A stretch of 59,416 nucleotides of DNA from a virus: positions 1 through 59,416 of the IMG/VR virus record IMGVR_UViG_3300025402_000010; one strand, given 5' to 3'. The notes under the pieces are model-generated. The model did not search any database. It was given only the letters and a program-made list of their open reading frames with translations, and was not told the DNA's origin. Positions 1-59,416 of the stretch are shown in pieces (the stretch's first letter is position 1; each line of letters starts with the position of its first letter). The translations under genes were made by a program, and so were the position numbers.

Positions 1-854
1 GGGGTCATGTAGACAGTACCCTGAGGCACTTCGATCGAACGCTGAACCTGGAAACCACCGAACTGCACGATGCGCTCACCAGCAACAACACGGTCCTTGA
101 AGGCCCAACCGGTCTGGTTGATGTCCCACTTGTAGAGGTCACGGTAGTCGATGGGGTTGAACAACAGTCTCGAAGCTTCCAACTGGTGGACTTCGATGAG
201 TGCAACGAGGTCGTACAGCGAGTCAGGGGTGATGTAACCCGAGAGCTCGTTAACGATGTGGTTAGGCGATACAACGTGGTTGGGGTCAACCGCGTAGTTG
301 TTGATAGCAGCCTCGAGCACAGTGATCAAACGGGCGTCTTCCTGCATCATGATTGCCTGCTTGGACATGTCCTGGGCGTACTCCACGATGTTCACGCGGA
401 GGTACCACAGGTCTTCCTTCTTAATCTGGGGGAAGGTAGCGATACGGAACAAGCGGACTGGAACCTTCTTACCTTCGAAGGGGGTCACACGGACTTCACC
501 TTCGTTACCGGAAAGAATGTAAGCCTGACCGTACTCGTCCAAGACGTCGTACATGACGGGAACACCAGGAGTGAGTGGGTCTTCCAGCAGGACGTTACGG
601 GTCATACCCTGGTAACGGAGCTTAAGCTGGATAGGACCAATCATACCCTGACCCAAACGGACCATGTAGTTGTCCTTGTCGGCAAGGATGCCAGCGAGGC
701 GACGTTGCTTCTCTTCACGGGTAGCAGTCTTACGACCAGTAGCCGAAGCGAGACGCTCTTGAGCCTCTACAATGCCAGCGACGTAGTCGTCTGACTTCTT
801 GGCTGTACGGGGAGCAAGGTGCTCAGCAACAGCGCCATTAGGAGTAATTGACAT
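1..854 (-). CDS. Probable major capsid protein, partial (3' end outside window)
   Basis: The minus-strand frame stays open from the ATG at 854 to the left edge, giving about 284 residues with no stop, so the C-terminus is missing. The protein begins MSITPNGAVAEHL and contains a long helical stretch (IVEYAQDMSKQAIMQEDARLI) followed by a compact mixed region, a pattern seen in HK97-fold capsid subunits. GAAAGG lies just upstream; a second ATG at 860 is possible but sits only 3 nt after it. It lies downstream of the portal, maturation protease and other virion genes on the same strand, which fits a capsid gene. Assignment rests on context and general character; another abundant virion protein is possible. 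Confidence 0.6.
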   Translation of the reverse strand, partial: MSITPNGAVAEHLAPRTAKKSDDYVAGIVEAQERLASATGRKTATREEKQRRLAGILADKDNYMVRLGQGMIGPIQLKLRYQGMTRNVLLEDPLTPGVPVMYDVLDEYGQAYILSGNEGEVRVTPFEGKKVPVRLFRIATFPQIKKEDLWYLRVNIVEYAQDMSKQAIMMQEDARLITVLEAAINNYAVDPNHVVSPNHIVNELSGYITPDSLYDLVALIEVHQLEASRLLFNPIDYRDLYKWDINQTGWAFKDRVVAGERIVQFGGFQVQRSIEVPQGTVYMT

Positions 855-872
855 TTTCATGTTCCTTTCAGA

Positions 873-1403
873 TTAAGCCTGTGCACCGAATGGTACGAGG
901 CGGATAACGATCTGGGTGGGGCTGATCACGTCAATCAACTCAGCGATAGGCTGGAAGCACAGAGTACCGGAAGTGGCACTTGTGTTCTGGTTTGACGTAA
1001 GCTGACCGGTACCAGAAGCGGCGTACAGGAACTGACGAGTACCGTTCGTAGGAACGTTGTACTGCTGAGTCGTGTCAAAAGCAGGAGCCGTGATCGTGAA
1101 GAAGGCGTTAGAACCACCGAGCCACACAGCCCATGCGTTGACGCCAACCTGAGTCACATCGTCAATGTTGGGGTTGCGGTCAAGACACGACAGACCAAAG
1201 ACACGTGCACCAGAAACGGTAGCACCCGAGCCAGCATTGGCAACGGTGTCAGGACCAGTACGGTACATGGCCATACCCGAGTAGATGTTCGTGGTGTCCG
1301 AAGGATCCAGGAACGTGTTATAGGGTGTAGCTTCGTACTTTTCGTACAATGGGGTGCACGTACGGTGAACCCCAACGTTAGCTACGCTATTAAGTTGCAG
1401 CAT
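873..1403 (-). CDS. Putative capsid-associated structural protein
   Basis: A 176-residue protein lying immediately upstream of the presumed capsid gene, with an 18-nt gap. It is rich in Gly, Thr, Ser, Asn and Ala with alternating hydrophobic residues, suggesting an all-beta fold, and has no membrane segment. Small beta-rich proteins next to a capsid gene are often head-decoration or head-fibre proteins, but no family motif was recognised. The start at 1403 is preceded by AGGAGAAAG, a strong ribosome-binding site. Confidence 0.65.
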   Translation of the reverse strand: MLQLNSVANVGVHRTCTPLYEKYEATPYNTFLDPSDTTNIYSGMAMYRTGPDTVANAGSGATVSGARVFGLSCLDRNPNIDDVTQVGVNAWAVWLGGSNAFFTITAPAFDTTQQYNVPTNGTRQFLYAASGTGQLTSNQNTSATSGTLCFQPIAELIDVISPTQIVIRLVPFGAQA

Positions 1404-1434
1404 ATTTTCTTTCTCCTGTTAGTAGGGGATTTGG

Positions 1435-3048
1435 TTATAGTGTCATCAGCCAATCGTCAGACTGAATGTCCTGACGAGTAACTGTTGAGGCCGTTGTCAA
1501 CCGACCCATTTCTGGCAATGAGTTATTACCCTTTGCCACTTTCTGGCTCCGGGGTTGACGAGCCCCAGACTCTTCAAACAGCTCCATCGAAGCTACAAAA
1601 CCTGCTAGCTTAGATTCGGACATCTGTTCAAACTTTGCGATGTGCTTAGCACGATCGTCGTGATTGACCATACCCATCTTTTCAAGGCGGTCAACAACCT
1701 CAATAGCAGCGAAGATCTTTTCGCGGCTAGCTTGTACAGCAGCAACTGTACCTGCGTAAGGAGCAATGGCAGGGTTGGTACCATCTTGGAAGTCAAGTTG
1801 CTGCTTGTGAGGGCCATTGCCAGGCTCGATGCCCGTCGTTCCACCATCGTTGTAGAATGGCACGTAGGCAGCATCCTCACCATTGACTTCCTGAGGAACC
1901 AACACGTTTGTGGTGTGGTTAGGCTGCATAACCTTTTGACGGTCCCAGACACCAGCCTGGTCGTCAAGGTCACGGACATCAACAACTTGAAGCGTTTCTT
2001 GGTTACCATTGGTAGCGTAGTAGTAAGAAGCTGTTGTTGGAGCTGGCTGACCATTGCAGTCGGGAATCTTGCAACCAGGACCGGTGCAACCACCCATGGC
2101 TTTATTTCTCTTTCTTTCTTCATGGGTTGCACCAAGACCGGCACCAATTGCAGCACCTGGGAAACCACCCAACAAACTACCGGCTGCAGCACCGGCTGCA
2201 GCGTCAACAACAGGAGACCAAGCAACTTTATCGAAAGAAGCCTTCTTCTTCTTTTTCTTCAAGAAGGCAGGCATGTCATCATCGTCATCTTCGTCTTCTT
2301 CGTCTTCTTCGTCTTCGTCCTTAGCAGACTTCTTGCAGTTCTTGCAGCCTTTGCCCTTGCAGACACACTTCTTCTTCTTGGCAGCAGTCTTCTTGTCGTC
2401 CTCGTCGCCATCGTCTTCTTTTTCTTCTTTGTCGTCTTCACCAGTGGCAGCGACCTTGATGTCCTCAAGAAGACCCTCAAGTGACTTAAGATCAGCAGAG
2501 GCTTGACGGTAGTCACCGTAAGTAGCAAGGTCATTCTCAATGTCAACAACAATGCTTGCAACTGTACCGATGACTTGGTTAACGGTGTCATCTGAGCTAG
2601 CAAAACGCATAACAGTTGAAGCTTCGTTAGCAGCAGTGATCAAGTTAGAGAAATCAAAGTCAACTTGCTCGCTAATAGCATTGCGAATGTCACGGCTAGC
2701 CTTGTACACCTGGTACAAGCTTTCATCAATGACTTGTGTGCTGGCGTACATAGGCTGCTTCTCAGCCCAAACTGCGCTCGAGCCAGGACCACCCATAATC
2801 TCTCCTTCAAGATTATCCAAGTTTCTAACGTCAACAACGTTAGGGCTAGTAGGCTGCAAAGCACCCCATGAACCAACCTCGTCTACTGGAGCAGCAGGAG
2901 CTTGGAACTGTCCAGGTGCTGGATCAGTGCCAACCAAACCAGTTTGGTCATACTCTTTTTGTCTTGGTGTGGTGGTCTTACCTTCACCCACACTATTCTG
3001 ATAAGCATTGTTCGCTTGTCTGACCAGTTCGTTGTCGAAACGGCTCAT
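1435..3048 (-). CDS. Large low-complexity virion-region protein with Cys-rich and glycine-zipper segments
   Basis: A 537-residue protein of unknown function. Residues of roughly 200-275 form a highly charged block: acidic runs, Lys runs and a compact CVCKGKGCKNCKK cluster that could bind metal. It is followed by an Ala/Gly segment (AAAGAAAGSLLGGFPGAAIGAGLGA) resembling a glycine zipper that could insert in a membrane, and by CTGPGCKIPDC. The position between the maturation protease and the capsid gene is where scaffold or internal core proteins often lie, so a scaffold or core role is a reasonable inference, not shown. The underlying DNA is strongly purine/pyrimidine biased around 2230-2440. 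Confidence 0.7.
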   Translation of the reverse strand: MSRFDNELVRQANNAYQNSVGEGKTTTPRQKEYDQTGLVGTDPAPGQFQAPAAPVDEVGSWGALQPTSPNVVDVRNLDNLEGEIMGGPGSSAVWAEKQPMYASTQVIDESLYQVYKASRDIRNAISEQVDFDFSNLITAANEASTVMRFASSDDTVNQVIGTVASIVVDIENDLATYGDYRQASADLKSLEGLLEDIKVAATGEDDKEEKEDDGDEDDKKTAAKKKKCVCKGKGCKNCKKSAKDEDEEDEEDEDDDDDMPAFLKKKKKKASFDKVAWSPVVDAAAGAAAGSLLGGFPGAAIGAGLGATHEERKRNKAMGGCTGPGCKIPDCNGQPAPTTASYYYATNGNQETLQVVDVRDLDDQAGVWDRQKVMQPNHTTNVLVPQEVNGEDAAYVPFYNDGGTTGIEPGNGPHKQQLDFQDGTNPAIAPYAGTVAAVQASREKIFAAIEVVDRLEKMGMVNHDDRAKHIAKFEQMSESKLAGFVASMELFEESGARQPRSQKVAKGNNSLPEMGRLTTASTVTRQDIQSDDWLMTL

Positions 3049-3743
3049 TGTTGCTCCTCGCTATTTTCTGCGTCTTGGGGTTGTGCTTGAAGAGCTGCGT
3101 CTTGTAGTTGCATGCTTCTCATACGAGTAGTTGCATCCATTGAAGCTGCTGCTGCATCGTTTAGAATTGCACCAGGATCATTTTGTTCCTTAGCACTATT
3201 CTTTTTTAATTTAGTTTTTGTATTCTGAATTGCTAATTCCGCTGGGCTTGGAAAGTTGCGACCTCTGTCAACTTTTTTTCTCCACCTAGGATCTATACCC
3301 AGGAACTTGGGTCTTTTAAATCCTGTTGCACCAGCAATTTCTTTCATACATTTAGGATTTGTGCATTGCCCTGAAATTTCACCTTTTTTCAAAGAATCAT
3401 TTTCAAAAGTAATTTCACCACATTCTGGACATTTAACCTTTGTTGCAGCCGAAGACGGGAACATATCAGTAAATGCCAAACTTCTATAAGCAGCTTTTGA
3501 CATTTCATTTTGCTCTGCAAGGCTTTGTTGCTGTTGCTTCATAACCTGCTCAATGCCCATAGCTTTTTGCCATTCAGCAATTGCTTCTTGGACACGAGGA
3601 TCAATGAAAGCACAGTCTGGACAGATACCGTCTCTGTAACCGTTGCTCTGGCACTGAGGGCAGTCACCGAGAACAGTAATTGGTACCTTAATTACTTCCA
3701 ATGCATACTTCTTAATTTCTTCAGATACTTTAAGAATAGGCAT
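3045..3743 (-). CDS. Zinc-ribbon protein in the head-gene cluster
   Basis: A 232-residue protein with two zinc-ribbon-like modules: CPQC...CPDC near residue 30 and CPEC...CTNPKC near residue 115, then a Lys-rich and Gln-rich tail. The ATG at 3743 is preferred because it lies just after the stop of the upstream protease gene; a TTG at 3773 would extend it by ten residues into that gene. Its stop overlaps the start of the next gene by 4 nt, so the genes are translationally linked. Function unknown; a scaffold or assembly role is suggested only by position. Confidence 0.7.
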   Translation of the reverse strand: MPILKVSEEIKKYALEVIKVPITVLGDCPQCQSNGYRDGICPDCAFIDPRVQEAIAEWQKAMGIEQVMKQQQQSLAEQNEMSKAAYRSLAFTDMFPSSAATKVKCPECGEITFENDSLKKGEISGQCTNPKCMKEIAGATGFKRPKFLGIDPRWRKKVDRGRNFPSPAELAIQNTKTKLKKNSAKEQNDPGAILNDAAAASMDATTRMRSMQLQDAALQAQPQDAENSEEQQ

Positions 3744-3745
3744 TG

Positions 3746-4405
3746 TTAGTAACGCTTCTTTTGTAGCAACCAAGCTGATTCGTCTGCTGGCTCAAAAACA
3801 AAGCTCAACTCAAAAAAGTTTGGTTTAATGCAGCTCTCGTAAACAAGACTTTCAATTCTCTTTCCAGCTTTGTATACGGTAACCGTACGTCCTTTAAGAC
3901 GAGGGATGTGGGTGCAGTATTCAGCTGGTTTGCTAGCGTACTTACCGCAAGCTGAGCACTGCGTACCTTCTACGTCAGCACCCATACTGACAGCGTTCAA
4001 GCTACCCTCCATAATGGCATTGGCAAGCTTTGGGAAATTCTGTGCGTCTACTTCCATAAGGCAGTAAACACTGGCGTCTGTAGCACCTGAGGCAAGCTTG
4101 CTCTCACGGTATACAGCATCCAAAATTACACCTCGAGCACGATCTGGATCAGAGTTGTTGTGCTCTACGTAGATTGGGCGACCTATAAAAGTCTTATAAC
4201 TTTTCTTAATTTGGTCTACAGGCCAACCATCGTAATTAGCGTTTACTCTGGAAGAGATGGCTCTAGAAACAGCATAAACAAAATTAGGTTCTGGTTTAAA
4301 ATTGAAGTCATCAAGGGTAACATTGTGTAACTCAATAGGCTGACCAATACCGGCCAGCGTCTCTCTACCCTGTAGAGCAATTGAGGGTGCACCAAATTTA
4401 ATCAT
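3746..4405 (-). CDS. Probable capsid maturation (prohead) serine protease
   Basis: A 219-residue protein. The segment KTFIGRPIYVEHNN (His82) followed by EGSLNAVSMGADV (Ser140) matches the arrangement in herpesvirus-like and HK97-like prohead proteases, where a catalytic His lies in a strand before a Ser in an (L/N)xxVSxG context. A short Cys pair (CSAC...CTH) follows Ser140 and could bind zinc. Such enzymes trim scaffold and capsid subunits during head maturation. It sits between the portal and the capsid gene, the usual order portal-protease-capsid. The catalytic assignment is from motif likeness only. Confidence 0.65.
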   Translation of the reverse strand: MIKFGAPSIALQGRETLAGIGQPIELHNVTLDDFNFKPEPNFVYAVSRAISSRVNANYDGWPVDQIKKSYKTFIGRPIYVEHNNSDPDRARGVILDAVYRESKLASGATDASVYCLMEVDAQNFPKLANAIMEGSLNAVSMGADVEGTQCSACGKYASKPAEYCTHIPRLKGRTVTVYKAGKRIESLVYESCIKPNFFELSFVFEPADESAWLLQKKRY

Positions 4406-4468
4406 CTGTAACCTTTTTTGCCTTAATAAGACTTTTACATCGTCTTTATAATAAATCTATGTTAAATA

Positions 4469-4864
4469 TTAATGGTGTAGATTGATTTCATCTTCTAATG
4501 CATCTACAAGATTGTGTACTTCTTTGCTTTGTTCTTTTTCAATCTCAAGGATTTGATTAATTTTTATAAGCAATTCTTCAATTGTTTCAAGGCTTTTGCG
4601 CAAAACTTTTGCATCTGCACGAGTTTGCTCGAACATACTTATACCAACAACAGATTCAATAAACAAAGCCATATAAGAGGCCCATACATTCCACCAGCTG
4701 ATCACACCAATATCAAACGTTCCCCATACAGCACAGAACAATGTAATAAAAGTAATAGTGCCAATAAAATACCAATTACGAATAGAGAACTGAATTTTCC
4801 AAGAAATATGTTTGCCAAGGCCTATATCATCGCCCGTAATAGGGTGCCTGAATGTCCTTGCCAT
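4469..4864 (-). CDS. Two-helix membrane protein with C-terminal coiled coil
   Basis: A 131-residue protein with two hydrophobic helices (about residues 31-53 and 57-80) and a charged, Leu/Ile heptad-rich C-terminal half that looks like a coiled coil. It starts 1 nt after the stop of the next upstream membrane gene. Topology would suit a holin or accessory lysis protein, but position among head genes is unusual for that. No family recognised. Confidence 0.65.
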   Translation of the reverse strand: MARTFRHPITGDDIGLGKHISWKIQFSIRNWYFIGTITFITLFCAVWGTFDIGVISWWNVWASYMALFIESVVGISMFEQTRADAKVLRKSLETIEELLIKINQILEIEKEQSKEVHNLVDALEDEINLHH

Positions 4865-4865
4865 G

Positions 4866-5243
4866 TTAGTCCTCGTCTTCGTGTGCTGCTCTTAATCCCT
4901 CGTGGTAGCCCAAGTGACGATCCATCATTTGGCCAATCTTGTCTACTTGCTTTTCAATCTGCATAAGGTGATCAACTTTATTTTCTAAACGATTCCACTG
5001 GTCTTTAGGGCTTGATCCACCATTGGTTTTATACTGACTAAGAATTCTGTCAAACTTCTGATCCATATCTAACTTTGTATTCACTAACTCTTCTTCAATG
5101 CGTTGCAATTCTTTTGAGCTGTGGTGTGTAAAATACTTTTGAACCAATTTAGCTACAGCTGCAAGAGCACCTACAGTAAAAAATGCGTTGGCAATATAGC
5201 CAAACCATACGTTTGATGTGTTAAAAAAAGAGGAGGCAAGCAT
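4866..5243 (-). CDS. Single-pass membrane protein with coiled coil
   Basis: A 125-residue protein with one hydrophobic segment near the N-terminus (about residues 12-38, WFGYIANAFFTVGALAAVAKL) and a long charged coiled coil after it. The start codon overlaps the stop of the upstream small gene by 1 nt. Together with the adjacent two-helix protein it forms a membrane-protein pair; a lysis or spanin-like role can be considered, but no signature was found. Confidence 0.65.
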   Translation of the reverse strand: MLASSFFNTSNVWFGYIANAFFTVGALAAVAKLVQKYFTHHSSKELQRIEEELVNTKLDMDQKFDRILSQYKTNGGSSPKDQWNRLENKVDHLMQIEKQVDKIGQMMDRHLGYHEGLRAAHEDED

Positions 5244-5431
5244 TAGTCCTCCAATTTTTCGTAGATACTGTTAGCAAGGTTCAGTTTGTGAGCGTTGCGA
5301 CAGATCCGACCTTCACCTTCTTTAATGATATCCATCTTGACAAGGGGGCTAACTACGTCAAGAAAACTAACCCGGTTAAAGGCAGTTTTTGGCAGCATGC
5401 GAGGCGTCTCGTTATTAAACAGAGTGCTCAT
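5243..5431 (-). CDS. Small hypothetical protein
   Basis: A 62-residue basic protein without recognised motif. The ATG at 5431 has a good ribosome-binding site (TTGGAG, 6 nt upstream), and the stop overlaps the next start by 1 nt. The upstream gap of about 50 nt contains two copies of AATTAGTGC 18 bp apart. Confidence 0.55.
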   Translation of the reverse strand: MSTLFNNETPRMLPKTAFNRVSFLDVVSPLVKMDIIKEGEGRICRNAHKLNLANSIYEKLED

Positions 5432-5483
5432 GAAAACTCCAAGGAAATTAGTGCGTCTATTAATTAGTGCATTTAATGGTTAT

Positions 5484-7817
5484 TTATAAATCTTCTTTTG
5501 TAGGATCAATTTGTCTACGAGCTGGTTGATCCATGCCACCTTCACCACTGCTGTGTTCGTCAAGGTTGGTTGGTTCTTGAATCATTGGCTCTTCAAGCAT
5601 TGATGCAAGGTGTTTCTTAAATTCATCTTCATTGAATTTTTCGTATGAATTATCAACAATGATCTTCATACCAGAGGCAAGCTTCATGCGCTTACGCTTT
5701 CTCTGCTCAAATGGTACGGCAAACTTCATGCGGTCACCGTATTCAACGCGGCCACTAAAGTCATCAAAGTCGTCCTCATCCCAGCCAGAAACAGATGCTG
5801 TCTTCTTCTTAGGTCCATTCTTAGGACCTTTCTTAGAAGGCTTAGGTTGATCCTTACGCTGTTCGTAGGAGACTTCAGGGCGTTGACGTTGTTGCTGTGC
5901 AGCCATTTCGTTAACGCTTGGGTAAACCTGTGCACCAGCAGCGGCATCGCTATTGCCAGCAGTGTTTCCAGTCATGTTTGGAGCACTTGGAGGAGTAACG
6001 AGACCCGCCATAGCTCCTGGTGCAAGTTGTGCAGCGATGGCAGGATTTTCCATCATTGCTAGGTAGGCCTGGTATTCCTGTACATATTCTGGCGGGATAG
6101 GCAATTGAAGAACCATTAAACGATTGAACAATTCTTTCTTGAACTGTTGTTCAGCAACAACCGTCTTAATTTTTTCTTCTTTACGGGCATGGATCTCATC
6201 ATCAAAGTCAATTGGGATATTAACTGCAAGAGTACTGAGAGAAATTGGAAAGCCAGAAGCACTAAGCTGTTGCAAAAACCCACGCTCAACTGTTTCATCT
6301 CGCAAGTTCATTGAGCGGAAACGGACCTCAGGAATGGCCAGCTTGGGTCGTTCTTCAACATATTCAGCGCCAGTTTCTTCATCAACCATAAGAACAGTTT
6401 CCATAACAGGAACCATTTGGCCGCCCACTTTACGCATCTCATAGTGACCTTGTCTTTCTGCCACTGGTTCCATGCGAGAACGAATAAACTTCTCAATCTT
6501 GTGCTGGTAAGTACTGAGCATTTGTGTAATGAGCTCACGGTTCAAAGCACCTGAAGCATACGTACCATTAGCACCACCTTGGATAAGGTCAGCACCGATA
6601 CCAAAAACACCCATGACGTTTGTCTGCACGCGCATGAAGTCTTGGTCAAGACGTGGCATTGACTCACGGCCAAACGCGTTCTGGATCTGCAAACCGTGGT
6701 GATACGTCATCAAACGGAAGTCTGAGTTGATAGCCATAGACAAGTCATCACGCAATGACTGGAGCTCCATAGCGTCAGGAACCCATGGACCGTCTTGGTC
6801 TACATCAGGAAGACCAAGAGTAGCCAGAATAAGAGGACTGTAGAGACGGTCAGCAATAGCATCCTGGGCTGCATTGAGTGACTCTTCCAACATAAGCATA
6901 CGGAAAGCACGTAGAAGAATAGGAGTACCATGTTCGCTCCAAGGGTTAGTCTTAAACTTGATTTGCTTCATGATGACATCGGAGACGGGGATCTCCTTGT
7001 CCTGTCGTGCCCACGCCACAACGTCTGGGTACATTTGCATAAGCATGGCATATTCTTGTGGAGGGTCACGACGTTCAATAAGTCGCTTGATCTCTTCAGG
7101 AACCTTTACGTGGAACTGGTATGTTCTTAGAGCGCGATTCTTAGCAACAATAACGTCGTTAGGGTTGATGATCTCGTCTTCTTCCCATGCACCAATACCA
7201 TCGTGCCAAGAACCCATGGCAAACACTTCACCAACAGTCCAGTGCTCACGGCCAAGGTCAAACAAGAATTCGTTGTAGTTAAGACCATCAAAGAACAACT
7301 CATTATAAAAATCCGAGATACGCTTGTCTGGGTGAACCAGCTCTACGTCAAGGAGAGGGAAACGAGTGTAGATGTCAATAAGAGAAGGCACAAGGTGGTG
7401 AGTAGTATAAAGAAGACGAGCCCAGTCACGAATTTTGCGTGTTTGCTCATCTGGGTCCTCCATGTTGAACCACCAGGTGCGCTCACGCCAGTATTCAAAT
7501 GGGTCGTGGAGCTTAGGCCAAGCCCATTGAGCATCTGAACCAGTAGCTGCACCGGTTTTACGGTTGGCAGTACGTGCCATACCATTCTCAGCTATAAAGT
7601 CTTTACCAAGACCATTTAGACGCTGTCTGCCCTCTGGTGGTCCACCCATTGCCATAGCCATAGGACCAATTTCATTAAGCATCGATCCACTAGTCTTAGC
7701 TCTATTGAGCATGTCACGTGCAGCGACACGTCCAGCAATAGGGTTCTTAGGGAGAGTAATACCGGCTGTTCTCATGCGGTTAAACTCCGCAGAAGCACTC
7801 CAGTCGTTTGTAGCCAT
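5484..7817 (-). CDS. Portal protein
   Basis: A 777-residue protein with the character of phage portals: an N-terminal region with FEYWRERTWWFNMED, a segment around IYTRFPLLDVELVHPDKRISDFYNELF, a central mixed domain, and a long helical C-terminal part. The last 150 residues are Gln-, Pro- and Lys-rich (KPSKKGPKNGPKKK), probably disordered and DNA-facing. The portal ring is the channel for packaging and ejection and binds the terminase. Its place upstream of the protease and capsid genes on the same strand supports the call. The terminase gene, usually adjacent, is about 48 kb away in this window. Confidence 0.8.
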   Translation of the reverse strand: MATNDWSASAEFNRMRTAGITLPKNPIAGRVAARDMLNRAKTSGSMLNEIGPMAMAMGGPPEGRQRLNGLGKDFIAENGMARTANRKTGAATGSDAQWAWPKLHDPFEYWRERTWWFNMEDPDEQTRKIRDWARLLYTTHHLVPSLIDIYTRFPLLDVELVHPDKRISDFYNELFFDGLNYNEFLFDLGREHWTVGEVFAMGSWHDGIGAWEEDEIINPNDVIVAKNRALRTYQFHVKVPEEIKRLIERRDPPQEYAMLMQMYPDVVAWARQDKEIPVSDVIMKQIKFKTNPWSEHGTPILLRAFRMLMLEESLNAAQDAIADRLYSPLILATLGLPDVDQDGPWVPDAMELQSLRDDLSMAINSDFRLMTYHHGLQIQNAFGRESMPRLDQDFMRVQTNVMGVFGIGADLIQGGANGTYASGALNRELITQMLSTYQHKIEKFIRSRMEPVAERQGHYEMRKVGGQMVPVMETVLMVDEETGAEYVEERPKLAIPEVRFRSMNLRDETVERGFLQQLSASGFPISLSTLAVNIPIDFDDEIHARKEEKIKTVVAEQQFKKELFNRLMVLQLPIPPEYVQEYQAYLAMMENPAIAAQLAPGAMAGLVTPPSAPNMTGNTAGNSDAAAGAQVYPSVNEMAAQQQRQRPEVSYEQRKDQPKPSKKGPKNGPKKKTASVSGWDEDDFDDFSGRVEYGDRMKFAVPFEQRKRKRMKLASGMKIIVDNSYEKFNEDEFKKHLASMLEEPMIQEPTNLDEHSSGEGGMDQPARRQIDPTKEDL

Positions 7818-7828
7818 TGGTTATCTTT

Positions 7829-8014
7829 CTAGAATGCCATGCAGCTGCAGGATTCAACGCCTGGGATTGCTTGGTGGCCGCAAGGGTAATTTGCACTTCT
7901 TGTAGCTCTAATAATACCACCAGATGTATTTTGTGCAATAGGATTGCCATTAAAATCAAAATTAGCGCCAACACGTCTAATAGCTGCTTGTCTAATGTTT
8001 TGTTGTCTTTCCAT
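7829..8014 (-). CDS. Small hypothetical protein with C-terminal Cys motif
   Basis: A 61-residue protein ending in YPCGHQAIPGVESCSCMAF, which could be a small metal-binding site. It has a strong ribosome-binding site (AAGGAG, 6 nt before the ATG) and sits between a putative structural protein and the portal gene. The strong initiation signal is the main reason to accept it over the overlapping frame at 7780-7974. Confidence 0.6.
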   Translation of the reverse strand: MERQQNIRQAAIRRVGANFDFNGNPIAQNTSGGIIRATRSANYPCGHQAIPGVESCSCMAF

Positions 8015-8023
8015 GGTTTCTCC

Positions 8024-8788
8024 TTAGCCGAAGTAGTTGTGGTTATTGTCTACACTTGAGTAAGGAACGTTTCTTTCACTGTAAACGGTAACTGTCCCGC
8101 CAGAGATTGTGAGGGAGTCAACATCATTGAGGTTTTGTTGACCAATACTGCCGTTAACCCAAGTGGCTTCCTGACCAATCTGCTGTGCGCTAAGGTCAAG
8201 GAACATACCAGGAAGAGTCCAGTCAATAATGCCACTAGCTGTAGCACCGGAAGCAGCAACTCTGTAAACGTTGTAGAAAATGCCACTTGCCACAGGGACC
8301 TTAAGGAGCACCGGTACGCTAGCAGCGGTAACAGAACCAGTTACAATTGTAGTCCAGTTTGTGGAATTGTATAAAGTAGCGTTTGAAGTGTAGTAGGCAT
8401 TTGGAGTAAAACGGTCAAATGTTCCCTGAATAGCCACTGCGGCTGTACCGGTCCAACCAGTCTCTGCGCTAAGCACAGCAGTAAGGGATTGAACATCCTG
8501 CAAAGAAACATTGTTGTCAGGAGCACAGATAAAGCTAACGTCAACGGCACCGTTACCATTGACGTTCAGGTTAAGACCAGGATTTAATGAACCGGGTTGT
8601 GCGTAGCCGATGTTGCCGCTAGTAGTCATGTAACCTACACCACTAGTAGTATTAATTTGCTGGCCATAAGCCACAGCAGGAGAGTATACCGAACCAGGAG
8701 TACCGTCTCCACCATAATTGGTAACGAATTGACCCAATGGCCATGTCTTCTTTGTTTGCTTTGGGCCTTTACCTTCTGCGATGTTCAT
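8024..8788 (-). CDS. Putative beta-rich virion structural protein
   Basis: A 254-residue protein dominated by Gly, Ser, Thr, Asn, Val and Ala, with a repeated alternation of small and hydrophobic residues typical of immunoglobulin-like or fibre proteins. No transmembrane segment and almost no Cys. GAGAG precedes the ATG at 8788. The setting just upstream of the portal gene suggests a head or neck surface protein; the exact role is unknown. Confidence 0.65.
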   Translation of the reverse strand: MNIAEGKGPKQTKKTWPLGQFVTNYGGDGTPGSVYSPAVAYGQQINTTSGVGYMTTSGNIGYAQPGSLNPGLNLNVNGNGAVDVSFICAPDNNVSLQDVQSLTAVLSAETGWTGTAAVAIQGTFDRFTPNAYYTSNATLYNSTNWTTIVTGSVTAASVPVLLKVPVASGIFYNVYRVAASGATASGIIDWTLPGMFLDLSAQQIGQEATWVNGSIGQQNLNDVDSLTISGGTVTVYSERNVPYSSVDNNHNYFG

Positions 8789-8796
8789 GCTCTCTC

Positions 8797-9414
8797 CTAG
8801 AGGCTCATATAATCTATGCCTAGATCCGGCGTATTAGATTCTTGTAAAAATCTCATGGCGTTTGCGCTGATATCACTATCAGCTACTCCGCCCATTGCCG
8901 GTAAATCTGTTGTTGGTACTGATTGGACTGTCTGTGGTCTTGGCGCTGGCTGAGCTTGTACAGGAGCAGGTGCCGGAGCAACCCTTACAGTCAGTGCCTT
9001 TTCTACCTTGCCTTCAAGAGTCTTAAAGGATGTGGTAACTTGGTTTAGTGCGCTACTTATTGCACGTTCAACCTGTTGCCCAATTGGCTCTTCAGCTTTC
9101 TTTGGCTCAGGTCTAACAAAATATTTTTTGAGAACATCATCACAAAGGTCCCAAGTCAACTTATTGATTTCAGGTCCAGTGAGGCGTTGAATTCTCTTGG
9201 GTTTTTCATCCCATGCATAGTGGTAAACATTACCGTCGTAATCAGTTAGAGTTCCAAAAGAAACACCATCTGCTGATACTTGGAATGTTAAGAACTCTAT
9301 ATTTGCCACCGTTTTATTTTGTGGAAGTGGAGTTTCTTCAACAACGGGGGCTTCAACCTCAAGGACCTCTTCTACAGGAGTAGAAACGATCTTAGTTTTT
9401 CTAGATCTAAACAT
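8797..9414 (-). CDS. Hypothetical virion-region protein with Pro/Ala-rich linker
   Basis: A 205-residue protein. The first 40 residues are charged, residues 40-100 form a compact domain (FLTFQVSADGVSFGTLTDYDG), then comes a helical segment and a Pro/Ala/Gln-rich linker (APAPAPVQAQPAPRPQ) before a short conserved-looking tail. No family recognised. It is closely spaced with its neighbours (3 nt downstream of the previous stop), so it belongs to the same transcription unit. Confidence 0.6.
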   Translation of the reverse strand: MFRSRKTKIVSTPVEEVLEVEAPVVEETPLPQNKTVANIEFLTFQVSADGVSFGTLTDYDGNVYHYAWDEKPKRIQRLTGPEINKLTWDLCDDVLKKYFVRPEPKKAEEPIGQQVERAISSALNQVTTSFKTLEGKVEKALTVRVAPAPAPVQAQPAPRPQTVQSVPTTDLPAMGGVADSDISANAMRFLQESNTPDLGIDYMSL

Positions 9415-9417
9415 GGT

Positions 9418-9984
9418 TTATTGAGCAATCACCAATTCGTAGTCGCCCTTGCGCTCAACGGAGGCAGTCTTATCATCCCAAACGACAGCAAATTCACTGT
9501 CGCCAACGGCAATAACTGTACCGGCAATCTTGGTATTAGGCGTTTCAGCAACGACACGGGAGTTAACAATCGTGCCAGTGTTGATGTTTGCAACGATACC
9601 CATCGTAAAACCATCGTAAGCCTGATCACGTCTAAAACCTTGTGACTGTGAAGCAAACTTAGAAGCTTTAACAGGTGCGAGTTGAAGGTCACGAGTGCCA
9701 GCAACTTCTGGTTCCATAACCATCAAAGCACGGTCTTGTGCAGGGTTTGACATGACATTGTTCTGCATACCAATTGCATTGTCGCGGTCAATCTGTGCAG
9801 CCTCACCAGACTTGTACTCATCATAAGCTTGCTGGTTGCGCTGGTAGTCACTCTTGTTATTAACAAAGTCGCCAAGCCACTGCTGGCTAGGGTCTTGAAA
9901 ATTGACATCTGGGCCTTGACCCATTTCGTCAGCAGCTGTTTTAGTAAAAAGATCAGCTACGTTTACGTTTAAACGTGGTTCCAT
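9418..9984 (-). CDS. Hypothetical virion-region protein
   Basis: A 188-residue protein. The start at 9984 is chosen because CAGGAG lies 6 nt upstream; the frame could extend to 10023 without a better signal. The C-terminal 80 residues look like a small SH3-like or KOW-like beta-barrel (GTVIAVGDSEFAVVWDDK). The N-terminal half is polar and rich in Asp, Asn and Gln. No known family assigned. Confidence 0.65.
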   Translation of the reverse strand: MEPRLNVNVADLFTKTAADEMGQGPDVNFQDPSQQWLGDFVNNKSDYQRNQQAYDEYKSGEAAQIDRDNAIGMQNNVMSNPAQDRALMVMEPEVAGTRDLQLAPVKASKFASQSQGFRRDQAYDGFTMGIVANINTGTIVNSRVVAETPNTKIAGTVIAVGDSEFAVVWDDKTASVERKGDYELVIAQ

Positions 9985-10043
9985 TGATTTCTCCTGTACT
10001 TGGATACATACACTATGGTACATATCGACTTTAATTACATTGT

Positions 10044-10457
10044 CTATTTGCTAGGTGGTTGTGAAGCACCAGTGTTTGGGTCAGAATATTCTTCTTCAGC
10101 ATTTGCATTTGTCATTGGCTTTACTTTTGGTTTTTTTGCTGTTTCAGTGACATTATCCATGTCTGTGTGAGCAACATAACGCATTTTTGAAGCAAATTCC
10201 CAAATATTTTCTTTTTTGGAAGACGTTCTATTATTAGCGTTTAGATCTTGTAGAGAAAAGTCATGATTATCTTGCTTAAGACCACCTGAATTCATTAAGC
10301 AGTATGCGTGTGAAAACAAAGGACGTTTCCCGTCAACAGCTACACCATCTGATAAGACTCTACCCAAACCTTGTGCACCAGCTGGCATATCACAAAAACG
10401 GCATGGAACACCAGGGGGAGCATCCTTTGGATCTACATAGCTTCTTTTAATTGTCAT
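10044..10457 (-). CDS. Small zinc-binding-like protein
   Basis: A 137-residue protein with a CRFCDMPAGAQG motif near residue 18 and HAYC near residue 50, a C-x2-C ... H-x2-C set that could hold one zinc ion. The pattern CxxC-x(3-4)-G recurs in its large neighbours (CAKCGMNKG, CAACHLPADKH). The ATG at 10457 has GGAG 6 nt upstream and overlaps the stop of the preceding gene; the longer frame to 10607 lies within that gene and is rejected. The C-terminal 60 residues look disordered. Confidence 0.65.
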   Translation of the reverse strand: MTIKRSYVDPKDAPPGVPCRFCDMPAGAQGLGRVLSDGVAVDGKRPLFSHAYCLMNSGGLKQDNHDFSLQDLNANNRTSSKKENIWEFASKMRYVAHTDMDNVTETAKKPKVKPMTNANAEEEYSDPNTGASQPPSK

Positions 10458-10458
10458 A

Positions 10459-12807
10459 TTATTCTCCATCTTCTTCTTCACCGATACCAAGCTCTTCAAG
10501 GCCAGAGTTGATATTGTTACCTTCTCTAATTGCTTTTTTAGCTCTCTCGTATTGCTCGGGGAAAAGATCTTTACCTGTAACTTGCTTATAAGTGCTTTTA
10601 ACAACATCCATTGTGGATGACTCTTTTTCTGGAGAAAGCTGCTTTTCTGAATCAGGTGTCATGTCATAGGGGATAGAGTCAAATGGTTTATCGTCAAGTG
10701 TTGGGGTGCTGCTGTTAAAATTCGTTTCGCCTGGTTTTTCAATTTTTTCCAAGCCGTGTGGTTTAAGTTCGTTACCGCCAATTGGTACAACAAGACTATC
10801 TTTGTGGTTGTAGTCAACTGTACCTGTCTGCTTTACACCCAACTGAAGGTCGTTAGCAAGCTCTCGAGACCATTGATCCATGCGTTGTCTAGTTGCTGAG
10901 TCACTAGACCGTACACTGTTTTTAATTTCGTCCTGGCTAAGTCCAATACCGTTTCTATAAACGACATCCATCTTTACTTTTTTAAGCGGATTAATCTTTC
11001 TACCGCCAGGGTAGCTACCTGTGATGTTTGTTGCTGGCAATGTTGATGTAACAACACCAGCATATCCAACCATTGGTGCGTTTGCTGGGGATAGTCTTGC
11101 TAAAGCAGTTTTTGGTACAGAAGTGTGAACCTGCCAGTAACCAACATCATTCAAAGGAGACTTTTCACCAGTAAAATGGGCAATCGATTGGTGAGCATTT
11201 TTAATGTGTGTGATTACATCTTTGTATATTTGTGGTCTTTTGTTAAAACGAGTATCTTCATTTGGGTTAGAAAATCCATCAATGGTTGGTACACCATTAA
11301 TTGTTTTTTCAATTTGAATCTGCTTGTCTGGACGGTCTTGCACTTTACGCCCAAGCTCACCGCTGCGCTCACCACGAATTGCTCCCATTGGACGATAATA
11401 AACAGCAACGTCAGCAGTGTGCTCACCAGCATTAAGAACAATTCCAGCTACTGCTTTGTCACGAGTAGACCGTCCTTGGAACATATTTTCAATTTTTTCA
11501 CGGTCTTCTTTTGTGTACATGCGTTGTTTAGCAATGTGATTAATGTTTCCTTTGTTCATACCACATTTTGCGCATGTATTTTGTGGTATTACACTAGGTG
11601 TTGGTTTAACATTAGGGCTTAATGAATCTGGACCAGGTTGTGGGTTTGTCCAATCTGTTACTTCTGATGTTTCGCCTGTTTGGTGGTTAAGTTCTTGTCG
11701 AGTGTAAGTATCTACAAATTGGTGAAAGCCTTCATCTGGTTTATCCAAAGAATAGTCTGGATCAACCGTGTTCCAGTTGAGGAAATGAACCATGTCATGC
11801 TTACGAATAGGATCATCTTCGTGGCCAGCGGCCATTACAAGAGCTTTGGCAGGTTCTTTATAACGGTCACGAACAGCTATTGGTCTAAGTAGATCTTGAA
11901 TAAATGGACTACTTTTAGAGCGGTTATGCGTATCTTTTTTCTTTACGCTATTAATACCAATTCGTTTACGAATTTGATCAACTTGTGGCTTAAATGCACA
12001 ATCTACGTGACATTTTTTACTTGTGCACCAAGTGTCGTGGAAATTAATAGCAGAATTAATTTGTCTAGCTCTACCAGCAATATCCATTATGCTTGTTTCA
12101 AGCGGTTGTCTCCCAGTTGCTGAATAAACGTAATGTTTTGTTGGTGAAGATATTCTATCGCCAGCTTTAAGCGCACGAAATTCATTAGTTTTTTCATCTT
12201 TAATGCGATAATTAGGATTATCAACTGGTGACCACTTTGTAAGAGTGTGTCCTTGATTCAAACATATTGTGCAAAATTTTTGTTTAGCAAGTTTTTGGGT
12301 CTCATAACCAACGCTTGGATTGCCACCGTTTTTTCTTCCACCGCAGCCACCACCAACTTTCACACCATCTTTATTGTATACAGGATCTGGGCAGCGATAA
12401 GCCTCTGAGTGACGAAGCATATAATCTACAGAAGCATAGGTAGCATTAATTTTCTTTTTGTTTTCTTCATGCTCACGCATATATGCTTGATGGGGGAAAG
12501 AACCAGCGAGACTATCCTTGCCAGGAGAATCACCTCTAGCCCAGCTTGCTTTGACCGCTTGTGCTCTTTGGTGCCAAAAAGCGGCATTCTCTTCCGGAGA
12601 AGCAATATTTTCATTGGGTCTTAATTCTTGGTCTGGTTTTTTAACGTAATAAGTTATTGATTCACCTGATTTTTCATGGTCATCAGAATTATCATTTTCA
12701 AAGTAGTCCTGAACTGCCGGGTCAATATGGACGTTATAATCTTCAAGGCCCCCAAGGCCTCCAAAGTCAATAGCATATTTAGAATTAAATTGTTTCTTAT
12801 CAGTCAT
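10459..12807 (-). CDS. Giant Cys-rich putative metal-binding protein 1
   Basis: A 782-residue, largely hydrophilic protein with scattered Cys/His clusters: RCPDP...GGGCGG and FCTICLNQGH (about residues 130-185), WCTSKKCHVDCAF (near 265) and CAKCGMNKGNINH (near 415). These look like independent zinc-binding knuckles set in long polar linkers rather than one enzyme domain. It is the first of four tandem genes of this style (10.4-18.2 kb), all in the virion arm. No known family recognised and no catalytic motif seen. The large size and co-transcription with structural genes suggest a virion component. Confidence 0.75.
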   Translation of the reverse strand: MTDKKQFNSKYAIDFGGLGGLEDYNVHIDPAVQDYFENDNSDDHEKSGESITYYVKKPDQELRPNENIASPEENAAFWHQRAQAVKASWARGDSPGKDSLAGSFPHQAYMREHEENKKKINATYASVDYMLRHSEAYRCPDPVYNKDGVKVGGGCGGRKNGGNPSVGYETQKLAKQKFCTICLNQGHTLTKWSPVDNPNYRIKDEKTNEFRALKAGDRISSPTKHYVYSATGRQPLETSIMDIAGRARQINSAINFHDTWCTSKKCHVDCAFKPQVDQIRKRIGINSVKKKDTHNRSKSSPFIQDLLRPIAVRDRYKEPAKALVMAAGHEDDPIRKHDMVHFLNWNTVDPDYSLDKPDEGFHQFVDTYTRQELNHQTGETSEVTDWTNPQPGPDSLSPNVKPTPSVIPQNTCAKCGMNKGNINHIAKQRMYTKEDREKIENMFQGRSTRDKAVAGIVLNAGEHTADVAVYYRPMGAIRGERSGELGRKVQDRPDKQIQIEKTINGVPTIDGFSNPNEDTRFNKRPQIYKDVITHIKNAHQSIAHFTGEKSPLNDVGYWQVHTSVPKTALARLSPANAPMVGYAGVVTSTLPATNITGSYPGGRKINPLKKVKMDVVYRNGIGLSQDEIKNSVRSSDSATRQRMDQWSRELANDLQLGVKQTGTVDYNHKDSLVVPIGGNELKPHGLEKIEKPGETNFNSSTPTLDDKPFDSIPYDMTPDSEKQLSPEKESSTMDVVKSTYKQVTGKDLFPEQYERAKKAIREGNNINSGLEELGIGEEEDGE

Positions 12808-12816
12808 ATTTTTTTC

Positions 12817-15414
12817 CTAAACTTCTTGCATTCTAGGCAGCTGTCGGCTGGGGAATCTGTCAATTTCTTTTCTAATCTCTTCGTCATTATCAACGTGCTT
12901 ACCAATTGTCTTCAACAATTCATCGCGAGCAGATTCAAAAGGCTCCCAGTGACTACTGTCATCACTATTGGTTTTTTCTCTGTCTTCTTGGATTCCAGAT
13001 GCTTCTGTGTATAATTTATTCAATGATTCATTAATTTTATCACGGGCATCGCCTTGCAAACCAGTTCTGTCAAGTACCTTTTCAACCCGTTGAATTCTGC
13101 TTTGAACCTTTGGGTGGAAGTTGTTAAGGTCAACTCTTGAATTGTCGGTAAGATTTTCTTTTCTTTCGGCAGACAATGGTGTATTAATTGGAAGAGCTTT
13201 AAACCCTTTAGTGTCAAGAAAATCTTTAACCAATTTCAATTCTCTACTAGAGCCATTGTATGAATAGTTAGGGCTTTTTCTAATAACAGCTGCTTGTTTA
13301 TTTAATGATTCAAGATCTTTTTTAGAAATGCTCACGCCGTTTCTAACAAAACCAAGAACACTTGAATCACCGATAAGTTCACCACTAGGCCATCCCCATT
13401 TTTCACCCATTTTTGAACGTGCCCATTCAGGTAATTTACTTACATTTTTAGGTGGTTTAGCATTGATTGCACCAACAGGCACTACTTTATGCGGATTAGA
13501 ATCTGGATCATCTTTGTAAGCGTTGTGCATAGCAAGTTGGTACATAGATGCTGGAATTGTTATGTGAGTTGGGTGAATCCATTGAGAACCAGCGGGAGCA
13601 ACCATGTGATCTTTCTGGTCATACCAGCCATACGTACAAGGGCATGGTTTGTTATCTACCGTGCGATAGTCGTTCTGGTCTTTACCAGTTTTCTTAGCCC
13701 ATTCTGAGCAGCGTGGGCAAGTGGGATCAGCTGGTTTGTAACCATCTGGTTCGTTTCCATGATTATTTAAACCAGTAACTCTGTAAATAGACAATGTCAT
13801 TGGGTTACCATCAAATTCTTTTACTTTGATATCAAAGCCAGGTTCTCTTGACGATTTACCAACAGTTTTTGTTTTAGTAATAAAACCTGGGTCATCAAGG
13901 CATTTTGGGCAACGGTTGTCTGGCGTAATACGAATTGTTGGGTCAATAACATCACCATGGTTTTTGCATACCATACCAACATTTTTAAAATTGTATCCGT
14001 GTACCTGATTAAGGTTTTTACCCGTGCTTTCGCCAGTTTCATCGTCATAGCATGCTTTACATGGCCCAATTGCTCTTGAACCGGTTGAATCTGTATGGAT
14101 TTTTTGTTTTGTACCCTTACAAGAAGTGCAACGACCAGCATCATCTTTATCAATATACAATAAAGAACCACCCATACCAATAGTGTATGGTTTTAAAACA
14201 ATTTTACCAGTATCTGTTTTAAAAGCCTTGTAATTAATTTTACCCTCTGAACAATCATTGCATGGGATATTATTTTCTCTTTGCAATGCATTGAGTTTGC
14301 CTTTATAACAATCAGGGCATACTGTTTTTTTAGTTACTTCTTTTGGTTCTTCTTTTTCTTCATATTTTTCACCTGATTTAGGATCAATTTTATAACGGGA
14401 AAGTCTAATTGGTTTTACACCAATGTGAAAAACGGGAACTCTGCCGCCAAGGTCTTGAATCTTATATTTTGTGTTGCCATCTTCATCAACAATTGGTACA
14501 GCTGCAACTCGCAAAGAAGAATCCTCTGCTCTGTAAACTGAATTGTCAAGTACGGATCTAAATTCGTGGTGTCCTTCAAGGTGCTCACCAGTTGCATTGT
14601 AGTGATCAATAGCAGATTGTTTTTCTACGTGCTTATCAGCAGGCAAGTGGCATGCTGCGCAAAGATCTTCACCTGGTTTCATTGGTGGGTGAGCTACATC
14701 ATCAGTAAAAATCTTTTGGATAGCAACATCGCCACCATAGTTAGCAATAAGGTTTAAAGGGTGTGTAGGGTCAAACTCAGGTGCATTTAATTTTGGCATG
14801 TTATTTACACGCTTGCGCATATCATTACGCATATTTGCATGGTCAAGTATCTGATGGAATTTACGAAGAGGACCTAGATCGTCATCTTTTGTAATACCTG
14901 CATCACTATTGAATGATTTAATGAATGGACCATTAAATTTATCACTCGCTCTAGGAGTTTCTTTTAATCTGTAACCAATCATACCTTTAGGAGCAAGCTT
15001 AGACAATTCACTATTGGCACCATATTGGCTTGGAGAAATGCCTGGAGTTTTGCTGCCATCTTCGTTTGCATTAGCAATTTCTTCGTAACCATTTTTAGGG
15101 TTCATTACATGCAAACGAATAGAACGCACCATCTCTTGTGCATTACCAAGACTGTGTCCTTGAGCAGTAAATACATCCGGGTGAATAACAGCCCATTTAC
15201 TTGGCCGGTGACCAGCTTCTGTATTAAGGTGACTCATAGGATCACCCATGTGAACTGCAAAGGGTTTGATTAAATCGTCTTCTTTTTCGTTGTGTTCGTC
15301 GCGTTGTTTATCATAACGATCGTTGTTGGCATCATTTGCCTCGATCATTTCACGGGCCCCTATATTGACCCATCTTTCAGCAGCAGTTTTTTTAAAAAAA
15401 GAAAATTTGTACAT
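12817..15414 (-). CDS. Giant Cys-rich putative metal-binding protein 2
   Basis: An 865-residue protein with at least five Cys/His modules: LCAACHLPADKHV (near 240), CPDCYKGKL...PCNDCSEGK (near 365), CTSCKGTKQ...GPCKACYD (near 425), VCKNHGD...RCPKC (near 475) and CPRCSEW...CPCTYGWYD (near 580). Some resemble the CxxCxGxG repeats of DnaJ-type zinc fingers, but no J-domain is present. The rest is polar, with many Asp, Asn, Lys and Gly residues. It begins MYKFSFFKKTAAERW, an amphipathic basic start. Function unknown. Confidence 0.75.
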   Translation of the reverse strand: MYKFSFFKKTAAERWVNIGAREMIEANDANNDRYDKQRDEHNEKEDDLIKPFAVHMGDPMSHLNTEAGHRPSKWAVIHPDVFTAQGHSLGNAQEMVRSIRLHVMNPKNGYEEIANANEDGSKTPGISPSQYGANSELSKLAPKGMIGYRLKETPRASDKFNGPFIKSFNSDAGITKDDDLGPLRKFHQILDHANMRNDMRKRVNNMPKLNAPEFDPTHPLNLIANYGGDVAIQKIFTDDVAHPPMKPGEDLCAACHLPADKHVEKQSAIDHYNATGEHLEGHHEFRSVLDNSVYRAEDSSLRVAAVPIVDEDGNTKYKIQDLGGRVPVFHIGVKPIRLSRYKIDPKSGEKYEEKEEPKEVTKKTVCPDCYKGKLNALQRENNIPCNDCSEGKINYKAFKTDTGKIVLKPYTIGMGGSLLYIDKDDAGRCTSCKGTKQKIHTDSTGSRAIGPCKACYDDETGESTGKNLNQVHGYNFKNVGMVCKNHGDVIDPTIRITPDNRCPKCLDDPGFITKTKTVGKSSREPGFDIKVKEFDGNPMTLSIYRVTGLNNHGNEPDGYKPADPTCPRCSEWAKKTGKDQNDYRTVDNKPCPCTYGWYDQKDHMVAPAGSQWIHPTHITIPASMYQLAMHNAYKDDPDSNPHKVVPVGAINAKPPKNVSKLPEWARSKMGEKWGWPSGELIGDSSVLGFVRNGVSISKKDLESLNKQAAVIRKSPNYSYNGSSRELKLVKDFLDTKGFKALPINTPLSAERKENLTDNSRVDLNNFHPKVQSRIQRVEKVLDRTGLQGDARDKINESLNKLYTEASGIQEDREKTNSDDSSHWEPFESARDELLKTIGKHVDNDEEIRKEIDRFPSRQLPRMQEV

Positions 15415-15425
15415 TGTTTACCTTA

Positions 15426-16061
15426 TTACAACAAGTCTTCAGCAGAAGATTGTCCGTACTCTGTTCCAACATCAAACATATCAACATCATTTTCATCTTC
15501 AATCGGGTGTTCAAGATCTGGTTTATACGTAATTGGTGTAGTATCAAGCCCCATATTACGTTTTCTTCTAGAAGCGACTTGTTTATTCCAATTAGTTTTA
15601 ATTTGTTCAAACCGTTTTCTTTTTGCTTCTTTAACCTCGTATGAAGCTTCAGGAGATTCGTTTGGGTTTACATATGGTCTAATATTTAATGAATCATTCA
15701 ATGCTTTCATTTGGTGATAAGCAACAAAAGAAGCATGGTTGATGCATGATGGAGTAGGGCTGGAGCCTTCATAGCAAACTACAGCTGTAGCGTCTGGGTT
15801 GTTAACTTTTTTGTTGTAATCACCCAAACTTTCAAGGTGTTCAATATCCGGATCAAGATCTCCACCGTTTTCACCCAGTGCATCAATATCAGCGCCTACT
15901 CTTCTGTCGTAAACGTCGCATTCACCAACTTGGTCTTTAGGCATACCAAACAATTTTTGAAAAGTTGGTTCATCAAATGATTGTTTAGCTGTATCCCAAA
16001 TACAGCGACCAACGTGAAGTGGCCGACCTGGTTTAATTTTTGTTGGTACTTGCCCTCTCAT
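15426..16061 (-). CDS. Hypothetical protein between giant Cys-rich genes
   Basis: A 211-residue hydrophilic protein with few cysteines (GRCIWDT, ECDVYD, VVCYEG, PSCINH). It reads like a short relative or a split-off part of its large neighbours: the composition is similar, and it lies 11 nt and 2 nt from them. No recognised family; probably co-translated with the flanking genes. Confidence 0.65.
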   Translation of the reverse strand: MRGQVPTKIKPGRPLHVGRCIWDTAKQSFDEPTFQKLFGMPKDQVGECDVYDRRVGADIDALGENGGDLDPDIEHLESLGDYNKKVNNPDATAVVCYEGSSPTPSCINHASFVAYHQMKALNDSLNIRPYVNPNESPEASYEVKEAKRKRFEQIKTNWNKQVASRRKRNMGLDTTPITYKPDLEHPIEDENDVDMFDVGTEYGQSSAEDLL

Positions 16062-16063
16062 TG

Positions 16064-18178
16064 CTATTCACCTTCTCTGCACTTATATTGTTCAAGAAGG
16101 AATTTATTCAAAGCATCTGCATGCTCATCAGGATCTTTTATCTGATTAATTTTTTTTGTTCCTTCTTTAAATTCTTTACTATCATTGATAGCTGCAATTT
16201 TTTCTGGATATTCATCTTTATCAATGAGACCAGTCCCCTTGCAGATTGAACACCATTTACCGTGCCCCTGTACCGTATAGGTTGGAGTCTGATCTTTATA
16301 ATCATGGTCCGGCATAGGAGATTTTTCTTTTTCCTCATAGTCTGTATCTGGTTCTTCAGTGTCAACTAGCTCAGGGACATTACTCTCTGGTGTATATGTG
16401 TCAAATTCATCTGGGTTAGGTTCTCTTGCTGTAACAGTTGGTTTTGATCCACCATTAATATCACTAAAATCTTCATCATCATCTTCAACGTTTCTGTTTG
16501 CTTCATCTGGATCAACTTTAACTTTTTTAGCAAAACCTGAGAAATTTGTTTCTGATGCTTTGTGATACCAAGCATTTTCTGCGCCCGACGTTCCACAAAT
16601 TTTACAAGCTTCAGAACCTTCTTGTGGAACGTAAGCATGCGCTTTGTGATAATTAGCGTTGCCATTGCTAGGAACTTCACAGCCTCTGCAGTGCCCTGGG
16701 TGACCTTTGAGCTCAAGCTTTGCGCCAGATTCGTCGTATGGTTCACACTCATGTTCTTTAGTTTCACCATTATTGTATGTAGTCTTGTAAATACCTTTAC
16801 AAGTTACACAGTGATCAGGTCTGTCTTCAATTTCTCCAAAATTTTTGCAAAGATTGCAAACAGTGTCAGGACTACCCCAATAACCACGAAGTTTACCTTC
16901 GCAATTTTGATTTCTTGGATCGTGTCCAAAACAATGTTGGTCTTTATCATATTTGTCACTGCCACAATTGCCATTTTTTTCTTTCATGCAATTTTTGCAA
17001 TGTGGTTCAACCCAATAAGGGTTATCAGGGCGATTATATTGTGATTTGCCTTCACATTCTGGGCATATTCTGTAGTCAGCATCACTTTTTTTAGAATAAT
17101 CTTCAACAGTACCTTGTGTGTCTGCAGTGGAAGATTCACCACCCTGTTCAAGCAAAAAGTGAGCCTCAGGCATCTCTAATTCATCAAGGTGTCTAAAGTT
17201 ATCGTCAGAATCGTAGTCATCCGATGCTGGAGTTTCTACCAATCTGCCTTCATTAAAATAACCGGGGATAATAGAATCAGCAGTTCTTCTAAAACTAGCT
17301 GTTTTACCTGGTTCTTCAACACTGACAGGGTATAACTTTTTATTACTCTTCCAATTGTCAAGAATGTTACGGAAGTGATCGTGAAAAGACAGGCCTTCAT
17401 TAGTATTAGACAATGCTGTATACATGTCTTCTCTAAGCTGAGGGTCAGAAACGTTTTCATTAATCATTGATTGAAGTTTTTGACTAGGCAATGGAAGTTC
17501 TCTTGGGTTAGAACTTATAAGAGCGTTGGGATCACTAACATCAATTTTTTCAGGGTCTTTAATTAAGTGAATACCAAAACCTATATTGTTATCACCTTTA
17601 CAATCTATTTTTTTGCAATATCTACATGCGCCACCGTGATTACCAAAACCACGAAGACCACCAACACATGTTTCCATTGCTCTATTGATTCTAGGGCTAT
17701 CAATATTTTTGGGGTTTGCTAGAACATTTTCATCGTAATTACGGCACTCTGAATCATCAGGGCAACGTGCGTGATCAAATTTACCTTGGCAGTACATGTG
17801 ACCAGGATATGCATTGCCTTCTGGATCTCTTCTACCATTAGTGAGTCTATTGTCTGGAATATACTTATCGCATTTTGAACAGACCCAACCTTTTTCTTGA
17901 TTAAAATAGGCTGGTGAACGGTCATCTACACCATTAAACTTATGATAGGTATACCCTGGGGTGGGGCTCCTATAAGTTTTATGAGCGTCATCCATCTTGG
18001 GCATAGACCCTTTTTCGTAGCTCATGTACCAAAAAGGATTGTCATCTGTAGTTTCGGGACCATCACCATGCTCTTGCATAAATTTTGCAAGTTCTTCAGG
18101 CGATAATTTTGGGTAATTAGGACCAAATAATGGTGCAGCCGATTGCTTGTTAAATGATGAATTAAATGTTTTAGACAT
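16064..18178 (-). CDS. Giant Cys-rich putative metal-binding protein 3
   Basis: A 704-residue protein with the densest Cys content of the group: VCSKCDKYI, MYCQGKFDHARC, ACRYCKKIDC, ICPECEGKS, HCKNCMKEKNGNC, VCNLCKNF, HCVTCKGIYK, GHCRGCEVPS, ACKICGTSG and WCSICKGTG. The modules are spread over the whole length with polar linkers. Its ATG at 18178 directly follows a perfect 9-bp hairpin (18181-18208) that would hide the weak Shine-Dalgarno element, suggesting translational control or coupling to the upstream gene. No enzyme motif found. Confidence 0.75.
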   Translation of the reverse strand: MSKTFNSSFNKQSAAPLFGPNYPKLSPEELAKFMQEHGDGPETTDDNPFWYMSYEKGSMPKMDDAHKTYRSPTPGYTYHKFNGVDDRSPAYFNQEKGWVCSKCDKYIPDNRLTNGRRDPEGNAYPGHMYCQGKFDHARCPDDSECRNYDENVLANPKNIDSPRINRAMETCVGGLRGFGNHGGACRYCKKIDCKGDNNIGFGIHLIKDPEKIDVSDPNALISSNPRELPLPSQKLQSMINENVSDPQLREDMYTALSNTNEGLSFHDHFRNILDNWKSNKKLYPVSVEEPGKTASFRRTADSIIPGYFNEGRLVETPASDDYDSDDNFRHLDELEMPEAHFLLEQGGESSTADTQGTVEDYSKKSDADYRICPECEGKSQYNRPDNPYWVEPHCKNCMKEKNGNCGSDKYDKDQHCFGHDPRNQNCEGKLRGYWGSPDTVCNLCKNFGEIEDRPDHCVTCKGIYKTTYNNGETKEHECEPYDESGAKLELKGHPGHCRGCEVPSNGNANYHKAHAYVPQEGSEACKICGTSGAENAWYHKASETNFSGFAKKVKVDPDEANRNVEDDDEDFSDINGGSKPTVTAREPNPDEFDTYTPESNVPELVDTEEPDTDYEEKEKSPMPDHDYKDQTPTYTVQGHGKWCSICKGTGLIDKDEYPEKIAAINDSKEFKEGTKKINQIKDPDEHADALNKFLLEQYKCREGE

Positions 18179-18180
18179 TA

Positions 18181-18208
18181 TTAACCTATCTAATATTTTA
18201 TAGGTTAA
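18181..18208 (-). promoter_or_regulatory. Hairpin covering the ribosome-binding site of the 704-aa gene
   Basis: TTAACCTAT at 18181-18189 pairs perfectly with ATAGGTTAA at 18200-18208, leaving a 10-nt loop. The only Shine-Dalgarno-like AGG upstream of the start at 18178 lies in this stem. It could equally end the upstream transcript, but no U-run follows. Confidence 0.5.
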
Positions 18209-18210
18209 AC

Positions 18211-19035
18211 TTATTGTTTACAAGTATTGCAATTAATTTTGTTTGGGTTTGCTTTGCAATTATCGCAAAAAATTTCATGATTATCTGCAGCGTGTTTAGA
18301 ACCAAGAAGAGCAAGGCCAGCAAGGCCAGCTGCACCAGCACCGAGAGCTGAAGCACAACCGTGGCAAAAGCCTCCAATCAAATTACCAGGAAGGTCGGTG
18401 CCCGCAGGTGCACCAATAACTCTACGTGAAGCATGAACCGTTTCAGGGTGATCTGGGTGGTGCTCTGCGTCTGTGTGCTGGTCTGAGTTATAATCTCTAC
18501 TTTGTGCATCAAGGTCTTTGTGAAGCTGATCATCTTTTTTAATGTAGTGGCTCTTGTTAAGAGCTTCACCAATATAACCACCGACAGCAGCACCACCGGC
18601 AAAACCAGCTGCGCTACCAGCACCAGGTGCAATTAGAGTACCAAGACCCGCACCCATCAAACCGCCTGCAAGTTCACCAGCGCCAATTGCTGCGTGATCT
18701 TTAAGCATTGCTTTACCCGTACCAGGAGCAAGACCAAAAGCAGCTACTTTACACATTTCGCAAGAAGCGTGGCGCAACTGCCACTCATCATAGATAGCGC
18801 GAACCAACTTAGCCTTAGAGTCACTAACGTTAGCAAGCTTGTGGTAAGCAACCTTCTCGATGTCTTCTTCAACCATGCGCATGCGTTGTGCAAGCTCACG
18901 GTCACTGTGGGCGAGAAAAAAGAAATCACCGGTTCTAGTAAGCAAATCGTGCTTAGCAGCTACCAGGCTCTTACCAGCAAACTTGGCATCAAATGCCATG
19001 TTTACTGAATCGTCAAAATCGAACATCGAGGTCAT
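18211..19035 (-). CDS. Glycine-zipper protein with C-terminal Cys-rich tail
   Basis: A 274-residue protein. The N-terminal 110 residues are helical. Residues of about 125-175 (GAGELAGGLMGAGLGTLIAPGAGSAAGFAGGAAVGGYIGEAL) form two glycine-zipper hydrophobic stretches like those of membrane-inserting or pore-forming proteins. A second Ala/Gly stretch lies near 230 (CHGCASALGAGAAGLAGLALLG), and the end is CDNCKANPNKINCNTC, a possible zinc ribbon. A membrane-penetrating virion protein is one reading, but no family was recognised. Confidence 0.65.
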   Translation of the reverse strand: MTSMFDFDDSVNMAFDAKFAGKSLVAAKHDLLTRTGDFFFLAHSDRELAQRMRMVEEDIEKVAYHKLANVSDSKAKLVRAIYDEWQLRHASCEMCKVAAFGLAPGTGKAMLKDHAAIGAGELAGGLMGAGLGTLIAPGAGSAAGFAGGAAVGGYIGEALNKSHYIKKDDQLHKDLDAQSRDYNSDQHTDAEHHPDHPETVHASRRVIGAPAGTDLPGNLIGGFCHGCASALGAGAAGLAGLALLGSKHAADNHEIFCDNCKANPNKINCNTCKQ

Positions 19036-19127
19036 CGTGTTACTCCTTGGCTATGCCCTTAAAGGGCGCTGGACAATAGGCAATATATACCTAATACCTG
19101 TTATAAGATAGAGCTTGTTTTAAATGG

Positions 19128-19208
19128 TCGATGGGGAGAGATTCGAACTCCCGTACCCGAAGGATCTGGTTTACAGCCAGACGCGATTGGCCACTCCGCC
19201 ACCCATCG
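19128..19208 (-). tRNA. tRNA-Tyr (GUA)
   Basis: A complete cloverleaf on the minus strand: 7-bp acceptor stem CGATGGG/CCCATCG, anticodon loop CTGTAAA with anticodon GTA, an extended variable arm as usual for bacterial tRNA-Tyr, and a T-arm with TTCGAAT. The 3' CCA is not encoded. Confidence 0.9.
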
Positions 19209-19213
19209 ATTCG

Positions 19214-19247
19214 CTGAGGGAGAAGGACTCGAACCTTCAACAAAGGC
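19214..19247 (-). pseudogene. 3' half of an interrupted tRNA
   Basis: On the minus strand a perfect T-arm (GAAGG-TTCGAGT-CCTTC, 19222-19238) is followed by TCCCTCA (19215-19221). There is no matching 5' half next to it, because it directly follows a complete tRNA-Gln. Its acceptor strand is exactly complementary to TGAGGGA at 20065-20071, the 5' fragment about 0.8 kb upstream. The two pieces therefore look like one tRNA gene split by an insertion. Confidence 0.65.
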
Positions 19248-19317
19248 TCTGGGGCCTCGGGTCGAACGAGGGCTAGAAGTTCCAAAGACTCCGGTGCTAC
19301 CTTTACACTACCCCAGA
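19248..19317 (-). tRNA. tRNA-Gln (UUG)
   Basis: A complete cloverleaf on the minus strand: acceptor stem TCTGGGG/CCCCAGA, D-arm GTGTAAAGGTAGCAC, anticodon loop CTTTGGA with anticodon TTG, and T-arm CCTCG-TTCGACC-CGAGG. The last 15 nt of the upstream HNH gene overlap its 5' end. CCA is not encoded; the following bases belong to a 3' tRNA fragment. Confidence 0.85.
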
Positions 19318-19980
19318 ATGTTTTAAGCGTTTACGCACAGCATTATCTGAAACGCCTAATTTTAATCCAACTTGAGTATAGCTGCTTTCTTCAACCATAG
19401 CAAGCAATGTATAATTATCTGGCCAATTAATTTTATTTTTACGAGGATAGCAGCTTCTACAAGTACCTGTTTTGCTGTTTTGCTGTATGTAATTTTTACA
19501 TTTTTCACATTGGCGTCTTGGTTTTTTGGTGCCATAAGTTTCTGTTTGTGAATGACAATTAGGGCAAAGAAAACGAAGGTTTTTTAAACTATTATCAATA
19601 CGATCACCATTGATGTGATCGATTTGGAGTGTTAATTCTTTCTCATTCCAATTGTTATTGATTCCACAAATTGCGCATTTATATTCGATGCCCATCTCTA
19701 GAAGAGCTCTAAGAAGATGAACACGTTGTGTACGCGATGACCCATAGGGTTTTTTTACTAATATTTCTTCTGGTTTTAATTTATCACGATGAATACCATA
19801 AATATTATTATTAGGCAAAAAATGCTTAGTTGATATACCAGCATCTTTAATCCGCTTTGAGTAGTGCCCATGGGTACCACCATTTGGTGATAACCCTAAA
19901 GACCTTAACGCATGCGATATTGATGGAGAATTAGTTACTGCTTCTCTAAGCTGTTCATCTGTTATTTTTTTTCTGCTCAT
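19303..19980 (-). CDS. HNH endonuclease, homing type, inside the tRNA cluster
   Basis: A 225-residue protein. The N-terminal part (TDEQLREAVTNSPSISHALRSLGLSPNGG) resembles a helix-turn-helix DNA-binding region. The centre carries CAICG...LQIDHINGDRIDNSLKNLRFLCPNCHS, the classical HNH motif (DH...N...H) with two zinc-binding Cys pairs. A second Cys set (CEKCKNY...CRSC) follows, then another helix-turn-helix-like stretch (YTQVGLKLGVSDNAVRKRL). Such enzymes cut DNA at a fixed site and copy themselves into it. The gene lies between two halves of a tRNA, as expected for a mobile endonuclease gene, and its 3' end overlaps tRNA-Gln by 15 nt. Confidence 0.85.
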   Translation of the reverse strand: MSRKKITDEQLREAVTNSPSISHALRSLGLSPNGGTHGHYSKRIKDAGISTKHFLPNNNIYGIHRDKLKPEEILVKKPYGSSRTQRVHLLRALLEMGIEYKCAICGINNNWNEKELTLQIDHINGDRIDNSLKNLRFLCPNCHSQTETYGTKKPRRQCEKCKNYIQQNSKTGTCRSCYPRKNKINWPDNYTLLAMVEESSYTQVGLKLGVSDNAVRKRLKHSGVV

Positions 19981-20033
19981 ATTTACTTCTATACTCTAAC
20001 GGCAATATTAAATCATTAATTTATATTTACGTT

Positions 20034-20071
20034 CGAGTCAGTGAGACGTGTTGCCTTTACACCATCCCTCA
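20034..20071 (-). pseudogene. 5' half of an interrupted tRNA
   Basis: On the minus strand TGAGGGA (acceptor), TG, a D-arm GTGTAAAGGCAACAC and the start of an anticodon arm (TCTCACTGACT) are present, after which tRNA likeness ends. The acceptor bases pair fully with the 3' fragment at 19215-19221. The break falls in the anticodon loop region, the common insertion point of introns and homing elements. If the loop is read as CTGACTx the anticodon would begin GA, so the isotype is unresolved. Confidence 0.6.
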
Positions 20072-20075
20072 ATGG

Positions 20076-20149
20076 CGATCTTGATGGGACTTGAACCCAC
20101 GACCCCCTCCGTGACAGGGAGGTGCTCTAACCAACTGAGCTACAAGACC
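20076..20149 (-). tRNA. tRNA-Asp (GUC)
   Basis: Minus-strand cloverleaf: acceptor GGTCTTG/CAAGATC with one G-U pair, D-arm GCTCAGTTGGTTAGAGC, anticodon stem CCTCC/GGAGG with loop CTGTCAC (anticodon GTC), and T-arm GTGGG-TTCAAGT-CCCAT. It lies 5 nt before the interrupted tRNA. Confidence 0.9.
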
Positions 20150-20154
20150 TTAAG

Positions 20155-20226
20155 CTCCCCGGGATGGGATCGAACCACCGACCAAGTCATTAACAGTGAC
20201 CCGCTCTGCCGCTGAGCTACCGAGGA
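20155..20226 (-). tRNA. tRNA-Asn (GUU)
   Basis: Minus-strand cloverleaf: acceptor TCCTCGG/CCGGGGA with one wobble pair, D-arm GCTCAGCGGCAGAGC, anticodon loop CTGTTAA (anticodon GTT), and T-arm with TTCGATC. First tRNA of the minus-strand cluster. CCA is not encoded. Confidence 0.9.
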
Positions 20227-20236
20227 ATTAAAGCAA

Positions 20237-20521
20237 TTACTTCTTAGGTGTAGCCTTAGCAGCAGGTGCTGGGGTGGGGTCTACAACAGCCTTAGGCTGA
20301 GGCAATGTTCCAAGCAACCAACCAAGGTTAGGGTACTTCTTCTCGAGCTGAGTGATCAGCGTGTAGTACAGACCAGTGGCAACAGGGACCAGTACGGTGA
20401 ACGTACCAGTATTTAGATTACCCCACTTAGTAGCACCCCAAGCAAGCAAAGCACCAACAATAGCTGATGCAAAAGCACGACCTGTTGCTCTAGTTGTTGT
20501 TGTATTAACGGGATTAGACAT
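20237..20521 (-). CDS. Holin-like two-helix membrane protein
   Basis: A 94-residue protein with two predicted membrane helices (about residues 14-34 and 40-60) followed by KKYPNLGWLLGTLP and a Pro/Ala/Lys-rich tail. Small two-helix proteins with this layout occur in many actinophages and are usually annotated as holins, which permeabilise the membrane for lysis enzymes. A strong AAGGAG precedes the ATG at 20521. It lies next to a small gene and a papain-like hydrolase, which would suit a lysis module, although the role is inferred. Confidence 0.6.
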   Translation of the reverse strand: MSNPVNTTTTRATGRAFASAIVGALLAWGATKWGNLNTGTFTVLVPVATGLYYTLITQLEKKYPNLGWLLGTLPQPKAVVDPTPAPAAKATPKK

Positions 20522-20523
20522 TA

Positions 20524-20694
20524 TTATTTCTCCTTATTTGTATTTGTAAATTTGACAGACACCTGTACGCCATTAACTTGAGTACGCAAACTATTAAGAA
20601 GGCCAGACATAGTCTCGCTGATCTCTTGGCTTGCTAGCTCGTCGCTTTGTGCGTCACGAGGGTCATAACTAATTGTAATGACAGCTTTTTTCAT
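20524..20694 (-). CDS. Small hypothetical protein upstream of holin-like gene
   Basis: A 56-residue protein beginning MKKAVITISYDPRDAQSDEL. The stop is followed 2 nt later by the holin-like start, and the AAGGAG serving that start lies within its last codons, so the two are coupled. No family recognised. It was accepted because it fills the gap precisely and carries a typical small alpha/beta sequence. Confidence 0.5.
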   Translation of the reverse strand: MKKAVITISYDPRDAQSDELASQEISETMSGLLNSLRTQVNGVQVSVKFTNTNKEK

Positions 20695-20726
20695 ATTTTT
20701 ACTTTAATGCATAAATTGCACAAAAG

Positions 20727-21275
20727 TCAAGTATTTGGCAATTCTGTTAAAATATTAAAAGCTGCAGCCAAATCAGCTGGCATCATTTGATATGGGTTGC
20801 GGTCAAAAACAATACCACCAGCCCATAGGGATTGAGCTACTACAGCACTACAAATCATAGTGTTGCTATTGGTAAACTGTATTTTAATACCAGTTGCTAA
20901 TTCTAAAGCAATACTCAAGATGGTTAAGAAACCATACTTATCCTTAATAAAACTTTTACAAGCAGCTACCGTTTGATCACGGCTTTGCTTGTTAAGTTTT
21001 GTTGTAACGTAGTAATATTCTACGTTTTTGTACTCACTAATATTGCTAGTAATAACACCACGACCAACAGCCTCAACAATAGTGCCATCCTCGTCAATAA
21101 CCATGGCAGCGTGATTCCAATGAGAATAAGGCTTCATTTTTCCATGATAACGAGTAAATTGACCAAAACGGATAAATTTAGCAAGAATACCATTACTAAA
21201 AACCAATATAAAGTCCCCAGGTACATATTTAATTGGTTCTTTGCCTGCGTCGTATACCTTATATGTTGTAGTCAT
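20727..21275 (-). CDS. Permuted papain-like (YiiX/NlpC-P60 type) hydrolase
   Basis: A 182-residue protein with the circularly permuted papain layout: His55 in SHWNHAAMVIDEDG, then EAVGRGV, and the presumed nucleophile Cys142 in NTMICSAVVAQSLWAGG. Members of this superfamily hydrolyse amide bonds in peptidoglycan or lipids. In a phage it may act on the cell wall during lysis or entry. The protein is the usual length of a single domain with no signal peptide. Its start overlaps the end of the upstream gene by 17 nt. Substrate unknown. Confidence 0.7.
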   Translation of the reverse strand: MTTTYKVYDAGKEPIKYVPGDFILVFSNGILAKFIRFGQFTRYHGKMKPYSHWNHAAMVIDEDGTIVEAVGRGVITSNISEYKNVEYYYVTTKLNKQSRDQTVAACKSFIKDKYGFLTILSIALELATGIKIQFTNSNTMICSAVVAQSLWAGGIVFDRNPYQMMPADLAAAFNILTELPNT

Positions 21276-22281
21276 CTACATCGCCTTCATAATCATATGT
21301 TTCATTCATTCCAAAGATTGAACCGTATGTTGCGCCACCCATTGGGTGATCTCCTACACCAAGTACGTCTAAAGTGTCTCCATAGGGCCCCTCAATGCTC
21401 TGTTTGTCATCTTCAGCTTTAAGGGTAGGGGAGATAATACTATTGGCTACAATGCTGCCAAAAGGTGCTGTAGAGCCATCGTCTTTTAACCGTTCAACAC
21501 CTGGTTGTGTGCCTTGTTCATTGCCTGGTTGAGTAACATACCAGCTAGCACCGCTAATATATGCTCCGCCACCAATGCCAGTAGCTGAATTAGCTCTTTC
21601 GTGTCTTGCACCGCCTCGAGGTGGTTCACCAACGTCTTGGAACCCATTCGGAGTAGTAAGCGTAAAAGAACCACCAGTATCACTATCTACAGCAACGACT
21701 CTAAACCCCATAAACAACTTTGCATGGCTTTTAGCTACTTCAGTGGCATCGCTTCTAACATTTTCATCTACATGTTGATCTTCTTCAGCACCAGGACCAA
21801 AGATCTTTGGGACAATATCACCAGTTAGGTCAGCATAGTGAACGCTAGCATGCCACCCAAGAGATCCATCAGTGTTGGGTCCTATTGTGTATTGAGGGTT
21901 ATGATCTAATGGCACGTTAAGCTTCTCATCTACTCCGCTGTCGCTACCGTGTGGACCAAAACCACCGACAGTGCCTTCGTTTTCTTTATTAGCCTTAGGC
22001 AAACGAAGAATTTGTATCTTACGGATCTCGTCCGCAATGCTTACGCTCTCAATAAACTGATTCCAAAGAATTTTATCCCGAACAGTTGTTGGTGACAGGT
22101 TATCCCCCACCAACAAAGAAATAATAAACCCAGAATCAGTAACAGTTACTTCGGGCTCAGCAAAAAAACCTTCAAATTGAGCAATGACGGAACGAACTAC
22201 GGCGTCCCTGTTGTATTCAGAAACGTATCCATTAAAAATGCATTTAAAGTTCTTGCGTTTAGAAGATTTTGCATTACCCAT
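21259..22281 (-). CDS. Hypothetical virion-arm protein
   Basis: A 340-residue protein. The first 110 residues form a compact alpha/beta domain (VVRSVIAQFEGFFAEPEVTVTDSGFIISLLVG). The rest is Gly-, Asp- and Asn-rich, low in hydrophobics and probably extended. No Cys cluster beyond one Cys near the start. Lies between the phosphoesterase and the papain-like hydrolase in the same operon. Function unknown. Confidence 0.65.
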   Translation of the reverse strand: MGNAKSSKRKNFKCIFNGYVSEYNRDAVVRSVIAQFEGFFAEPEVTVTDSGFIISLLVGDNLSPTTVRDKILWNQFIESVSIADEIRKIQILRLPKANKENEGTVGGFGPHGSDSGVDEKLNVPLDHNPQYTIGPNTDGSLGWHASVHYADLTGDIVPKIFGPGAEEDQHVDENVRSDATEVAKSHAKLFMGFRVVAVDSDTGGSFTLTTPNGFQDVGEPPRGGARHERANSATGIGGGAYISGASWYVTQPGNEQGTQPGVERLKDDGSTAPFGSIVANSIISPTLKAEDDKQSIEGPYGDTLDVLGVGDHPMGGATYGSIFGMNETYDYEGDVDDYNI

Positions 22282-22284
22282 ATA

Positions 22285-23139
22285 TTACATATGCGGGTAC
22301 TTGAGCTTTTTAAACCGTTCAAGGCTCATGCCTTCGTATCTACGGCATAAAGAGTCAAGAGAAACTTGTTGAATGTCATAGCTACCATTATGCACACCAT
22401 GCTTTACAACAATTCCTCTAAAGTGTGCGTTACCCTGCGGCCCCTTGTAGTCCTCATCGTGGAGATAACACGCGCCTGCGACAAGACCGTGCTGAGAATA
22501 AGGTTTAACGCTGTCATTAACATAACGCATACCATATAGGAATGTTTGTTGGTGACCCATAGTAAATGAGTGACCAATTGTTTTCAAACGCGTATCAATA
22601 TTGCCGCCATACGGTACACCAGTCATGTGGTTATAAAAAAAGTGGCTGTAAGCCACTCCATCCAACCATAAAATCTTTTTAAACGGGCTGACTCTCCAAC
22701 CACTTCTTGCGTAATCAAGATCATCAGTGCTGAAAAGACCGTCTATTTGTGCATCCATCTCTGTTGCACGATTAATTCGATCTTCATGGTTCCCAAGCAA
22801 GATGTGACGCTCTGGGTTCCACACAGCGTGTTTATTCTTACGTTTATTATCATTGTAATCATACAAAGGCTTGTTGAGTATATTCCAATGCTCATTAGCA
22901 GCTTCAATATCTGCTTTTACACGGCGCCCTTCCATGCTTTTTTTGCCCTTGTCATACAAAGAAAGAGCAGGCATGTCAGCGTGGTCTCCAAGATGAATAA
23001 TCTTTACATCTTGGTTGTGGAATTCATCTACGATGTAGTTACCAATCCAAGTTAGATGGTCAGTTGGTACACCGTTCTTAGCCTGGGTGTCAGGTATTAC
23101 AATGTGTGTAGCTGGATTGGTTTCCAGTTGATCAGTCAC
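22285..23139 (-). CDS. Calcineurin-like metallophosphoesterase
   Basis: A 284-residue protein with the five metal-binding blocks of the family in order: PDTQ (Asp17), HLGDHAD (Asp52, His53), LLGNHED (Asn117, His118, Glu119), AYSHFF (near 166) and TMGHQQTF (His196). Such enzymes use two metal ions to hydrolyse phosphomonoesters or diesters, including nucleic-acid ends and nucleotides. It covers the whole protein, which is a normal single-domain length. In a phage it may act on nucleotides or DNA ends; the substrate cannot be read from sequence. Confidence 0.85.
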   Translation of the reverse strand: MTDQLETNPATHIVIPDTQAKNGVPTDHLTWIGNYIVDEFHNQDVKIIHLGDHADMPALSLYDKGKKSMEGRRVKADIEAANEHWNILNKPLYDYNDNKRKNKHAVWNPERHILLGNHEDRINRATEMDAQIDGLFSTDDLDYARSGWRVSPFKKILWLDGVAYSHFFYNHMTGVPYGGNIDTRLKTIGHSFTMGHQQTFLYGMRYVNDSVKPYSQHGLVAGACYLHDEDYKGPQGNAHFRGIVVKHGVHNGSYDIQQVSLDSLCRRYEGMSLERFKKLKYPHM

Positions 23140-23147
23140 TATTGTCC

Positions 23148-23318
23148 TTAGTTGTCGTTTGCATCCTCGGCATCAAAGTCCTGCAAATTCTTAATGCTTT
23201 CGCTAGGTTTGCCTTCATCATTAAGACCAGCAAAATCTTTTGTTGTCTTAATCGGTGAAGTTGGACTATCAGTGATTACCTTGGAATTTTTATCGGGTGT
23301 ATTGCTATACCTAATCAT
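23148..23318 (-). CDS. Small hypothetical protein
   Basis: A 56-residue polar protein (MIRYSNTPDKNSK...). The start at 23318 is chosen because GGAGAGG lies 8 nt upstream; a longer frame to 23366 lacks a signal. The start overlaps the stop of the upstream gene. Probably disordered; function unknown. Confidence 0.5.
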   Translation of the reverse strand: MIRYSNTPDKNSKVITDSPTSPIKTTKDFAGLNDEGKPSESIKNLQDFDAEDANDN

Positions 23319-23613
23319 TTTTATGCCTCTCCATGTGTTTGTCAAGCTTTGATGCCAAATTTTCATTTAACATTTTAATTGATCGTACACGGTCTCTTGG
23401 GAGCGAGTTTTCCCAAACAGTTTTGCCGTTTGTTATAGCTTTAATAAAACCAGAGTGTCTATAGTTATCTGTAACTAATACAGCTTGTAAATACAAACCA
23501 CATTTAATACATTTAGTATCATTTATAATTTCTTCAATAAATTCTAATTCTATATTGTTAGAATTATTTTTATTATAAGTAATTCCTTCTGGTAAATTCA
23601 TTTTTTCAATCAT
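23311..23613 (-). CDS. Small hypothetical protein with CxxC
   Basis: A 100-residue charged protein with one CIKC pair near residue 35 and helical ends. The start overlaps the end of the upstream gene by 8 nt and its own end overlaps the next start, so it sits in a tightly packed operon. No family recognised. Confidence 0.55.
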   Translation of the reverse strand: MIEKMNLPEGITYNKNNSNNIELEFIEEIINDTKCIKCGLYLQAVLVTDNYRHSGFIKAITNGKTVWENSLPRDRVRSIKMLNENLASKLDKHMERHKND

Positions 23614-23839
23614 TGTGGTTTAAAGCAAATATTCCTAAATTTTTTAGGAAATCTTCTACGGTTGTACCAGTTAATTCACAATATTTACCAATTGTACTAA
23701 GCAATACACCAGTAATTGTACTAAACAATTGGATAGGATCGCTTTCTAACACCATTGAATACGCAAGTTCTTGCTGTTCACTTGTAATTGCAGTTAACAA
23801 AGCTACTACGTTTTTAATGTTATCTGATACTGAATCCAT
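23606..23839 (-). CDS. Small helical hypothetical protein
   Basis: A 77-residue acidic helical protein (MDSVSDNIKNVVALLTAITSEQQELAYSMVLE). Its ATG overlaps the stop codon of the Dps-like gene by 1 nt, indicating co-translation. A partner or chaperone role for the Dps-like protein is possible only by position. Confidence 0.55.
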   Translation of the reverse strand: MDSVSDNIKNVVALLTAITSEQQELAYSMVLESDPIQLFSTITGVLLSTIGKYCELTGTTVEDFLKNLGIFALNHND

Positions 23840-24369
23840 TAGTCCTCAATAGAAGCTTTCAAGAACCAACTCCATTTTTGGTGTTGGTCAATACGCTCTG
23901 CAATAAAATTAGCAACACCTTGCTCATTATCTTTGTTAGCAATATTGAAAAATTCTTTAATGTGTTCAATATATTCTTCATTCATGCTATAAAATTTACT
24001 AGCAAGCTCATGAGGTGTTTTGCCAGGCAAACCAGTTTCTTTTAGCTTGCTTAGACCAACAAGTTCACTCATCGTAAACGGTGCTTGGTCGCCTAACTTA
24101 AGAATATTCTCGGCAATAGGATCAATGTGTTCGTAAATGTCATCTACGATTTCATCAAATAATTTGTGATATTCATAAAAGTCTTCACCTTTTACATTCC
24201 AGTGAAAACCATGAATGGTGTGATAAAGAACATATGCTTCAGCAAGCATTGTCTTTAGAGACGATACAAGATCGTTTTCATTGCTATTGCTATTATCAGC
24301 AATAGTATTTTTGCTGGTAGTGTCGTCTTCTACTGCGCCGACGACTCTAAAACCGTTCCACTCTTCCAT
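23839..24369 (-). CDS. Dps-family ferritin-like protein
   Basis: A 176-residue protein whose residues from about 32 on match the Dps family: YHTIHGFHWNVKGEDFYEYHKLFDEI and HIDPIAENILKLGD. The ferroxidase ligands are present (His56, His68, Asp83, Glu87 by comparison with bacterial Dps). Dps proteins form 12-subunit shells that oxidise and store iron and protect DNA from oxidative damage. A 30-residue acidic, Ser/Asn-rich N-terminal extension replaces the Lys-rich DNA-binding tail of classical Dps, so DNA binding is uncertain. Encoded within the virion arm, it may protect host or packaged DNA. Confidence 0.85.
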   Translation of the reverse strand: MEEWNGFRVVGAVEDDTTSKNTIADNSNSNENDLVSSLKTMLAEAYVLYHTIHGFHWNVKGEDFYEYHKLFDEIVDDIYEHIDPIAENILKLGDQAPFTMSELVGLSKLKETGLPGKTPHELASKFYSMNEEYIEHIKEFFNIANKDNEQGVANFIAERIDQHQKWSWFLKASIED

Positions 24370-24370
24370 G

Positions 24371-25081
24371 TTAGAGCCAGTTTAAACCATTCCCAAAGGA
24401 ATCGTCAATGGCATCTTGTACAAATGTTGCAGCAAGTTTATTAGCCTTTGCGCTCTTAACAGTACGGAACTCTGCACTTGCGTTTTTAGTTCTGCGGCAA
24501 ATTTCAACATTATCAACAAAGTTATCAATAATTGAAGCACGTTTGACAGTGTCAAGAAGAGGCAATGTTTTTTGTTCAACGTAGTATACGGCAGCTTCAC
24601 GAGTGTCCAGCTGACTGTTGAGCAAACGTGGATTTTGGTCTTCAACCCAAACTTCAGCACCAGCAGTAACAAAGTTAATCCAGTCAGCATCGTAGTACTC
24701 AAATTCAATTGAAGAAGCTGTGCGGTAAAGCAAGCTACCATCATCTTCACCAAGATCACTAGTGCCAGCACTGCTAATACGGTATTCCTTAGCAATGGTA
24801 CCACCGGGGAGGCTATTTAGGTAGTCTTCTGTGTCAAAGTCAACATACTCTGAAGCTAGCTTCTCGAGTGACTCTTTCTCAGCACCAAGCTCAGTTAGAA
24901 TGTTGGCATAACGCTCAATATCTCTAAAGTCAGCATTGGGGTTGCTTGCTGCCATGCGTGTTCTGTCCAAGATATCTTGCAATCTGTCAAGTCTTGTCAG
25001 AATGCTCTCTGATGTTCCGTTAAACCAACGTGTGTCAGCAGCGGCGGTCTTAGCTTCAATTTCAATGTTGTCGTAATTCAT
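24371..25081 (-). CDS. Hypothetical helical virion-arm protein
   Basis: A 236-residue protein with an N-terminal coiled-coil-like region (residues 20-75), a middle mixed domain and a helical C-terminus ending GNGLNWL. The ATG at 25081 is preferred to the GTG at 25084. No Cys motif or membrane segment. It starts MNYDNIEIEAKTAAADTRWF; a short TAA/TAG element near the N-terminus recurs in several neighbours. Function unknown. Confidence 0.6.
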   Translation of the reverse strand: MNYDNIEIEAKTAAADTRWFNGTSESILTRLDRLQDILDRTRMAASNPNADFRDIERYANILTELGAEKESLEKLASEYVDFDTEDYLNSLPGGTIAKEYRISSAGTSDLGEDDGSLLYRTASSIEFEYYDADWINFVTAGAEVWVEDQNPRLLNSQLDTREAAVYYVEQKTLPLLDTVKRASIIDNFVDNVEICRRTKNASAEFRTVKSAKANKLAATFVQDAIDDSFGNGLNWL

Positions 25082-25108
25082 CACAGAATCTTTCTATTCT
25101 CTTATTGA

Positions 25109-25771
25109 CTATTGCGAGTTTTCGTCTGGATTACATCCATCATATACCATGTGTTGCGTGCAAAATTTTTTGCCAAGTGTATCTTCAAGAAGCTCAGCAA
25201 TCTTTTTTCTAGCAGTAGTACCACTGTTTACTGGCGTGTTGCTATTCATGTTTCCAGGTTGCATACCACCAGGTGCTGTAGCTTCTCCTATGCCAGTCTG
25301 ACCAGTGTTGCTAAAGTCTTGTGAACTTGTTGGCTGTGCTTGAACGTTTGTAGACCCTTTAAGATCTGGTGCAGCCGTTGGTGAGGTTGGTGGCTGAGGA
25401 GGCATCAAAGAAGTTGGTGCGCCCATAAATCCTGCTGTAGAATTAACAATCCTAGAAGCAATTTTGTTGTGCTCATGGGCATAAGCGGAGTCAATTGCTC
25501 TTGATTTAGCAGCTTGTTCACCCTCAGAGTCACCTGGTTCAAAGATGTGGCACTTAGCTTTCTTACCAGGACCTTTCCAGCCAGGCATTGGGCCTTGTGG
25601 AGTCTCAACCTTACATTCTTCAATTTCATCAGCAGCTCTAGCAGCAGTAAAGTTAAAACCAAGGTAGGAACTAAGAATTACTCTGCGGCAACCATTGCAA
25701 TAAATTTCAGGGCCAAACTTGCTAGCGGTTCTAACAAGATTACCTTTATTACAAACGTGGCAAGTTTCCAT
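25109..25771 (-). CDS. Zinc-ribbon protein, virion arm
   Basis: A 220-residue protein with an N-terminal zinc ribbon (METCHVCNKG...YCNGCRR, residues 1-33) and then a segment (EIEECKVETPQGPMPGWKGPGKKAKCHIFEPGD). The middle is Pro/Ala/Gly/Thr-rich and probably flexible, and the end contains KKFCTQHMVYDGCNP. The ATG at 25771 has GAGG 8 nt upstream and overlaps the end of the upstream gene. One of several Cys-rich proteins encoded in this arm. Confidence 0.6.
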   Translation of the reverse strand: METCHVCNKGNLVRTASKFGPEIYCNGCRRVILSSYLGFNFTAARAADEIEECKVETPQGPMPGWKGPGKKAKCHIFEPGDSEGEQAAKSRAIDSAYAHEHNKIASRIVNSTAGFMGAPTSLMPPQPPTSPTAAPDLKGSTNVQAQPTSSQDFSNTGQTGIGEATAPGGMQPGNMNSNTPVNSGTTARKKIAELLEDTLGKKFCTQHMVYDGCNPDENSQ

Positions 25772-25773
25772 TA

Positions 25774-26673
25774 TCACACCTCAAAAAACTTTTGGATAAC
25801 GTCAATAGGAAGCGATGTTGCTCTTCTGCTAGCGGTAGCGTGATTGAACCCATCAGTTAATTCAAGTGGGCCACGGTCGTAATCACCTGGTGTCATTGTT
25901 CCTTGCATTGTGCCACCATCAGTGCGTGGGATTGCATTGCTATTTGGTTTAATATCAAACAAGCTCTGGCCAGCACTTTGTTGTGGCGTCTTGTTGTAGT
26001 ATTTTCTGTCTTGATAACCGTTGTAGTAATCTTTGCTCAACAAAGCCATGTCTTCGTCGAGTGGTTTGCCTTGAATTGCATCCATATTGCCTTGGTAGTA
26101 AAGCTTACTTGCATCGCCACCGTTAGAAGCAAAGATTCTCATGTATTCATCAGAAGCACTAGCAGTTGTAGCTTCTTCTTTAATTATGTCGCGCTTACCA
26201 TCAAGATCACCAATGGTTGGGCCTTCAACATGGCTAAAGTTCTTGTCACCCAAGCCGTGATCATCTTGTGGCTTACCACAACCGCAGTGGGTGCAAGCAA
26301 TACGAGCGCCTGGGAAGTAATTAGTCTCACAGTGGTTGCAGAATGGCTCACCATTCTCCATAACGTACGCAATTCTTGCATTCATGCTCATGTTTGCTCC
26401 AATAATTGTTGAAAGCGATCCTGGTGAGACGCTTGACAACCCTTCATTTCCTACAACTGGTGGTTGACCAGTTACATCAATTTTTGTTACACGTTTTGGT
26501 GCTGAAAGCTCTGTGGAGTTTTCATCCTCATTACCAATGTCTGCAAATCTAAAACTACCAACAGTACCAACTGCAGATTGTCCTGGAATACCAAAACCTT
26601 CTTCATTGTTTTCAATGGCTTTTAACGAGTCATCATTCTCGTAGCTGCCTGCACTGGTGTCCGCGTATTTCAT
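25774..26673 (-). CDS. Hypothetical protein with central zinc ribbon
   Basis: A 299-residue polar protein. The centre contains GEPFCNHCETNYFPGARIACTHCGCGKPQDDH, a likely C4 zinc ribbon. The flanks are Gly-, Asp- and Asn-rich and probably disordered. The start at 26673 follows from MKYADTSAG; the TTG at 26676 is less likely. Co-transcribed with other Cys-rich proteins; no enzyme signature. Confidence 0.6.
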   Translation of the reverse strand: MKYADTSAGSYENDDSLKAIENNEEGFGIPGQSAVGTVGSFRFADIGNEDENSTELSAPKRVTKIDVTGQPPVVGNEGLSSVSPGSLSTIIGANMSMNARIAYVMENGEPFCNHCETNYFPGARIACTHCGCGKPQDDHGLGDKNFSHVEGPTIGDLDGKRDIIKEEATTASASDEYMRIFASNGGDASKLYYQGNMDAIQGKPLDEDMALLSKDYYNGYQDRKYYNKTPQQSAGQSLFDIKPNSNAIPRTDGGTMQGTMTPGDYDRGPLELTDGFNHATASRRATSLPIDVIQKFFEV

Positions 26674-26708
26674 CAATTACTACTGCGTCTCAAGAACCGT
26701 TTTAACTC

Positions 26709-27134
26709 TTATTCCCAAGTAGTGGGAACAACAAAACGATTTTGATCTTCTTCAATAAGTTGTGCAAGTTTTGTGCCCGCAATAGCCGCTGGCAAAGCCA
26801 ATTGCATTGTTGGTTTTGGTCCTTCACACTCTGTTCTACCATCACAACCTCCGCAGTGGCCAGTGTTACGAATACCATCGCAACTACCATCACAACTATT
26901 GCAGTGTGCGTCTTGAGGTTTTGCTTTTGGGCCTAATTGGCTAATAGGGCTGTAATAACTAGTAAATGGGCTAGCATTAGCGTACTCAGATACATTACAG
27001 CCAGGCGTTGGGCATCTAAGCATTTGACCATCTGGAATGCTTAGCGGATTCCTGTGAATAGGGCAAACAAAGTTATTACCCGCCGTTTTTTGTTGTTCAA
27101 GAACTTCTTCAGTTCTCAATGGGATAGTAGCCAT
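26709..27134 (-). CDS. Small Cys-rich protein
   Basis: A 141-residue protein with NFVCPIHRNPL...RCPTPGCNV (residues 23-48), which resembles a zinc ribbon, and a dense second cluster HCNSCDGSCDGIRNTGHCGGCDGRTEC (near 77-103) that could bind several metal ions. The C-terminal 35 residues are helical. Its ATG overlaps the stop of the peptidase gene by 1 nt. No known family recognised. Confidence 0.65.
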   Translation of the reverse strand: MATIPLRTEEVLEQQKTAGNNFVCPIHRNPLSIPDGQMLRCPTPGCNVSEYANASPFTSYYSPISQLGPKAKPQDAHCNSCDGSCDGIRNTGHCGGCDGRTECEGPKPTMQLALPAAIAGTKLAQLIEEDQNRFVVPTTWE

Positions 27135-27862
27135 TATAATTTCCCTAAGTCAGCAGTTAGATCTTCAAGACGCATATTGCCATATGCACCTTTTTCAACA
27201 ATTTCTGGAGTGATGAGAGCCCAACTCTCTTCCATGTAGCTTTGCAGCCATCTCCACGTAATCTGTTGCACTTTACCCCATGTTATACATTGCACGTGAT
27301 CTTTATCGTACCCAACCAGGATGATACAATGGCCACCTTCAATTTGATTATCAGCAGGAGTACCTGTAAGGTCCCATGGTTGGTTGTTTCTGAATTGGTC
27401 GCTAAATGTAACAGGCAGTTGAACGCCAATATACGCAAGTCCATATGAAGCAATAACGCTACGAAGCTCATCAAGGTCAGCGTGATCAGTAGGAGCAAAA
27501 GCAGTAAGTTTACTGCCAAACAAATCATTATTTTGCCAGAACTTGAGCAAATCTGCTTCTACTGCTCCCTGATCCGCTCCTCCCGTATAAGAAAGGTACG
27601 TGTTGACCACATCGGTGTCGGAGGGGAAGGTTTCTGTGATACCCAATACAGCAGCGTGAGCCATTCTGGCGTGTACAATACCAGCAAAAGTGCAATCCCC
27701 ATGAGTGTCATTACCTAACATTCCCCAGTTGTCTACGGTTGGCACTGGTACAGTATCTGGAGCTACTGGCAGTGGGTTGCCTTGGTAATAAGCTAATTGG
27801 TGGAGTCCAGCTGGTCTCCGTGGATCAAGCTTACCTAATTTACCTACAATACGATCTGTCAT
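27134..27862 (-). CDS. Papain-like cysteine peptidase
   Basis: A 242-residue protein with a presumed nucleophile Cys57 in NDTHGDCTFAGIVHA and the general-base His178 in IEGGHCIILVGYDKDHV, followed by CITWG (near 192-196). This is the order of the papain (C1) fold, though the usual Asn of the NSWG motif is Thr here, so activity needs checking. No signal peptide. AAGGAG lies just before the ATG. It could act as a cell-wall endopeptidase or as a virion-borne peptidase acting on host proteins; the sequence does not decide. Confidence 0.7.
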   Translation of the reverse strand: MTDRIVGKLGKLDPRRPAGLHQLAYYQGNPLPVAPDTVPVPTVDNWGMLGNDTHGDCTFAGIVHARMAHAAVLGITETFPSDTDVVNTYLSYTGGADQGAVEADLLKFWQNNDLFGSKLTAFAPTDHADLDELRSVIASYGLAYIGVQLPVTFSDQFRNNQPWDLTGTPADNQIEGGHCIILVGYDKDHVQCITWGKVQQITWRWLQSYMEESWALITPEIVEKGAYGNMRLEDLTADLGKL

Positions 27863-27870
27863 TATTCTCC

Positions 27871-28632
27871 TTAATGCTCTCCACTTTTTTCAAGACGATC
27901 AAATTCTTCTGAGGCACCTTCTGGCAATGAACCATGGTGAACAGTTAACACATCGTGACCTAAATGTGTTCCAATGTAAGAACTAGAATCTTGTTTAAGC
28001 TGTGTTAATTCAACCACTTTCCACCCTGGTTGTGGTTTGAAACTATAATCTTTTCCAATTTCTAATCTTGGCCAATCGGCAATTGCTCTAGATGGGGGGT
28101 CATGCTCAAGAATGTATGGTGTGCTTCCATCTTCAGGCATTTGGTGATTTAATAAAACACCTACACTAATTTTCCCATTTTCTTTTTTAGAAAATTGTGT
28201 AAATATTCCAGGCAATTCTAGTTTGCTTCCATCATGAGTTGGAATATCTGAATAACGTCTAAATACGGCATCGTTTTTAAATCTAGGGTGGACAAACAAT
28301 GTTAAATCTTGTGGAGCCATATATAAAGGTTGGGTAGCACCACGTGTTGCATGATATTCTTGAATTAATGGGTGTTTAATCCTATCCCACATTGGTATTT
28401 TTTTATCGAAGTCATCAGCATGTTCAGTGCCAGCAAATGGGTTCTTGGTGTTTTTTCTTCTTCTGTAAACACTTCCAGCTACTCCAGAAAAACCAAAAAT
28501 TCTATCATCTGTATTTCCTGTCGTTGGTGGGCCAGAAAAAGTTGGTTCTTTAGAAAATTCGTCAATGCTTTCAATTTTTAAATGACCTCTACCAGGTACA
28601 GATTCATTAGCGTATCTTCTATTCCAATTCAT
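27871..28632 (-). CDS. Hypothetical protein with MNWNRRYA N-terminal tag
   Basis: A 253-residue polar protein of unknown function, without Cys clusters. Its first residues, MNWNRRYANES, match the N-termini of several unrelated proteins in the window (for example at 54762, 56026 and 58998), which is why the ATG at 28632 is chosen over the one at 28644. The start lies inside the end of the upstream gene. The body (LTLFVHPRFKNDAVFRRYSDIP, KISVGVLLNHQMPEDG) looks like a soluble beta-rich domain. Confidence 0.65.
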   Translation of the reverse strand: MNWNRRYANESVPGRGHLKIESIDEFSKEPTFSGPPTTGNTDDRIFGFSGVAGSVYRRRKNTKNPFAGTEHADDFDKKIPMWDRIKHPLIQEYHATRGATQPLYMAPQDLTLFVHPRFKNDAVFRRYSDIPTHDGSKLELPGIFTQFSKKENGKISVGVLLNHQMPEDGSTPYILEHDPPSRAIADWPRLEIGKDYSFKPQPGWKVVELTQLKQDSSSYIGTHLGHDVLTVHHGSLPEGASEEFDRLEKSGEH

Positions 28633-28846
28633 TACTATCCCCATGAATTAGAGGATCAAGATCTTTGTGGACATAGTTGTCAAGTTGTTGAAGTTCGCGT
28701 TCTTTTTTTCGTTGATCCATTTTGTCAGAAACAATTTTTTGTGTTATAATTGCAACTGGGGTAAGCAATTGAACAATCTCTCTAGCGGTAAGATCAATCA
28801 GCGGATTTGCTAACCGTTCGTTTCTATAACGTTCACTAAAGTTCAT
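28619..28846 (-). CDS. Small helical protein with MNFSERY N-terminal tag
   Basis: A 75-residue highly charged helical protein. MNFSERYRNERL is a variant of the shared N-terminal tag. The middle (TAREIVQLLTPVAIITQKIV) is amphipathic and could lie on a membrane. The start overlaps the stop of the HNH gene and its stop overlaps the next gene. Function unknown. Confidence 0.6.
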   Translation of the reverse strand: MNFSERYRNERLANPLIDLTAREIVQLLTPVAIITQKIVSDKMDQRKKERELQQLDNYVHKDLDPLIHGDSNELE

Positions 28847-29265
28847 TTGATAAGTCCTCTAACATATTTCTCAGCTTCATAGTCGGCTGCAGCGGCTGTA
28901 TGGACGCCACCGTGACCTCTGTGGTGGAATAAGCAGAGCCATTCCAAGTTTTCTGCGCTTTCTACCCATGCACCAACAGTGTCAGGGTCAGATACGCCGG
29001 GATAGTCAACCTCGAGCCACTTAAGATCGACACCATTTTGTAGAGAAAACTCAATGTGAGTGTGGTGAAGCTCCAATGGAGCGTCTAGAGTACATTCACT
29101 AAAATCATTACGGTGCAAACCAACAGCGCACTGAGCAGTGTCTTTCGTTCTAGCTCGGTAGTGGCTGAAATCCACGTAGTGAGGGTCGCTGGTGCGCTCA
29201 GGATGAGCAGGATAGTGAATAGTATAGCGATGGGTAACATTTTGATCGTGTTCTTCTACAGTCAT
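28843..29265 (-). CDS. HNH-type protein, virion arm
   Basis: A 140-residue protein with an HNH-like core: CTLDAPLELHHTHIEF, then SAENLEWLCLFHHRGHGGVHTA with the paired His residues of the fold. Small HNH proteins of this type often occur next to terminase and capsid genes, where they assist DNA cutting at packaging; others are free-standing homing enzymes. The lack of a separate DNA-binding domain favours a packaging accessory or an inactive relative. The start overlaps the previous stop by 4 nt. Confidence 0.65.
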   Translation of the reverse strand: MTVEEHDQNVTHRYTIHYPAHPERTSDPHYVDFSHYRARTKDTAQCAVGLHRNDFSECTLDAPLELHHTHIEFSLQNGVDLKWLEVDYPGVSDPDTVGAWVESAENLEWLCLFHHRGHGGVHTAAAADYEAEKYVRGLIK

Positions 29266-29675
29266 TGTTCGTCTTCTCTTTTATTTTGAAGATAATCAAT
29301 GACTTCATCAAGACTTTTGAACACGACGACGTCATTTTCATAGTCAAGATCATTGACGTCATCATTATCGTCAATATCTAAGTCAAAAAACTCGTCTAAT
29401 AACATCGTGAAGTCAAATTCATCTACTTCACGGGAATATTCCATGCAAGTTTTAGCAATTTCATCAAATTCTGAGATTGTGATACGAAAAAACTTGTTGC
29501 TTTTAGGTTTTTCGTCGGATTTAGTCAATTTACTGAGAACTTTTGACGAAATATTGCTAGTTTGGGCAATATTTTCCTTAAATCCGGAGATTTTGTCAGT
29601 ATTTTTGACTATTTTCTGTTTATCTTGGTACTTTTCTCTAACAGTACAAGCTTCACAGTCACACTTTTCAGTCAT
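29262..29675 (-). CDS. Acidic hypothetical protein with N-terminal CxCxxC
   Basis: A 137-residue protein beginning MTEKCDCEACTVREKY and ending in an Asp/Glu-rich half (LDIDDNDDVNDLDYENDVVVF). The ATG at 29675 is chosen because AAGGAA lies 5 nt upstream and a consensus promoter covers the region that a longer frame to 29735 would include. First gene of a transcription unit driven by that promoter. No family recognised. Confidence 0.6.
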   Translation of the reverse strand: MTEKCDCEACTVREKYQDKQKIVKNTDKISGFKENIAQTSNISSKVLSKLTKSDEKPKSNKFFRITISEFDEIAKTCMEYSREVDEFDFTMLLDEFFDLDIDDNDDVNDLDYENDVVVFKSLDEVIDYLQNKREDEQ

Positions 29676-29692
29676 GAAATTTCCTTGAGTTA

Positions 29693-29722
29693 TATATAAG
29701 AGGATTTTTTTGATTTTGTCAA
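29693..29722 (-). promoter_or_regulatory. Sigma-70-type promoter
   Basis: On the minus strand a perfect -35 TTGACA (29717-29722) is followed after 18 nt by TATATA (29693-29698), or after 17 nt by TTATAT. Transcription would start about 29686, giving a very short leader of about 10 nt to the ATG at 29675. It would drive the genes from 29675 leftward. Confidence 0.6.
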
Positions 29723-29740
29723 GTATCTTTTTCAAAAATT

Positions 29741-31102
29741 TTATGCCAAACCTCGTTCGTAACCTTCCTCAGTGATATCACCGATACTAATATCGGGTAC
29801 ATTCTCAGGAATAATGTCTGCATGACCAGCAAACAACGAGTCTTCCTGGTCTCTTCTACCCTGTACGGCTCGTTCAGCCCAAAGTTGTGTGTGAGGCTTA
29901 GGCCAATCGTTGCGAAGTGGATCAAGTTTTCCTCTAGGGCCAAGGCTTGACATTCTGTCATCAAGCATTGGGCTGTATCTTGATGGGAATCCTCGGAAAT
30001 ATGCACGCTTAACTGCTTCATCTTTGCTTGTAGCAGCAGCATGGTGGTTTTGAACGTCAATCCAGCTGTCTGAAGGGTGAGCATTTTTGTTTAGAATTAA
30101 AGCAGGGTGGTTACTAAGCACAAAACTTGCTGTTCTTGCATTGTTGTAATTAGTTTGCTCAGCTGGATTTTTAGCATATGTATTTTTAGGATCAAAAATT
30201 GAACTAAAAACACCCTCAATTTCTTTGTGAGCAGCTACACCGGGTTGATCTGGATCGTTGTGGTCATTGTGAGCAAAATGACTAATGGGTTTCATAGTAT
30301 TCCACCATGTCTTTGTGTCAGTTATACCACGGTTTAAAAGGTTGTCAGCAGCCATTCTTCTAAGGTGGTGAATGCCACCAATGGTCACATCAGGGTAAGC
30401 CATCTGTGGTTTATTCTTCTCATCAAAGTATTGACCAATAGCAATAGGTTTATTTGGGTTTTTTGTACCATCTGGGTTTTTACCCCAGCGTACAATGGTG
30501 TTAGGGTTAGAGAAGTAATAGTCAGCAGTAAGATTACGAATCTTGTTTTCGTCTGCGTCACGGCCAGCAGGTTTAAGCTGGATGTTAAGGTATGAACTTA
30601 ACGTGGGCAAGTTTGCCAATTTTGACGTATTAGAACCGTCATTGATGCCTAGATCTTTTAATTGTCTTCTCTTGCAGTCACCGGAGTACATCCAGTTACC
30701 ACGACCTTTACCAGTTTTAGGTTTTACTAGACCAAACGTATCAATTGCCTCTTGAGTAGGTTTGCTAAGACCTTGGTCTTTGTAACCACCAACACAATTG
30801 TTGCGCTCACAAGAGTCATCAATGCGGCATTCCCCTTCAGCGTGATTACAAGCATGGTGACAACCATATAAATAGTGGTGAGCAGCAACTTGAGCACCCT
30901 TGTCAAGACCTCTCTTCATTGGGTCTTGATCAAACGAAGCAAATTGATTAAAGAAGCGCATCTTTAATGGGCCAATTTTTCTCTCTTGCTTAACTGCATC
31001 GTCTGGCACTTGTGGTATATCCGTGGGGATATCATCAAAAATACCTGCAAGAATACTATTAAACGTTTTACGTGTATTCTTACTACTATTGAATATCTTC
31101 AT
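29741..31102 (-). CDS. Cys/His-rich hypothetical protein
   Basis: A 453-residue hydrophilic protein. Near residues 75-105 it has a dense CHHACNHAEGECRIDDSCERNNC cluster that could bind metal, and later GDCKRRQLKDLG. The remainder (for example NLLNRGITDTKTWWNTMKPISHFAHNDHNDPDQPGVAAH) resembles the giant Cys-rich proteins at 10.4-18.2 kb in style. It begins MKIFNSSKNTRKTFNS, reminiscent of MSKTFNSSFNKQS at 18178. AAGG lies upstream of the ATG. No known family. Confidence 0.65.
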   Translation of the reverse strand: MKIFNSSKNTRKTFNSILAGIFDDIPTDIPQVPDDAVKQERKIGPLKMRFFNQFASFDQDPMKRGLDKGAQVAAHHYLYGCHHACNHAEGECRIDDSCERNNCVGGYKDQGLSKPTQEAIDTFGLVKPKTGKGRGNWMYSGDCKRRQLKDLGINDGSNTSKLANLPTLSSYLNIQLKPAGRDADENKIRNLTADYYFSNPNTIVRWGKNPDGTKNPNKPIAIGQYFDEKNKPQMAYPDVTIGGIHHLRRMAADNLLNRGITDTKTWWNTMKPISHFAHNDHNDPDQPGVAAHKEIEGVFSSIFDPKNTYAKNPAEQTNYNNARTASFVLSNHPALILNKNAHPSDSWIDVQNHHAAATSKDEAVKRAYFRGFPSRYSPMLDDRMSSLGPRGKLDPLRNDWPKPHTQLWAERAVQGRRDQEDSLFAGHADIIPENVPDISIGDITEEGYERGLA

Positions 31103-31227
31103 ACCATTACCTTATATTGTTAAATTTGCATCATGCGCGCCCATAGGAAAAAAGTTCCGAATTTCCATTTTCCCTTATATTACAAGGCTTCTAGATTTTA
31201 CGTTGATTTCCCTTTATTTACAAGGGT

Positions 31228-32130
31228 TTACATGAAATCAACATCGGAGATTTCATAGGGAGTGTTATCGTCGTGTGCATTGGCTTCATTGAAACATTGT
31301 GGGCATGCAGCATCATTCATAACAGCGGTAAGGGGTACACCATGCTCACAAGTTTCTTCTTGTTGAGTTCTAGGAGCATGGTTTCTCACCATATTATCCT
31401 TCTTATGGTTAAAGTAGTTAGTGAACGGTGTAGGTACTTTAATACCAAGCATGCCTGCGCTACGGAGAGCTGCTAGTGTACCGTCATAAGCTGTTTCTGC
31501 TTCTAGTTTGTGGTCTGGGGTGCCCATAGCCCGCATTCTAAGGATGTCATCAATATCACGGGTGAGGCGTGCATGCTGCTCCGCTAGCTTAGAGTGACGA
31601 GCAGCTGTTTCCTCGTCTAGTTCGTTCTTAGGCTTGTTGCGGAAGTAATTGACAATGTTCTCAGCAGTGTTACCCATGGCATAAGCATTGTGATACTTGC
31701 TAAGAACATTAAAGGCTTTTTTGCTGTGGCCCCAGTGGGTATCTGTAATGTGATCAGTAACATTTGTGTGATTAAGGATTGCTGTACCAATAGTTCTAAG
31801 AACGTGTTGAACGGCGTCGCCCGTTCCCGCAGCAGTCTTTACAGAAGCAGTAGTGGTTCTGTTGATGCCCTCTAGCAATTGTCTCATGTGGTGTAGCTGT
31901 GCATCTCTATTAGAGTCTGCAGAGTCTCTAACACGATCAAGCTCTCCAGTGGTTTTAGCCATTTCACTAACAGCTTGCAAATCGTTATTAAATTTGCCTC
32001 GCATCTGTTGAGCAGTAAGTTCAGCCTGCTCTAGTGCTTCGTTAAAGCTCTCATGCTCACCACGGATAATGCCTGCGGCAGCAGGATTACCCTCAAGCTC
32101 ACTGGCGTAACGTAGTTTCCATGTAGACAT
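31228..32130 (-). CDS. Helical protein with LRYA N-terminal tag and C-terminal zinc ribbon
   Basis: A 300-residue protein starting MSTWKLRYASELEG, a looser version of the shared N-terminal tag. Residues of about 25-230 are mostly helical and charged, suggesting coiled coils. The C-terminal end CEHGVPLTAVMNDAACPQC forms a likely zinc ribbon. It is the second gene of the leftward arm. An internal virion or scaffold role is possible but unproved. Confidence 0.65.
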   Translation of the reverse strand: MSTWKLRYASELEGNPAAAGIIRGEHESFNEALEQAELTAQQMRGKFNNDLQAVSEMAKTTGELDRVRDSADSNRDAQLHHMRQLLEGINRTTTASVKTAAGTGDAVQHVLRTIGTAILNHTNVTDHITDTHWGHSKKAFNVLSKYHNAYAMGNTAENIVNYFRNKPKNELDEETAARHSKLAEQHARLTRDIDDILRMRAMGTPDHKLEAETAYDGTLAALRSAGMLGIKVPTPFTNYFNHKKDNMVRNHAPRTQQEETCEHGVPLTAVMNDAACPQCFNEANAHDDNTPYEISDVDFM

Positions 32131-32132
32131 GA

Positions 32133-32486
32133 TTAGTAGCTACCTTTAGGCTTAATGGACTCAAGGATCGTAGGCAGAATACTGCCTCCTTCTCTAACGT
32201 CATCAAAGTTGCGAGCATTCATATTAGGGTTTTCCCAGCTTTTGTGATTGTTAGCAACCTGGCTAAGGTAATCAGCAAGCTGTTTTGATCCTTCATCCCG
32301 GTTGTATCTGTACACCCAGTGAGCTCGAGCAGCACCAATATGTGCATTCATTCTGTCATAGTCACCAACTTTGTTGGCTTCTTGAGCAAGATCAGCGTGA
32401 CGTCTAATATAACGGTCAGTAATTTCGTGCTCTCCAGAATCATCACCAGCAGTACGGATATTCCACATGTCATTAATAAAGGGCAT
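32133..32486 (-). CDS. First gene of the leftward virion arm, hypothetical
   Basis: A 117-residue helical protein. The ATG at 32486 has AAAGGA 6 nt upstream; an alternative ATG at 32468 (MWNIRTAGDD) lacks a signal but resembles the tag on other proteins. The helices (LAQEANKVGDYDRMNAHIGAARAHWVYRYNRDEG) look like an alpha-helical repeat or bundle. Transcribed away from the 32.5-33.2 kb control region. Function unknown. Confidence 0.6.
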   Translation of the reverse strand: MPFINDMWNIRTAGDDSGEHEITDRYIRRHADLAQEANKVGDYDRMNAHIGAARAHWVYRYNRDEGSKQLADYLSQVANNHKSWENPNMNARNFDDVREGGSILPTILESIKPKGSY

Positions 32487-32603
32487 AATCAATCCTTTCG
32501 TATACTTCCTATACCAAAAAGTGTTGCTTTTTACATTGCGGACCTATATACTTAATAACACCAAACAAACAATGGTGTGTGTGGTTGGTATGCAACTTGA
32601 AAG

Positions 32604-32635
32604 CCCCTCTCTAGGAAATTCCTGGAGGGGGTTTT
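32604..32635 (+). terminator. Rho-independent terminator-like hairpin
   Basis: CCCCTC (32604-32609) pairs with GAGGGG (32625-32630), with a second short stem AGGAA/TTCCT inside, followed by GTTTTC. On the minus strand the stem is followed by CTTTC, a weaker U-run, so it may act in both directions. It is odd in a divergent region and may end leaky or antisense transcripts. Confidence 0.55.
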
Positions 32636-32643
32636 CTATTTAC

Positions 32644-32759
32644 TTTAGTGCACTTAGTATTGCAAAAGGGGTCTTAGGCCCCCCGCGATTTTTTTATACG
32701 TGCTTCGTGCCTGCCCATTTGGCCCCCTTCTTGGCCCCTTTTTTAGTGCACCTAGTATT
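32644..32759. repeat. 18-bp direct repeat pair in control region
   Basis: TTTAGTGCACTTAGTATT at 32644-32661 recurs as TTTAGTGCACCTAGTATT at 32742-32759, one mismatch, start-to-start distance 98 bp. GTGCAC is palindromic at the centre. Could be binding sites for a regulator or recombination-derived; the segment between them carries the second GC stem and T-run. Confidence 0.65.
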
Positions 32760-33162
32760 CAAAGTCCAAAAAGTTGCCATCCTATTATTTGCCTTACTGT
32801 GACGTTTGCATCACCAGCAGAAAAAGATTATGAACTTCTTTTGGTATTCGCCAACTAAGGCGGTACTCCTAACTCAAGGGTGTCCCCGAGAGTGTCACGC
32901 ACGGTATCTCACAGGCATTGTGTGCTGTGAGGGTGTGTGATCGTGCCAGCGTAGACGTAATGCGTCGTGCTGCGTAGTCAAGAGTACTACGAATGCCTCT
33001 CCACGCGTGTGAGCACTGTGCTGCTCAACAATACACGTCTCTGGTGCTGAAGAGTTAGCTGCAGGCGAGGTTCATCAGGAACTACGGTATCCACTACGGT
33101 ACCGTGGTTCGTGATGTGCAACGTATGCACGGGCAGTACCAATAGTCCTGAGGAGGACAACT

Positions 33163-33561
33163 ATGCAGTATTTGGTAATCAACACTTACCGTGACTTCCC
33201 TTTGTTCGGGGGTTGTCACTGGAGTCTTGAGGAGGCTTTCGAGGAAGTCGTCGCTGGTTGGCGCAGTGACATCGAAGAGCCGATCGTCATGAGGCCAACA
33301 ATGGACTACCCATTCGCCAACCGCGTCTCTCTCGAAAAGTCGGGCGAGGACTGGAAGCCAACTCCATTCAAGGCATGGACGACCGGTCCTGACCACCTGA
33401 ACCACTGGTACATCGTGCCATTGTTCGAGTGGGAAGACCGGATGTGCCTTGCAGACGAGCGCACTCCAGAGACAATCGATCAGGGTGATGAGCTCAAGGC
33501 ACAACTCCGTAGGGAGTTCAGCGAAGAGCTTGTCTTCTCCCCAGACGTTACGTCATTGTAA
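33163..33561 (+). CDS. First gene of the rightward block, hypothetical
   Basis: A 132-residue acidic protein with several Trp and Phe residues (MQYLVINTYRDFPLFGGCHWSLEEAFEEVVAGW). GAGGAGG 6 nt before the ATG is an excellent ribosome-binding site. Codons favour C/G third positions more than in the rest of the window, suggesting strong expression. No family recognised; position suggests an early protein. Confidence 0.65.
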   Translation: MQYLVINTYRDFPLFGGCHWSLEEAFEEVVAGWRSDIEEPIVMRPTMDYPFANRVSLEKSGEDWKPTPFKAWTTGPDHLNHWYIVPLFEWEDRMCLADERTPETIDQGDELKAQLRREFSEELVFSPDVTSL

Positions 33562-33635
33562 CATCCGGTGGATGCACTGACTCACGTACAGGATCATTTG
33601 TACGTGGGTTGTGTGGGTCAACCGGGACTCAGTGT

Positions 33636-33653
33636 CATAGTGGTCGTGCTATG
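33636..33653 (+). promoter_or_regulatory. Leader hairpin upstream of Shine-Dalgarno
   Basis: CATAG (33636-33640) and CTATG (33649-33653) pair around the loop TGGTCGTG. The stem ends 7 nt before AAAGGAGG. The next two short genes with the same GGAGGTGAAAT start signal have comparable hairpins, so this looks like a mRNA-stabilising or translation-enhancing leader. Confidence 0.5.
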
Positions 33654-33675
33654 GCGCTTGAAAGGAGGTGAAATC

Positions 33676-33969
33676 ATGACTAAATTTGATGTTTACAAGG
33701 CTGCTAGGGACGCTGCTGAGGCTAAGGTCGAAGCTGCTTTGGCTGCTTACGACGATGCTGGGGCTACGTACTACCCTGCTTTGGCTGAGCTCTGCGCTGC
33801 TCAGGCTGAGCTCGAGGCTGTTAAGGCTGCGTGCAAGGCTGCGTACGACGCTGCTGCGCTCAAGGCTGCTTCGGCTAAGTACAAGGCTGCTTTGGCTGAG
33901 CTCTACGCTGCTAAGGCTGCGTACGACGCTGCTTGGGCTGAGTACAAGGCTGCTAAGGCTGAGCAGTAA
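33676..33969 (+). CDS. Alanine-rich helical repeat protein
   Basis: A 97-residue protein after MTKFDVYKAARDAAEAK made almost entirely of Ala, Lys, Glu, Tyr, Asp and Leu in units such as KAAYDAA, KAALAELYAA and AEYKAAKAE. It should form one long amphipathic helix or coiled coil with Tyr along one face. Nearly every Ala codon is GCT, and Lys codons are AAG, a uniformity that suggests recent repeat expansion. AAAGGAGGTG lies 5 nt before the ATG, so translation should be strong. An upstream in-frame ATG at 33568 has no such signal. Function unknown. Confidence 0.65.
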   Translation: MTKFDVYKAARDAAEAKVEAALAAYDDAGATYYPALAELCAAQAELEAVKAACKAAYDAAALKAASAKYKAALAELYAAKAAYDAAWAEYKAAKAEQ

Positions 33970-33988
33970 ATAGTCCGGCTCATGCTAG

Positions 33989-34016
33989 GACCCACGAAGG
34001 AACATCGTCGTGGGTC
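33989..34016 (+). terminator. 9-bp hairpin after alanine-rich gene
   Basis: GACCCACGA (33989-33997) pairs perfectly with TCGTGGGTC (34008-34016) around a 10-nt loop, 20 nt after the stop codon. No U-run follows, so it may be a 3'-end stabiliser or processing site rather than a classical terminator. A second stem TGGGTC/GACCCA follows at 34019-34035. Confidence 0.45.
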
Positions 34017-34040
34017 TCATGGGTCAGTCGGACCCAGTGA

Positions 34041-34060
34041 TCATGACGGTCGTGTCATGA
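34041..34060 (+). promoter_or_regulatory. Leader hairpin upstream of Shine-Dalgarno
   Basis: TCATGAC (34041-34047) and GTCATGA (34054-34060) pair perfectly around GGTCGT. The loop matches the core of the hairpin at 33636-33653 although the stem differs, and GAGAGGAGGTGAAAT follows within 5 nt. Conserved loop plus changed stem argues for a functional RNA element. Confidence 0.55.
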
Positions 34061-34081
34061 CACTTGAGAGGAGGTGAAATT

Positions 34082-34240
34082 ATGACAAATCGTCGCCGCA
34101 GGGCATGGCGCCCCTCTGAGCTGTCTCAAGTCACAGCTCGGTACATCACATTAATTGGATGTGGTGCTGCGATTGCTGCTTCTGCAGTAGTCAGCGTTTG
34201 GATCTTTGTAGAGACTCTTCGTCTCTGCTTCGGTCACTAG
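34082..34240 (+). CDS. Small single-pass membrane protein
   Basis: A 52-residue protein: a basic N-terminus (MTNRRRRAWRPSELSQ), then one hydrophobic helix (ITLIGCGAAIAASAVVSVWIFV) and a short tail ending LCFGH. By the positive-inside rule the N-terminus would be cytoplasmic. The GGAGGTGAAATT just before the ATG is the same start signal as at 33676 and 35049. Small early membrane proteins in phages often alter host envelope functions; no direct evidence here. Confidence 0.6.
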   Translation: MTNRRRRAWRPSELSQVTARYITLIGCGAAIAASAVVSVWIFVETLRLCFGH

Positions 34241-34275
34241 TTCTTCGTTGGGTTCCCACCCAGCACTGCGTGTGT

Positions 34276-34305
34276 TAGGCAAGCACGTGGTTTAGTAAGT
34301 GCCTA
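34276..34305 (+). promoter_or_regulatory. Leader hairpin of the second type
   Basis: TAGGCA (34276-34281) pairs with TGCCTA (34300-34305), followed at once by GAAAGGA and the ATG at 34322. A hairpin of the same design with changed stem (TGAGCA/TGCTCA) precedes the gene at 34732; both loops end in AGTAAG. Paired changes in the stems support an RNA function. Confidence 0.5.
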
Positions 34306-34321
34306 GAAAGGAAACGATACC

Positions 34322-34657
34322 ATGGAATACTTTTACAAGGTTACCTGGTCGTATCAGTCAACCGTCGGTCGGATTGACGAAGACAACTACGAAAGGGTTA
34401 AGTATCGTCCATACATTGGTGTAGTAGAGCCAATGGTCCGCTACTTCAAGTCACTTGAAGACGCAATGGAGTTCTACTCTTCTTACGACTTCACATTCAC
34501 TGTGGACTACGGCCTCGTGGTTGGCGAGCGTTTTGACACGGCAGAAGAACCCTTCTTCCCAGTCAGCGTGGACAACGAGCTCATTGAAGAAGAGACCACC
34601 ATCATCACCACCACTCTCGTTGTAAAGCGAGAGTGCTTCACTGAGATTACTTATTAG
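34322..34657 (+). CDS. Hypothetical early protein
   Basis: A 111-residue acidic protein (MEYFYKVTWSYQSTVGRIDEDNYERVKYR) with many aromatic residues and a beta-rich look. GAAAGGA lies 9 nt upstream. GC-ending codons prevail as in its neighbours. No recognised domain. Confidence 0.6.
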   Translation: MEYFYKVTWSYQSTVGRIDEDNYERVKYRPYIGVVEPMVRYFKSLEDAMEFYSSYDFTFTVDYGLVVGERFDTAEEPFFPVSVDNELIEEETTIITTTLVVKRECFTEITY

Positions 34658-34684
34658 TTTCTCATCCGTTCATACGGTATGCGT

Positions 34685-34714
34685 TGAGCAAACATGCCGT
34701 GCAGTAAGTGCTCA
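34685..34714 (+). promoter_or_regulatory. Leader hairpin of the second type
   Basis: TGAGCA (34685-34690) pairs with TGCTCA (34709-34714); the loop ends in CAGTAAG, and GAAAGGAGG follows directly. Same architecture as 34276-34305 with a covarying stem. Confidence 0.5.
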
Positions 34715-34731
34715 GAAAGGAGGGGGTCATC

Positions 34732-34938
34732 ATGAAGACCAAGACCACCCCACGCACCGCAGTTAGCATCGCTACTGCTCCCAAGTGCTCCTGTGGCTAC
34801 ATCCCCTTGTTCGTCGACTCAACTGTTTGGGTTGACCGCGAGGGTAACAAGCTCCCAGGTATTGTTCCAGTATCCATGACGATCGATGGAGTCCAGCACT
34901 CCGTTGAGAAGTGCGGTACTGAGACCAAGCGCAAGTAG
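34732..34938 (+). CDS. Small hypothetical protein with CxC motif
   Basis: A 68-residue basic protein (MKTKTTPRTAVSIATAPKCSCGYIPLFVDS) with CSCG and a later single Cys (EKCGTE), which might hold a metal. The ATG at 34732 with AAAGGAGGGG upstream is preferred over an in-frame GTG at 34708 that lies inside the leader hairpin. No known family. Confidence 0.6.
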   Translation: MKTKTTPRTAVSIATAPKCSCGYIPLFVDSTVWVDREGNKLPGIVPVSMTIDGVQHSVEKCGTETKRK

Positions 34939-35001
34939 TACTCAGGTAGTGCCCTGGCAGGGGGCGTTGTACTCTGCTATCCCATCAACCAACTATAGGT
35001 C

Positions 35002-35032
35002 CAGTGACTAGGTTTGTCATAGCCTAGCACTG
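35002..35032 (+). promoter_or_regulatory. Leader hairpin upstream of Shine-Dalgarno
   Basis: CAGTG (35002-35006) and CTAGG (35008-35012) pair with CCTAG (35023-35027) and CACTG (35028-35032), giving a 10-bp stem with one bulged A and the loop TTTGTCATAG. It ends a few bases before GAGGAGGTGAAATT. Third hairpin of the group at 33636 and 34041. Confidence 0.5.
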
Positions 35033-35048
35033 TAGAGGAGGTGAAATT

Positions 35049-35360
35049 ATGACTAAGTCAACCCGCAACATGCGCTTTGCGCAGGTAGTGAAGGAGGAGC
35101 TCTCAGACGTCCTCGTTCGTCCTACCGTGCTCAGCTTCGATGCTATCCAGGAGAAGATTGCTTACTTCGACTCCATGATGGCTCTCGACGCTGACGGTGT
35201 GTGGAAGAAGTGGTACCCACGTACCACTCGTATCACACGCGCTCGCAAGCTTGAGGCCCACTTCTGTGTGGAGAACCCCAAGCAGATCGACGCACGTTCC
35301 AAGAAGGAGCGTCGCCTCGTGTTCTGCGAGACCTGCATCGAGTTCGAGGCAGGACTGTAG
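35049..35360 (+). CDS. Hypothetical early protein with C-terminal Cys pair
   Basis: A 103-residue basic protein. The C-terminal half contains EAHFCVENPKQID...LVFCETCIEF, three Cys and one His that could form a zinc site. GAGGAGGTG is 6 nt before the ATG. Lys codons are AAG almost throughout, in line with strong expression. No family recognised. Confidence 0.65.
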   Translation: MTKSTRNMRFAQVVKEELSDVLVRPTVLSFDAIQEKIAYFDSMMALDADGVWKKWYPRTTRITRARKLEAHFCVENPKQIDARSKKERRLVFCETCIEFEAGL

Positions 35361-35540
35361 TAGGTAACCCATCTAGGTAAGCCCGTGTGCCTAGACGCTG
35401 ACTGTGTAGTACGTGCAGTCAGTGGGTGGGGGTCACTCCCCACCTGGGTACGGTTACCCACGGGTAACCCCCGGCGACTGGGTTAAGTCGAATTATCACA
35501 CGAACGTATTGTGTGACGTAACAAACATTAGGAGACTGCC
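35361..35540 (+). other. Cluster of strong hairpins between genes
   Basis: In 180 bases there are four stems in a row: CTAGG/CCTAG (from 35374), CTGACTG/CAGTCAG (35398-35421), GGTGGGG/CCCCACC (about 35425-35444) and GGTTACCC/GGGTAACC (35451-35468, only two bases between). They could end the upstream transcripts and protect the 5' end of the next, but none has a clear U-run. A GGAG lies before the ATG at 35541. Confidence 0.45.
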
Positions 35541-36416
35541 ATGAAGGCATCTACTTTTGTGTCCCTGTCCACCCTCGACTTCAACGAGGAGGAGCTGTCA
35601 ACTGACCTTGACATCCTTCTCTTCGCTGACGAGGAGACGTCCGCTCAGTCAGACGGAGCCGTGCGTGTAGCGCGTCTCAACAAGACTGAGGCCATCACCC
35701 TGTCAGGTCTTTCTACTGACCTGGTGATCGGTCGCGGGCTCGCTGACTTCCGCAAGGAGTACTTCGACTGTGTCGTTGACTCCGAGGGGAAGATTGGTAG
35801 CTTCGTAGGCAAGCCCCTCCCCCAGGGTATTGTCTTCGACGCCACCTCCAAGCGTGACCGTGCGTACGGTACCCACGTGTACAACATTGCAGCGGCTCTG
35901 TCGCCTGCCTCTGTTGTCCACAGCGGTATGGTCTACGGTAAGTCGTTCCTGGCTAACCGTATGCAGGTTCAGATTGCATCTGACTTGCAGACCGACCCTC
36001 GTACCGGTGAGAAGTTCTACTTCATCGGTGTGCGTCGCTTCGGTATCCTCTCAGAGGCTACTGACTTCGCGTACCGTGACACCGGTCGTGGTGGCGTGCA
36101 GGCGCGTATCAAGTTGTACACCAACGTTGAGAAGGGTACCTTCTACTTCAAGGTGTTCAACAAGCTCACGCAGAAGCACGACCGCATCTACCAGGTTCCT
36201 GGTGACGTGCAGTGGTACGACCTCGTTAAGACTCGTCTTAACATGGCTCTGCCATCCGGCGCGTCGCGGTTGGACATCTACACCTCCGAGCTCAACAAGC
36301 TCGACGAGAACGTTGCTGAGGACCTGCGTGGTACCCAGCTGATGTTCTTCGAGGTGTACAAGACTGCCAAGGCTGCTATCATCGCGGCCAAGGTAGTGGA
36401 CGCCCCACAGGCCTAG
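35541..36416 (+). CDS. Hypothetical highly expressed protein
   Basis: A 291-residue soluble protein with no Cys-rich motif, no membrane segment and a balanced alpha/beta composition (MKASTFVSLSTLDFNEEELSTDLDILLFADEE). Codons are strongly biased to C/G endings (CTC, GTC, AAG, GAC), more than in any other large gene here, suggesting high expression. It stands alone between hairpin clusters. No family recognised. It might be a DNA-binding or host-takeover protein, but nothing in the sequence decides. Confidence 0.65.
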   Translation: MKASTFVSLSTLDFNEEELSTDLDILLFADEETSAQSDGAVRVARLNKTEAITLSGLSTDLVIGRGLADFRKEYFDCVVDSEGKIGSFVGKPLPQGIVFDATSKRDRAYGTHVYNIAAALSPASVVHSGMVYGKSFLANRMQVQIASDLQTDPRTGEKFYFIGVRRFGILSEATDFAYRDTGRGGVQARIKLYTNVEKGTFYFKVFNKLTQKHDRIYQVPGDVQWYDLVKTRLNMALPSGASRLDIYTSELNKLDENVAEDLRGTQLMFFEVYKTAKAAIIAAKVVDAPQA

Positions 36417-36422
36417 TCAGCC

Positions 36423-36444
36423 CCCAGTCCTGAGTCAGACTGGG
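36423..36444 (+). terminator. Perfect 7-bp hairpin after 291-aa gene
   Basis: CCCAGTC (36423-36429) pairs with GACTGGG (36438-36444), followed by TTACCTT, just after the stop codon. A second, longer stem CCCCCACAC (36463-36471) with GTGTGGGGG (36502-36510) follows. Together they probably end the transcript of the 291-aa gene. Confidence 0.5.
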
Positions 36445-36575
36445 TTACCTTAAACTGACTCGCCCCCACACCCACAGATGTTGTGTGTGCCCTCGAAGGG
36501 AGTGTGGGGGTCTATGCCGCAACGTATGCAGCAGAACATGTATCATACATACATGTAGTAGTAAAAGGAACAAGC

Positions 36576-36857
36576 ATGGATGCATTCCGTGTTATTGCAA
36601 TCGAACGCAAGTTCGGTAAGGTAGTCAACCGTACCATGTTGGGAGATGTATATTCCAACGTGAATCGTGCCAAGTATCAGTTGCGTACTTGGTATGGAGT
36701 GAAACGGTTCAACGAAGTGGCGGACAGGCTAATTGTGGGCTCATGCCGCCCCAGGTGGCACACAAAGCTCACGTTCGTCATCGCGCAACAGTCTTACTAC
36801 GAGGAGATCGCTAGCTACACCAGCGATGAGCTCGAGGAGATTGCAGCTAATGGCTGA
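36576..36857 (+). CDS. Small basic hypothetical protein
   Basis: A 93-residue protein (MDAFRVIAIERKFGKVVNRTMLGDVYSNVNRAKYQLRTWYG). The ATG at 36576 has AAAAGGAA 5 nt upstream; the frame extends to 36483, but that part overlaps the hairpin structures. It lies directly before the parS-like region, where a DNA-binding or partition helper might be expected, but no such motif is visible. Confidence 0.55.
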   Translation: MDAFRVIAIERKFGKVVNRTMLGDVYSNVNRAKYQLRTWYGVKRFNEVADRLIVGSCRPRWHTKLTFVIAQQSYYEEIASYTSDELEEIAANG

Positions 36858-36926
36858 GGAGTACACCGATTGGTGGAGAGTATTCAACCAGGTGCCTAGG
36901 GTCTAGGGCCTAGTTGTAACTCAAAT

Positions 36927-36942
36927 TGTTTCACGTGAAACA
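36927..36942. other. parS: parS-like site 1
   Basis: TGTTTCACGTGAAACA, a perfect 16-bp palindrome identical to the chromosomal parS consensus bound by ParB/Spo0J proteins. The flank continues as TATG, which is mirrored at the second site. Confidence 0.8.
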
Positions 36943-36962
36943 TATGTGTTTGTCTAAGCATA

Positions 36963-36978
36963 TGTTTCACGTGAAACA
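36963..36978. other. parS: parS-like site 2
   Basis: A second perfect copy of TGTTTCACGTGAAACA, 36 bp from the first (start to start). The facing flanks (ACATATG and CATATGT) form a larger inverted repeat, so the pair is arranged symmetrically. No parB gene is seen in the window. Confidence 0.8.
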
Positions 36979-37237
36979 TTCCCCGCATGGGGGGATATAT
37001 TTAGCTAAAGCTAACTCCTCCCATTGCATTTATGTTCATTGATGCGTACGTAAGGCATCGCAATACCATACCAATGTATGTTAAGTGGGTGGGTTCTATG
37101 AACCCGAGGTATGCTTGTTGACCTTGATGGCCCTAAACGTATCCTGCCATGTATACGTGCATACATACATGACTGTGCATGGCTAAGCATTTTTCCGTAT
37201 GTTAACGGGTATGTGCCTACATTGGTGTGGTATTGGG

Positions 37238-37279
37238 ATGTCTTAAAATTTTTATGTGTGTTTAGACACACATGACATC
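37238..37279. repeat. Nested inverted repeat
   Basis: GATGTC (37238-37243) pairs with GACATC (37274-37279), enclosing a perfect 8-bp stem ATGTGTGT/ACACACAT (37254-37261, 37266-37273) with a TTAG loop. It lies between the parS pair and the next gene and may be a terminator, operator or origin element. Confidence 0.55.
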
Positions 37280-37333
37280 CTCATATTCCTGCTCTAGTTG
37301 GATTTATATAGCAGGGGTATGGTTGTATATGTA

Positions 37334-37350
37334 CTTACTAAGTAAGTAAG
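37334..37350 (+). promoter_or_regulatory. AAGTA-loop hairpin 1
   Basis: CTTACT-AAGTA-AGTAAG, a 6-bp stem with the loop AAGTA, 27 nt before the ATG at 37378. First of eight such elements in the plus-strand block; stems differ while pairing is kept. Confidence 0.65.
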
Positions 37351-37377
37351 CTACAAATAGTATCAAAGGAATAACCC

Positions 37378-37596
37378 ATGGCAATAGTAACTGCCGAAGA
37401 GGTGCTGTCCAAAATATTGGCCAATGCCTGCCCTAGCAAACTACTCGATGGTGAGTACAAGTTGTTTCTCATAGAGACACACTGCGTCAATTGGCACGTG
37501 CAAGCCAAAATCATCCAAGAACCCTCGGACGACCAAGGTTGGTTGTTCGAAGTGCGTTCAATCGAGCCAGTAAACGAGGTGGTATATGATGACTGA
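37378..37596 (+). CDS. Small hypothetical protein
   Basis: A 72-residue acidic protein (MAIVTAEEVLSKILANACPSKLLDGEYKLFLIETHCVNW). AAAGGA lies 9 nt upstream. The end overlaps the next gene by 11 nt, so the two are translationally coupled. No family recognised. Confidence 0.6.
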   Translation: MAIVTAEEVLSKILANACPSKLLDGEYKLFLIETHCVNWHVQAKIIQEPSDDQGWLFEVRSIEPVNEVVYDD

Positions 37597-38074
37597 CCCT
37601 ATCCAGGCGTTGTTCGACCGCATCATGGAGGATGCACGTGATCAAAAGAGGGCAGAATCAAGTTATTACAACCTTGGTGACTTGATCGATGCCCTCGAGG
37701 GGATTGATTCAACTCTCCCCGTTGAGTTCACGTCAGCTGATAACAGGTACGGCAACGACCAACCAGGTGAGTTCTTCAGCTGGCGTGGTGACTACCACGA
37801 GCTTGCTCTTGGCTATTGCACCTCTAAGGTATACGACTGGAACACCAGTGAATACATCCCAGTTCCACCGCCCACCGTTGGTAGCTTGCTTGCTCGATGC
37901 ATTGCCGCTGATGGTGCTACCTTTGAGGGTTACAAGGGTGGTGACTTCACAATGAATCGGTCGTGCAGGATCTTTGTAGAGTTTGACCAGTCTTACTACA
38001 ATGGCCCGCAGATTGCTGATGTAACTGTGGTCGATGGCAAGTGCCTCATCAAGCTTGAGAACTGGACTGAGTAA
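37586..38074 (+). CDS. Hypothetical protein
   Basis: A 162-residue acidic protein with many Tyr and Asp residues (YYNLGDLIDALEGIDSTLPVEFTSADNRYGNDQPGEFFSWRGDYHELALGYC). A fairly compact alpha/beta sequence that recalls small phage proteins of unknown function. Two adjacent ATG codons are available; GAGGTGG lies upstream. Coupled to the previous gene. Confidence 0.65.
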   Translation: MMTDPIQALFDRIMEDARDQKRAESSYYNLGDLIDALEGIDSTLPVEFTSADNRYGNDQPGEFFSWRGDYHELALGYCTSKVYDWNTSEYIPVPPPTVGSLLARCIAADGATFEGYKGGDFTMNRSCRIFVEFDQSYYNGPQIADVTVVDGKCLIKLENWTE

Positions 38075-38076
38075 CA

Positions 38077-38244
38077 ATGTACCATCACTCAGCTCTATGC
38101 AAGTGTGGTGAGTATTACTTGCTTGATGTTTGTTGCGGTGAGTATGTTCGTCGAGTTTCTACTGACGAACTAATCAACGAAGTACATGTTGACATCGGAA
38201 ACCATGCACCTACTGGGTGCAACGATGAGTACCGCAACCATTAA
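38077..38244 (+). CDS. Small Cys-rich protein
   Basis: A 55-residue protein: MYHHSALCKCGEYYLLDVCCGEYVRR...APTGCNDEYRNH. The CKC and CC pairs could form a small metal site. It starts 2 nt after the previous stop, without a strong ribosome-binding site of its own, so it depends on coupling. Confidence 0.5.
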   Translation: MYHHSALCKCGEYYLLDVCCGEYVRRVSTDELINEVHVDIGNHAPTGCNDEYRNH

Positions 38245-38254
38245 GCAGTAACAA

Positions 38255-38269
38255 TACCCAAGTAGGGTA
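38255..38269 (+). promoter_or_regulatory. AAGTA-loop hairpin 2
   Basis: TACCC-AAGTA-GGGTA, 28 nt before the GTG start at 38298. It is followed by TAGTAAACAAACA and GGAG, a leader shared with hairpin 3. Confidence 0.7.
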
Positions 38270-38297
38270 GTAGTAAACAAACACATGGAGATCCCCT

Positions 38298-38735
38298 GTG
38301 GACATAGTAACACCAAGCAGTGCCCCCGACTCGTTCGGGTTCATACCAATAGATGCTGAGACCAGCACTGATAACGAGTACCAAAATTGGGTTAAATGCT
38401 TGTGCAAATGTGGCAACTGGTTTGAGCTGGACTTTGGTGACGAGACTACGGATTTGATTGTTCACCGCGAACGCCCAGGTAATGAAGCAGTTATCAGTAT
38501 TGTTCTTTCCAAGCCTGAGCTTGAGAAGTTGCTCGAGCTTGTGCAGAAAGCATTGGCTGGGCAACCAGAGGCTACAAAAGAACCAGACGAGAAAGAACCA
38601 TTTCATCCATATCCTGATGCTGTAGAAAAACATTACTGCAGTTATTGTGACTGTGAGTACTACAAGCTTGAGGATGGTACGATAACGCCTTGTTGTTGCA
38701 CTGATGATGAAACAATTGAACAGGAGGAATGTTGA
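38298..38735 (+). CDS. Acidic protein with two zinc-ribbon-like Cys clusters
   Basis: A 145-residue protein starting at GTG with GGAG 7 nt upstream. WVKCLCKCGNWFELDFG (near residue 33) resembles half a zinc ribbon, and HYCSYCDCEYYKLEDGTITPCCCTDDE (near 110-137) gives a second dense Cys set. The middle is helical (KPELEKLLELVQKAL). Function unknown. Confidence 0.6.
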   Translation: MDIVTPSSAPDSFGFIPIDAETSTDNEYQNWVKCLCKCGNWFELDFGDETTDLIVHRERPGNEAVISIVLSKPELEKLLELVQKALAGQPEATKEPDEKEPFHPYPDAVEKHYCSYCDCEYYKLEDGTITPCCCTDDETIEQEEC

Positions 38736-39013
38736 TGAGCAGAACACACATCAAACCAAAGTCCAAACTGTGGTGGAAAAAGGTTGCTGCTGCTTGGGAA
38801 GAGCAAGAGCGCCCGGATGCACCACACGCTGGTACTGCGTGGCCTAAGCAGATAGAGAAGCGGCACAGGAAGCGCACTCTACGAGCAGACAAGAAGGGTA
38901 ATCCCTTTCGTATCTGGTGGTCTGATGACCCACCCCAGAAGCCAGTGGCTCACAAATGGGAGCGTCGAGTACGTAAGCAACAGGTGCTACGTGAACAACT
39001 AGAGGAGGAATAA
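38735..39013 (+). CDS. Basic Trp-rich hypothetical protein
   Basis: A 92-residue strongly basic protein (KLWWKKVAAAWEEQERPD, RHRKRTLRADKKGNPFRIWW, RRVRKQQVLREQ). Its ATG overlaps the previous stop by one base (TGATG) with GGAGGA 8 nt upstream. The charge suggests nucleic-acid binding, but no fold was recognised. Confidence 0.6.
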   Translation: MSRTHIKPKSKLWWKKVAAAWEEQERPDAPHAGTAWPKQIEKRHRKRTLRADKKGNPFRIWWSDDPPQKPVAHKWERRVRKQQVLREQLEEE

Positions 39014-39222
39014 TGTTCATTGTTACTGAATACAACTACGATGAAAACATCGTGGGTGCGTATCATACTCTTGATGATGCTAAGGATATTATCCAAAGCA
39101 ACTTGCCAAGTTTAACTTGGGAATGGTTGGTTGACCCTATCAAACCAAAGAGGACATACGCATTGACTAACAAAGTCATACTCTTTGTTATCGATGAAGA
39201 AAACAGCTGGCCTGTTGATTGA
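39013..39222 (+). CDS. Small hypothetical protein
   Basis: A 69-residue acidic protein (MFIVTEYNYDENIVGAYHTLDDAKDIIQSNLP) with an alpha/beta look. Starts on the last base of the previous stop (TAATG), with GAGGAGGA upstream. Resembles the small FIVxxxxYDEN-type proteins common in phage operons; no specific family claimed. Confidence 0.6.
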   Translation: MFIVTEYNYDENIVGAYHTLDDAKDIIQSNLPSLTWEWLVDPIKPKRTYALTNKVILFVIDEENSWPVD

Positions 39223-39243
39223 TCTGATGTTCGCAGTACCAAT

Positions 39244-39258
39244 TACCCAAGTAGGGTA
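39244..39258 (+). promoter_or_regulatory. AAGTA-loop hairpin 3
   Basis: TACCC-AAGTA-GGGTA, identical to hairpin 2, 27 nt before the GTG start at 39286. The following leader (AACAAATAAACACAAGGAG) is close to that of hairpin 2, so the two leaders look duplicated. Confidence 0.7.
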
Positions 39259-39285
39259 GCAACAAATAAACACAAGGAGATTCTT

Positions 39286-39615
39286 GTGGAAGTAACAACA
39301 ACAAACAATGCCACCGGCTGGTTCGGTGGTTTGCCAGTAGGTAAGTGCACCCGCTGCCAGCAGGATATCAAGATGTACAGCGAGAATCAACCAAGGGACG
39401 GTATGCACTTGCGCTTGTTTGATGGCTACGGCATGTTCACTGACAGTTGGGAAAAACCGCTCGAGGACATCATCCTTTGCCACAATTGTGTTCTGTGGTT
39501 CTTGGAAGGTTTCCCAGAAGAATACAAGCAACAGTTCATAGGCGGTCACGGTCCTGGCGGTGATTGCTCACCTGCTTGCGAGTACGCATTCAATCTAAGA
39601 GAGGATATGCAATGA
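39286..39615 (+). CDS. Hypothetical protein with CxxC and CxxC pairs
   Basis: A 109-residue protein starting at GTG (AAGGAG 7 nt upstream). KCTRCQQDIKMYSE near residue 20 and ILCHNCVLWF near 64 form a likely C4 zinc site spanning about 45 residues. The C-terminal part has GPGGDCSPACEYAF. Partly related in layout to the product of 38298, which has the same leader. Confidence 0.6.
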   Translation: MEVTTTNNATGWFGGLPVGKCTRCQQDIKMYSENQPRDGMHLRLFDGYGMFTDSWEKPLEDIILCHNCVLWFLEGFPEEYKQQFIGGHGPGGDCSPACEYAFNLREDMQ

Positions 39616-39908
39616 AAGTATGGGCAGTAGATACAACGGTTAGTGCTCATGCCCATGAAGAGGGCATGAATATCCTATCCATTAAATGGTTTGGTTTCTT
39701 CAAGGAATTGAAGGATGCCCAAACTTCAGTGGAGCAGTGGTACTCAACCCTTCGGCCAGGCAAAAAAGTCTTGCCCATTGGCAAGGGATGGAGTCTTGAT
39801 GATGATGGCGATTACATTGCCTCGTTCATTGAGTATGACATCATCGACGGTGAGAAGATGAGTCAAGAAGCGCATGTAGTACGCATTTCCAAGCACAAAG
39901 TGCAGTAA
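39612..39908 (+). CDS. Small hypothetical protein
   Basis: A 98-residue protein (MKVWAVDTTVSAHAHEEGMNILSIKWFGFFKELKDA). Its ATG overlaps the stop of the previous gene (ATGA), with GAGGA upstream. No Cys, no membrane helix; a compact alpha/beta sequence. Function unknown. Confidence 0.6.
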   Translation: MKVWAVDTTVSAHAHEEGMNILSIKWFGFFKELKDAQTSVEQWYSTLRPGKKVLPIGKGWSLDDDGDYIASFIEYDIIDGEKMSQEAHVVRISKHKVQ

Positions 39909-39921
39909 CAAAGTAGTACCA

Positions 39922-39936
39922 GTAGCAAGTAGCTAC
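39922..39936 (+). promoter_or_regulatory. AAGTA-loop hairpin 4
   Basis: GTAGC-AAGTA-GCTAC, 24 nt before the ATG at 39961. The stem shares no sequence with hairpins 2 and 3 beyond the pairing pattern. Confidence 0.7.
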
Positions 39937-39960
39937 GCATTTAGTAGAAAGATACACGCC

Positions 39961-40431
39961 ATGAGTGATCTGTTTACAATCAACAACATAAATATGGAAG
40001 AGGGTGAGAACCTGTTTGAGCCTACTTGTTTCAAGTATCGCTTTGACAAGCTCTACCACTTCCACATGGCAGTCGTCGACTGCTGTGACGTATACGCAGC
40101 TGTGCTTATGCAAGCTGCTGAGGCAGGAGGTACATGGGAAATCAAACAGAACATACCAGTGCTGAGGGAAGACATTCCAGCATTGGACTTACGTGCGATC
40201 GATAACCCGCTTGACATTGTGCTGCAATACTTCCAGCGCCTCAAGCGTGACGTGCGTGATGGTCAACTTAACCTTGACATTACGCAATTGATTTCTTGTC
40301 AGGACATACCAGGCAAGATTGCGATGTCATTCAAGCACGTCTTGTTCAATCAAGGACAAGACTTGTTTAACCCACGGCTTCACGGTTGGGGTGACATCAA
40401 AACAATAGAAAGTGAGACATCATGTCACTAA
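39961..40431 (+). CDS. Hypothetical protein
   Basis: A 156-residue acidic protein (MSDLFTINNINMEEGENLFEPTCFKYRFDKLYHFHMAVVDCC), probably alpha-helical in its second half. GAAAGA precedes the ATG. The end overlaps the next start by 10 nt. No family recognised. Confidence 0.6.
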   Translation: MSDLFTINNINMEEGENLFEPTCFKYRFDKLYHFHMAVVDCCDVYAAVLMQAAEAGGTWEIKQNIPVLREDIPALDLRAIDNPLDIVLQYFQRLKRDVRDGQLNLDITQLISCQDIPGKIAMSFKHVLFNQGQDLFNPRLHGWGDIKTIESETSCH

Positions 40432-40700
40432 ACATACAACGACTCATCGATGCAGGGTTTACAGATGAAGACATCCGCGTTGTCTTTACTGCGTTTGAGA
40501 CAACGATGTCTGAAATGAACAAAGCAATTGAAGAGATGAAAGACAATCTTCCGTTCAGCGATGAGATGATAAAGGGAGCTAACAGACGTTCAGAAGAAAT
40601 TATTGAACGCATTAAGTTGTACAAACAACGTTCAACTAATGACATCGATCAACTCTTTGGCATCTGGGCACAGATGGCAATAAACGGTGACGCAGACTAA
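40422..40700 (+). CDS. Small helical hypothetical protein
   Basis: A 92-residue protein of two or three amphipathic helices (LIDAGFTDEDIRVVFTAFETTMSEMNKAIEEMKDNL), probably a coiled-coil dimer. Translationally coupled to the previous gene. Function unknown. Confidence 0.6.
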   Translation: MSLNIQRLIDAGFTDEDIRVVFTAFETTMSEMNKAIEEMKDNLPFSDEMIKGANRRSEEIIERIKLYKQRSTNDIDQLFGIWAQMAINGDAD

Positions 40701-40748
40701 CAGTTCTCAAGGCCTCACCACTCAACAGTGAGTGGTGGGGTCGAGACC

Positions 40749-40765
40749 GTAGCTAAGTAAGCTAC
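40749..40765 (+). promoter_or_regulatory. AAGTA-loop hairpin 5
   Basis: GTAGCT-AAGTA-AGCTAC, a perfect 6-bp stem, 26 nt before the ATG at 40792. A stem CTCACCACTC/GAGTGGTGGG-type hairpin lies just before it (40713-40740) and may end the upstream transcript. Confidence 0.7.
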
Positions 40766-40791
40766 AAATTACCAAGTAACAAGGAGTTACA

Positions 40792-41094
40792 ATGGCTATT
40801 TCAATGAAGCAAGCAGCACCAGCACCAGCTGCGCAGGGTTCAACCATAAGTAAGTTGTTCCAGGAACGTCGTCTGACGCTCATGGAAAACCCTGGTGTGT
40901 GGTACGAATACAGCAACAATCTGCGAGCTAACACCATGGGAAGCGTTCTTTCCAGCCTTTGTGGTGTCAAGCTCCCTGCTTTAAAGGGAATTGATCGTAA
41001 GCTGTTGCCCTACCAGGTGGCATCACGACGTATGGAAGACGGGACCTATTCGGTCTTTGCTCGTTACGTGGGTGAACAACAAGAGTGGGTATAG
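40792..41094 (+). CDS. Hypothetical protein
   Basis: A 100-residue basic protein (MAISMKQAAPAPAAQGSTISKLFQERRLTLMENPGVWYEYSNNLRANTMG). AAGGAG lies 6 nt upstream. The short Ala/Pro start may be a flexible arm and the rest a small alpha/beta domain. No family recognised. Confidence 0.6.
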   Translation: MAISMKQAAPAPAAQGSTISKLFQERRLTLMENPGVWYEYSNNLRANTMGSVLSSLCGVKLPALKGIDRKLLPYQVASRRMEDGTYSVFARYVGEQQEWV

Positions 41095-41105
41095 CCCCGC
41101 TACTG

Positions 41106-41128
41106 TGTGTGGAACCTAACTCCACACA
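41106..41128 (+). terminator. 8-bp hairpin after 100-aa gene
   Basis: TGTGTGGA (41106-41113) pairs perfectly with TCCACACA (41121-41128) around ACCTAAC, 12 nt after the stop codon. No long U-run. A second stem GGTGGGA/TCCCACC (41156-41181) follows and ends 25 nt before the start at 41207, the spacing seen for AAGTA hairpins. Confidence 0.45.
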
Positions 41129-41206
41129 TATCACGCACGTAATGTAAACTGGCTTGGTGGGAGCCAGCACAGAATCCCACCATCTAACATGAAAGGTACA
41201 AGGTAC

Positions 41207-41758
41207 ATGCGTAAACTGACAAGTTTGCTGTTGCTGAGTGCTTTTATTGTTGTCGGTGTTGATGTTAATAGCATTGGCGATAAGGGGCATGCTCCAAACG
41301 CCAGTGTCTATGTGACACCAAGGTTACCTGCTCCCGCATTTCAGGTGCAGGATGTCACGATGGCTAATATTCAAGCATACGTGATGAGCCAACCACGTGT
41401 GGTTGTTGAACCTACGCAACGATGGAACACTAAGCGCAGTGACCCAACAGCAACATGGCCTGATGCTACTGACCCAACGCGGCGATTGCCGATGGCAGTG
41501 CAAGTTAAGTTTGCTTGCATTCGTTATCACGAGAGCCGCAACCATCTACATTCTGTTGAGATACACAGTGGTGCTGGTGGTTGGTATCAGTTCATCCCAT
41601 ACATTTGGGATTATGCAAGGGCGAACATACCTGGTTTACCAGCGTTAGCTTCACAAGCTACCGGTGATGAACAATCTAAGGTAGCAATGTGGTATTACAA
41701 ACGTAACAACGGATTCACTCCCGAGTGGAGTGCAGACGCAGGCGTTTGCAACCTGTAA
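41207..41758 (+). CDS. Secreted transglycosylase-like (Rpf/lysozyme-type) protein
   Basis: A 183-residue protein. MRKLTSLLLLSAFIVVGVDVNS is a good signal peptide. After a Pro/Thr-rich linker, the C-terminal domain (about residues 96-183) has FACIRYHESRNH with the presumed catalytic Glu109, then GAGGWYQFIPYIWDYARA and EQSKVAMWYYKRNNGFTPEW, the layout of resuscitation-promoting-factor or soluble-lysozyme transglycosylase domains. Cys104 and a Cys near the C-terminus may form a disulphide. Such enzymes cut peptidoglycan glycan strands; export by the host during infection might remodel the wall or serve lysis. An in-frame ATG at 41189 overlaps the ribosome-binding site and is less likely. Confidence 0.75.
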   Translation: MRKLTSLLLLSAFIVVGVDVNSIGDKGHAPNASVYVTPRLPAPAFQVQDVTMANIQAYVMSQPRVVVEPTQRWNTKRSDPTATWPDATDPTRRLPMAVQVKFACIRYHESRNHLHSVEIHSGAGGWYQFIPYIWDYARANIPGLPALASQATGDEQSKVAMWYYKRNNGFTPEWSADAGVCNL

Positions 41759-41815
41759 GTTATACAGGCGGTATGGGCTCCACCGTGACGGGCCTACTCA
41801 CCCAAGGAGGGCATT

Positions 41816-42127
41816 GTGATTGAATCAATTGACAATTTATCAATGAGCAAAGAACTTATTGAACGTTGGCAACACGTTGAACAAGCACTTACTGAGTGTT
41901 TGGAGCTAGCATTAAAAGAATCAAATGGTCAAGAAGATGTATGGATTCCTGATTGGGCTGTGCCTCTTTTTGAAAGAATGCAGGAAAACACTGATGAAAA
42001 CACTGATGACAATCAGGATGCACGTATCCAAGCTGCGTTGAAAGATTATCAGGAGAATCCTGAAGAGTACACATACGCTGACCTTGAAGCTATCTTTGAG
42101 GACCGTGACCCAGTGGAGTTTCTTTAA
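41816..42127 (+). CDS. Acidic helical hypothetical protein
   Basis: A 103-residue protein starting at GTG with AAGGAGGG 6 nt upstream. Helical and acidic (LSMSKELIERWQHVEQALTECLELALKESNGQEDVWIPDWAVPLFERMQ), with a Gln/Asp/Asn-rich middle. No known family. Confidence 0.6.
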   Translation: MIESIDNLSMSKELIERWQHVEQALTECLELALKESNGQEDVWIPDWAVPLFERMQENTDENTDDNQDARIQAALKDYQENPEEYTYADLEAIFEDRDPVEFL

Positions 42128-42128
42128 C

Positions 42129-42386
42129 ATGAGTATTACAAACACAATCTCAGGAAATTACTTGGACTTTGAATCCAAGTGCCAATGCGGCGACGAACGA
42201 TGCCACAGTTTGTGGGTTGGCAATGGCACACCACAATTGGATGGCAGTCTTGAGTTTGTTTCAATTGCACCGAATAAAGAAAATGGTGAAGGCGTAATGC
42301 TTCACTTTTCTCAGGTTCTTGAACTGTACAAGAAACTAGATCAGTTTGTTGCATCAGTTAAGTACCACGGTACAGAAAACAGGTAG
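42129..42386 (+). CDS. Small hypothetical protein with CxCxxxxC
   Basis: An 85-residue protein: MSITNTISGNYLDFESKCQCGDERCHSLWVGN, where three Cys and one His may form a metal site. It starts 1 nt after the previous stop. The remainder is beta-rich and then helical (QVLELYKKLDQFV). The arrangement resembles the N-terminal part of the 38298 product. Function unknown. Confidence 0.55.
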   Translation: MSITNTISGNYLDFESKCQCGDERCHSLWVGNGTPQLDGSLEFVSIAPNKENGEGVMLHFSQVLELYKKLDQFVASVKYHGTENR

Positions 42387-42397
42387 CAACAAGCAGG

Positions 42398-42419
42398 GCC
42401 GGGTGTTGTACTGCCCGGC
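42398..42419 (+). terminator. GC-rich hairpin
   Basis: GCCGGG (42398-42403) and CCCGGC (42414-42419) pair around a 10-nt loop, 11 nt after the stop codon at 42386. It adjoins the much longer hairpin that starts at 42419. A likely transcript end, though the U-run is missing. Confidence 0.5.
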
Positions 42420-42472
42420 TACTGCGATGTATACACGAGCAATCATGGCTGTTCGTGTATACATCGGAGTAG
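42419..42472. repeat. Long inverted repeat, 19 pairs with one mismatch
   Basis: CGATGTATACACGA (42425-42438) is matched perfectly by TCGTGTATACATCG (42453-42466) with a 14-nt loop. Beyond a single G-G mismatch, CTACT (42419-42423) pairs with AGTAG (42468-42472). It is the longest uninterrupted stem seen in the window and lies between two genes, so it may be a bidirectional terminator, an operator or an RNase III-type processing site. Confidence 0.65.
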
Positions 42473-42529
42473 TCATAAACCCTGCTACTCTGTATCAAAT
42501 TAGTAAGGGCAAACATCAAGGAGAAATCC

Positions 42530-42976
42530 ATGAGCGTTAACAACATGAGTCAGATTATTAAGAACGTGCTGGAAGTTACAGACACGGTTCTTGAACGTCC
42601 TGCTACTCGCAACGAAGTAATCAAGGTGCTCGAGCTCATCGAATCATTTAAGATGGGCAAGACAATTGACAACGCACTTCCAATGCCAACACCACAGCCA
42701 GTGGATGTTGTCAAGGTTGAACGCAAGAAGCCAATGCGTCCAGCAACCAGCATTCGTTGGAAGCAGCACAAGGAATGGCTTGACGCTATTCTTGACGGTC
42801 AGCCGCACATCATTCCGTATTCCAACCTTGAATTGGTGATCCCATTCAAGAAGTTTGGTAACGACAACATGCGCACTCGACTGTACCGTGAGGCTGTCAA
42901 GCGTGGTTACAAGACAGCGACTATCTCATTCGACAACAAGTCGAAGTCGTTGTTTGTGCAGGCTGTAGCCAAGTAA
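42530..42976 (+). CDS. Hypothetical protein, possible DNA-binding
   Basis: A 148-residue basic protein. The N-terminal part is helical (MSQIIKNVLEVTDTVLERPATRNEVIKVLELIESF), followed by a Pro/Val linker and a basic C-terminal half (RKKPMRPATSIRWKQHKEWLDAILDG... TRLYREAVKRGYKTATIS) that looks like a winged-helix or similar nucleic-acid-binding region. CAAGGAG lies 7 nt before the ATG. Directly followed by the tRNA gene. Function unknown. Confidence 0.6.
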   Translation: MSVNNMSQIIKNVLEVTDTVLERPATRNEVIKVLELIESFKMGKTIDNALPMPTPQPVDVVKVERKKPMRPATSIRWKQHKEWLDAILDGQPHIIPYSNLELVIPFKKFGNDNMRTRLYREAVKRGYKTATISFDNKSKSLFVQAVAK

Positions 42977-42982
42977 CAGGTC

Positions 42983-43053
42983 ACTGCAGTAGCTCAATGG
43001 TAGAGCAACCTGGTTAACCAGGTAGGTTGTGGGTTCGATTCCCACCTGCAGTA
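42983..43053 (+). tRNA. tRNA with irregular anticodon loop, possibly Asn (GUU)
   Basis: Acceptor stem ACTGCAG/CTGCAGT, D-arm GCTCAATGGTAGAGC and T-arm GTGGG-TTCGATT-CCCAC are all perfect. The anticodon arm ACCTG-GTTAAC-CAGGT has a loop of only six bases, so the anticodon cannot be read in the usual way; GTT (Asn), TAA (Leu) and AAC (Val) are all conceivable. The arm is a 16-bp palindrome. It may be a non-standard tRNA or tRNA-like element. Confidence 0.7.
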
Positions 43054-43082
43054 CGGTTCACATACCAACCCAGGTATGTGCC

Positions 43083-43100
43083 CGGTGTTCCCAAGCACCG
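43083..43100 (+). promoter_or_regulatory. Leader hairpin of the MoxR gene
   Basis: CGGTG (43083-43087) pairs with CACCG (43096-43100) around TTCCCAAG, ending 23 nt before the ATG at 43124 and followed by TTAAACACAGGGAG. Spacing and following sequence match AAGTA hairpin 6 (ATTAAACATTGGGAG), but the loop differs. Confidence 0.5.
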
Positions 43101-43123
43101 TTAAACACAGGGAGAAACATATT

Positions 43124-43882
43124 ATGACCACTGAATTCATCGAGGGAATCCCGGTTCCCCAGTGCTTCATTGACCTTAACGATGTACTTGCTGCAGGTTG
43201 CAAGCGTGTCATCCTCTACGGTCCCCCCGGCACTGGTAAGACGTATTCAGCTCAGACCCTGCATGTCAATGCAGCTGGGTTCGAGACTCTCCTTTGCTCC
43301 GAGGACATGAGCAATGCTGACATTGTCGGCGCCATGCTTCCTAACGAGCGTGGTGGTTTCTCGTACGTCAAGGGCATCGGTCCAATCACCTGGGATGGTG
43401 ACGGTACTGTTGGTGGTCGTCTCGTTGTTGACGAGATCAACCGTGCCAGCGGTGACGTTGTCACCACGTTGATGAAGTTCCTCGACAGTCCGGAGTCGGC
43501 GGTCTGGAAGAATCCTTACACTGGTGAAGTTCACTTCCCACGTGAGGGCTTCTCTGCCATCATGACCACCAACTTTGAGGATCCCAACGAGATCGAGGGT
43601 CCGCTGCGTGACCGCTTCCCGGTTGCAATCAAGATTGACGCTGCTCACCCAGCTGCGTTGGTCTCTGCATTGCCACCAGAGTTGCGCATGTTGGCTGCGA
43701 CTATCGTTGCTGGTCGTCCCGGTGAGCGTGCTTCGCTACGTGCCTGGAAGGAATTCCAGACGCTGCGCAACAGCCCTCTGTTCACCACTGAGCGTGCTGC
43801 CAAGCTGGTATTCGGTAAGATGGCTGACCCCATCATCGATGCCATCCGCATCGGCACCCTTAACACGGAAGTGTCACTGTAA
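43124..43882 (+). CDS. MoxR-type AAA+ ATPase
   Basis: A 252-residue AAA+ protein: Walker A GPPGTGKT (residues 33-40), Walker B LVVDEIN (100-106), sensor-1 region MTTNFEDP (near 147-154) and LRDRF (161-165) with likely arginine-finger residues. The NEIEGPLRDRF stretch is typical of the MoxR/RavA branch, whose members work with VWA-domain proteins to remodel or mature other proteins, often by inserting metal. The next gene, starting on its stop codon (TAATG), encodes exactly such a VWA protein. GGGAG lies before the ATG. In phages the target of this pair is unknown. Confidence 0.85.
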   Translation: MTTEFIEGIPVPQCFIDLNDVLAAGCKRVILYGPPGTGKTYSAQTLHVNAAGFETLLCSEDMSNADIVGAMLPNERGGFSYVKGIGPITWDGDGTVGGRLVVDEINRASGDVVTTLMKFLDSPESAVWKNPYTGEVHFPREGFSAIMTTNFEDPNEIEGPLRDRFPVAIKIDAAHPAALVSALPPELRMLAATIVAGRPGERASLRAWKEFQTLRNSPLFTTERAAKLVFGKMADPIIDAIRIGTLNTEVSL

Positions 43883-45345
43883 TGGTTGACGAGCAGAAGC
43901 CCCTTGTAGGGGCAATCACTGCGTTCCGTGACGACGTAGCTGAGCCGATTGACTGGACTATTCAGCCCACTGTGGGTCAGAATGGTGTCGGTGTCGACTG
44001 GGCTGCAAAGGTACTGGCCGTCCCCCTTCGGGGGGACGACTGGTCCCGTCGTACGCAGCTCCGTGAGCTTATCCGTGCTCGTATATCACCTACGACTGGT
44101 GATGTAGCCAGGGTATTGGCCGATGGTTACAAGAACCAAGGGGTCAACAATGCTCTTCTCAATCTTGCAGAGGAGGCTCGTATCAACGCTGTTACTGAGC
44201 CTTTTGCCAAGATTAAGGGTCTTGAGCTTGACTCTACCGGTGCGGAGAAGAAGTCAGGTATCCGTATGGCAACGTCCGGTAGCCCTAACGACTGGGAAGA
44301 TGCAGTCGACTTCACTGTTCGCAACTACGCCAACAAGTCAGCATTCGACTCGTTTGCTGCTGGCGTACGTTCTGTGAACCCAGAGTGGAGTGACAGGCTA
44401 CGTAGGCTTGCTGGTCGCCTTGATAGTATCTTTGAGGGTACGCCGGATGACATTGGTTCTACCATGCCGTATTACTACAGTAGTGACGTGGTTGGTCCAA
44501 GGGGTTACAACAATACTCTTGTTGCAGCCTCTGAGATTGCCATCTATGCCAATGGCAAGCGCGCTCCTAGTGATGTTAAGCAACAGCGCCAGGATGATGA
44601 CGACAAGGCTCTTGAGGAGTATGGTGAGACGGAGCAGGAAACCAACCGTCTTAATCCTGACCAGACAATGCTCGAGGACGAGTTGCCTAACGACTTTGAG
44701 TTCCCTCACGACGAGAACGGAGATTTTGCGGAGCTTGTCATTGACGACACGCTTCCACTATCTGTCCAAGTCGAGGGGTTCATGAAGCGTAAGCGTAAGC
44801 CTGTTCTTGTCGGTCGTAAGATCGGTAACATTACCAGGTTCTACACTGACCCCGAGCGTCGTATCTTTACCCAGAAGATGCGTGTCAAGGGTGGCATGGT
44901 CATCATCGACATCTCAGGTTCTATGTCTCTGTCGCAGCAGGACATTGAATCAATTGTCGAGGCAGCACCTGCTGCTACCATCCTTGCATACAGTCAGACT
45001 CACTACCTTGACGCTAACGCGTGGCTCCTTGCCAAGCGTGGCTGGCGTGTACGTGAGATTCCATCTATCGGTGGTGCTGGTAACGGTGTTGACGGTCCTG
45101 CTCTGGTATGGGGCATCAAGAATCGTCACCCTAACGAGCCAATCATCTGGGTAACAGATGGTGAAGTCACTGCTGACGGTGGTGGTCAGAACGACCGCAT
45201 CATTATTCAGTGTGCTCAGTTGGTCAAGAAGCACAAGATCATCATGATTCCTTCTGTTGCAGAAGCAGTCAAGATGTTCAAGTCCGGTAAGCTTATCAAC
45301 AAGCCTGCCGGTCCGATTCGCAAAGCGCTTCTTGGTCGTCTGTAG
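43882..45345 (+). CDS. VWA-domain (CoxE/MoxR-partner) protein
   Basis: A 487-residue protein. The C-terminal 150 residues form a von Willebrand factor A domain: MVIIDISGSMS (Asp343, Ser345, Ser347) gives the metal-ion-dependent adhesion site, a Thr/Asp-bearing loop appears later, and IIWVTDGEVT (Asp426) follows. The N-terminal 300 residues are mostly helical, with an acidic linker (KQQRQDDDDKALEEYGETEQE). Pairs of MoxR ATPase and VWA protein act as metal-chelatase-like or chaperone complexes. The 1-nt overlap with the ATPase gene indicates they are made together. Confidence 0.8.
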   Translation: MVDEQKPLVGAITAFRDDVAEPIDWTIQPTVGQNGVGVDWAAKVLAVPLRGDDWSRRTQLRELIRARISPTTGDVARVLADGYKNQGVNNALLNLAEEARINAVTEPFAKIKGLELDSTGAEKKSGIRMATSGSPNDWEDAVDFTVRNYANKSAFDSFAAGVRSVNPEWSDRLRRLAGRLDSIFEGTPDDIGSTMPYYYSSDVVGPRGYNNTLVAASEIAIYANGKRAPSDVKQQRQDDDDKALEEYGETEQETNRLNPDQTMLEDELPNDFEFPHDENGDFAELVIDDTLPLSVQVEGFMKRKRKPVLVGRKIGNITRFYTDPERRIFTQKMRVKGGMVIIDISGSMSLSQQDIESIVEAAPAATILAYSQTHYLDANAWLLAKRGWRVREIPSIGGAGNGVDGPALVWGIKNRHPNEPIIWVTDGEVTADGGGQNDRIIIQCAQLVKKHKIIMIPSVAEAVKMFKSGKLINKPAGPIRKALLGRL

Positions 45346-45383
45346 TACAAAGTCTTTGAGTAACTAGATACTCAAGTCACTGG

Positions 45384-45412
45384 GTGTAGTCACACACGTA
45401 TGAGGTGTGACT
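45384..45412 (+). terminator. Perfect 10-bp hairpin after VWA gene
   Basis: GTAGTCACAC pairs with GTGTGACTAC around ACGTATGAG. An earlier stem TTGAGTA/TACTCAA lies about 30 nt upstream. These follow the VWA stop codon and precede AAGTA hairpin 6, so they probably mark the end of the MoxR-VWA transcript. Confidence 0.5.
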
Positions 45413-45421
45413 ACACCCGGA

Positions 45422-45438
45422 TGCACCAAGTAGGTGCA
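45422..45438 (+). promoter_or_regulatory. AAGTA-loop hairpin 6
   Basis: TGCACC-AAGTA-GGTGCA, a perfect 6-bp stem, 23 nt before the ATG at 45462. Followed by ACATTAAACATTGGGAG. Confidence 0.75.
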
Positions 45439-45461
45439 ACATTAAACATTGGGAGATAATC

Positions 45462-45839
45462 ATGGAAGATTTCAACTTCGGTGACCTTACCCTCGACGAA
45501 GCAACAGTTTCACGTGTTGCTCATGCAGAGTTTCTTAACTCTATTAAAGAATGGGGTTCCAAGATGGGCATGGTATTACAGCCCTTCATTGGTGTAGCCA
45601 ACATTCTTATGGAGGATGAGATTCCAGAAGATCAGTTGGACAAAATTTCTGTTGCGTTCCCACTTGGTTTGCGCCTTGCGCTTAACCACATGAACTCTCT
45701 GTATGACATCATGCAGAAGGAAGCAATCAAGGTACTCGGTGCACCTTTTGCTATCCACGGTGAGCACCACCCAGAGTGCGATGGCACCAAGGATGGCTGT
45801 GGTCACCAGGACCACTGGCTAGAGAAGGAAGGAGAGTAG
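45462..45839 (+). CDS. Hypothetical protein with C-terminal His/Cys cluster
   Basis: A 125-residue acidic, mainly helical protein. The end IHGEHHPECDGTKDGCGHQDHW has four His and two Cys in 20 residues and very likely binds a metal ion. GGGAG lies 7 nt before the ATG. No family recognised. Confidence 0.65.
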   Translation: MEDFNFGDLTLDEATVSRVAHAEFLNSIKEWGSKMGMVLQPFIGVANILMEDEIPEDQLDKISVAFPLGLRLALNHMNSLYDIMQKEAIKVLGAPFAIHGEHHPECDGTKDGCGHQDHWLEKEGE

Positions 45840-45840
45840 T

Positions 45841-46008
45841 ATGAACGAAGCAGAAGCTTACAAAGAGTTAAGCCTTAATCTACTGTACGTAATTGAGGAG
45901 ATTGTTGACGCGCTCAAACCTATTGGTCTTGACTTGTCTTCATTGCCTCACTACGAAGAGATGATTAACAATGCCCGCGCAGTATTGGGTGATAGCTCTA
46001 ACGACTAA
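45841..46008 (+). CDS. Small acidic helical protein
   Basis: A 55-residue protein (MNEAEAYKELSLNLLYVIEEIVDALKPIG...YEEMINNARAVLGDSSND). It starts 1 nt after the previous stop, with AAGGAGAG upstream in the end of that gene. Probably a small helical bundle. Last gene before the structured RNA region. Confidence 0.55.
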   Translation: MNEAEAYKELSLNLLYVIEEIVDALKPIGLDLSSLPHYEEMINNARAVLGDSSND

Positions 46009-46717
46009 CTCCACGCGTTTCTCACAAGTGTAGTTAGTAACAACGCGCAGTGTATGGTGATGCCCGTCAATTATCATGTAGATAATAGCACCAGCCTCTT
46101 ACCATTGCATTGCACAACGCAGCATAAGGTATGAAGCTTATGTAGTGGTGGTCCAGTAACACTTAAAACTGGGATGCGCGGTCGTGCTATGGACCCAAAA
46201 AGCATAGCGGTGTCATCCACCCCTTAACGGATGAGCCTATACATTATTCATTTGATGTATAGGCGCTGTCCAATGGTGGCGCTGGACGAAGCACCCACCC
46301 GCTAGCAACGTACTGCTAAACTCAGCACATGGGGGAAGCCGGTGCAGGAAAGTGGTGGATGCCTATTTAAAGAACACACGCAGAGGAGCGACAGAATCCA
46401 TACTTATCGGTTGGAAGGAAGAGTAACCGTTGTGCAAGGGAGCGCGTGTACGGTGAAGACGCTCACACCACCTGGACATGTGGTTAAACTGTCCCTTTTC
46501 TTGTTAGCAATGATGTACCGGCTTATGAGCCCATGAGATCATTATTTAACGGACTCACCATAAGGGGAAGTTTATGGAGGTAACCTGAAGCCTACTGAAT
46601 AGATGGGGTAACCAGCACTCAGTCTGGACTGCTACACCGAGGGCGCGGTGTGTAGGGTATGGGTTCCACCCGAACTTCCAACGGGCCCACACAACCCACT
46701 AGTAAGAAAGAAGCATC
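46009..46717 (+). ncRNA. Candidate large structured non-coding RNA
   Basis: About 700 bases without a credible gene but dense in stems: ATTATC/GATAAT (46070-46086), CATAAG/CTTATG (46123-46142), CCAGT/ACTGG (46153-46172), GCTATG/CATAGC (46186-46208), the perfect 10-bp GCCTATACAT/ATGTATAGGC (46235-46264), GTCCA/TGGAC, an outer AAGGGA/TCCCTT enclosing GAGCG/CGCTC and ACCAC/GTGGT (about 46436-46496), CCATAA/TTATGG (46558-46577) and ACACCG/CGGTGT near 46640. The size, multi-branched layout and a tRNA gene in the same block recall the large ornate RNAs of phages (GOLLD and ROOL classes), but membership was not tested. The true ends are unknown. It has a higher GC content than the adjoining genes. 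Confidence 0.6.
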
Positions 46718-46960
46718 ATGCAAATTGAATGTAATCAGCAAGGGCCTAACTTGCAAATCAACATCACGTTTGATGAACCTGAACAGTCACGTATTTTTCA
46801 TGAAAAGTTTAATAAAATGCTTGAAGATTTGGCTAATGAAATGAATGGCATGATGCTGACTGTTGATGGTGACAACCAAGAAATTAATAAAGAAGTAGCC
46901 AAGAAAGCTATGGAAGAAGCAATTAATATGTTTGTACCTAAGGAGAATAATGGTAGATAG
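46718..46960 (+). CDS. Small acidic hypothetical protein
   Basis: An 80-residue protein (MQIECNQQGPNLQINITFDEPEQSRIFHEKFNKMLEDLANEMNGMML). AAGAAAG lies about 8 nt upstream. From here to about 50.5 kb codons become AT-rich, unlike the block at 33-36 kb. No family recognised. Confidence 0.55.
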   Translation: MQIECNQQGPNLQINITFDEPEQSRIFHEKFNKMLEDLANEMNGMMLTVDGDNQEINKEVAKKAMEEAINMFVPKENNGR

Positions 46961-47360
46961 ACAATTACAATGGAGACGTTCTTATGCGTATGATGATTTA
47001 ATTTGGACAGCAAAAACTAAACCAGATAATCGTTGGTATGCGCACAGAGTAGATTTATCTTTTACTTTGAAAGCTGGTTTTCACGGTGGCATTGTTAATA
47101 AAAATGCTGTTCTTATAGTTAAAAAATGTGCTGAGGGTAAAAAAGTAGCTAACATTGTTGTTATGAAAAAAGAATTTATAAACAGTTATATTGCAAAATC
47201 TTTTTTAGATTCTTTGTTGTATGCTTCAACTATTATGTTTGATACAGTTGAAAAAGGAGAAGAATGGTTCCTTAAACAATTGAATGATTATAAAGATGCT
47301 CCACCACCAGAACAAAGAACTTCTTTGCCAAGTTCAATTAGTGCTGGTTACCCAATCTGA
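46950..47360 (+). CDS. Basic hypothetical protein
   Basis: A 136-residue protein (MVDRQLQWRRSYAYDDLIWTAKTKPDNRWYAHRVDLSFTLKAGF). The ATG at 46950 has AAGGAGA 4 nt upstream and overlaps the previous gene; a TTG at 46932 is less likely. Composition is Lys-rich and AT-biased. The layout resembles the product of 48177 (a basic domain with a ...FLxxxLxx ending), but no family is assigned. Confidence 0.6.
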   Translation: MVDRQLQWRRSYAYDDLIWTAKTKPDNRWYAHRVDLSFTLKAGFHGGIVNKNAVLIVKKCAEGKKVANIVVMKKEFINSYIAKSFLDSLLYASTIMFDTVEKGEEWFLKQLNDYKDAPPPEQRTSLPSSISAGYPI

Positions 47361-47406
47361 TAATTGACCGTTTATCAGGTAAAACAACAAGGTCAGAAAG
47401 AATATC

Positions 47407-47796
47407 ATGGATAATGAAATCCAATTGTCAGATGAAGTAAAGCTTGCAATTATCAAGAAAGAACTATTAAACCTAGTTGATATTGTAAAAGTATTATTCA
47501 CTGTTAACACAACTCTTGAAGTTCACAGACAAGAGTTAACAGGTGAAATTCCTGAACAATTTAAGGAATTAATTGAATCAGATATATACAAAAAATCTAT
47601 TCCTCTTGCTATCAATGCAAGTAATGAATTGCTTAATAATCTTGTTGTGTTTACTAATAATTTAGCAGGTGTATTTGATATTGATTTTATATCACAGTTA
47701 CCTACTAATGAACAAGAATTTCTTAATATGAATAAAACAATGCATAAAGATTTAGAAAATAAAGTAATGCGTGAGTATGGTTGGGAGACCGAATGA
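47407..47796 (+). CDS. Helical hypothetical protein
   Basis: A 129-residue mainly helical protein (MDNEIQLSDEVKLAIIKKELLNLVDIVKVLFTVNTTLEVHRQEL). AGAAAG lies upstream, preceded by a stem CTGATAA/TTATCAG (47357-47379) that follows the previous stop. The stop overlaps the next ATG (ATGA). Confidence 0.6.
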   Translation: MDNEIQLSDEVKLAIIKKELLNLVDIVKVLFTVNTTLEVHRQELTGEIPEQFKELIESDIYKKSIPLAINASNELLNNLVVFTNNLAGVFDIDFISQLPTNEQEFLNMNKTMHKDLENKVMREYGWETE

Positions 47797-47978
47797 TTGA
47801 TTTAACTAGTAAGATTATTGCTTACGAGCAAGATGAGCTCAGCTATGAGGAGACAGTTGAACTGTTCCAAGAGCTTATTGATAACGGTATGGCCTGGCGT
47901 TTGCAAGGTCATTACGGTCGTATGGCAATAGCACTCATTGAGAGTGGTGACTGCACCCCAAGTAAGGAGAATGTATGA
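47793..47978 (+). CDS. Small conserved-type phage protein
   Basis: A 61-residue protein: MIDLTSKIIAYEQDELSYEETVELFQELIDNGMAWRLQGHYGRMAIALIESGDC. Short proteins with IAYExGEL...LFQxLIDxGxAWxLQGxYGR are frequent in actinophages; the function is not known. ATGA overlap with the previous gene fixes the start. Confidence 0.7.
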   Translation: MIDLTSKIIAYEQDELSYEETVELFQELIDNGMAWRLQGHYGRMAIALIESGDCTPSKENV

Positions 47979-48109
47979 GTGATATTCCAAGAGAAGAAGT
48001 GATTGAGATGCTTACGCATATTGAGATGCTTCTTCTTGCAATGCAGGATCAGGATGCGTGGTCGTATACACACATCCTGCTTAAAGCCATCAAGGATGGT
48101 GAGTATTAA
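47975..48109 (+). CDS. Very small helical protein
   Basis: A 44-residue protein (MSDIPREEVIEMLTHIEMLLLAMQDQDAWSYTHILLKAIKDGEY). The ATG overlaps the previous stop (ATGA), and AAGGAGA lies 8 nt upstream. The short length limits confidence. Confidence 0.45.
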   Translation: MSDIPREEVIEMLTHIEMLLLAMQDQDAWSYTHILLKAIKDGEY

Positions 48110-48124
48110 TACGCAAGTAGCGTA
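48110..48124 (+). promoter_or_regulatory. AAGTA-loop hairpin 7
   Basis: TACGC-AAGTA-GCGTA, immediately after the stop codon at 48109. It is 52 nt before the GTG at 48177, farther than the others, but otherwise typical. Confidence 0.65.
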
Positions 48125-48176
48125 GGTAGAGTTGACCGTCTGCCATTATTAATAGGTCAAATGAGAAAGGTAACCT

Positions 48177-48791
48177 GTGTCAAAAGACATGGTTTGGCTT
48201 AAGAAAAAGGACGGTAGAGGTTGGACTTCCAACCGTACCCGTGACGTGATTGACTATGCTTTCACGGTAAGTAACAATACGCCATGCAAAGTTGAGATAA
48301 GAAAATCATGGCGACCAAATGGTAGAGCTAACAATACGTTTGCTAGCTTGACGTTTGAAACTCCTGAGATTGCTAAAGCAACTATTGAGCACTTAGTTAA
48401 TACAGTGCGTGATTGCTTTGACACTCAGACTGAAGGACGTAAATGGTTCTTGGAAACCATGCTTGCTAAGTGTGTTGACGATGGCCGTGCAGAAGTATGG
48501 ATGCCTAACTCTAGCAACACTAGTAGTGTTCGGGTAGGCAAGATGGGGTATACTCCACCTGCTACTCCACCGCCATTAACTGCTATTACTCCACCTCGTG
48601 TAATAGCACCAACCTGGCCAGCTAAACCAACAGCAGAAGATGTTGAAGAGATGATTAATATCATTACTGAAACATCTAGTGCAACTGATGAAGCGACTGT
48701 TGAACCTGAGATTGTTGAACCTGTAGTTGTTCAGCAACCTAAAACCATTGTTATCAATGGTAAAGAAATTCAAATCGGCTGGCCTCAGTAG
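48177..48791 (+). CDS. Hypothetical protein with Pro-rich linker
   Basis: A 204-residue protein starting at GTG (AGAAAGG 6 nt upstream). Residues 1-115 form a basic domain (MVWLKKKDGRGWTSNRTRDVIDYAFTVSNNTPCKVEIRKSWRP), then a Pro/Thr-rich stretch (YTPPATPPPLTAITPPRVIAP), an acidic helical part and a short tail (KTIVINGKEIQIGWPQ) that could be a binding peptide. No family recognised. Confidence 0.65.
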   Translation: MSKDMVWLKKKDGRGWTSNRTRDVIDYAFTVSNNTPCKVEIRKSWRPNGRANNTFASLTFETPEIAKATIEHLVNTVRDCFDTQTEGRKWFLETMLAKCVDDGRAEVWMPNSSNTSSVRVGKMGYTPPATPPPLTAITPPRVIAPTWPAKPTAEDVEEMINIITETSSATDEATVEPEIVEPVVVQQPKTIVINGKEIQIGWPQ

Positions 48792-48860
48792 TAAATGTAG
48801 TAAGCACCTGGGTATGTGTCTAAACTGCCCACTTAAACCCACAAACAGTTAGGATACAAA

Positions 48861-49253
48861 ATGAAGTATGCAATTACAGTTACCGCAGAAAACAAGCTTG
48901 ACATCATTGATTTTGATGAATCTAAATCATATGAAACAATCAAAGCAGCTATTGGAGGCGGTACAATTCAATGCATTCACATACCATCATTGGATGTTGA
49001 CATGTGGATTGATGACGAAGGTAAGTTGGTTAATGAACCAGTAATCAATGCGTTTGGTTCTGCACTATGGGTTGACTCATATGGTATGACTGATCTTATT
49101 GTTGGTGACATCATTGTTACTGGTGGTGTTGATGATGAAGGTCATACACTTGGTCTTACGTTTGATAAAGCCGCTAATGTTTACAAGCGAGTTCATGAAG
49201 TTATGAAAAAAGCAATTGCAGAAGATAATGAAATTGAAACCGTAACCAAGTAA
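48861..49253 (+). CDS. DUF3846-like protein
   Basis: A 130-residue acidic protein. IGGGTIQCIHIPSLDVDMWIDDEGKLVNEPVINAFGSALW followed by DLIVGDIIVTGGVDDEGHTLGLT matches the layout of the DUF3846 family, small proteins widespread in phages of actinobacteria and firmicutes and without known function. TTAGGA is upstream of the ATG. Confidence 0.65.
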   Translation: MKYAITVTAENKLDIIDFDESKSYETIKAAIGGGTIQCIHIPSLDVDMWIDDEGKLVNEPVINAFGSALWVDSYGMTDLIVGDIIVTGGVDDEGHTLGLTFDKAANVYKRVHEVMKKAIAEDNEIETVTK

Positions 49254-49266
49254 GAAAGGAACATAC

Positions 49267-49908
49267 ATGCCCAATCATGTATACAATTCAGTAACATTAA
49301 CCGGTAGCTTTAGAGACCTTACAAGGTTAAAAATGCTACTTAACATGCCTCATGAATGTCAACATGTTCATAATGATACTGATATTTCACAGTTTAATTT
49401 TTTCAGTTTACTAGCACCAGATAAATCTGTATGGGATGAATACTATGGTGAAGAACCTAGTTATAAAGACCTTGCAGAAAGAGTGCGCCATTCTACTAAT
49501 CATTGGTACGATTGGAACGTTCGTAACTGGGGTACTAAATGGAATGCTTATGACATTGATTACTCAGATACATTTGACAATGATGACATTGATAATAACC
49601 AACACAGTATTAGTTATCATTTTAATACTGCTTGGTCACCACCATATGGTATCATTACTGCTCTTTCTAAAAAGATTGAAGAGCTTAAATTAAACGTTAC
49701 GTTTAGTTGGCACTACGAAGAAGAGCAGGGTTGGGGTGGTGAATTTGAATACGATGGCAACACATTAAGTGTTGTTGGAGAGTGGGATATACCCGCAAGC
49801 CATGCTGATTATCAATCACGAGACAAGGTAGAAAATTGTGTTTGTAGTTGGTCAGACGACATGGATGATTGGTTTGAGGATTGTCCTCGACCAGAAGAAA
49901 GTAAGTAA
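49267..49908 (+). CDS. Api92-like protein (DUF1281-type ferredoxin fold)
   Basis: A 213-residue protein. It starts MPNHVYNSVTLTG, contains WYDWNVRNWGTKWNAYD and YHFNTAWSPPYGIITALSKK, then a WHYEEEQGWGGE segment. This series is the signature of a family of phage and plasmid proteins predicted to have a ferredoxin-like fold; their role is unknown. AAGGAAC lies before the ATG. Confidence 0.75.
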   Translation: MPNHVYNSVTLTGSFRDLTRLKMLLNMPHECQHVHNDTDISQFNFFSLLAPDKSVWDEYYGEEPSYKDLAERVRHSTNHWYDWNVRNWGTKWNAYDIDYSDTFDNDDIDNNQHSISYHFNTAWSPPYGIITALSKKIEELKLNVTFSWHYEEEQGWGGEFEYDGNTLSVVGEWDIPASHADYQSRDKVENCVCSWSDDMDDWFEDCPRPEESK

Positions 49909-49913
49909 ATAAT

Positions 49914-50462
49914 ATGGGACTTGATCAGTATCTATACGGTGTTCAGGCACACCCTGATAACACTGATTTTGATGTATCACCAGAAGCTAAGTACCTTGGC
50001 ATCTCTACTTGGCGTAAGCACCCTAACCTTGAAGGTTGGATGGAAAAGCTATTCAATATTAAAGCTGATGCTCAAGGTTATAAAGGTCAAACAGATTTTC
50101 CTGACTCTGTAATTGCTAAGGTTGTTGGTAAGATTGATGAAGATAAAGTTACTCCTGAGTTGCTTGAACAAGCATCTATGCAAGATGATATGCAACAACT
50201 AATTCTTGAACAACAATATATATCTGCTACTGCATCTCTTAATAAGAAACGTATGTTTAACAACCAGTATTTAAAGTTGAACATGGGTGATCTTGATCAA
50301 CTAGAGATGGCAGTTAAGTTAAGTGAATTGCCACCAACAACAGGGTTTTTCTTTGGTGATGACTCTAGTGATGAGTACAAGGAACAAGACCTAGCAGTTA
50401 TTGAAATTGCCCGTGATGCTATTAGGCATGGGGTTGATGTCTACTACCGCAGTTCGTGGTAG
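49914..50462 (+). CDS. Phage protein of the MGLDxYL type
   Basis: A 182-residue protein with an N-terminal MGLDQYLYGV...STWRKHPNLEGWMEKLF and a C-terminal TGFFFGDDSSDEYKEQDLAVIEIARDAI. Proteins starting MGLDMYL and carrying a WRKxxxxxxW pattern are common in phages, with unknown function. It follows 5 nt after the Api92-like gene. Confidence 0.65.
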   Translation: MGLDQYLYGVQAHPDNTDFDVSPEAKYLGISTWRKHPNLEGWMEKLFNIKADAQGYKGQTDFPDSVIAKVVGKIDEDKVTPELLEQASMQDDMQQLILEQQYISATASLNKKRMFNNQYLKLNMGDLDQLEMAVKLSELPPTTGFFFGDDSSDEYKEQDLAVIEIARDAIRHGVDVYYRSSW

Positions 50463-50466
50463 AAAC

Positions 50467-50483
50467 GTTAGCAAGTAGCTAAC
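50467..50483 (+). promoter_or_regulatory. AAGTA-loop hairpin 8
   Basis: GTTAGC-AAGTA-GCTAAC, a perfect 6-bp stem, 29 nt before the ATG at 50513. Followed by GCAGTAAACAAACAGTAAGGA, close to the leader after hairpin 2. Confidence 0.75.
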
Positions 50484-50512
50484 ACGCAGTAAACAAACAG
50501 TAAGGAATAATC

Positions 50513-50854
50513 ATGGGTGACCGTGGACAAGTAGAGCTGGTTATGCCAGAAGGTAGCATCTTTCTATATACGCATTGGGGCGCTGAAGGATTGCCTTGGG
50601 TTGTAGCCAAAGCATTAGACCGTGGTCGTAGCCGTTGGGGCGACGATGAGTATCTCAACCGCATCATCTTTTCACAGATGATCAAGGATGAAGTCATGGA
50701 AGAAACCGGCTATGGTATTAGCCTTGGTGAGCATGGTGACACATGGCGTTTAGTACGTGTTGATTATAACGACAGCACAATTACTGTTGTAGACAATGGA
50801 CATTCCGGCCCTGAACTTACATTCGATGAGTTTGTAAGTATCCATGGAAATTAA
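50513..50854 (+). CDS. Hypothetical protein of a widespread phage type
   Basis: A 113-residue acidic protein (MGDRGQVELVMPEGSIFLYTHWGAEGLPWVVAKALDRGRSRWGDDEYLNRIIFSQMIKDEVMEETGYGISLG). Proteins with YxHWGA...ALxR...R..D..YLxRIIFxxM..........TGYGI occur in many phages and bacteria, with no established function. AAGGA lies before the ATG. Confidence 0.65.
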   Translation: MGDRGQVELVMPEGSIFLYTHWGAEGLPWVVAKALDRGRSRWGDDEYLNRIIFSQMIKDEVMEETGYGISLGEHGDTWRLVRVDYNDSTITVVDNGHSGPELTFDEFVSIHGN

Positions 50855-50863
50855 GGAGCAAGT

Positions 50864-51112
50864 ATGAGTGAAGAATGGCGTGAACAAGCCAACTGTCGAG
50901 GCAAGGATATCAGTATATTCTTTGCAGAGAAAGGAGATGCTGGCATACAAGCTGTTAAGTTAGCCAAAGAACTTTGCAGTGTTTGCGTAGTGCAACAACA
51001 ATGTCTTGACTATGCAATTGACAACAACATTAAAGATGGCATCTATGGTGGATTACCACCTAAGCAACGTTGGGCATACAAGCGTGAAAGGAAAAAGAAT
51101 GCAGTTAAGTGA
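50864..51112 (+). CDS. WhiB-family iron-sulphur transcription factor
   Basis: An 82-residue protein with the four conserved cysteines (Cys11, Cys38, Cys41, Cys47; C-x26-C-x2-C-x5-C) and the turn GIYGGLPPKQRW followed by a basic tail (YKRERKKNAVK). WhiB-like proteins bind a 4Fe-4S cluster, interact with the major sigma factor and regulate transcription; they are restricted to actinobacteria and their phages. The start has AAGGAG 6 nt upstream. It may steer host or phage promoters at this stage. Confidence 0.9.
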   Translation: MSEEWREQANCRGKDISIFFAEKGDAGIQAVKLAKELCSVCVVQQQCLDYAIDNNIKDGIYGGLPPKQRWAYKRERKKNAVK

Positions 51113-51227
51113 TTATGGTTTGCTACCACCAACAAACTTGGTAGAAGCATATCTAGTGATTGAGAAGTTACTAGATCGTTGTGACCAACTCAATGAAGTA
51201 ATTGATATTATGGAGGAAGAACTATGA
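51099..51227 (+). CDS. Very small helical protein
   Basis: A 42-residue protein (MQLSDYGLLPPTNLVEAYLVIEKLLDRCDQLNEVIDIMEEEL), a single amphipathic helix after a short loop. The start lies within the end of the WhiB gene with GAAAGGA 7 nt upstream. The ATGA overlap with the next gene supports it. Confidence 0.5.
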   Translation: MQLSDYGLLPPTNLVEAYLVIEKLLDRCDQLNEVIDIMEEEL

Positions 51228-51385
51228 AAGTATATGAAGTAACATGCGGGTTAACCGTAGTGTTGGAAGCAGAGACTCAGGAAGATGCTGAGAAAGCAGC
51301 TCGCCAGTTAGTTGATGGTGAGTTGGGTAGCCAGGTAGGCAAGATGATGTGGTACCAAGTAAAGGATAATAATGAATCTAAGTGA
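51224..51385 (+). CDS. Very small hypothetical protein
   Basis: A 53-residue protein (MKVYEVTCGLTVVLEAETQEDAEKAARQLVDGELGSQVGKMMWYQVKDN) with a beta-strand followed by an EDAEKAA helix, a design common in small phage proteins. GGAGGAA is upstream, and ATGA joins it to the previous gene. Confidence 0.55.
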   Translation: MKVYEVTCGLTVVLEAETQEDAEKAARQLVDGELGSQVGKMMWYQVKDNNESK

Positions 51386-51530
51386 GAAACAATTGCGTTG
51401 TCTTCTAGAAATTATAGAAGCTGACATGGAATATGCTGAGATGACTGCGGACATGGAGTTTCGTGGTTTTCTTGGTGAGCTACACACAGAATTACAATCA
51501 GAGTTGTACAACAAAATGAAAGTGAAGTAA
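51372..51530 (+). CDS. Very small helical protein
   Basis: A 52-residue acidic helical protein (MNLSEKQLRCLLEIIEADMEYAEMTADMEFRGFLGELHTELQSELY). AAAGGA lies 5 nt before the ATG, which overlaps the end of the previous gene by 14 nt. Confidence 0.5.
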   Translation: MNLSEKQLRCLLEIIEADMEYAEMTADMEFRGFLGELHTELQSELYNKMKVK

Positions 51531-51535
51531 TCATA

Positions 51536-51712
51536 ATGGATAATCCAAATGAACCAAAGAACTGTCCACGCTGTAAGCAAATCTATGTAGGGTTCCCCGC
51601 CCTATCTAGGTTGGATAACAAGTCACGCATCTGCTCGCCCTGTGGTATGGACGAAGCATTGCAGGACTTTACATGTGTACCACTAACCAATTTCCTTGAG
51701 GAGGAAGAATGA
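51536..51712 (+). CDS. Small zinc-ribbon protein
   Basis: A 58-residue protein with NCPRCKQIYVGFPALSRLDNKSRICSPCGMDEALQDF: CPRC and CSPC 22 residues apart form a classical zinc ribbon. Short proteins with this pattern occur in many actinophages and may bind nucleic acid, but the role is not established. No clear Shine-Dalgarno of its own. Confidence 0.7.
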   Translation: MDNPNEPKNCPRCKQIYVGFPALSRLDNKSRICSPCGMDEALQDFTCVPLTNFLEEEE

Positions 51713-51834
51713 GAAAGTATGAAGTCACGTTAGTCATGGAGCTAGAATACAATCCTGATAAATGGGATTGGGGTTCTCTCTTAGATTTAAACGTCACTGA
51801 GACACTTGAGTCAGTCAAAGTAGAGGAGTTATAA
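51709..51834 (+). CDS. Very small hypothetical protein
   Basis: A 41-residue protein (MRKYEVTLVMELEYNPDKWDWGSLLDLNVTETLESVKVEEL). GAGGAGGAA directly upstream and ATGA overlap fix the start. Similar beta-strand starts are seen in the 51224 product (MKVYEVT). Confidence 0.5.
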   Translation: MRKYEVTLVMELEYNPDKWDWGSLLDLNVTETLESVKVEEL

Positions 51835-52004
51835 TGAATTCAGAAACATCAATCATCTCAGGTGCAAAGTCATTAGTCCTGTGGGCTATTGATGATGCAA
51901 AAAGGAATGGTAGTTTGGAACACGCTATCCATAACCTTAAGCGCATCTACGCATTCCTGGCAGACGAAGAGTTTGTAACAGAAAAACAAGGAAAGGAGGC
52001 ATAA
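51834..52004 (+). CDS. Small helical hypothetical protein
   Basis: A 56-residue protein (MNSETSIISGAKSLVLWAIDDAKRNGSLEHAIHNLKRIYAFLADEEF). It starts on the last base of the previous stop (TAATG) with GAGGAG upstream, and ends in AAAGGAGGC, which serves the next start. Confidence 0.5.
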   Translation: MNSETSIISGAKSLVLWAIDDAKRNGSLEHAIHNLKRIYAFLADEEFVTEKQGKEA

Positions 52005-52159
52005 TGGATGAAGTAACTAAAGATAACCTAGAAGAATGGTTTGAAGAGATTGATTTTACTGATTTAGATCAAGATGATCTTGATGAGTTGAACAATGAGT
52101 TGGACAAAGCTCGGGCATCAGTCTTTGAAACATTCCTCAATGAGTTCCCAATCAAGTAA
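52004..52159 (+). CDS. Very small acidic protein
   Basis: A 51-residue, strongly acidic protein (DNLEEWFEEIDFTDLDQDDLDELNNELDKA). TAATG junction and AAAGGAGG upstream support translation. Such acidic peptides may mimic nucleic acid, but that is speculation. Confidence 0.5.
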   Translation: MDEVTKDNLEEWFEEIDFTDLDQDDLDELNNELDKARASVFETFLNEFPIK

Positions 52160-52169
52160 GGAGTAAGTT

Positions 52170-52571
52170 ATGATATGTGAACCATGTGATCATGGACCTA
52201 CTGTATATGAAAACTATTGTCAACATTGCAATGGTTTATGCCCCATATGTAGTGAGATGGGTGAGTGTGACACCTGTGGTAGAGAATATGAATTAGCTAG
52301 CCGTGATGGTCGTTGTGGTGACTGTGGTGACTGTAGTTCATGTTGTACACATACTGAGGAGGAAACAATGAGTAAGTACCTTATCCGTGACTGGATGAAC
52401 AACATCCTGTTTGATGGTATTGAGTTTGATAGTTTTGAGGAAGGGTGGGATTGGTTGTATGCCAACCACCCTGAGCCAGATGAATCAAGCCCCGACTGGG
52501 TTGACGGTTGGAACGACGACTGGTTTGTAGTAGAGAAAGGTTACAGTGTAACCGGAAAGAAGGAGGAATAA
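52170..52571 (+). CDS. Two-part protein: Cys-rich N-terminus and acidic C-terminus
   Basis: A 133-residue protein. Residues 1-60 carry sixteen cysteines (CEPC, CQHC, CPIC, CDTC, CGDCGDCSSCC) and may bind two or more metal ions. Residues 67-133 are a separate acidic, Trp-rich module beginning MSKYLIRDWMNN. The internal ATG at 52368 has an excellent GAGGAGG upstream, so the second module may also be made alone, or two genes were fused by loss of a stop. AAGGAG precedes the ATG at 52170. Confidence 0.65.
   Translation: MICEPCDHGPTVYENYCQHCNGLCPICSEMGECDTCGREYELASRDGRCGDCGDCSSCCTHTEEETMSKYLIRDWMNNILFDGIEFDSFEEGWDWLYANHPEPDESSPDWVDGWNDDWFVVEKGYSVTGKKEE
52368..52370 (+). promoter_or_regulatory. 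Possible internal translation start
   Basis: GAGGAGG ends 5 nt before this ATG, in frame with the gene that begins at 52170. The signal is stronger than that of the gene's own start and falls exactly at the boundary between its two modules. Confidence 0.45.
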
Positions 52572-52573
52572 CA

Positions 52574-52738
52574 ATGGCTAAGTATCAAACGTCATTTGTT
52601 ATTGATGTAACAATCAATGCAATTAACAGGGACGAAGCCCAAATAATTATAGATGAGATTGTTTTTGATGTTGCCTCAAGGGGTGGCAAAAAATATAAAT
52701 ACAATTTGCATCAGACCCTAGACATGAAAGAAGAATAA
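52574..52738 (+). CDS. Small hypothetical protein
   Basis: A 54-residue protein (MAKYQTSFVIDVTINAINRDEAQIIIDEIVFDVASRGGKKYK), a beta-helix-beta layout like the 51224 product. GGAGGAA lies 7 nt before the ATG. Confidence 0.55.
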   Translation: MAKYQTSFVIDVTINAINRDEAQIIIDEIVFDVASRGGKKYKYNLHQTLDMKEE

Positions 52739-52740
52739 CA

Positions 52741-52917
52741 ATGGATAAATGGACTAGGTTCACCTACGTTTGCGAAGACATTGATGAGTGTGATACGCTT
52801 GTTCAAGCAACGTCCCGCAAAAAGGAACTGTACTATACGTGGTGCCTTGCCTGCGGCAAGCGTCTTAACCTTATTAACATGGAAGACGCAACAGTAGAAG
52901 AAGTAGAGTTAGAATAA
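52741..52917 (+). CDS. Small hypothetical protein with Cys pairs
   Basis: A 58-residue protein (MDKWTRFTYVCEDIDECDTLVQATSRKKELYYTWCLACGKRLNLI). Four cysteines in two sets (C-x5-C, CLAC) could form a zinc ribbon. It begins 2 nt after the previous stop. Codons are ordinary for the block. Confidence 0.55.
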   Translation: MDKWTRFTYVCEDIDECDTLVQATSRKKELYYTWCLACGKRLNLINMEDATVEEVELE

Positions 52918-53017
52918 CAACTAACTCCTATCATTACATATACTAAGTATTGCACATAAGTTGGTGCCTGCTAAGTGTTGTAGATCGCAGTAAATAAACA
53001 AACAAGTAAGAGGGAAT

Positions 53018-53254
53018 ATGGAAGATAGTAAGTTATTTCAAGCGCACGCTGCAGTAGTTCAGATACATGAGCTAGCAGGTCGGTTTGATGAGTTGCTTGA
53101 TGGCTTTAAGTTGTATGACGAGTACAAAGGCAACTTAGATATCGACGTGTACGAAAAAGCTCTCGAGCTATACCGTAAAGCTATGAACGCCATGGATGAG
53201 CAATGTAAGTTATTGCATGCTGTGGCTAACTGTCTTGATGATGTGTTTAAATAA
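53018..53254 (+). CDS. Small helical hypothetical protein
   Basis: A 78-residue helical protein (MEDSKLFQAHAAVVQIHELAGRFDELLDGFKLYDEYKG). The upstream leader GCAGTAAATAAACAAACAAGTAAGAGGG resembles those following AAGTA hairpins 2 and 8, but here no perfect AAGTA stem precedes it. Confidence 0.6.
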   Translation: MEDSKLFQAHAAVVQIHELAGRFDELLDGFKLYDEYKGNLDIDVYEKALELYRKAMNAMDEQCKLLHAVANCLDDVFK

Positions 53255-53272
53255 ATAAGGAGGCAGTAATGT

Positions 53273-53959
53273 ATGGATAAATTAGATAATGTAGTTAGCA
53301 AAATTGAAAAGTTGCTAACTCTAGCCGGTCGCTCCCCATTCCCGGGCGAAGCAGAAGCAGCTCAGGCACTGGCTCAAGAACTAATTACTAAATATCAAAT
53401 TGAGCAGGGTCGACTGTATAATCGTGACACTAGCTCTGGTATAGGTAATAGGAAGATTAATACTCCAGCGCCGTATGACGTAGACAAGAGTGTTTTACTC
53501 AATGCTATAGCTAAGAATAATTTCTGTAGAGTGCTACGCGGTGACGGTTACTGTTACCTCTATGGTACTGAAGATGATATTAAGCTATGTTTAGCATTGT
53601 ATAATACGCTTGTGGTGCATATGATTAGTGAGATGCCCGCCAAGCTAGCTAAAGCTAAGCAAAATAGTGATACTACGTTCCATAAGCGGACATGGATCAC
53701 TAGTTTCTTTGGCGGCTATTGCCTATCAATTGCAGAGCGTCTTAAAGCTATCAAGGATAAAACCATAGCAGATCAAGTTAAGGTTGATGCTTCGGTTAGT
53801 CTAGTAATACGTGATAAAGAACACGCTATAGAAGAGTTTTATCAAGGTATTGATCGTGATCCCGGCTACCGCCGTAATCTTAGCTCAGAATCAGGTTATG
53901 AATACGGTAGGGAAGCAGGTAACGAGGCAGACTTACTACAGACCAAGCTAAAGGAGTGA
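53273..53959 (+). CDS. DUF2786-like protein
   Basis: A 228-residue protein. The N-terminal VVSKIEKLLTLAGRSPFPGEAEAAQALAQELITKYQIEQGR matches DUF2786 (KIxKLLALA...EAxxAxxxAxxLxxKYxI). The remainder (WITSFFGGYCLSIAERLKAIKDK, SSESGYEYGREAGNEADL) continues as in phage and bacterial members of that group. Function unknown. GGAGGCA lies before the start. Confidence 0.75.
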   Translation: MDKLDNVVSKIEKLLTLAGRSPFPGEAEAAQALAQELITKYQIEQGRLYNRDTSSGIGNRKINTPAPYDVDKSVLLNAIAKNNFCRVLRGDGYCYLYGTEDDIKLCLALYNTLVVHMISEMPAKLAKAKQNSDTTFHKRTWITSFFGGYCLSIAERLKAIKDKTIADQVKVDASVSLVIRDKEHAIEEFYQGIDRDPGYRRNLSSESGYEYGREAGNEADLLQTKLKE

Positions 53960-53960
53960 T

Positions 53961-54155
53961 GTGCAACTAATTTACGCTTTACTATATGACACAAGCTACA
54001 ATAGCATGGAGATCTCAGGTCTCTATGCAAGTTTAGATAAAGCTAAGGCTGCTGTGCCTGGCGCAGAGTGGAAGAAGCATGAGAATTTAGCTATGTGGGA
54101 AGCTATTACTGGTGAACAGTATTGGTGTATTACTGTGCATGCTATGTTAGATTAA
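53961..54155 (+). CDS. Small hypothetical protein, last gene of the rightward block
   Basis: A 64-residue protein (MQLIYALLYDTSYNSMEISGLYASLDKAKAAVPGAEWKK) starting at GTG just after the previous stop, with AAGGAG 5 nt upstream. It ends 22 nt from the end of the convergent minus-strand gene; no terminator is evident between them. Confidence 0.6.
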   Translation: MQLIYALLYDTSYNSMEISGLYASLDKAKAAVPGAEWKKHENLAMWEAITGEQYWCITVHAMLD

Positions 54156-54177
54156 TTCTGCTATTCCAATTAATACT

Positions 54178-54762
54178 TTACCTTGGATCGTATAAGAAGT
54201 CAAAGTGTTTAGGTCTAATTACACCAGGTTGTAGCTTATATGGTTGAGTAGTGTTGTTTTTAAATGTTGGATGATTCATTTCTTTCTTCCAACCTCCGCC
54301 TTGCTGAGCCCAAGTAACACTTCTAAGGTGGCTAGCTGGTACCTCGCCTTGCACTACAGTAAAACCATTTGGACCAAATTGGCCACCCTCACCTCTGCGT
54401 ATACCATGCGTCTCAACACTGGTGGGGCTTATTCCTACCCAGTCACCACGATAAATAGCAGGTACGTGGTCTGCATCCTGAGCGCGATAAATAGTGATGG
54501 GAGCATTAGGTTTACCATGCACTTGTTTAATCATATTCATTAATTCATCATGTTCACTTGATGGAATATCATCTCGTCTAATACCAGGAGTAGGGTTTAA
54601 ATAAAGATTCACTAGTGAGTGCAAGTTACCACCAGGTTGTAAGTGGGGCCAAAGCTCGTGCAGAGGCACACCAATCATTGCATCTCGAGGGCTTAACTGA
54701 TCAGCAGGTATGTTAGGCGTAACTGCATTTATTGCTTCAGCGTAACGTAAATTCCAATTCAT
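54178..54762 (-). CDS. ADP-ribosyltransferase-like protein with MNWNLRYA tag
   Basis: A 194-residue protein starting MNWNLRYAEAINAV. From about residue 88, ITIYRAQDADHVPAIYRGDWVGISPTSVETHG and then VVQGEVPASHLRSVTWAQQGGGWKKEMNH recall the ADP-ribosyltransferase fold: an Arg in the first strand (Arg93), a Ser-containing strand (GISPTS) and a late Glu. Phages often carry such enzymes, sometimes injected with DNA to modify host proteins. The match is partial, so the call is tentative. It lies next to a metallopeptidase bearing the same N-terminal tag. Confidence 0.5.
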   Translation of the reverse strand: MNWNLRYAEAINAVTPNIPADQLSPRDAMIGVPLHELWPHLQPGGNLHSLVNLYLNPTPGIRRDDIPSSEHDELMNMIKQVHGKPNAPITIYRAQDADHVPAIYRGDWVGISPTSVETHGIRRGEGGQFGPNGFTVVQGEVPASHLRSVTWAQQGGGWKKEMNHPTFKNNTTQPYKLQPGVIRPKHFDFLYDPR

Positions 54763-55691
54763 TGTATCGGTTTATCCCATTTAAGTTCTTTACCCAATGC
54801 ATCAGAGAATGGAGAAAACTTTTTATGTCTTTCCCACATTCCATAACGTTCTAGTATATAGTTTTTATGCCATTCTGCATGTGCTTCAATTAAATTACTC
54901 TCGCCATACCCACTAATAGAATTAGTTTGAAGAACTTTCTTTAAACTATCAGGTGCATTGTCTTTCATTGCTATATATTGATCATTCATAGAATCAATAT
55001 CTGTGCCAGTATGTGCTGCGAGTGTGCTTGATACATGATCTAAAATAGGTTTCTTGTCTACTCTATCTTCAAATCTTGCGGTAGCGTTGTGGCGATCAAC
55101 AAGCATATCAGTGAACTTAAGTAGTTCGTCTGGTTTTCTAATAGCTCTGGTGTGTCCAAGTTCATGGGCAAGTGTTTGAGACAATACCATAGAATTTGTA
55201 GTATCATTCTCTTCTGCATACGGTATAGAAGAGTTGACATTTTTGCTGTCATTCGCAGACATTATGCCTGGGTCTTCAAAAAGATTGCCTATGTGTTCAC
55301 CGTGTCTAGTGAACCTAAAACTTACATCTCTGGCCAAAAGATCTAAAGCACTTAACGTATCACGAATTGATTCTGGATGATTGATTGGATTCCAATAAGC
55401 TCTTCTAGTATTTTCGTTCATCTTAGAGTGATCATAAATTAATGCAGTGTTGCCGGTGGCTCTATTGATTAACTTATGTACATCAGGTGTTTTTACTTTA
55501 TTGCGTCGAGCAAATGGTGAAGGGTCACCAAATGTTGGCTCTTCCCCTTCTCTTTTACTCCATTCCTGCGGAGCAAACCAATGTTCACCGTCTGGCTGTC
55601 CTGTTGTCTGGATCTCCCACCCTTCGGGCAGTACCGTTTCAAGCTCCCGTCTACTCTTGCGTGTTGTAGCGTAACGGGTAGACCAATTCAC
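54759..55691 (-). CDS. Zinc metallopeptidase (HExxH) with MNWSTRYA tag
   Basis: A 310-residue protein beginning at GTG (MNWSTRYATTRK). SQTLAHELGHTRAIRK contains the zinc-binding HExxH (His176, Glu177, His180); a third ligand could lie in EAHAEWHKN further on. The N-terminal 120 residues are polar, with many Arg and Asn residues. No signal peptide. A phage-borne zinc peptidase could act in the virion or on host proteins after ejection. The gene overlaps its neighbours by 4 nt on both sides, so three tagged genes are co-translated. Confidence 0.65.
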   Translation of the reverse strand: MNWSTRYATTRKSRRELETVLPEGWEIQTTGQPDGEHWFAPQEWSKREGEEPTFGDPSPFARRNKVKTPDVHKLINRATGNTALIYDHSKMNENTRRAYWNPINHPESIRDTLSALDLLARDVSFRFTRHGEHIGNLFEDPGIMSANDSKNVNSSIPYAEENDTTNSMVLSQTLAHELGHTRAIRKPDELLKFTDMLVDRHNATARFEDRVDKKPILDHVSSTLAAHTGTDIDSMNDQYIAMKDNAPDSLKKVLQTNSISGYGESNLIEAHAEWHKNYILERYGMWERHKKFSPFSDALGKELKWDKPIQ

Positions 55692-56026
55692 GATTGCTCT
55701 CTCCCCACCATTAAACCGTGAATTGTAGTGTAACTTGCATTATCAATACTAGGCCCATGTACTACTGTGAATTTTCCACCTTTATGACCATCAAGCCCAT
55801 TAGGGTCATAAATTGCAGTATCTTCACTAGACTTTCTACATCCACCATTTGAGCAATGATGAATTATTGCCATAAACGGACGCCATTGCTCTCGGTACAT
55901 TTTTTCATTGCTTGTACCAGGCACTCTTCGCCATTGTTTATTACCAAAATTAAACTCATAGGCATTACTTAAACCACCTATGAACCTAGTGTTATCGTCA
56001 CTAGAGTAACGTAAATTCCAGTTCAT
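55688..56026 (-). CDS. Hypothetical protein with MNWNLRYS tag
   Basis: A 112-residue protein. After MNWNLRYSSDDNTRF it continues as a small beta-rich domain (YEFNFGNKQWRRVPGTSNEKMYREQWRPFMAIIHHCSNGGCRKS) ending FTVVHGPSIDNASYTTIHGLMVGREQS. It has no close likeness to its tagged neighbours beyond the first eight residues. The start overlaps the terminase stop. Confidence 0.6.
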   Translation of the reverse strand: MNWNLRYSSDDNTRFIGGLSNAYEFNFGNKQWRRVPGTSNEKMYREQWRPFMAIIHHCSNGGCRKSSEDTAIYDPNGLDGHKGGKFTVVHGPSIDNASYTTIHGLMVGREQS

Positions 56027-58758
56027 CGTCTACCTGGCCTTCCCCGAGACATACCACCGTAATCACGCTGTGAACGCTGCGCACCAAACACACGTAGCCT
56101 ATCTCTAGCAGAGACAGGTTGCATATCGTTAGCGTTGCGGGTGTGGTAGCCACCCTGAGAACCAGACAATAGCTGTGTTTGACCAAGTTTATCACGCATT
56201 TCTAGCTTAACAAAGTTATCTTCTAGTAGAGAATCAACAATAACCATGAGGCAGTCAGATAAGTCTTCTGTACGGATAGGTCCAATATCTTGCTTCTTAA
56301 CTCGACCATTGACCTCTTGCAAGAACTTTAGCTCTTGCTCTAGCAAACTTGTTCCATTGGGGCCATACACATCACGGAACGAGTGTACCCAATTCATACC
56401 CAATGCAGATTTGAATCGTTCAGCACGACGCATGTTGCTTTCTTTGGTAAATTTTTCTTCACGCACCTTAACCTGGTGGGCAGGTCTAACCTGTTGCAAA
56501 CGCTTTTTTAATCGTGGCAATGTAACAAACGCACCGTATTGGTCAAATGAGAAAACCTTAGTTGTACGGAAATTGCATAACGTATCAACTAATTCCTCCT
56601 CTATCTCTTCGTAGTCGATCTGATTATCAGGGTAGTTTTCGGGGTCCCATACCTTGATCCAGTCAATAACAACGTGGTACCACTCTTCACCGTCTTCAGG
56701 GTCAGCGATCTTTTCTACGTGACCAATCATGGCTGCTGTATTAGCACCGGATTTTGATGGGTCGCAGTGGCCCGTGTAAACAATGCTAAATTTGCCTTCG
56801 TGCTGTAGCTCAAGCTCTCGAAGCTCACCATTAGCATCAATAAACGGATCAAACATACGCTCAACCATTTTTGGATTGAGGTAAGCATTAGTAACTTCAG
56901 CCCATTGGCTTAGACGCTCAACCCTAAACGTGTCAGGCTCACGCTTTTCCATGGATTGCATTTGTTCGTCGTAGCTCTGAGGTGCACGACGGTAAAACGA
57001 AACAAATCTTGGGTCATCCCAGTCTTCGTATGGCCCCCACGATGGTAGCTGTGCCATCATCATGTTTGGATACATGGGTGCACCGTCTTCATTCTTCTCT
57101 AACGCAGACTCGTACAGGCTGTATGCTTTACCAACCTTGGTATTGTGGCTAAACATACCAGCAGCAAGCAATGTGCTAGTAGAAGTACCCAGAGCAATAA
57201 CATCGCGGTTGCCCGCATCTTCTATGGACTCAACAGTAACATACTTGGACGTCTTATCATAAATTCTTGTGCCATAGAATTGGTTAGTAAATTTTGAGAG
57301 TAAACGACGTGGTCGGATTGAACCGAGGAACTTCATCTTTTCCGATGAACCACCATTGATAATAATATCAATGCAATCTCTTCCTTCTTCTTTTAATGTT
57401 GTGCTAATATCACAACCACGTTCGATAAGTAACTCAACGATGTTATCTAATACTGGGCCTTTATTCTGTGCTATGCCGAGCAAACCCTGCTTAGAATAAT
57501 AACCTTCGCCATCGAATATCCCTGAAAGATAACCAGCATCGTATGATTTGTCTGTTTCCCATGTATCCGTGTAACGAATCATGTCACCCGGCTTAAGATT
57601 TTTGGTTTTAACCCAGTTTAATTCAGAAGAATAAGGCTTCTTTGTTAGCCAAAGGTGCTCACCGGTGCAAACAACTTCAGGACCATCAGTTTTTAATTTA
57701 AGTGTTGGAGCGTTGATAATAGATGTTTCTTCAACGACTGCTTGACGCCAGCTTCTACCGTTGCCCTTGCCACCTGGAGCATACTCATCAAAACCAATTA
57801 TCTTATCCCCGACTTTTAATGAACCGACAGGAACCCACGTGAGGTCTTCTAGAAGGACCGGAGTCTCCGGTACCAAACAAAACGGTGATGTGGGTACGTA
57901 AATCAAACCATCTTTACCCATCTGGTCCAATGCAGGGGTAATAGCGTTGTATACTTCGTCAGACGTTCTTGCACCACCCGTACCGACCAACATGTGTGCA
58001 AACTCGTCGAACATAACGCCAAAGGCAGCAGCACCACGCGAGGCTTTAGAGTTACTCGTCACAGCCATGTTACGGATACTAGCGATCAAACGGCTAGGTC
58101 TGATGTCTCTCGATTCAAATGCGGCGATGCGTCTGATGTCAGCAGGCGTACGCAAAGCAAGAAAGTGCTCCTTAGCGTCAGCAATATATGGCTGGAAGCA
58201 TGGAGCATTAATGATGGTGTTTGCAAGGTCAGCAAACTGGTATTTCTTAGCCTGTTCAATGTTCGTAGCAACGCAAAACAGGTAAAGGTCTTTTGACTTG
58301 TCAATGTTGTAGTAGTACTGGGGGTCGTCAAGCATAAGCAGTTCCCAGTTTTTATATGCACCCAGGATTCCGCCAATGTGGCCCTTACCGCCACGACGAC
58401 CCGTGATGTTTACCACTTCACGAAAATGCTTGTAACCATTTGCTTTCAAGTATGCGATCCGGTCAAGGATGTCCGGGCTTACGCCTATTCTATCACCGTT
58501 AAAATCAAAATCTTTGGTCCACTTATCAATGATTTCGTAGTCATAATCGTCAAGGTTTTCTGTCTCAAGCATGATAAGTTTAAGAAGCGTGCGTTGACGT
58601 GGGAAAAGCTTACTACCACCCAAGAAGCTTGGGTGCTCAGCAAACGTGACAATATCAGGTAGATCAGCCTTTTCTTTGAGGCTTTTCTTGGCTATCTCAA
58701 AGAAGTCTTGCTGTCCACGAAGAATGTTAGCATTACTATTCTTTGTAATTTTAGGCAT
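56023..58758 (-). CDS. terL: Terminase large subunit with intein
   Basis: A 911-residue precursor. The ATPase part shows a Walker A variant NITGRRGGKGH (residues 117-127), Walker B FGVMFDEFAHM (246-256) and the coupling motif YVPTSPF (287-293). The nuclease part follows: FSIVYTGHCDPS, VFSFDQYGAFVTLP and DLSDCLMVIVDS supply the acidic metal ligands. Between Phe293 and Thr540 lies a 246-residue intein, so the mature protein is about 665 residues. The enzyme packages DNA into proheads by ATP hydrolysis and cuts concatemers. It lies 48 kb from the portal gene, an unusual separation. Confidence 0.9.
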   Translation of the reverse strand: MPKITKNSNANILRGQQDFFEIAKKSLKEKADLPDIVTFAEHPSFLGGSKLFPRQRTLLKLIMLETENLDDYDYEIIDKWTKDFDFNGDRIGVSPDILDRIAYLKANGYKHFREVVNITGRRGGKGHIGGILGAYKNWELLMLDDPQYYYNIDKSKDLYLFCVATNIEQAKKYQFADLANTIINAPCFQPYIADAKEHFLALRTPADIRRIAAFESRDIRPSRLIASIRNMAVTSNSKASRGAAAFGVMFDEFAHMLVGTGGARTSDEVYNAITPALDQMGKDGLIYVPTSPFCLVPETPVLLEDLTWVPVGSLKVGDKIIGFDEYAPGGKGNGRSWRQAVVEETSIINAPTLKLKTDGPEVVCTGEHLWLTKKPYSSELNWVKTKNLKPGDMIRYTDTWETDKSYDAGYLSGIFDGEGYYSKQGLLGIAQNKGPVLDNIVELLIERGCDISTTLKEEGRDCIDIIINGGSSEKMKFLGSIRPRRLLSKFTNQFYGTRIYDKTSKYVTVESIEDAGNRDVIALGTSTSTLLAAGMFSHNTKVGKAYSLYESALEKNEDGAPMYPNMMMAQLPSWGPYEDWDDPRFVSFYRRAPQSYDEQMQSMEKREPDTFRVERLSQWAEVTNAYLNPKMVERMFDPFIDANGELRELELQHEGKFSIVYTGHCDPSKSGANTAAMIGHVEKIADPEDGEEWYHVVIDWIKVWDPENYPDNQIDYEEIEEELVDTLCNFRTTKVFSFDQYGAFVTLPRLKKRLQQVRPAHQVKVREEKFTKESNMRRAERFKSALGMNWVHSFRDVYGPNGTSLLEQELKFLQEVNGRVKKQDIGPIRTEDLSDCLMVIVDSLLEDNFVKLEMRDKLGQTQLLSGSQGGYHTRNANDMQPVSARDRLRVFGAQRSQRDYGGMSRGRPGRR
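57142..57879 (-). mobile_element. Intein within the terminase, with LAGLIDADG-type endonuclease
   Basis: Residues 294-539 of the terminase precursor. It starts with Cys294 (CLVPETPVLLEDLTWVPVGS, block A), has a block-B-like VVCTGEHLWLT, a LAGLIDADG-type motif LSGIFDGEGYY (near 411) and ends in DVIALGTSTSTLLAAGMFSHN followed by Thr540. This is the standard layout Cys1, TxxH, terminal HN, nucleophile +1. Only one clear LAGLIDADG motif is visible, so the endonuclease may be single-motif or degenerate. It interrupts directly after the conserved TSPF coupling motif, a site where inteins would be hard to delete imprecisely. Confidence 0.9.
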
Positions 58759-58761
58759 GTA

Positions 58762-58998
58762 TTACCAGTCTGCGTCGAGATCCATGTAATCGTTGCGCCA
58801 GTCGCTTGGGTCTAAGCTAACATTACCATGTTTGTGTGCCATCATAGCTTTGAATGCTTCGATAGCTTTCTCACGGCTATCATGATGAGACAAGACCTTA
58901 CCCGTACCTTTTTGTATGATGACCCACTTACCATCACGCTCTTTAATGTATTGGTAGTGGTCTTTCTTTTCTTTAGCATAACGCTCGTTGAAGTTCAT
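58762..58998 (-). CDS. Small protein with MNFNERYA tag
   Basis: A 78-residue basic protein: MNFNERYAKEKKDHYQYIKERDGKWVIIQKGTGKVLSHHDSREKAIEAFKAMMAHKHG. The part KWVIIQKGTGKVLSHHDSREKAIEAFKAM looks like a small beta-beta-alpha module (a common short-repeat form in phage proteins). The ATG at 58998 is favoured by the tag shared with other genes; a longer frame to 59007 lacks support. Confidence 0.65.
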   Translation of the reverse strand: MNFNERYAKEKKDHYQYIKERDGKWVIIQKGTGKVLSHHDSREKAIEAFKAMMAHKHGNVSLDPSDWRNDYMDLDADW

Positions 58999-59013
58999 TA
59001 GAAACATATATAA

Positions 59014-59416
59014 TCAACCTTGATAAGGGCAATCTGGTCCATGATAATTAGTGGTGCTCAAATCTACACCACAACCACCGCATGGTTGTTTATATGAAAT
59101 TGGTTCACGAGAACGTCTGAATTCGTCATTATCAATTTGAGAACGTCTGAATTCATCCATTTGAGAACGTCTGAATTCGTCATTATCAATATAACTCTGG
59201 TCGGGTATCGACATGTTGCCCTGGTTTTCACCATAAAAATCAGAAGCTTCCTTCTTGTTATCCCCGCCGCCATGCTTCTTTACAATGCTTGCAGCCCATG
59301 ATGCACCAGCGTCACCGCCCCATGCAAGCCATGCAACCTTACCGGGACTGTCGTTGTTCCAGTCCTTACCCTTCTTGTCAACACGGTGACGTGAAAAGTA
59401 TGAGTGCATACGCTTA
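59014..59416 (-). CDS. Partial protein with AKRMHSYFSRH domain and EFRRS repeats
   Basis: The frame runs off the right edge without a stop, so the N-terminus is probably missing. The visible part begins KRMHSYFSRHRVDKKGKDWNN...KVAWLAWGGDAGASWA, a small domain often found in phage head-region proteins. It is followed by three DEFRRS repeats (near residues 77-98), and ends in a Cys set PCGGCGVDL...CPYQG that could bind zinc. Function unknown. Confidence 0.6.
   Translation of the reverse strand, partial: KRMHSYFSRHRVDKKGKDWNNDSPGKVAWLAWGGDAGASWAASIVKKHGGGDNKKEASDFYGENQGNMSIPDQSYIDNDEFRRSQMDEFRRSQIDNDEFRRSREPISYKQPCGGCGVDLSTTNYHGPDCPYQG
59109..59190. repeat. Short tandem repeat in coding sequence
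   Basis: GAGAACGTCTGAATTC occurs three times (59109, 59139 and 59163 onward), with spacers of 14 and 8 bases that keep the reading frame. It encodes the repeated DEFRRS units. The unequal spacers suggest slippage or duplication. Confidence 0.8.

Follow-up and report, generated by a model that had tools for sequence, protein, structure and literature searches.

We identified two perfect parS sites, lying within a non-coding gap of a viral DNA stretch of 59,416 bp (hereafter the window, which is an entire IMG/VR record yet covers just part of a larger phage genome), and our results suggest that they probably act in cis as a cluster loading host ParB, in a probably virulent actinobacterial myovirus with no detectable partition proteins. 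Indeed, the recruitment of host ParB is favored because the sites are exact, they are conserved in place among relatives, neither ParB nor ParA was detected, and the variant found in the relatives (TGTTCCACGTGGAACA) is used in parS clusters of bacterial genomes. Altogether, the sites are real, conserved and probably functional.

The 16-bp palindrome TGTTTCACGTGAAACA occurs exactly twice in the window, with a start-to-start distance of 36 bp (Table 1), as the initial annotation had read it. No further copy with up to three mismatches was found elsewhere in the window, and the reversed parS pattern gave no match there. Under a first-order Markov model built on the window, 4.4e-5 exact copies would be expected against the two found, in agreement with the earlier opinion that a chance origin is very unlikely. 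The mirrored flanks mentioned in that annotation proved to be a perfect inverted repeat, with arms TGTTTCACGTGAAACATATG and CATATGTTTCACGTGAAACA. Both sites fit exactly the pattern TGTTNCACGTGAAACA, according to which chromosomal parS varies (review PMC7022226), and they combine an above-chance frequency with conservation, as expected from a chromosomal-type parS. The proposed match to the consensus of chromosomal ParB is thus an exact one at the level of the letters, and the suggested comparison with actinobacterial parS revealed a core identical to that of Mycobacterium smegmatis (GTTTCACGTGAAAC, PMC7022226). In contrast to the chromosomal parS of Actinomycetota, the window sites are located on a phage genome and form an inverted pair with 36-bp spacing.

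Table 1. Features around the parS pair of the window, and parS-like sites at the conserved position in related records (G051 to G055 and G076 to G078).
Feature	Position	Strand	Remarks
parS site 1	36927..36942	.	TGTTTCACGTGAAACA, exact palindrome
parS site 2	36963..36978	.	TGTTTCACGTGAAACA, exact palindrome
Perfect inverted repeat	36927..36978	.	20-bp arms 36927-36946 / 36959-36978, 12-nt spacer; encloses both parS
Weak terminator-like hairpin	36979..36994	+	TTCCCCGCATGGGGGG then ATATATTT; consensus match only; abuts site 2
Non-coding gap holding the parS pair	36858..37377	.	same gene position, also a gap in L188, L190 and L250
Inverted repeat, 28 nt, 89% complementary	37051-37078 / 37218-37245		139 nt between arms; within parS gap
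Upstream gene, 291 aa, function unassigned	35541..36416	+	weak homologues, same position relative to sites, in L191, L192 and L250
Small ORF just upstream of parS	36577..36857	+	GTG 36483 in ORF list; ATG 36577 after AAAGGA
First gene of rightward operon after parS gap, 72 aa, function unassigned	37378..37596	+	
Sites in G051, G052			TGTTTCACGTGGAACG + TGTTCCACGTGGAACA, 100 bp apart
Sites in G053, G054, G055			TGTTCCACGTGGAACA + 3-mismatch copy 34 bp away
Site in G076			TGTTCCACGTGGAACA
Sites in G077, G078			TGTGTCACGTGAAACA; TGTTTCACGTGAGCTT 22 bp upstream, read directly

The gap that holds the pair (~0.5 kb) contains no plausible gene, in line with the non-coding location first described, and the other repeats reported nearby include the 28-nt imperfect inverted repeat of the same gap. 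An 86-aa ORF at 37011-37271 on the minus strand was considered as a gene and rejected (GTG start, no counterpart seen in the ORF lists of relatives), and no Rfam family was found within 32400-38000. Among the relatives, L190 displays a 17-pair hairpin at the place equivalent to the hairpin of the window, and an ORF of 90–104 aa stands at the place of the small upstream ORF. Note that a short element around TGTTTA-ACACA is located downstream of the pair, both in the window (37247-37275) and in relatives (L190 at ~878-905, with equivalents in L188 and L250).

Related metagenomic phages were gathered using the vWA gene (43882-45345) and the terminase as baits, landmarks were set by tblastn, and the relatives were scanned for TGTTYCACGTGRAACA; the gene at 35541-36416, used as bait, retrieved no relatives. 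All related records reaching the region (8/8) carried a parS-like site in the equivalent interval, which lies upstream of the MoxR and vWA genes, and the position is conserved in five lineages, the window included. In each of these eight records, the sites at the conserved position are the sole ones with at most one mismatch to TGTTYCACGTGRAACA, matches of such kind being expected at ~4e-5 per 1 kb. The usual variant of the relatives is TGTTCCACGTGGAACA, and most of them display a second, usually degraded site 22–100 bp from the first. Between most lineages, alignments of the DNA around the site are poor, whereas the site itself is kept. Six records (G050, G074, G075, G079, G081 and G082) were excluded as they end before the parS region, and G080 is ambiguous, as its stretch upstream of the 41189 homologue measures just ~1.3 kb. 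The distant relative G073 has no parS at the conserved position; its parS-like match elsewhere, in a different region and apparently inside a gene, was taken as chance, as were the two-mismatch matches found off the conserved position in G051/G052 (at ~59/33 kb) and G079 (at 41 kb). It should be noticed that the MoxR-type AAA ATPase and the vWA protein (43076-45345, plus strand, with a DISGSM metal-site motif) form a well conserved non-structural pair in the clade, and that the lake phage DSL-LC01 has a distant counterpart pair, annotated as AAA ATPase and ‘cobalamin biosynthesis protein’.

The substitutions observed in the relatives' sites fall at the positions that vary in chromosomal parS (TGTTNCACGTGAAACA) and are often symmetrical. 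Among the matches listed for TGTTCCACGTGGAACA in bacterial and archaeal genomes, 51 of the 80 loci examined have two or more parS-like sites within 8 kb, and the extra parS-like sites around these 80 loci, again among the matches listed, amount to 78 vs 0 for the reversed pattern. As an example, the actinobacterium Kineococcus vitellinus has five such sites. Judging from this clustering, TGTTCCACGTGGAACA is part of the chromosomal parS repertoire.

The portal protein of the window is ~39-40% identical to the portals of Gordonia phages SCentae and Pupper and of Bixzunavirus (cluster C) mycobacteriophages, and its terminase and the one of Rhodococcus phage Finch share 43% identity; no related terminase was found in bacterial and archaeal genomes. 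On these protein similarities, the carrier is a large actinophage, distant kin of Bixzunavirus (cluster C) and Rhodococcus myoviruses, and the genomes of the named actinophage relatives measure ~110-160 kb. WhiB genes are frequent in actinophages, and the window contains one; from this WhiB gene and the actinophage relatives, an actinobacterial host is very probable. Some further features of the carrier deserve mention. The large terminase subunit (56023-58758, minus strand) displays an in-frame insertion of ~235 residues (~305-539) that is absent from L188-L191 and has a weak internal LAGLIDADG_3 match; this insertion is likely an intein. Otherwise different proteins share the N-terminal peptide M-N-(W/F)-x-x-R-Y-A (minus-strand starts at 56026, 54762, 59007, 32130 and 28644), also found in L188, L190, L204 and L250, which is reminiscent of a shared signal for targeting or of a propeptide, e.g., for head packaging. 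The cumulative GC-skew minimum near 29.9 kb was considered as an origin marker but not retained, as it also tracks the change in gene direction.

Profile searches for ParB_N (PF02195) gave no match in the window, in 15 related metagenomic records (up to 132 kb) or in the complete Finch genome, and neither ParA-type ATPases (PF13614) nor tyrosine integrases (PF00589) were matched in 18 records, Finch included; the controls of these searches responded as expected, with ParB found in 10/14 control genomes and ParA-type ATPases in 14/14. The search for parA and parB beyond the window, as suggested in the initial annotation, thus detected neither gene in the 15 relatives or Finch. A parB lying just outside the window, as that annotation had envisaged, is therefore unlikely, in view of these negative searches in relatives reaching 132 kb. 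Its extrachromosomal prophage gained no positive support: neither ParA nor a tyrosine integrase was matched, and the related isolate Finch is predicted to be lytic (PMC13313380). What persists of the first interpretation is the chromosomal-type parS together with the recruitment of host ParB, which synteny and sequence favor. ParB and ParA, the proteins of a self-contained parABS (RedRock, P1 or N15 type), are both absent by profile search, and the observed combination is that of phi29, i.e., a chromosomal-type parS with no phage ParB, in a window that is itself a fragment.

The complete genome of Rhodococcus phage Finch (138,896 bp) contains one exact parS at 97852-97867, in the intergenic region between the adjoining gp150 stop codon and gp151; this phage was described as a predicted-lytic myovirus, without mention of parS (PMC13313380). 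Finch is related to the window through its terminase and has an exact intergenic parS with no ParB_N, but it differs by having a single site and another gene neighborhood. No parS with up to two mismatches was found in SCentae, Tonenili, TinyTim, LE2-3 (Eggerthella), DSL-LC01 or Rhodococcus phage E3, nor was any parS found in cluster C phages; the trait is patchy in the wider phage group. On a larger scale, a 30-base query centered on parS matched 340 cultured-phage records vs 2 for the reversed control. This count partly reflects the relatedness of the genomes, for which it is uncorrected, and unannotated Listeria records that are perhaps host DNA; some of the sites lie inside genes. Whole-record scans of eleven matched phages gave 33 sites with up to two mismatches and 0 reversed-control matches, and a ParB_N match was found in just 2 of the 11. 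The clearest ParB-less cases are Gordonia phages Kampe and Hello, Arthrobacter phages Emotion and Atuin, Lactobacillus phage Lpa804, Ruegeria phage V10 and the phi29-like Goe22, with 2-7 sites, no ParB_N and a reversed control of 0. The Gordonia, Arthrobacter, Lactobacillus and Ruegeria isolates with 2-7 parS and no ParB_N correspond to KU998254, MK450435, OQ709216, OK040794, NC_048134 and MH015255. In Atuin (OK040794.2), exact parS copies at 15670, 16194, 192558 and 193082 form two pairs, both with 524-bp spacing, near both genome ends, possibly in long terminal repeats. Microbacterium phage NoodlelyBoi (MW578837.1) has an exact parS at 42997 inside a helix-turn-helix gene, and a ParB_N protein at 49279-49539. 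Note that IMG/VR contigs with paired parS (66 records, 3 with ParB_N over the cut-off) were kept out of the core evidence, many being perhaps host or plasmid fragments.

ParB acts as a CTP-bound clamp that closes at parS and slides outwards (PMC12704722). In our proposal, the chromosomal ParB of the host would bind the phage parS after infection, close as a CTP-dependent clamp and slide onto the flanking phage DNA, and the loaded ParB would tie the phage genome to the ParA and SMC machinery of the host. The likeliest benefit would be that, under delayed lysis, phage genomes not yet packaged are positioned or inherited, as has been proposed for phi29 and Spo0J in sporulating Bacillus; SMC loading and a decoy role are other candidate gains. 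According to Meijer 2005, as cited in PMC9437464, Spo0J assists the entry of the phi29 genome into spores, with Spo0A restraining the lytic cycle meanwhile. Phi29 (Salasmaviridae), a virulent phage that uses host Spo0J/ParB (as cited in PMC9437464), likewise has chromosomal-type parS on its genome, and in its relative Goe22 four sites with one mismatch each were found, again with no ParB_N. Unlike phi29 (~19 kb, a spore-former host and scattered sites, some in genes), the window belongs to a large actinophage with a tight pair in one non-coding gap, and its use of ParB is putative.

The main rival explanation is that the sites are paired operators, recognized by a dimeric regulator encoded by the phage whose target sequence happens to match parS, and that these palindromes control the adjacent transcription units. 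Intergenic paired palindromes of conserved position beside a rightward operon would suit such a role, as would the other inverted repeats and hairpins of the region, including a 7-pair hairpin between the sites of L190. However, the sites of the window and L190 follow a gene end and precede a terminator-like hairpin; they do not lie in an obvious promoter, the next gene being several hundred bases away. Moreover, the identical 16-mer occurs in unrelated phages of unrelated hosts, and TGTTCCACGTGGAACA itself clusters with other parS in bacterial genomes. We thus consider the operator decidedly unlikely. Somewhat less unlikely is a decoy, whose confidence overlaps with that of our preferred explanation as it uses the same ParB binding: the sites would titrate host ParB, and thereby SMC/ParA, off the chromosome, disturbing segregation or freeing host DNA for degradation. 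Multi-copy phage DNA would multiply the sites and ParB clamps spread from parS (PMC12704722), but the clade has one or two sites per genome, when more would be expected of a decoy.

A plasmid-like temperate phage with its own divergent ParB/ParA, undetected or encoded in unsequenced genome parts, appears very improbable. The window is a fragment, the metagenomic records may all be incomplete, a divergent ParB could fall below HMM detection, and actinophages with their own parABS exist. Indeed, RedRock and other Cluster A extrachromosomal prophages are also actinophages with centromere-like DNA; however, RedRock has its own ParA and ParB, and in RedRock-type parS an 8-bp motif is directly repeated eight times (PMC7157519), whereas the window has the chromosomal 16-bp palindrome and no detectable Par proteins, the negative searches in relatives and Finch being backed by their positive controls. 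A chance occurrence, or a functionless hitch-hiking remnant of host DNA, is hardly credible: single parS-like 16-mers do occur inside genes of some phages (e.g., the Ranunculus portal gene), but this reading is contradicted by the conservation of the site in place, across five lineages with diverged flanks, and by two perfect copies vs 4e-5 expected.

The loading of host ParB thus stays our preferred explanation, and the case seems to represent a phi29-type use of host ParB in another phage type. The open-access literature yielded no general description of parS in phages without ParB, and the wider pattern is apparently undescribed in the literature searched. More tentatively, and with somewhat less than even confidence, host-type parS without parB may be a widespread convergent strategy of virulent phages (with hosts in Actinomycetota, Bacillota and Alphaproteobacteria), enlisting ParB clamps and SMC to position or organize their DNA outside sporulation. 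Isolated phages of this kind include Finch on Rhodococcus erythropolis, Kampe and Hello on Gordonia terrae, and Atuin and Emotion on Arthrobacter. ParB and parS rank with the best conserved components of chromosome segregation in bacteria; were large virulent phages to carry the host centromere as a rule, infection would plug straight into the DNA-positioning machinery of the host. The phi29 case, known from spore formers, would then be extended to actinobacterial myoviruses, and a sequence overlooked in the annotation of such phages would be accounted for.

Follow-up and report, generated by a model that had tools for sequence, protein, structure and literature searches.

Eight hairpins with an AAGTA loop, found in an uncultured actinobacterial phage, are well supported by sequence comparison as functional RNA leader elements, because the copies covary, their stems are conserved above the flanking sequence, orthologous genes retain the hairpin with differing stems, and relatives couple it to devices that work only as RNA (truncated tRNAs and hammerheads). 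The first-pass annotation had proposed either a functional RNA or an oriented DNA operator. The data support the first of these and not the second, as the stems have no common sequence and GNRA loops substitute in relatives.

A family of leader hairpins in the non-structural arm

The window, the whole stretch of DNA analysed, comprises positions 1 to 59,416 of IMG/VR virus record IMGVR_UViG_3300025402_000010 (59,416 nucleotides). The AAGTA hairpins sit within a long rightward operon and are restricted to the non-structural arm. They and the structures adjoining them are as follows.

37334..37350, + strand: leader hairpin CTTACT[AAGTA]AGTAAG, 27 nt upstream of ATG 37378
38255..38269, + strand: leader hairpin TACCC[AAGTA]GGGTA, 28 nt upstream of GTG 38298
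39244..39258, + strand: leader hairpin TACCC[AAGTA]GGGTA, 27 nt upstream of GTG 39286; L002 copy identical
39922..39936, + strand: leader hairpin GTAGC[AAGTA]GCTAC, 24 nt upstream of ATG 39961; L002 loop AAATA
40705..40746, + strand: strong helix of 14+ bp, stopping 2 nt short of the 40749 hairpin (fold and direct reading)
40749..40765, + strand: leader hairpin GTAGCT[AAGTA]AGCTAC, 26 nt upstream of ATG 40792
45382..45418, + strand: 14-bp helix, stopping 3 nt short of the 45422 hairpin (fold and direct reading)
45422..45438, + strand: leader hairpin TGCACC[AAGTA]GGTGCA, 23 nt upstream of ATG 45462; L002 loop AAATA
48110..48124, + strand: hairpin TACGC[AAGTA]GCGTA, at the position of stem III of type II hammerheads in G002, G004 and G005
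48125..48159, + strand: second stem GGTAGA/TCTGCC with pseudoknot, upstream of GTG 48177
50467..50483, + strand: leader hairpin GTTAGC[AAGTA]GCTAAC, 29 nt upstream of ATG 50513

All eight hairpins were recovered where the first-pass annotation had placed them, with the same perfect 5-6 bp stems and exclusively on the coding strand (8 copies, against 0 on the minus strand). Dinucleotide-preserving shuffles of the window gave a mean of 0.06 AAGTA hairpins with at least 5 pairs (maximum 1 in 300), and shuffles of the 37-51 kb region gave an expectation of 0.018; no 5-6 nt loop of any sequence exceeded 3 copies in shuffled DNA. The fixed spacing was likewise borne out, with 7/8 hairpins ending 23-29 nt upstream of a start codon, a distance shared by 2/59 of the remaining hairpins with 5-nt loops in that arm. 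Every copy occupies an intergenic gap of at least about 50 nt, and tight gene junctions have none. Two copies (38255 and 39244) have the same stem, with little stem repetition otherwise, and the claimed covariation among copies is strong, with two-sided changes in 6/6 pairs, 90% of cells pairing versus 52% when shuffled. The similar A-rich leader that had been reported behind several copies is exact after 38255 and 50467 and approximate after 39244.

The one copy outside the common spacing is that at 48110, which ends 52 nt before its start codon. It is the first arm of a larger junction and no plain hairpin, since it is followed by the second stem and a pseudoknot in which TGACC (48133-48137) pairs with GGTCA (48155-48159). 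Predicted stabilities of the eight hairpins are weak, at -3.4 to -8.4 kcal/mol; this is modest for end protection alone, and pure stability leaves the presence of AAGTA in all eight loops unexplained. Intrinsic termination was rejected as a function, the stem being followed at none of the eight sites (+ strand) by a U-tract but by A-rich sequence.

Stems are frozen and loops differ between phages

Conservation at short range was measured against a single genome with 85% identity to the window. Across seven sites, 0/76 stem bases are changed, and the sole changes within hairpins are G to A at loop position 3, at three sites; the leaders are 73-83% identical at 6/7 sites. The loop had been called invariant, and it is so within the window phage. 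It is not so in relatives, which carry AAATA, AGGTA, AAGTT, AGGTT, GGGA, GTGA or GAAA, each phage having its own preference (AAGTA/AAATA; GGGA/GTGA; AAGTT/AGGTT/AGGTA; GAAA). GGGA, GTGA and GAAA are GNRA loops, and in G007 a TCCC/GGGA stem closes a GAAA loop where others have AAGTA. Loops of the GNRA/ARRTW class are enriched in the leaders of the window (p = 9e-7) and of the more distant relatives, at 50-66% (odds ratio 3.8, p = 8e-4); in the other phages, 38/50 leader hairpins with at least 5 pairs and a 4-5 nt loop fall outside this class. Because the loop is uniform within each phage, the pattern suggests a putative trans-acting reader. One candidate for this reader, a basic 94-aa protein (38729-39013), was set aside, as no homologue was found in relatives. 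Neither a 38% homologue nor DNA or protein similarity among annotated phages yielded any new relative.

Truncated tRNAs precede the hairpin in relatives

The leader of the gene for a MoxR-type ATPase combines a hairpin, for which a different loop had correctly been noted, with a tRNA look-alike.

42983..43054, + strand: tRNA-shaped RNA upstream of the MoxR gene, with acceptor, D and T arms intact and the anticodon loop collapsed (CCTGG TTAA CCAGG)
43059..43080, + strand: hairpin CACATACC[AACCCA]GGTATGTG, separating the pseudo-tRNA from the MoxR leader hairpin
43083..43100, + strand: leader hairpin CGGTG[TTCCCAAG]CACCG, 23 nt upstream of ATG 43124 (MoxR-type ATPase)

ARAGORN reports a 2-nt 'anticodon' for the element at 42983; the actual structure, the same in L002, is a 4-nt TTAA loop on a 5-bp stem, and a 7-nt anticodon loop able to decode is absent. 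In the G002 counterpart, the anticodon arm is entirely lost. Relatives carry a truncated tRNA-like structure of this kind, consisting of a 7-bp acceptor, a GG-containing linker and a canonical T-arm without an anticodon arm. In 16 distinct modules, a small hairpin follows 2-3 nt downstream, and then the A-rich leader and the start; at orthologous genes in the 50-66% relatives, the loop of this hairpin is AAGTA, ARGTW or GNRA. A script for such truncated tRNAs gave 21 matches on the coding strand, of which one is a likely false positive and three in L037 duplicate L039, compared with 0 on the opposite strand and 0.4 in shuffled DNA. The match at G001 116800 was taken as the false positive because no leader stands behind it.

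The acceptor and T-arm form a 12-bp helix with compensatory changes in 10/12 pairs, and the tRNA T-arm invariants are retained. The truncated tRNAs of relatives thus have the coaxial helix and T-loop invariants expected of RNase P and RNase Z substrates. When the G002 copies were withheld, the resulting covariance model still recovered them, at 38, 37, 24, 21 and 20 bits. Since the anticodon is lost whereas the acceptor, the D-loop GG and the T-arm are kept, the tRNA-like elements point to probable recognition by tRNA-processing enzymes, not to decoding. At the window's own AAGTA sites, neither the script nor the covariance model found a truncated tRNA.

Hammerheads and exchange of forms at orthologous genes

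At gathering level, tRNAs were the sole Rfam matches in the window and the first relatives. A permissive Rfam search revealed type II hammerheads in relatives, on the coding strand and approximately 20-80 nt upstream of genes. Stems I and III of these ribozymes are hairpins, stem II is short and loop I takes part in a pseudoknot; the small hairpin serves as stem III. One copy (G009:16578-16639) scores 40 bits, above the gathering cut-off of 37 for the type II hammerhead (RF02276); all others lie below it (24-36.7 bits), including those in G010 at 36.7, 35.5, 31.5 and 27.9 bits. The hammerhead core (CUGANGA and GAA, A15.1-U16.1, H17) is present in relatives, for example GAA-ACGCC-GGGA-GGCGT-A/...CTGACGA at G009 3366 (reverse complement) and CTGATGA at G008 10207, and several further copies have an altered core. 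At 48110 of the window the catalytic core is absent, ATTATTAATAG replacing CTGATGA and AAT replacing GAA, and there is no Rfam match.

The exchange of forms is seen directly at orthologous genes. Across genomes, the gene at 48177 is preceded by a hairpin with junction, a hammerhead or a tRNA-like element with hairpin, as alternatives, and orthologues of the gene at 50513 have the hairpin alone or a truncated tRNA plus hairpin. The window sites have no identified cutting device; the AAGTA sites have neither truncated tRNA nor hammerhead core, and it is the orthologous sites that connect the hairpin with processing. In the distant, cultured Gordonia phage Pupper and Mycobacterium phage Pleione, we found no hammerhead and no convincing truncated tRNA.

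A tentative model and its alternatives

We tentatively favour, as a close call, a reading in which the hairpin is part of leader modules that separate cistron blocks and provide processed, capped 5' ends. The AAGTA hairpin would be the final structured piece of a modular untranslated leader of a small cistron block, in the order RNA processing device, small hairpin with an ARRTW or GNRA loop, A-rich unpaired spacer, Shine-Dalgarno sequence and start. Host RNase P and RNase Z would cut the truncated tRNAs, and the hammerheads would cleave themselves; together these cuts would split the polycistronic transcript into blocks. After RNase Z cleavage, one or two nucleotides would separate the hairpin from the newly made 5' end, and there the hairpin may block 5'-end-dependent decay and shield the A-rich ribosome entry site from structures upstream. 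In the lineage of the window, all that most sites have kept is the hairpin, joined in a few places by strong helices or by a pseudo-tRNA, so that there the hairpin would mark and protect 5' ends made otherwise, or act solely as a cistron insulator. Cleavage, capping and a loop-binding protein are thus what we infer from the observed anatomy, conservation and exchange of three forms.

It is somewhat unlikely, in our judgement, that a phage or host RNA-binding protein recognises the loop and, independently of 5'-end processing, switches the translation (or antitermination) of a small-gene regulon or boosts it. Eight identical loops in one phage and own preferred loops in relatives are what co-evolution with a reader predicts, the stems are weak and unconstrained in sequence, the hairpins are limited to the non-structural arm, and AARTA may fit the A-N-R-N-A scheme of GNRA-like pentaloops, by analogy with the structure of lambda boxB. 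However, no reader protein was identified, boxA is missing near the hairpins and boxA-like octamers are not in excess, there is a separate copy for many blocks, unlike nut sites, and another cause would have to account for the company of truncated tRNAs and hammerheads. We consider a purely passive role quite unlikely, in which the hairpin would be a short insulating structure that keeps upstream RNA and upstream ribosomes off the unpaired A-rich landing site of non-coupled cistrons. Such a role would suit the confinement of hairpins to gaps of about 50 nt or more, ahead of the first gene of coupled blocks, their place where the footprint of a ribosome would be expected to end, with the unpaired A-rich leader next, and the hairpins with other loops in many other leaders; it explains neither the identity of the loop nor how exactly the hairpin fits behind the 3' ends of truncated tRNAs, and a hairpin of -3 to -5 kcal/mol presents a weak barrier.

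Action at the level of DNA, as an operator or as a hairpin promoter served by an N4 virion-type phage RNA polymerase, is highly improbable. N4-type promoters are short hairpins upstream of the start site, and the copies here are indeed oriented and at a fixed distance upstream of genes. But the loops have 5 or 4 nt, not 3, stems and flanks have no sequence in common, promoter-like sites are at chance level, and the partner devices (tRNA-like and hammerhead) function solely as RNA; in addition, the group's eight records, which may be incomplete and in which the control was also silent, contain no match to PF00940 (single-subunit RNA polymerase). Several similar copies in one region, two with the same stem, might recall a functionless mobile palindrome spread by copy-and-paste. 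Nearly all stems differ and yet pair, their position before starts is fixed, and the relative keeps the stems frozen amid a diverging background, a conservation pattern that in practice refutes this reading and leaves it a negligible probability.

Relation to known systems

No description of the AAGTA hairpin or of the truncated-tRNA leader was found in the literature, so for these the first-pass view that no equivalent had been described stands; it does not extend to hammerheads flanking phage genes or to start-associated repeats of cluster K mycobacteriophages. Perreault et al. 2011 (PMC3088659) propose that the hammerheads near prophage genes divide long transcripts into mRNAs of gene length. 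Type II copies, genuine or nearly so, stand upstream of genes in the relatives too; the difference is that 48110 has no catalytic core and none of the remaining seven AAGTA hairpins is a hammerhead, and exchange with truncated tRNAs at the same genes does not appear in the accessible part of the paper. Mitochondrial polycistronic RNA is punctuated by tRNAs (PMC8348895, PMC4394434), and the logic that we propose is the same: intergenic tRNA shapes would show RNase P and RNase Z where to cut. The phage tRNAs differ in being reduced to acceptor, D-loop remnant and T-arm, non-decoding, and followed by a dedicated hairpin and leader, and their cleavage is predicted.

The cluster K repeats (PMC3203893) precede a subset of translation starts, about half of them with inverted repeats; SAS consists of 13 bp of conserved sequence, and ESAS is an inverted repeat of 17 bp, likewise conserved, whose spacer varies. 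They resemble the present hairpins as pre-start repeats restricted to the non-structural half of an actinophage genome, but here stems vary and the loop is conserved, and the 13-bp SAS GGGATAGGAGCCC has 7 weak matches in the window versus 7.0 expected, none at hairpins.

Elements of the lambda boxB type have a 5-bp stem and a 5-nt, possibly GNRA-like loop that is phage-specific, all of which recalls the AAGTA hairpins. These differ in their many copies on one operon and in a loop that begins with A, not G (AAGTA, not GNRNA); no N-like protein is shown, and boxA-like sites are at chance, with none beside a hairpin on the + strand. Bacterial Y RNAs mimic tRNA through tRNA-like domains bound by Ro/Rsr, and Pleione encodes a Ro (TROVE) protein. 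This reading was dropped, with no TROVE protein in any of the group's eight records and multiple short leader copies instead of one Y RNA.

Implications

The hairpin, the tRNA look-alikes and the ribozymes suggest a kit that splits a long viral message into protected gene messages. It is possible, if on the doubtful side, that this amounts to viral tRNA punctuation in a clade of actinobacterial myophages. The polycistronic message of their non-structural genes would be cut by three interchangeable RNA devices (tRNA mimics that lack an anticodon, as substrates of host RNase P and RNase Z; self-cleaving hammerheads; structured junctions), and every 5' end so created would receive a small hairpin with a loop recognised by a factor specific to the phage. 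If true, these phages would split and cap mRNAs with RNA devices that are interchangeable at a given gene over evolutionary time, with hammerheads, tRNA remnants and plain hairpins joined in one job. It would also mean that, in a DNA virus of bacteria, tRNA mimicry has been pared to elbow and acceptor as a gene-expression signal, which would account for the broken-anticodon tRNA-like sequences in phage genomes and provide a rule for annotating elements that escape tRNA finders.

Leader hairpins in the window

The first-pass annotation described eight hairpins with an AAGTA loop on the coding strand between 37334 and 50483, and direct inspection of the sequence bears out their coordinates, stems and loop. 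A search of the window found no AAGTA hairpin on the opposite strand, and shuffled controls give 0.06 per window, compared to the 8 present. All eight lie within true intergenic gaps, 5' of the first gene in a coupled block. The proposed spacing to the start codon holds for seven, which end 23-29 nt upstream, while the remaining one ends 52 nt upstream; only 2 of the 59 other hairpins with 5-nt loops in the same arm have the 23-29 nt spacing. Stem covariation was likewise recovered, with two-sided changes at 6/6 stem positions in an alignment of the window, its relative L002 and three related hairpins.

Leaders are 73-83% identical between the window and its nearest relative (100% for the MoxR leader), and the first 120 coding bases behind them are 62-97% identical. 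At seven orthologous leaders, comparison with this one close relative shows 0/76 stem bases changed; the sole hairpin changes are three G to A substitutions, all at loop position 3. Frozen stems, together with changes confined to this position, show that both stem strands and four of the five loop positions are constrained.

The canonical bacterial parS site TGTTTCACGTGAAACA occurs twice without mismatch in non-coding DNA upstream of the operon (36927-36942 and 36963-36978, 36 bp apart). Three copies are present in relative G009 (L045 16199, 16372 and 16456) and none in the other records searched; the phage may borrow host ParB. Further upstream in the same arm (33676-33970) is a low-complexity, repetitive Ala/Lys/Glu-rich ORF with gctgctaaggctg-type repeats.

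Relatives of the window

This 59-kb viral fragment encodes WhiB and a MoxR-type ATPase. The portal proteins of Bxz1-like (cluster C) mycobacteriophages and of Gordonia phage Pupper share approximately 39% identity with its own. Phages of the annotated collection yielded no close DNA match to the window and no homologue of its 487-aa VWA-like protein, a label that is a sequence reading, the Pfam search giving no match. IMG/VR viral contigs with this protein are L002/G001 (85%), G002/G003 (53%), G004-G006 (50-51%) and G007 (38%). G008 and G009 were recruited via another gene (57-66%), and L037 and L039/G010 via a DNA pattern; genes in relatives were called with a simple script.

Truncated tRNAs precede small hairpins

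Leaders of G002, G004, G005, G008, G009 and G010 are occupied by truncated tRNAs, in which a 7-bp acceptor is joined through a GG-containing linker of 10-19 nt to a 5-bp T-stem with a TTCRANN loop, without an anticodon arm. A script run over 533 kb found 21 matches, on the coding strand only, compared to 0.4 in shuffled DNA. Of these, one is probably spurious, three in L037 duplicate L039, and one (G002 5402, 5' of MoxR) has a different structure behind it; 16 distinct modules of truncated tRNA plus small hairpin remain. Compensatory changes occur in 10/12 helix pairs, and the canonical tRNA invariants G53, T54, T55, C56, R57, A58 and C61 are kept. A covariance model of twelve copies, built without those of G002, recovers the left-out G002 copies, and has no match in the window or in Pupper. 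The module order is truncated tRNA, 2-3 nt, small hairpin, A-rich leader, Shine-Dalgarno and start.

Small hairpins behind truncated tRNAs
ARRTW-type loops, TCCC/GGGA stem: TCCC[AAGTA]GGGA, TCCC[AGGTA]GGGA, TCCC[AAGTT]GGGA, TCCC[AGGTT]GGGA
Longer stem: CTTGC[AAGTT]GCAAG
GGGA loop: TGCC[GGGA]GGCA, TGTC[GGGA]GACA, ACGTC[GGGA]GACGT
Other loops: TCCC[TTATG]GGGA, CCTCA[TAA]TGAGG

In the distant G007, a TCCC[GAAA]GGGA hairpin is preceded by a 12-bp minihelix.

The MoxR leaders grade from a tRNA into a truncated tRNA, with acceptor and T-arm retained throughout. In the window, the anticodon loop of the tRNA at 42983 is 4 nt long, making decoding impossible, and L002 is identical in this respect; the G008 tRNA has a differing anticodon arm with a 5-nt loop; before the same gene in G002, the arm is wholly lost.

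Window positions 37238-37280, 5' of the first AAGTA leader, read GGATGTC ... ATGTGTG TTTAGA CACACAT GACATCC, a 7-bp acceptor-like helix beside a 7-bp arm that recalls the truncated tRNAs but lacks the T-loop sequence.

Hammerhead-like elements

Coding-strand elements resembling type II hammerheads are present in some leaders of G001, G002, G005, G008, G009 and G010. A single copy (G009, 40 bits) passes the Rfam cut-off and the others score 24-36.7 bits; several have an intact core and a loop I pseudoknot, and many have GGGA or GTGA as stem III loop. At the site preceding the 48177 gene of the window, G002, G004 and G005 have a hammerhead-like element, and G009 and G010 a truncated tRNA with an AAGT[AT] hairpin. 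The window and G001 have the AAGTA hairpin there, followed by a second stem and pseudoknot (TGACC/GGTCA) resembling those of G002 and G005. This element is hammerhead-like in placement and shape but reads ATTATTAATAG at the CTGATGA position, so that, judged from its sequence, it should not cut.

Other copies with core changes are L003 13151 (TTGATAA), L031 10633 (TTGACAA), L002 14262 (TTGACGA), and L003 14232 and L030 11020 (both CCGATGA). The C3-G8 pair becomes U3-A8 in two, and U4 becomes C in others; these elements may lack activity or may be naturally occurring variants of the core.

A proposed shared role at mRNA 5' ends

Truncated tRNA, hammerhead and hairpin/junction are three RNA devices that stand in for each other before the same genes, each with a small hairpin of the same kind next to or within it. 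RNase P and RNase Z have established recognition properties, against which the retention of elbow and acceptor can be read. Loss of the anticodon with elbow and acceptor kept fits recognition by these enzymes, and cleavage is predicted. An RNase Z cut 3' of the discriminator would place the 5' end of the mRNA one or two nucleotides before the hairpin. After hammerhead cutting, the upstream RNA would be capped at its 3' end by stem III, and the downstream RNA would begin with stem I. Perreault and colleagues (PMC3088659) proposed transcript splitting for phage hammerheads and observed in vitro cleavage of tandem constructs. Apart from the pseudo-tRNA, the window's own sites offer as candidate cutting devices only two long helices, each ending 2-3 nt 5' of a hairpin:

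40705-40746, long helix
45382-45418, long helix

A near-perfect hairpin of >20 bp (42418-42473), far stronger than the leader hairpins, separates the gene ending at 42386 from that starting at 42530, and is possibly terminator-like or an RNase III site.

The ARRTW/GNRA loop class is enriched in leaders (window, p = 9e-7; independent relatives, p = 8e-4), and AARTA, written A-N-R-N-A, might, as a structural guess, form a GNRA-like pentaloop. Loops are mostly uniform inside one phage and differ between phages, and so look as if they co-evolved with a trans-acting reader. This is the main rival to 5' end capping, with which it is also compatible. Between two of the hairpins (38729-39013), the window encodes a strongly basic 94-aa protein (24 K/R versus 13 D/E), speculatively a candidate RNA-binding protein; no homologues were detected in the relatives. 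In the distantly related mycobacteriophage Pleione (NC_023737.1), a gene for an RNA-binding protein of the TROVE (Ro) type (129632-131290) lies downstream of two tRNAs.

For the three devices together, the simplest shared role would be to define where the RNA of each cistron block begins and to shield that 5' end, while keeping the ribosome entry site free.
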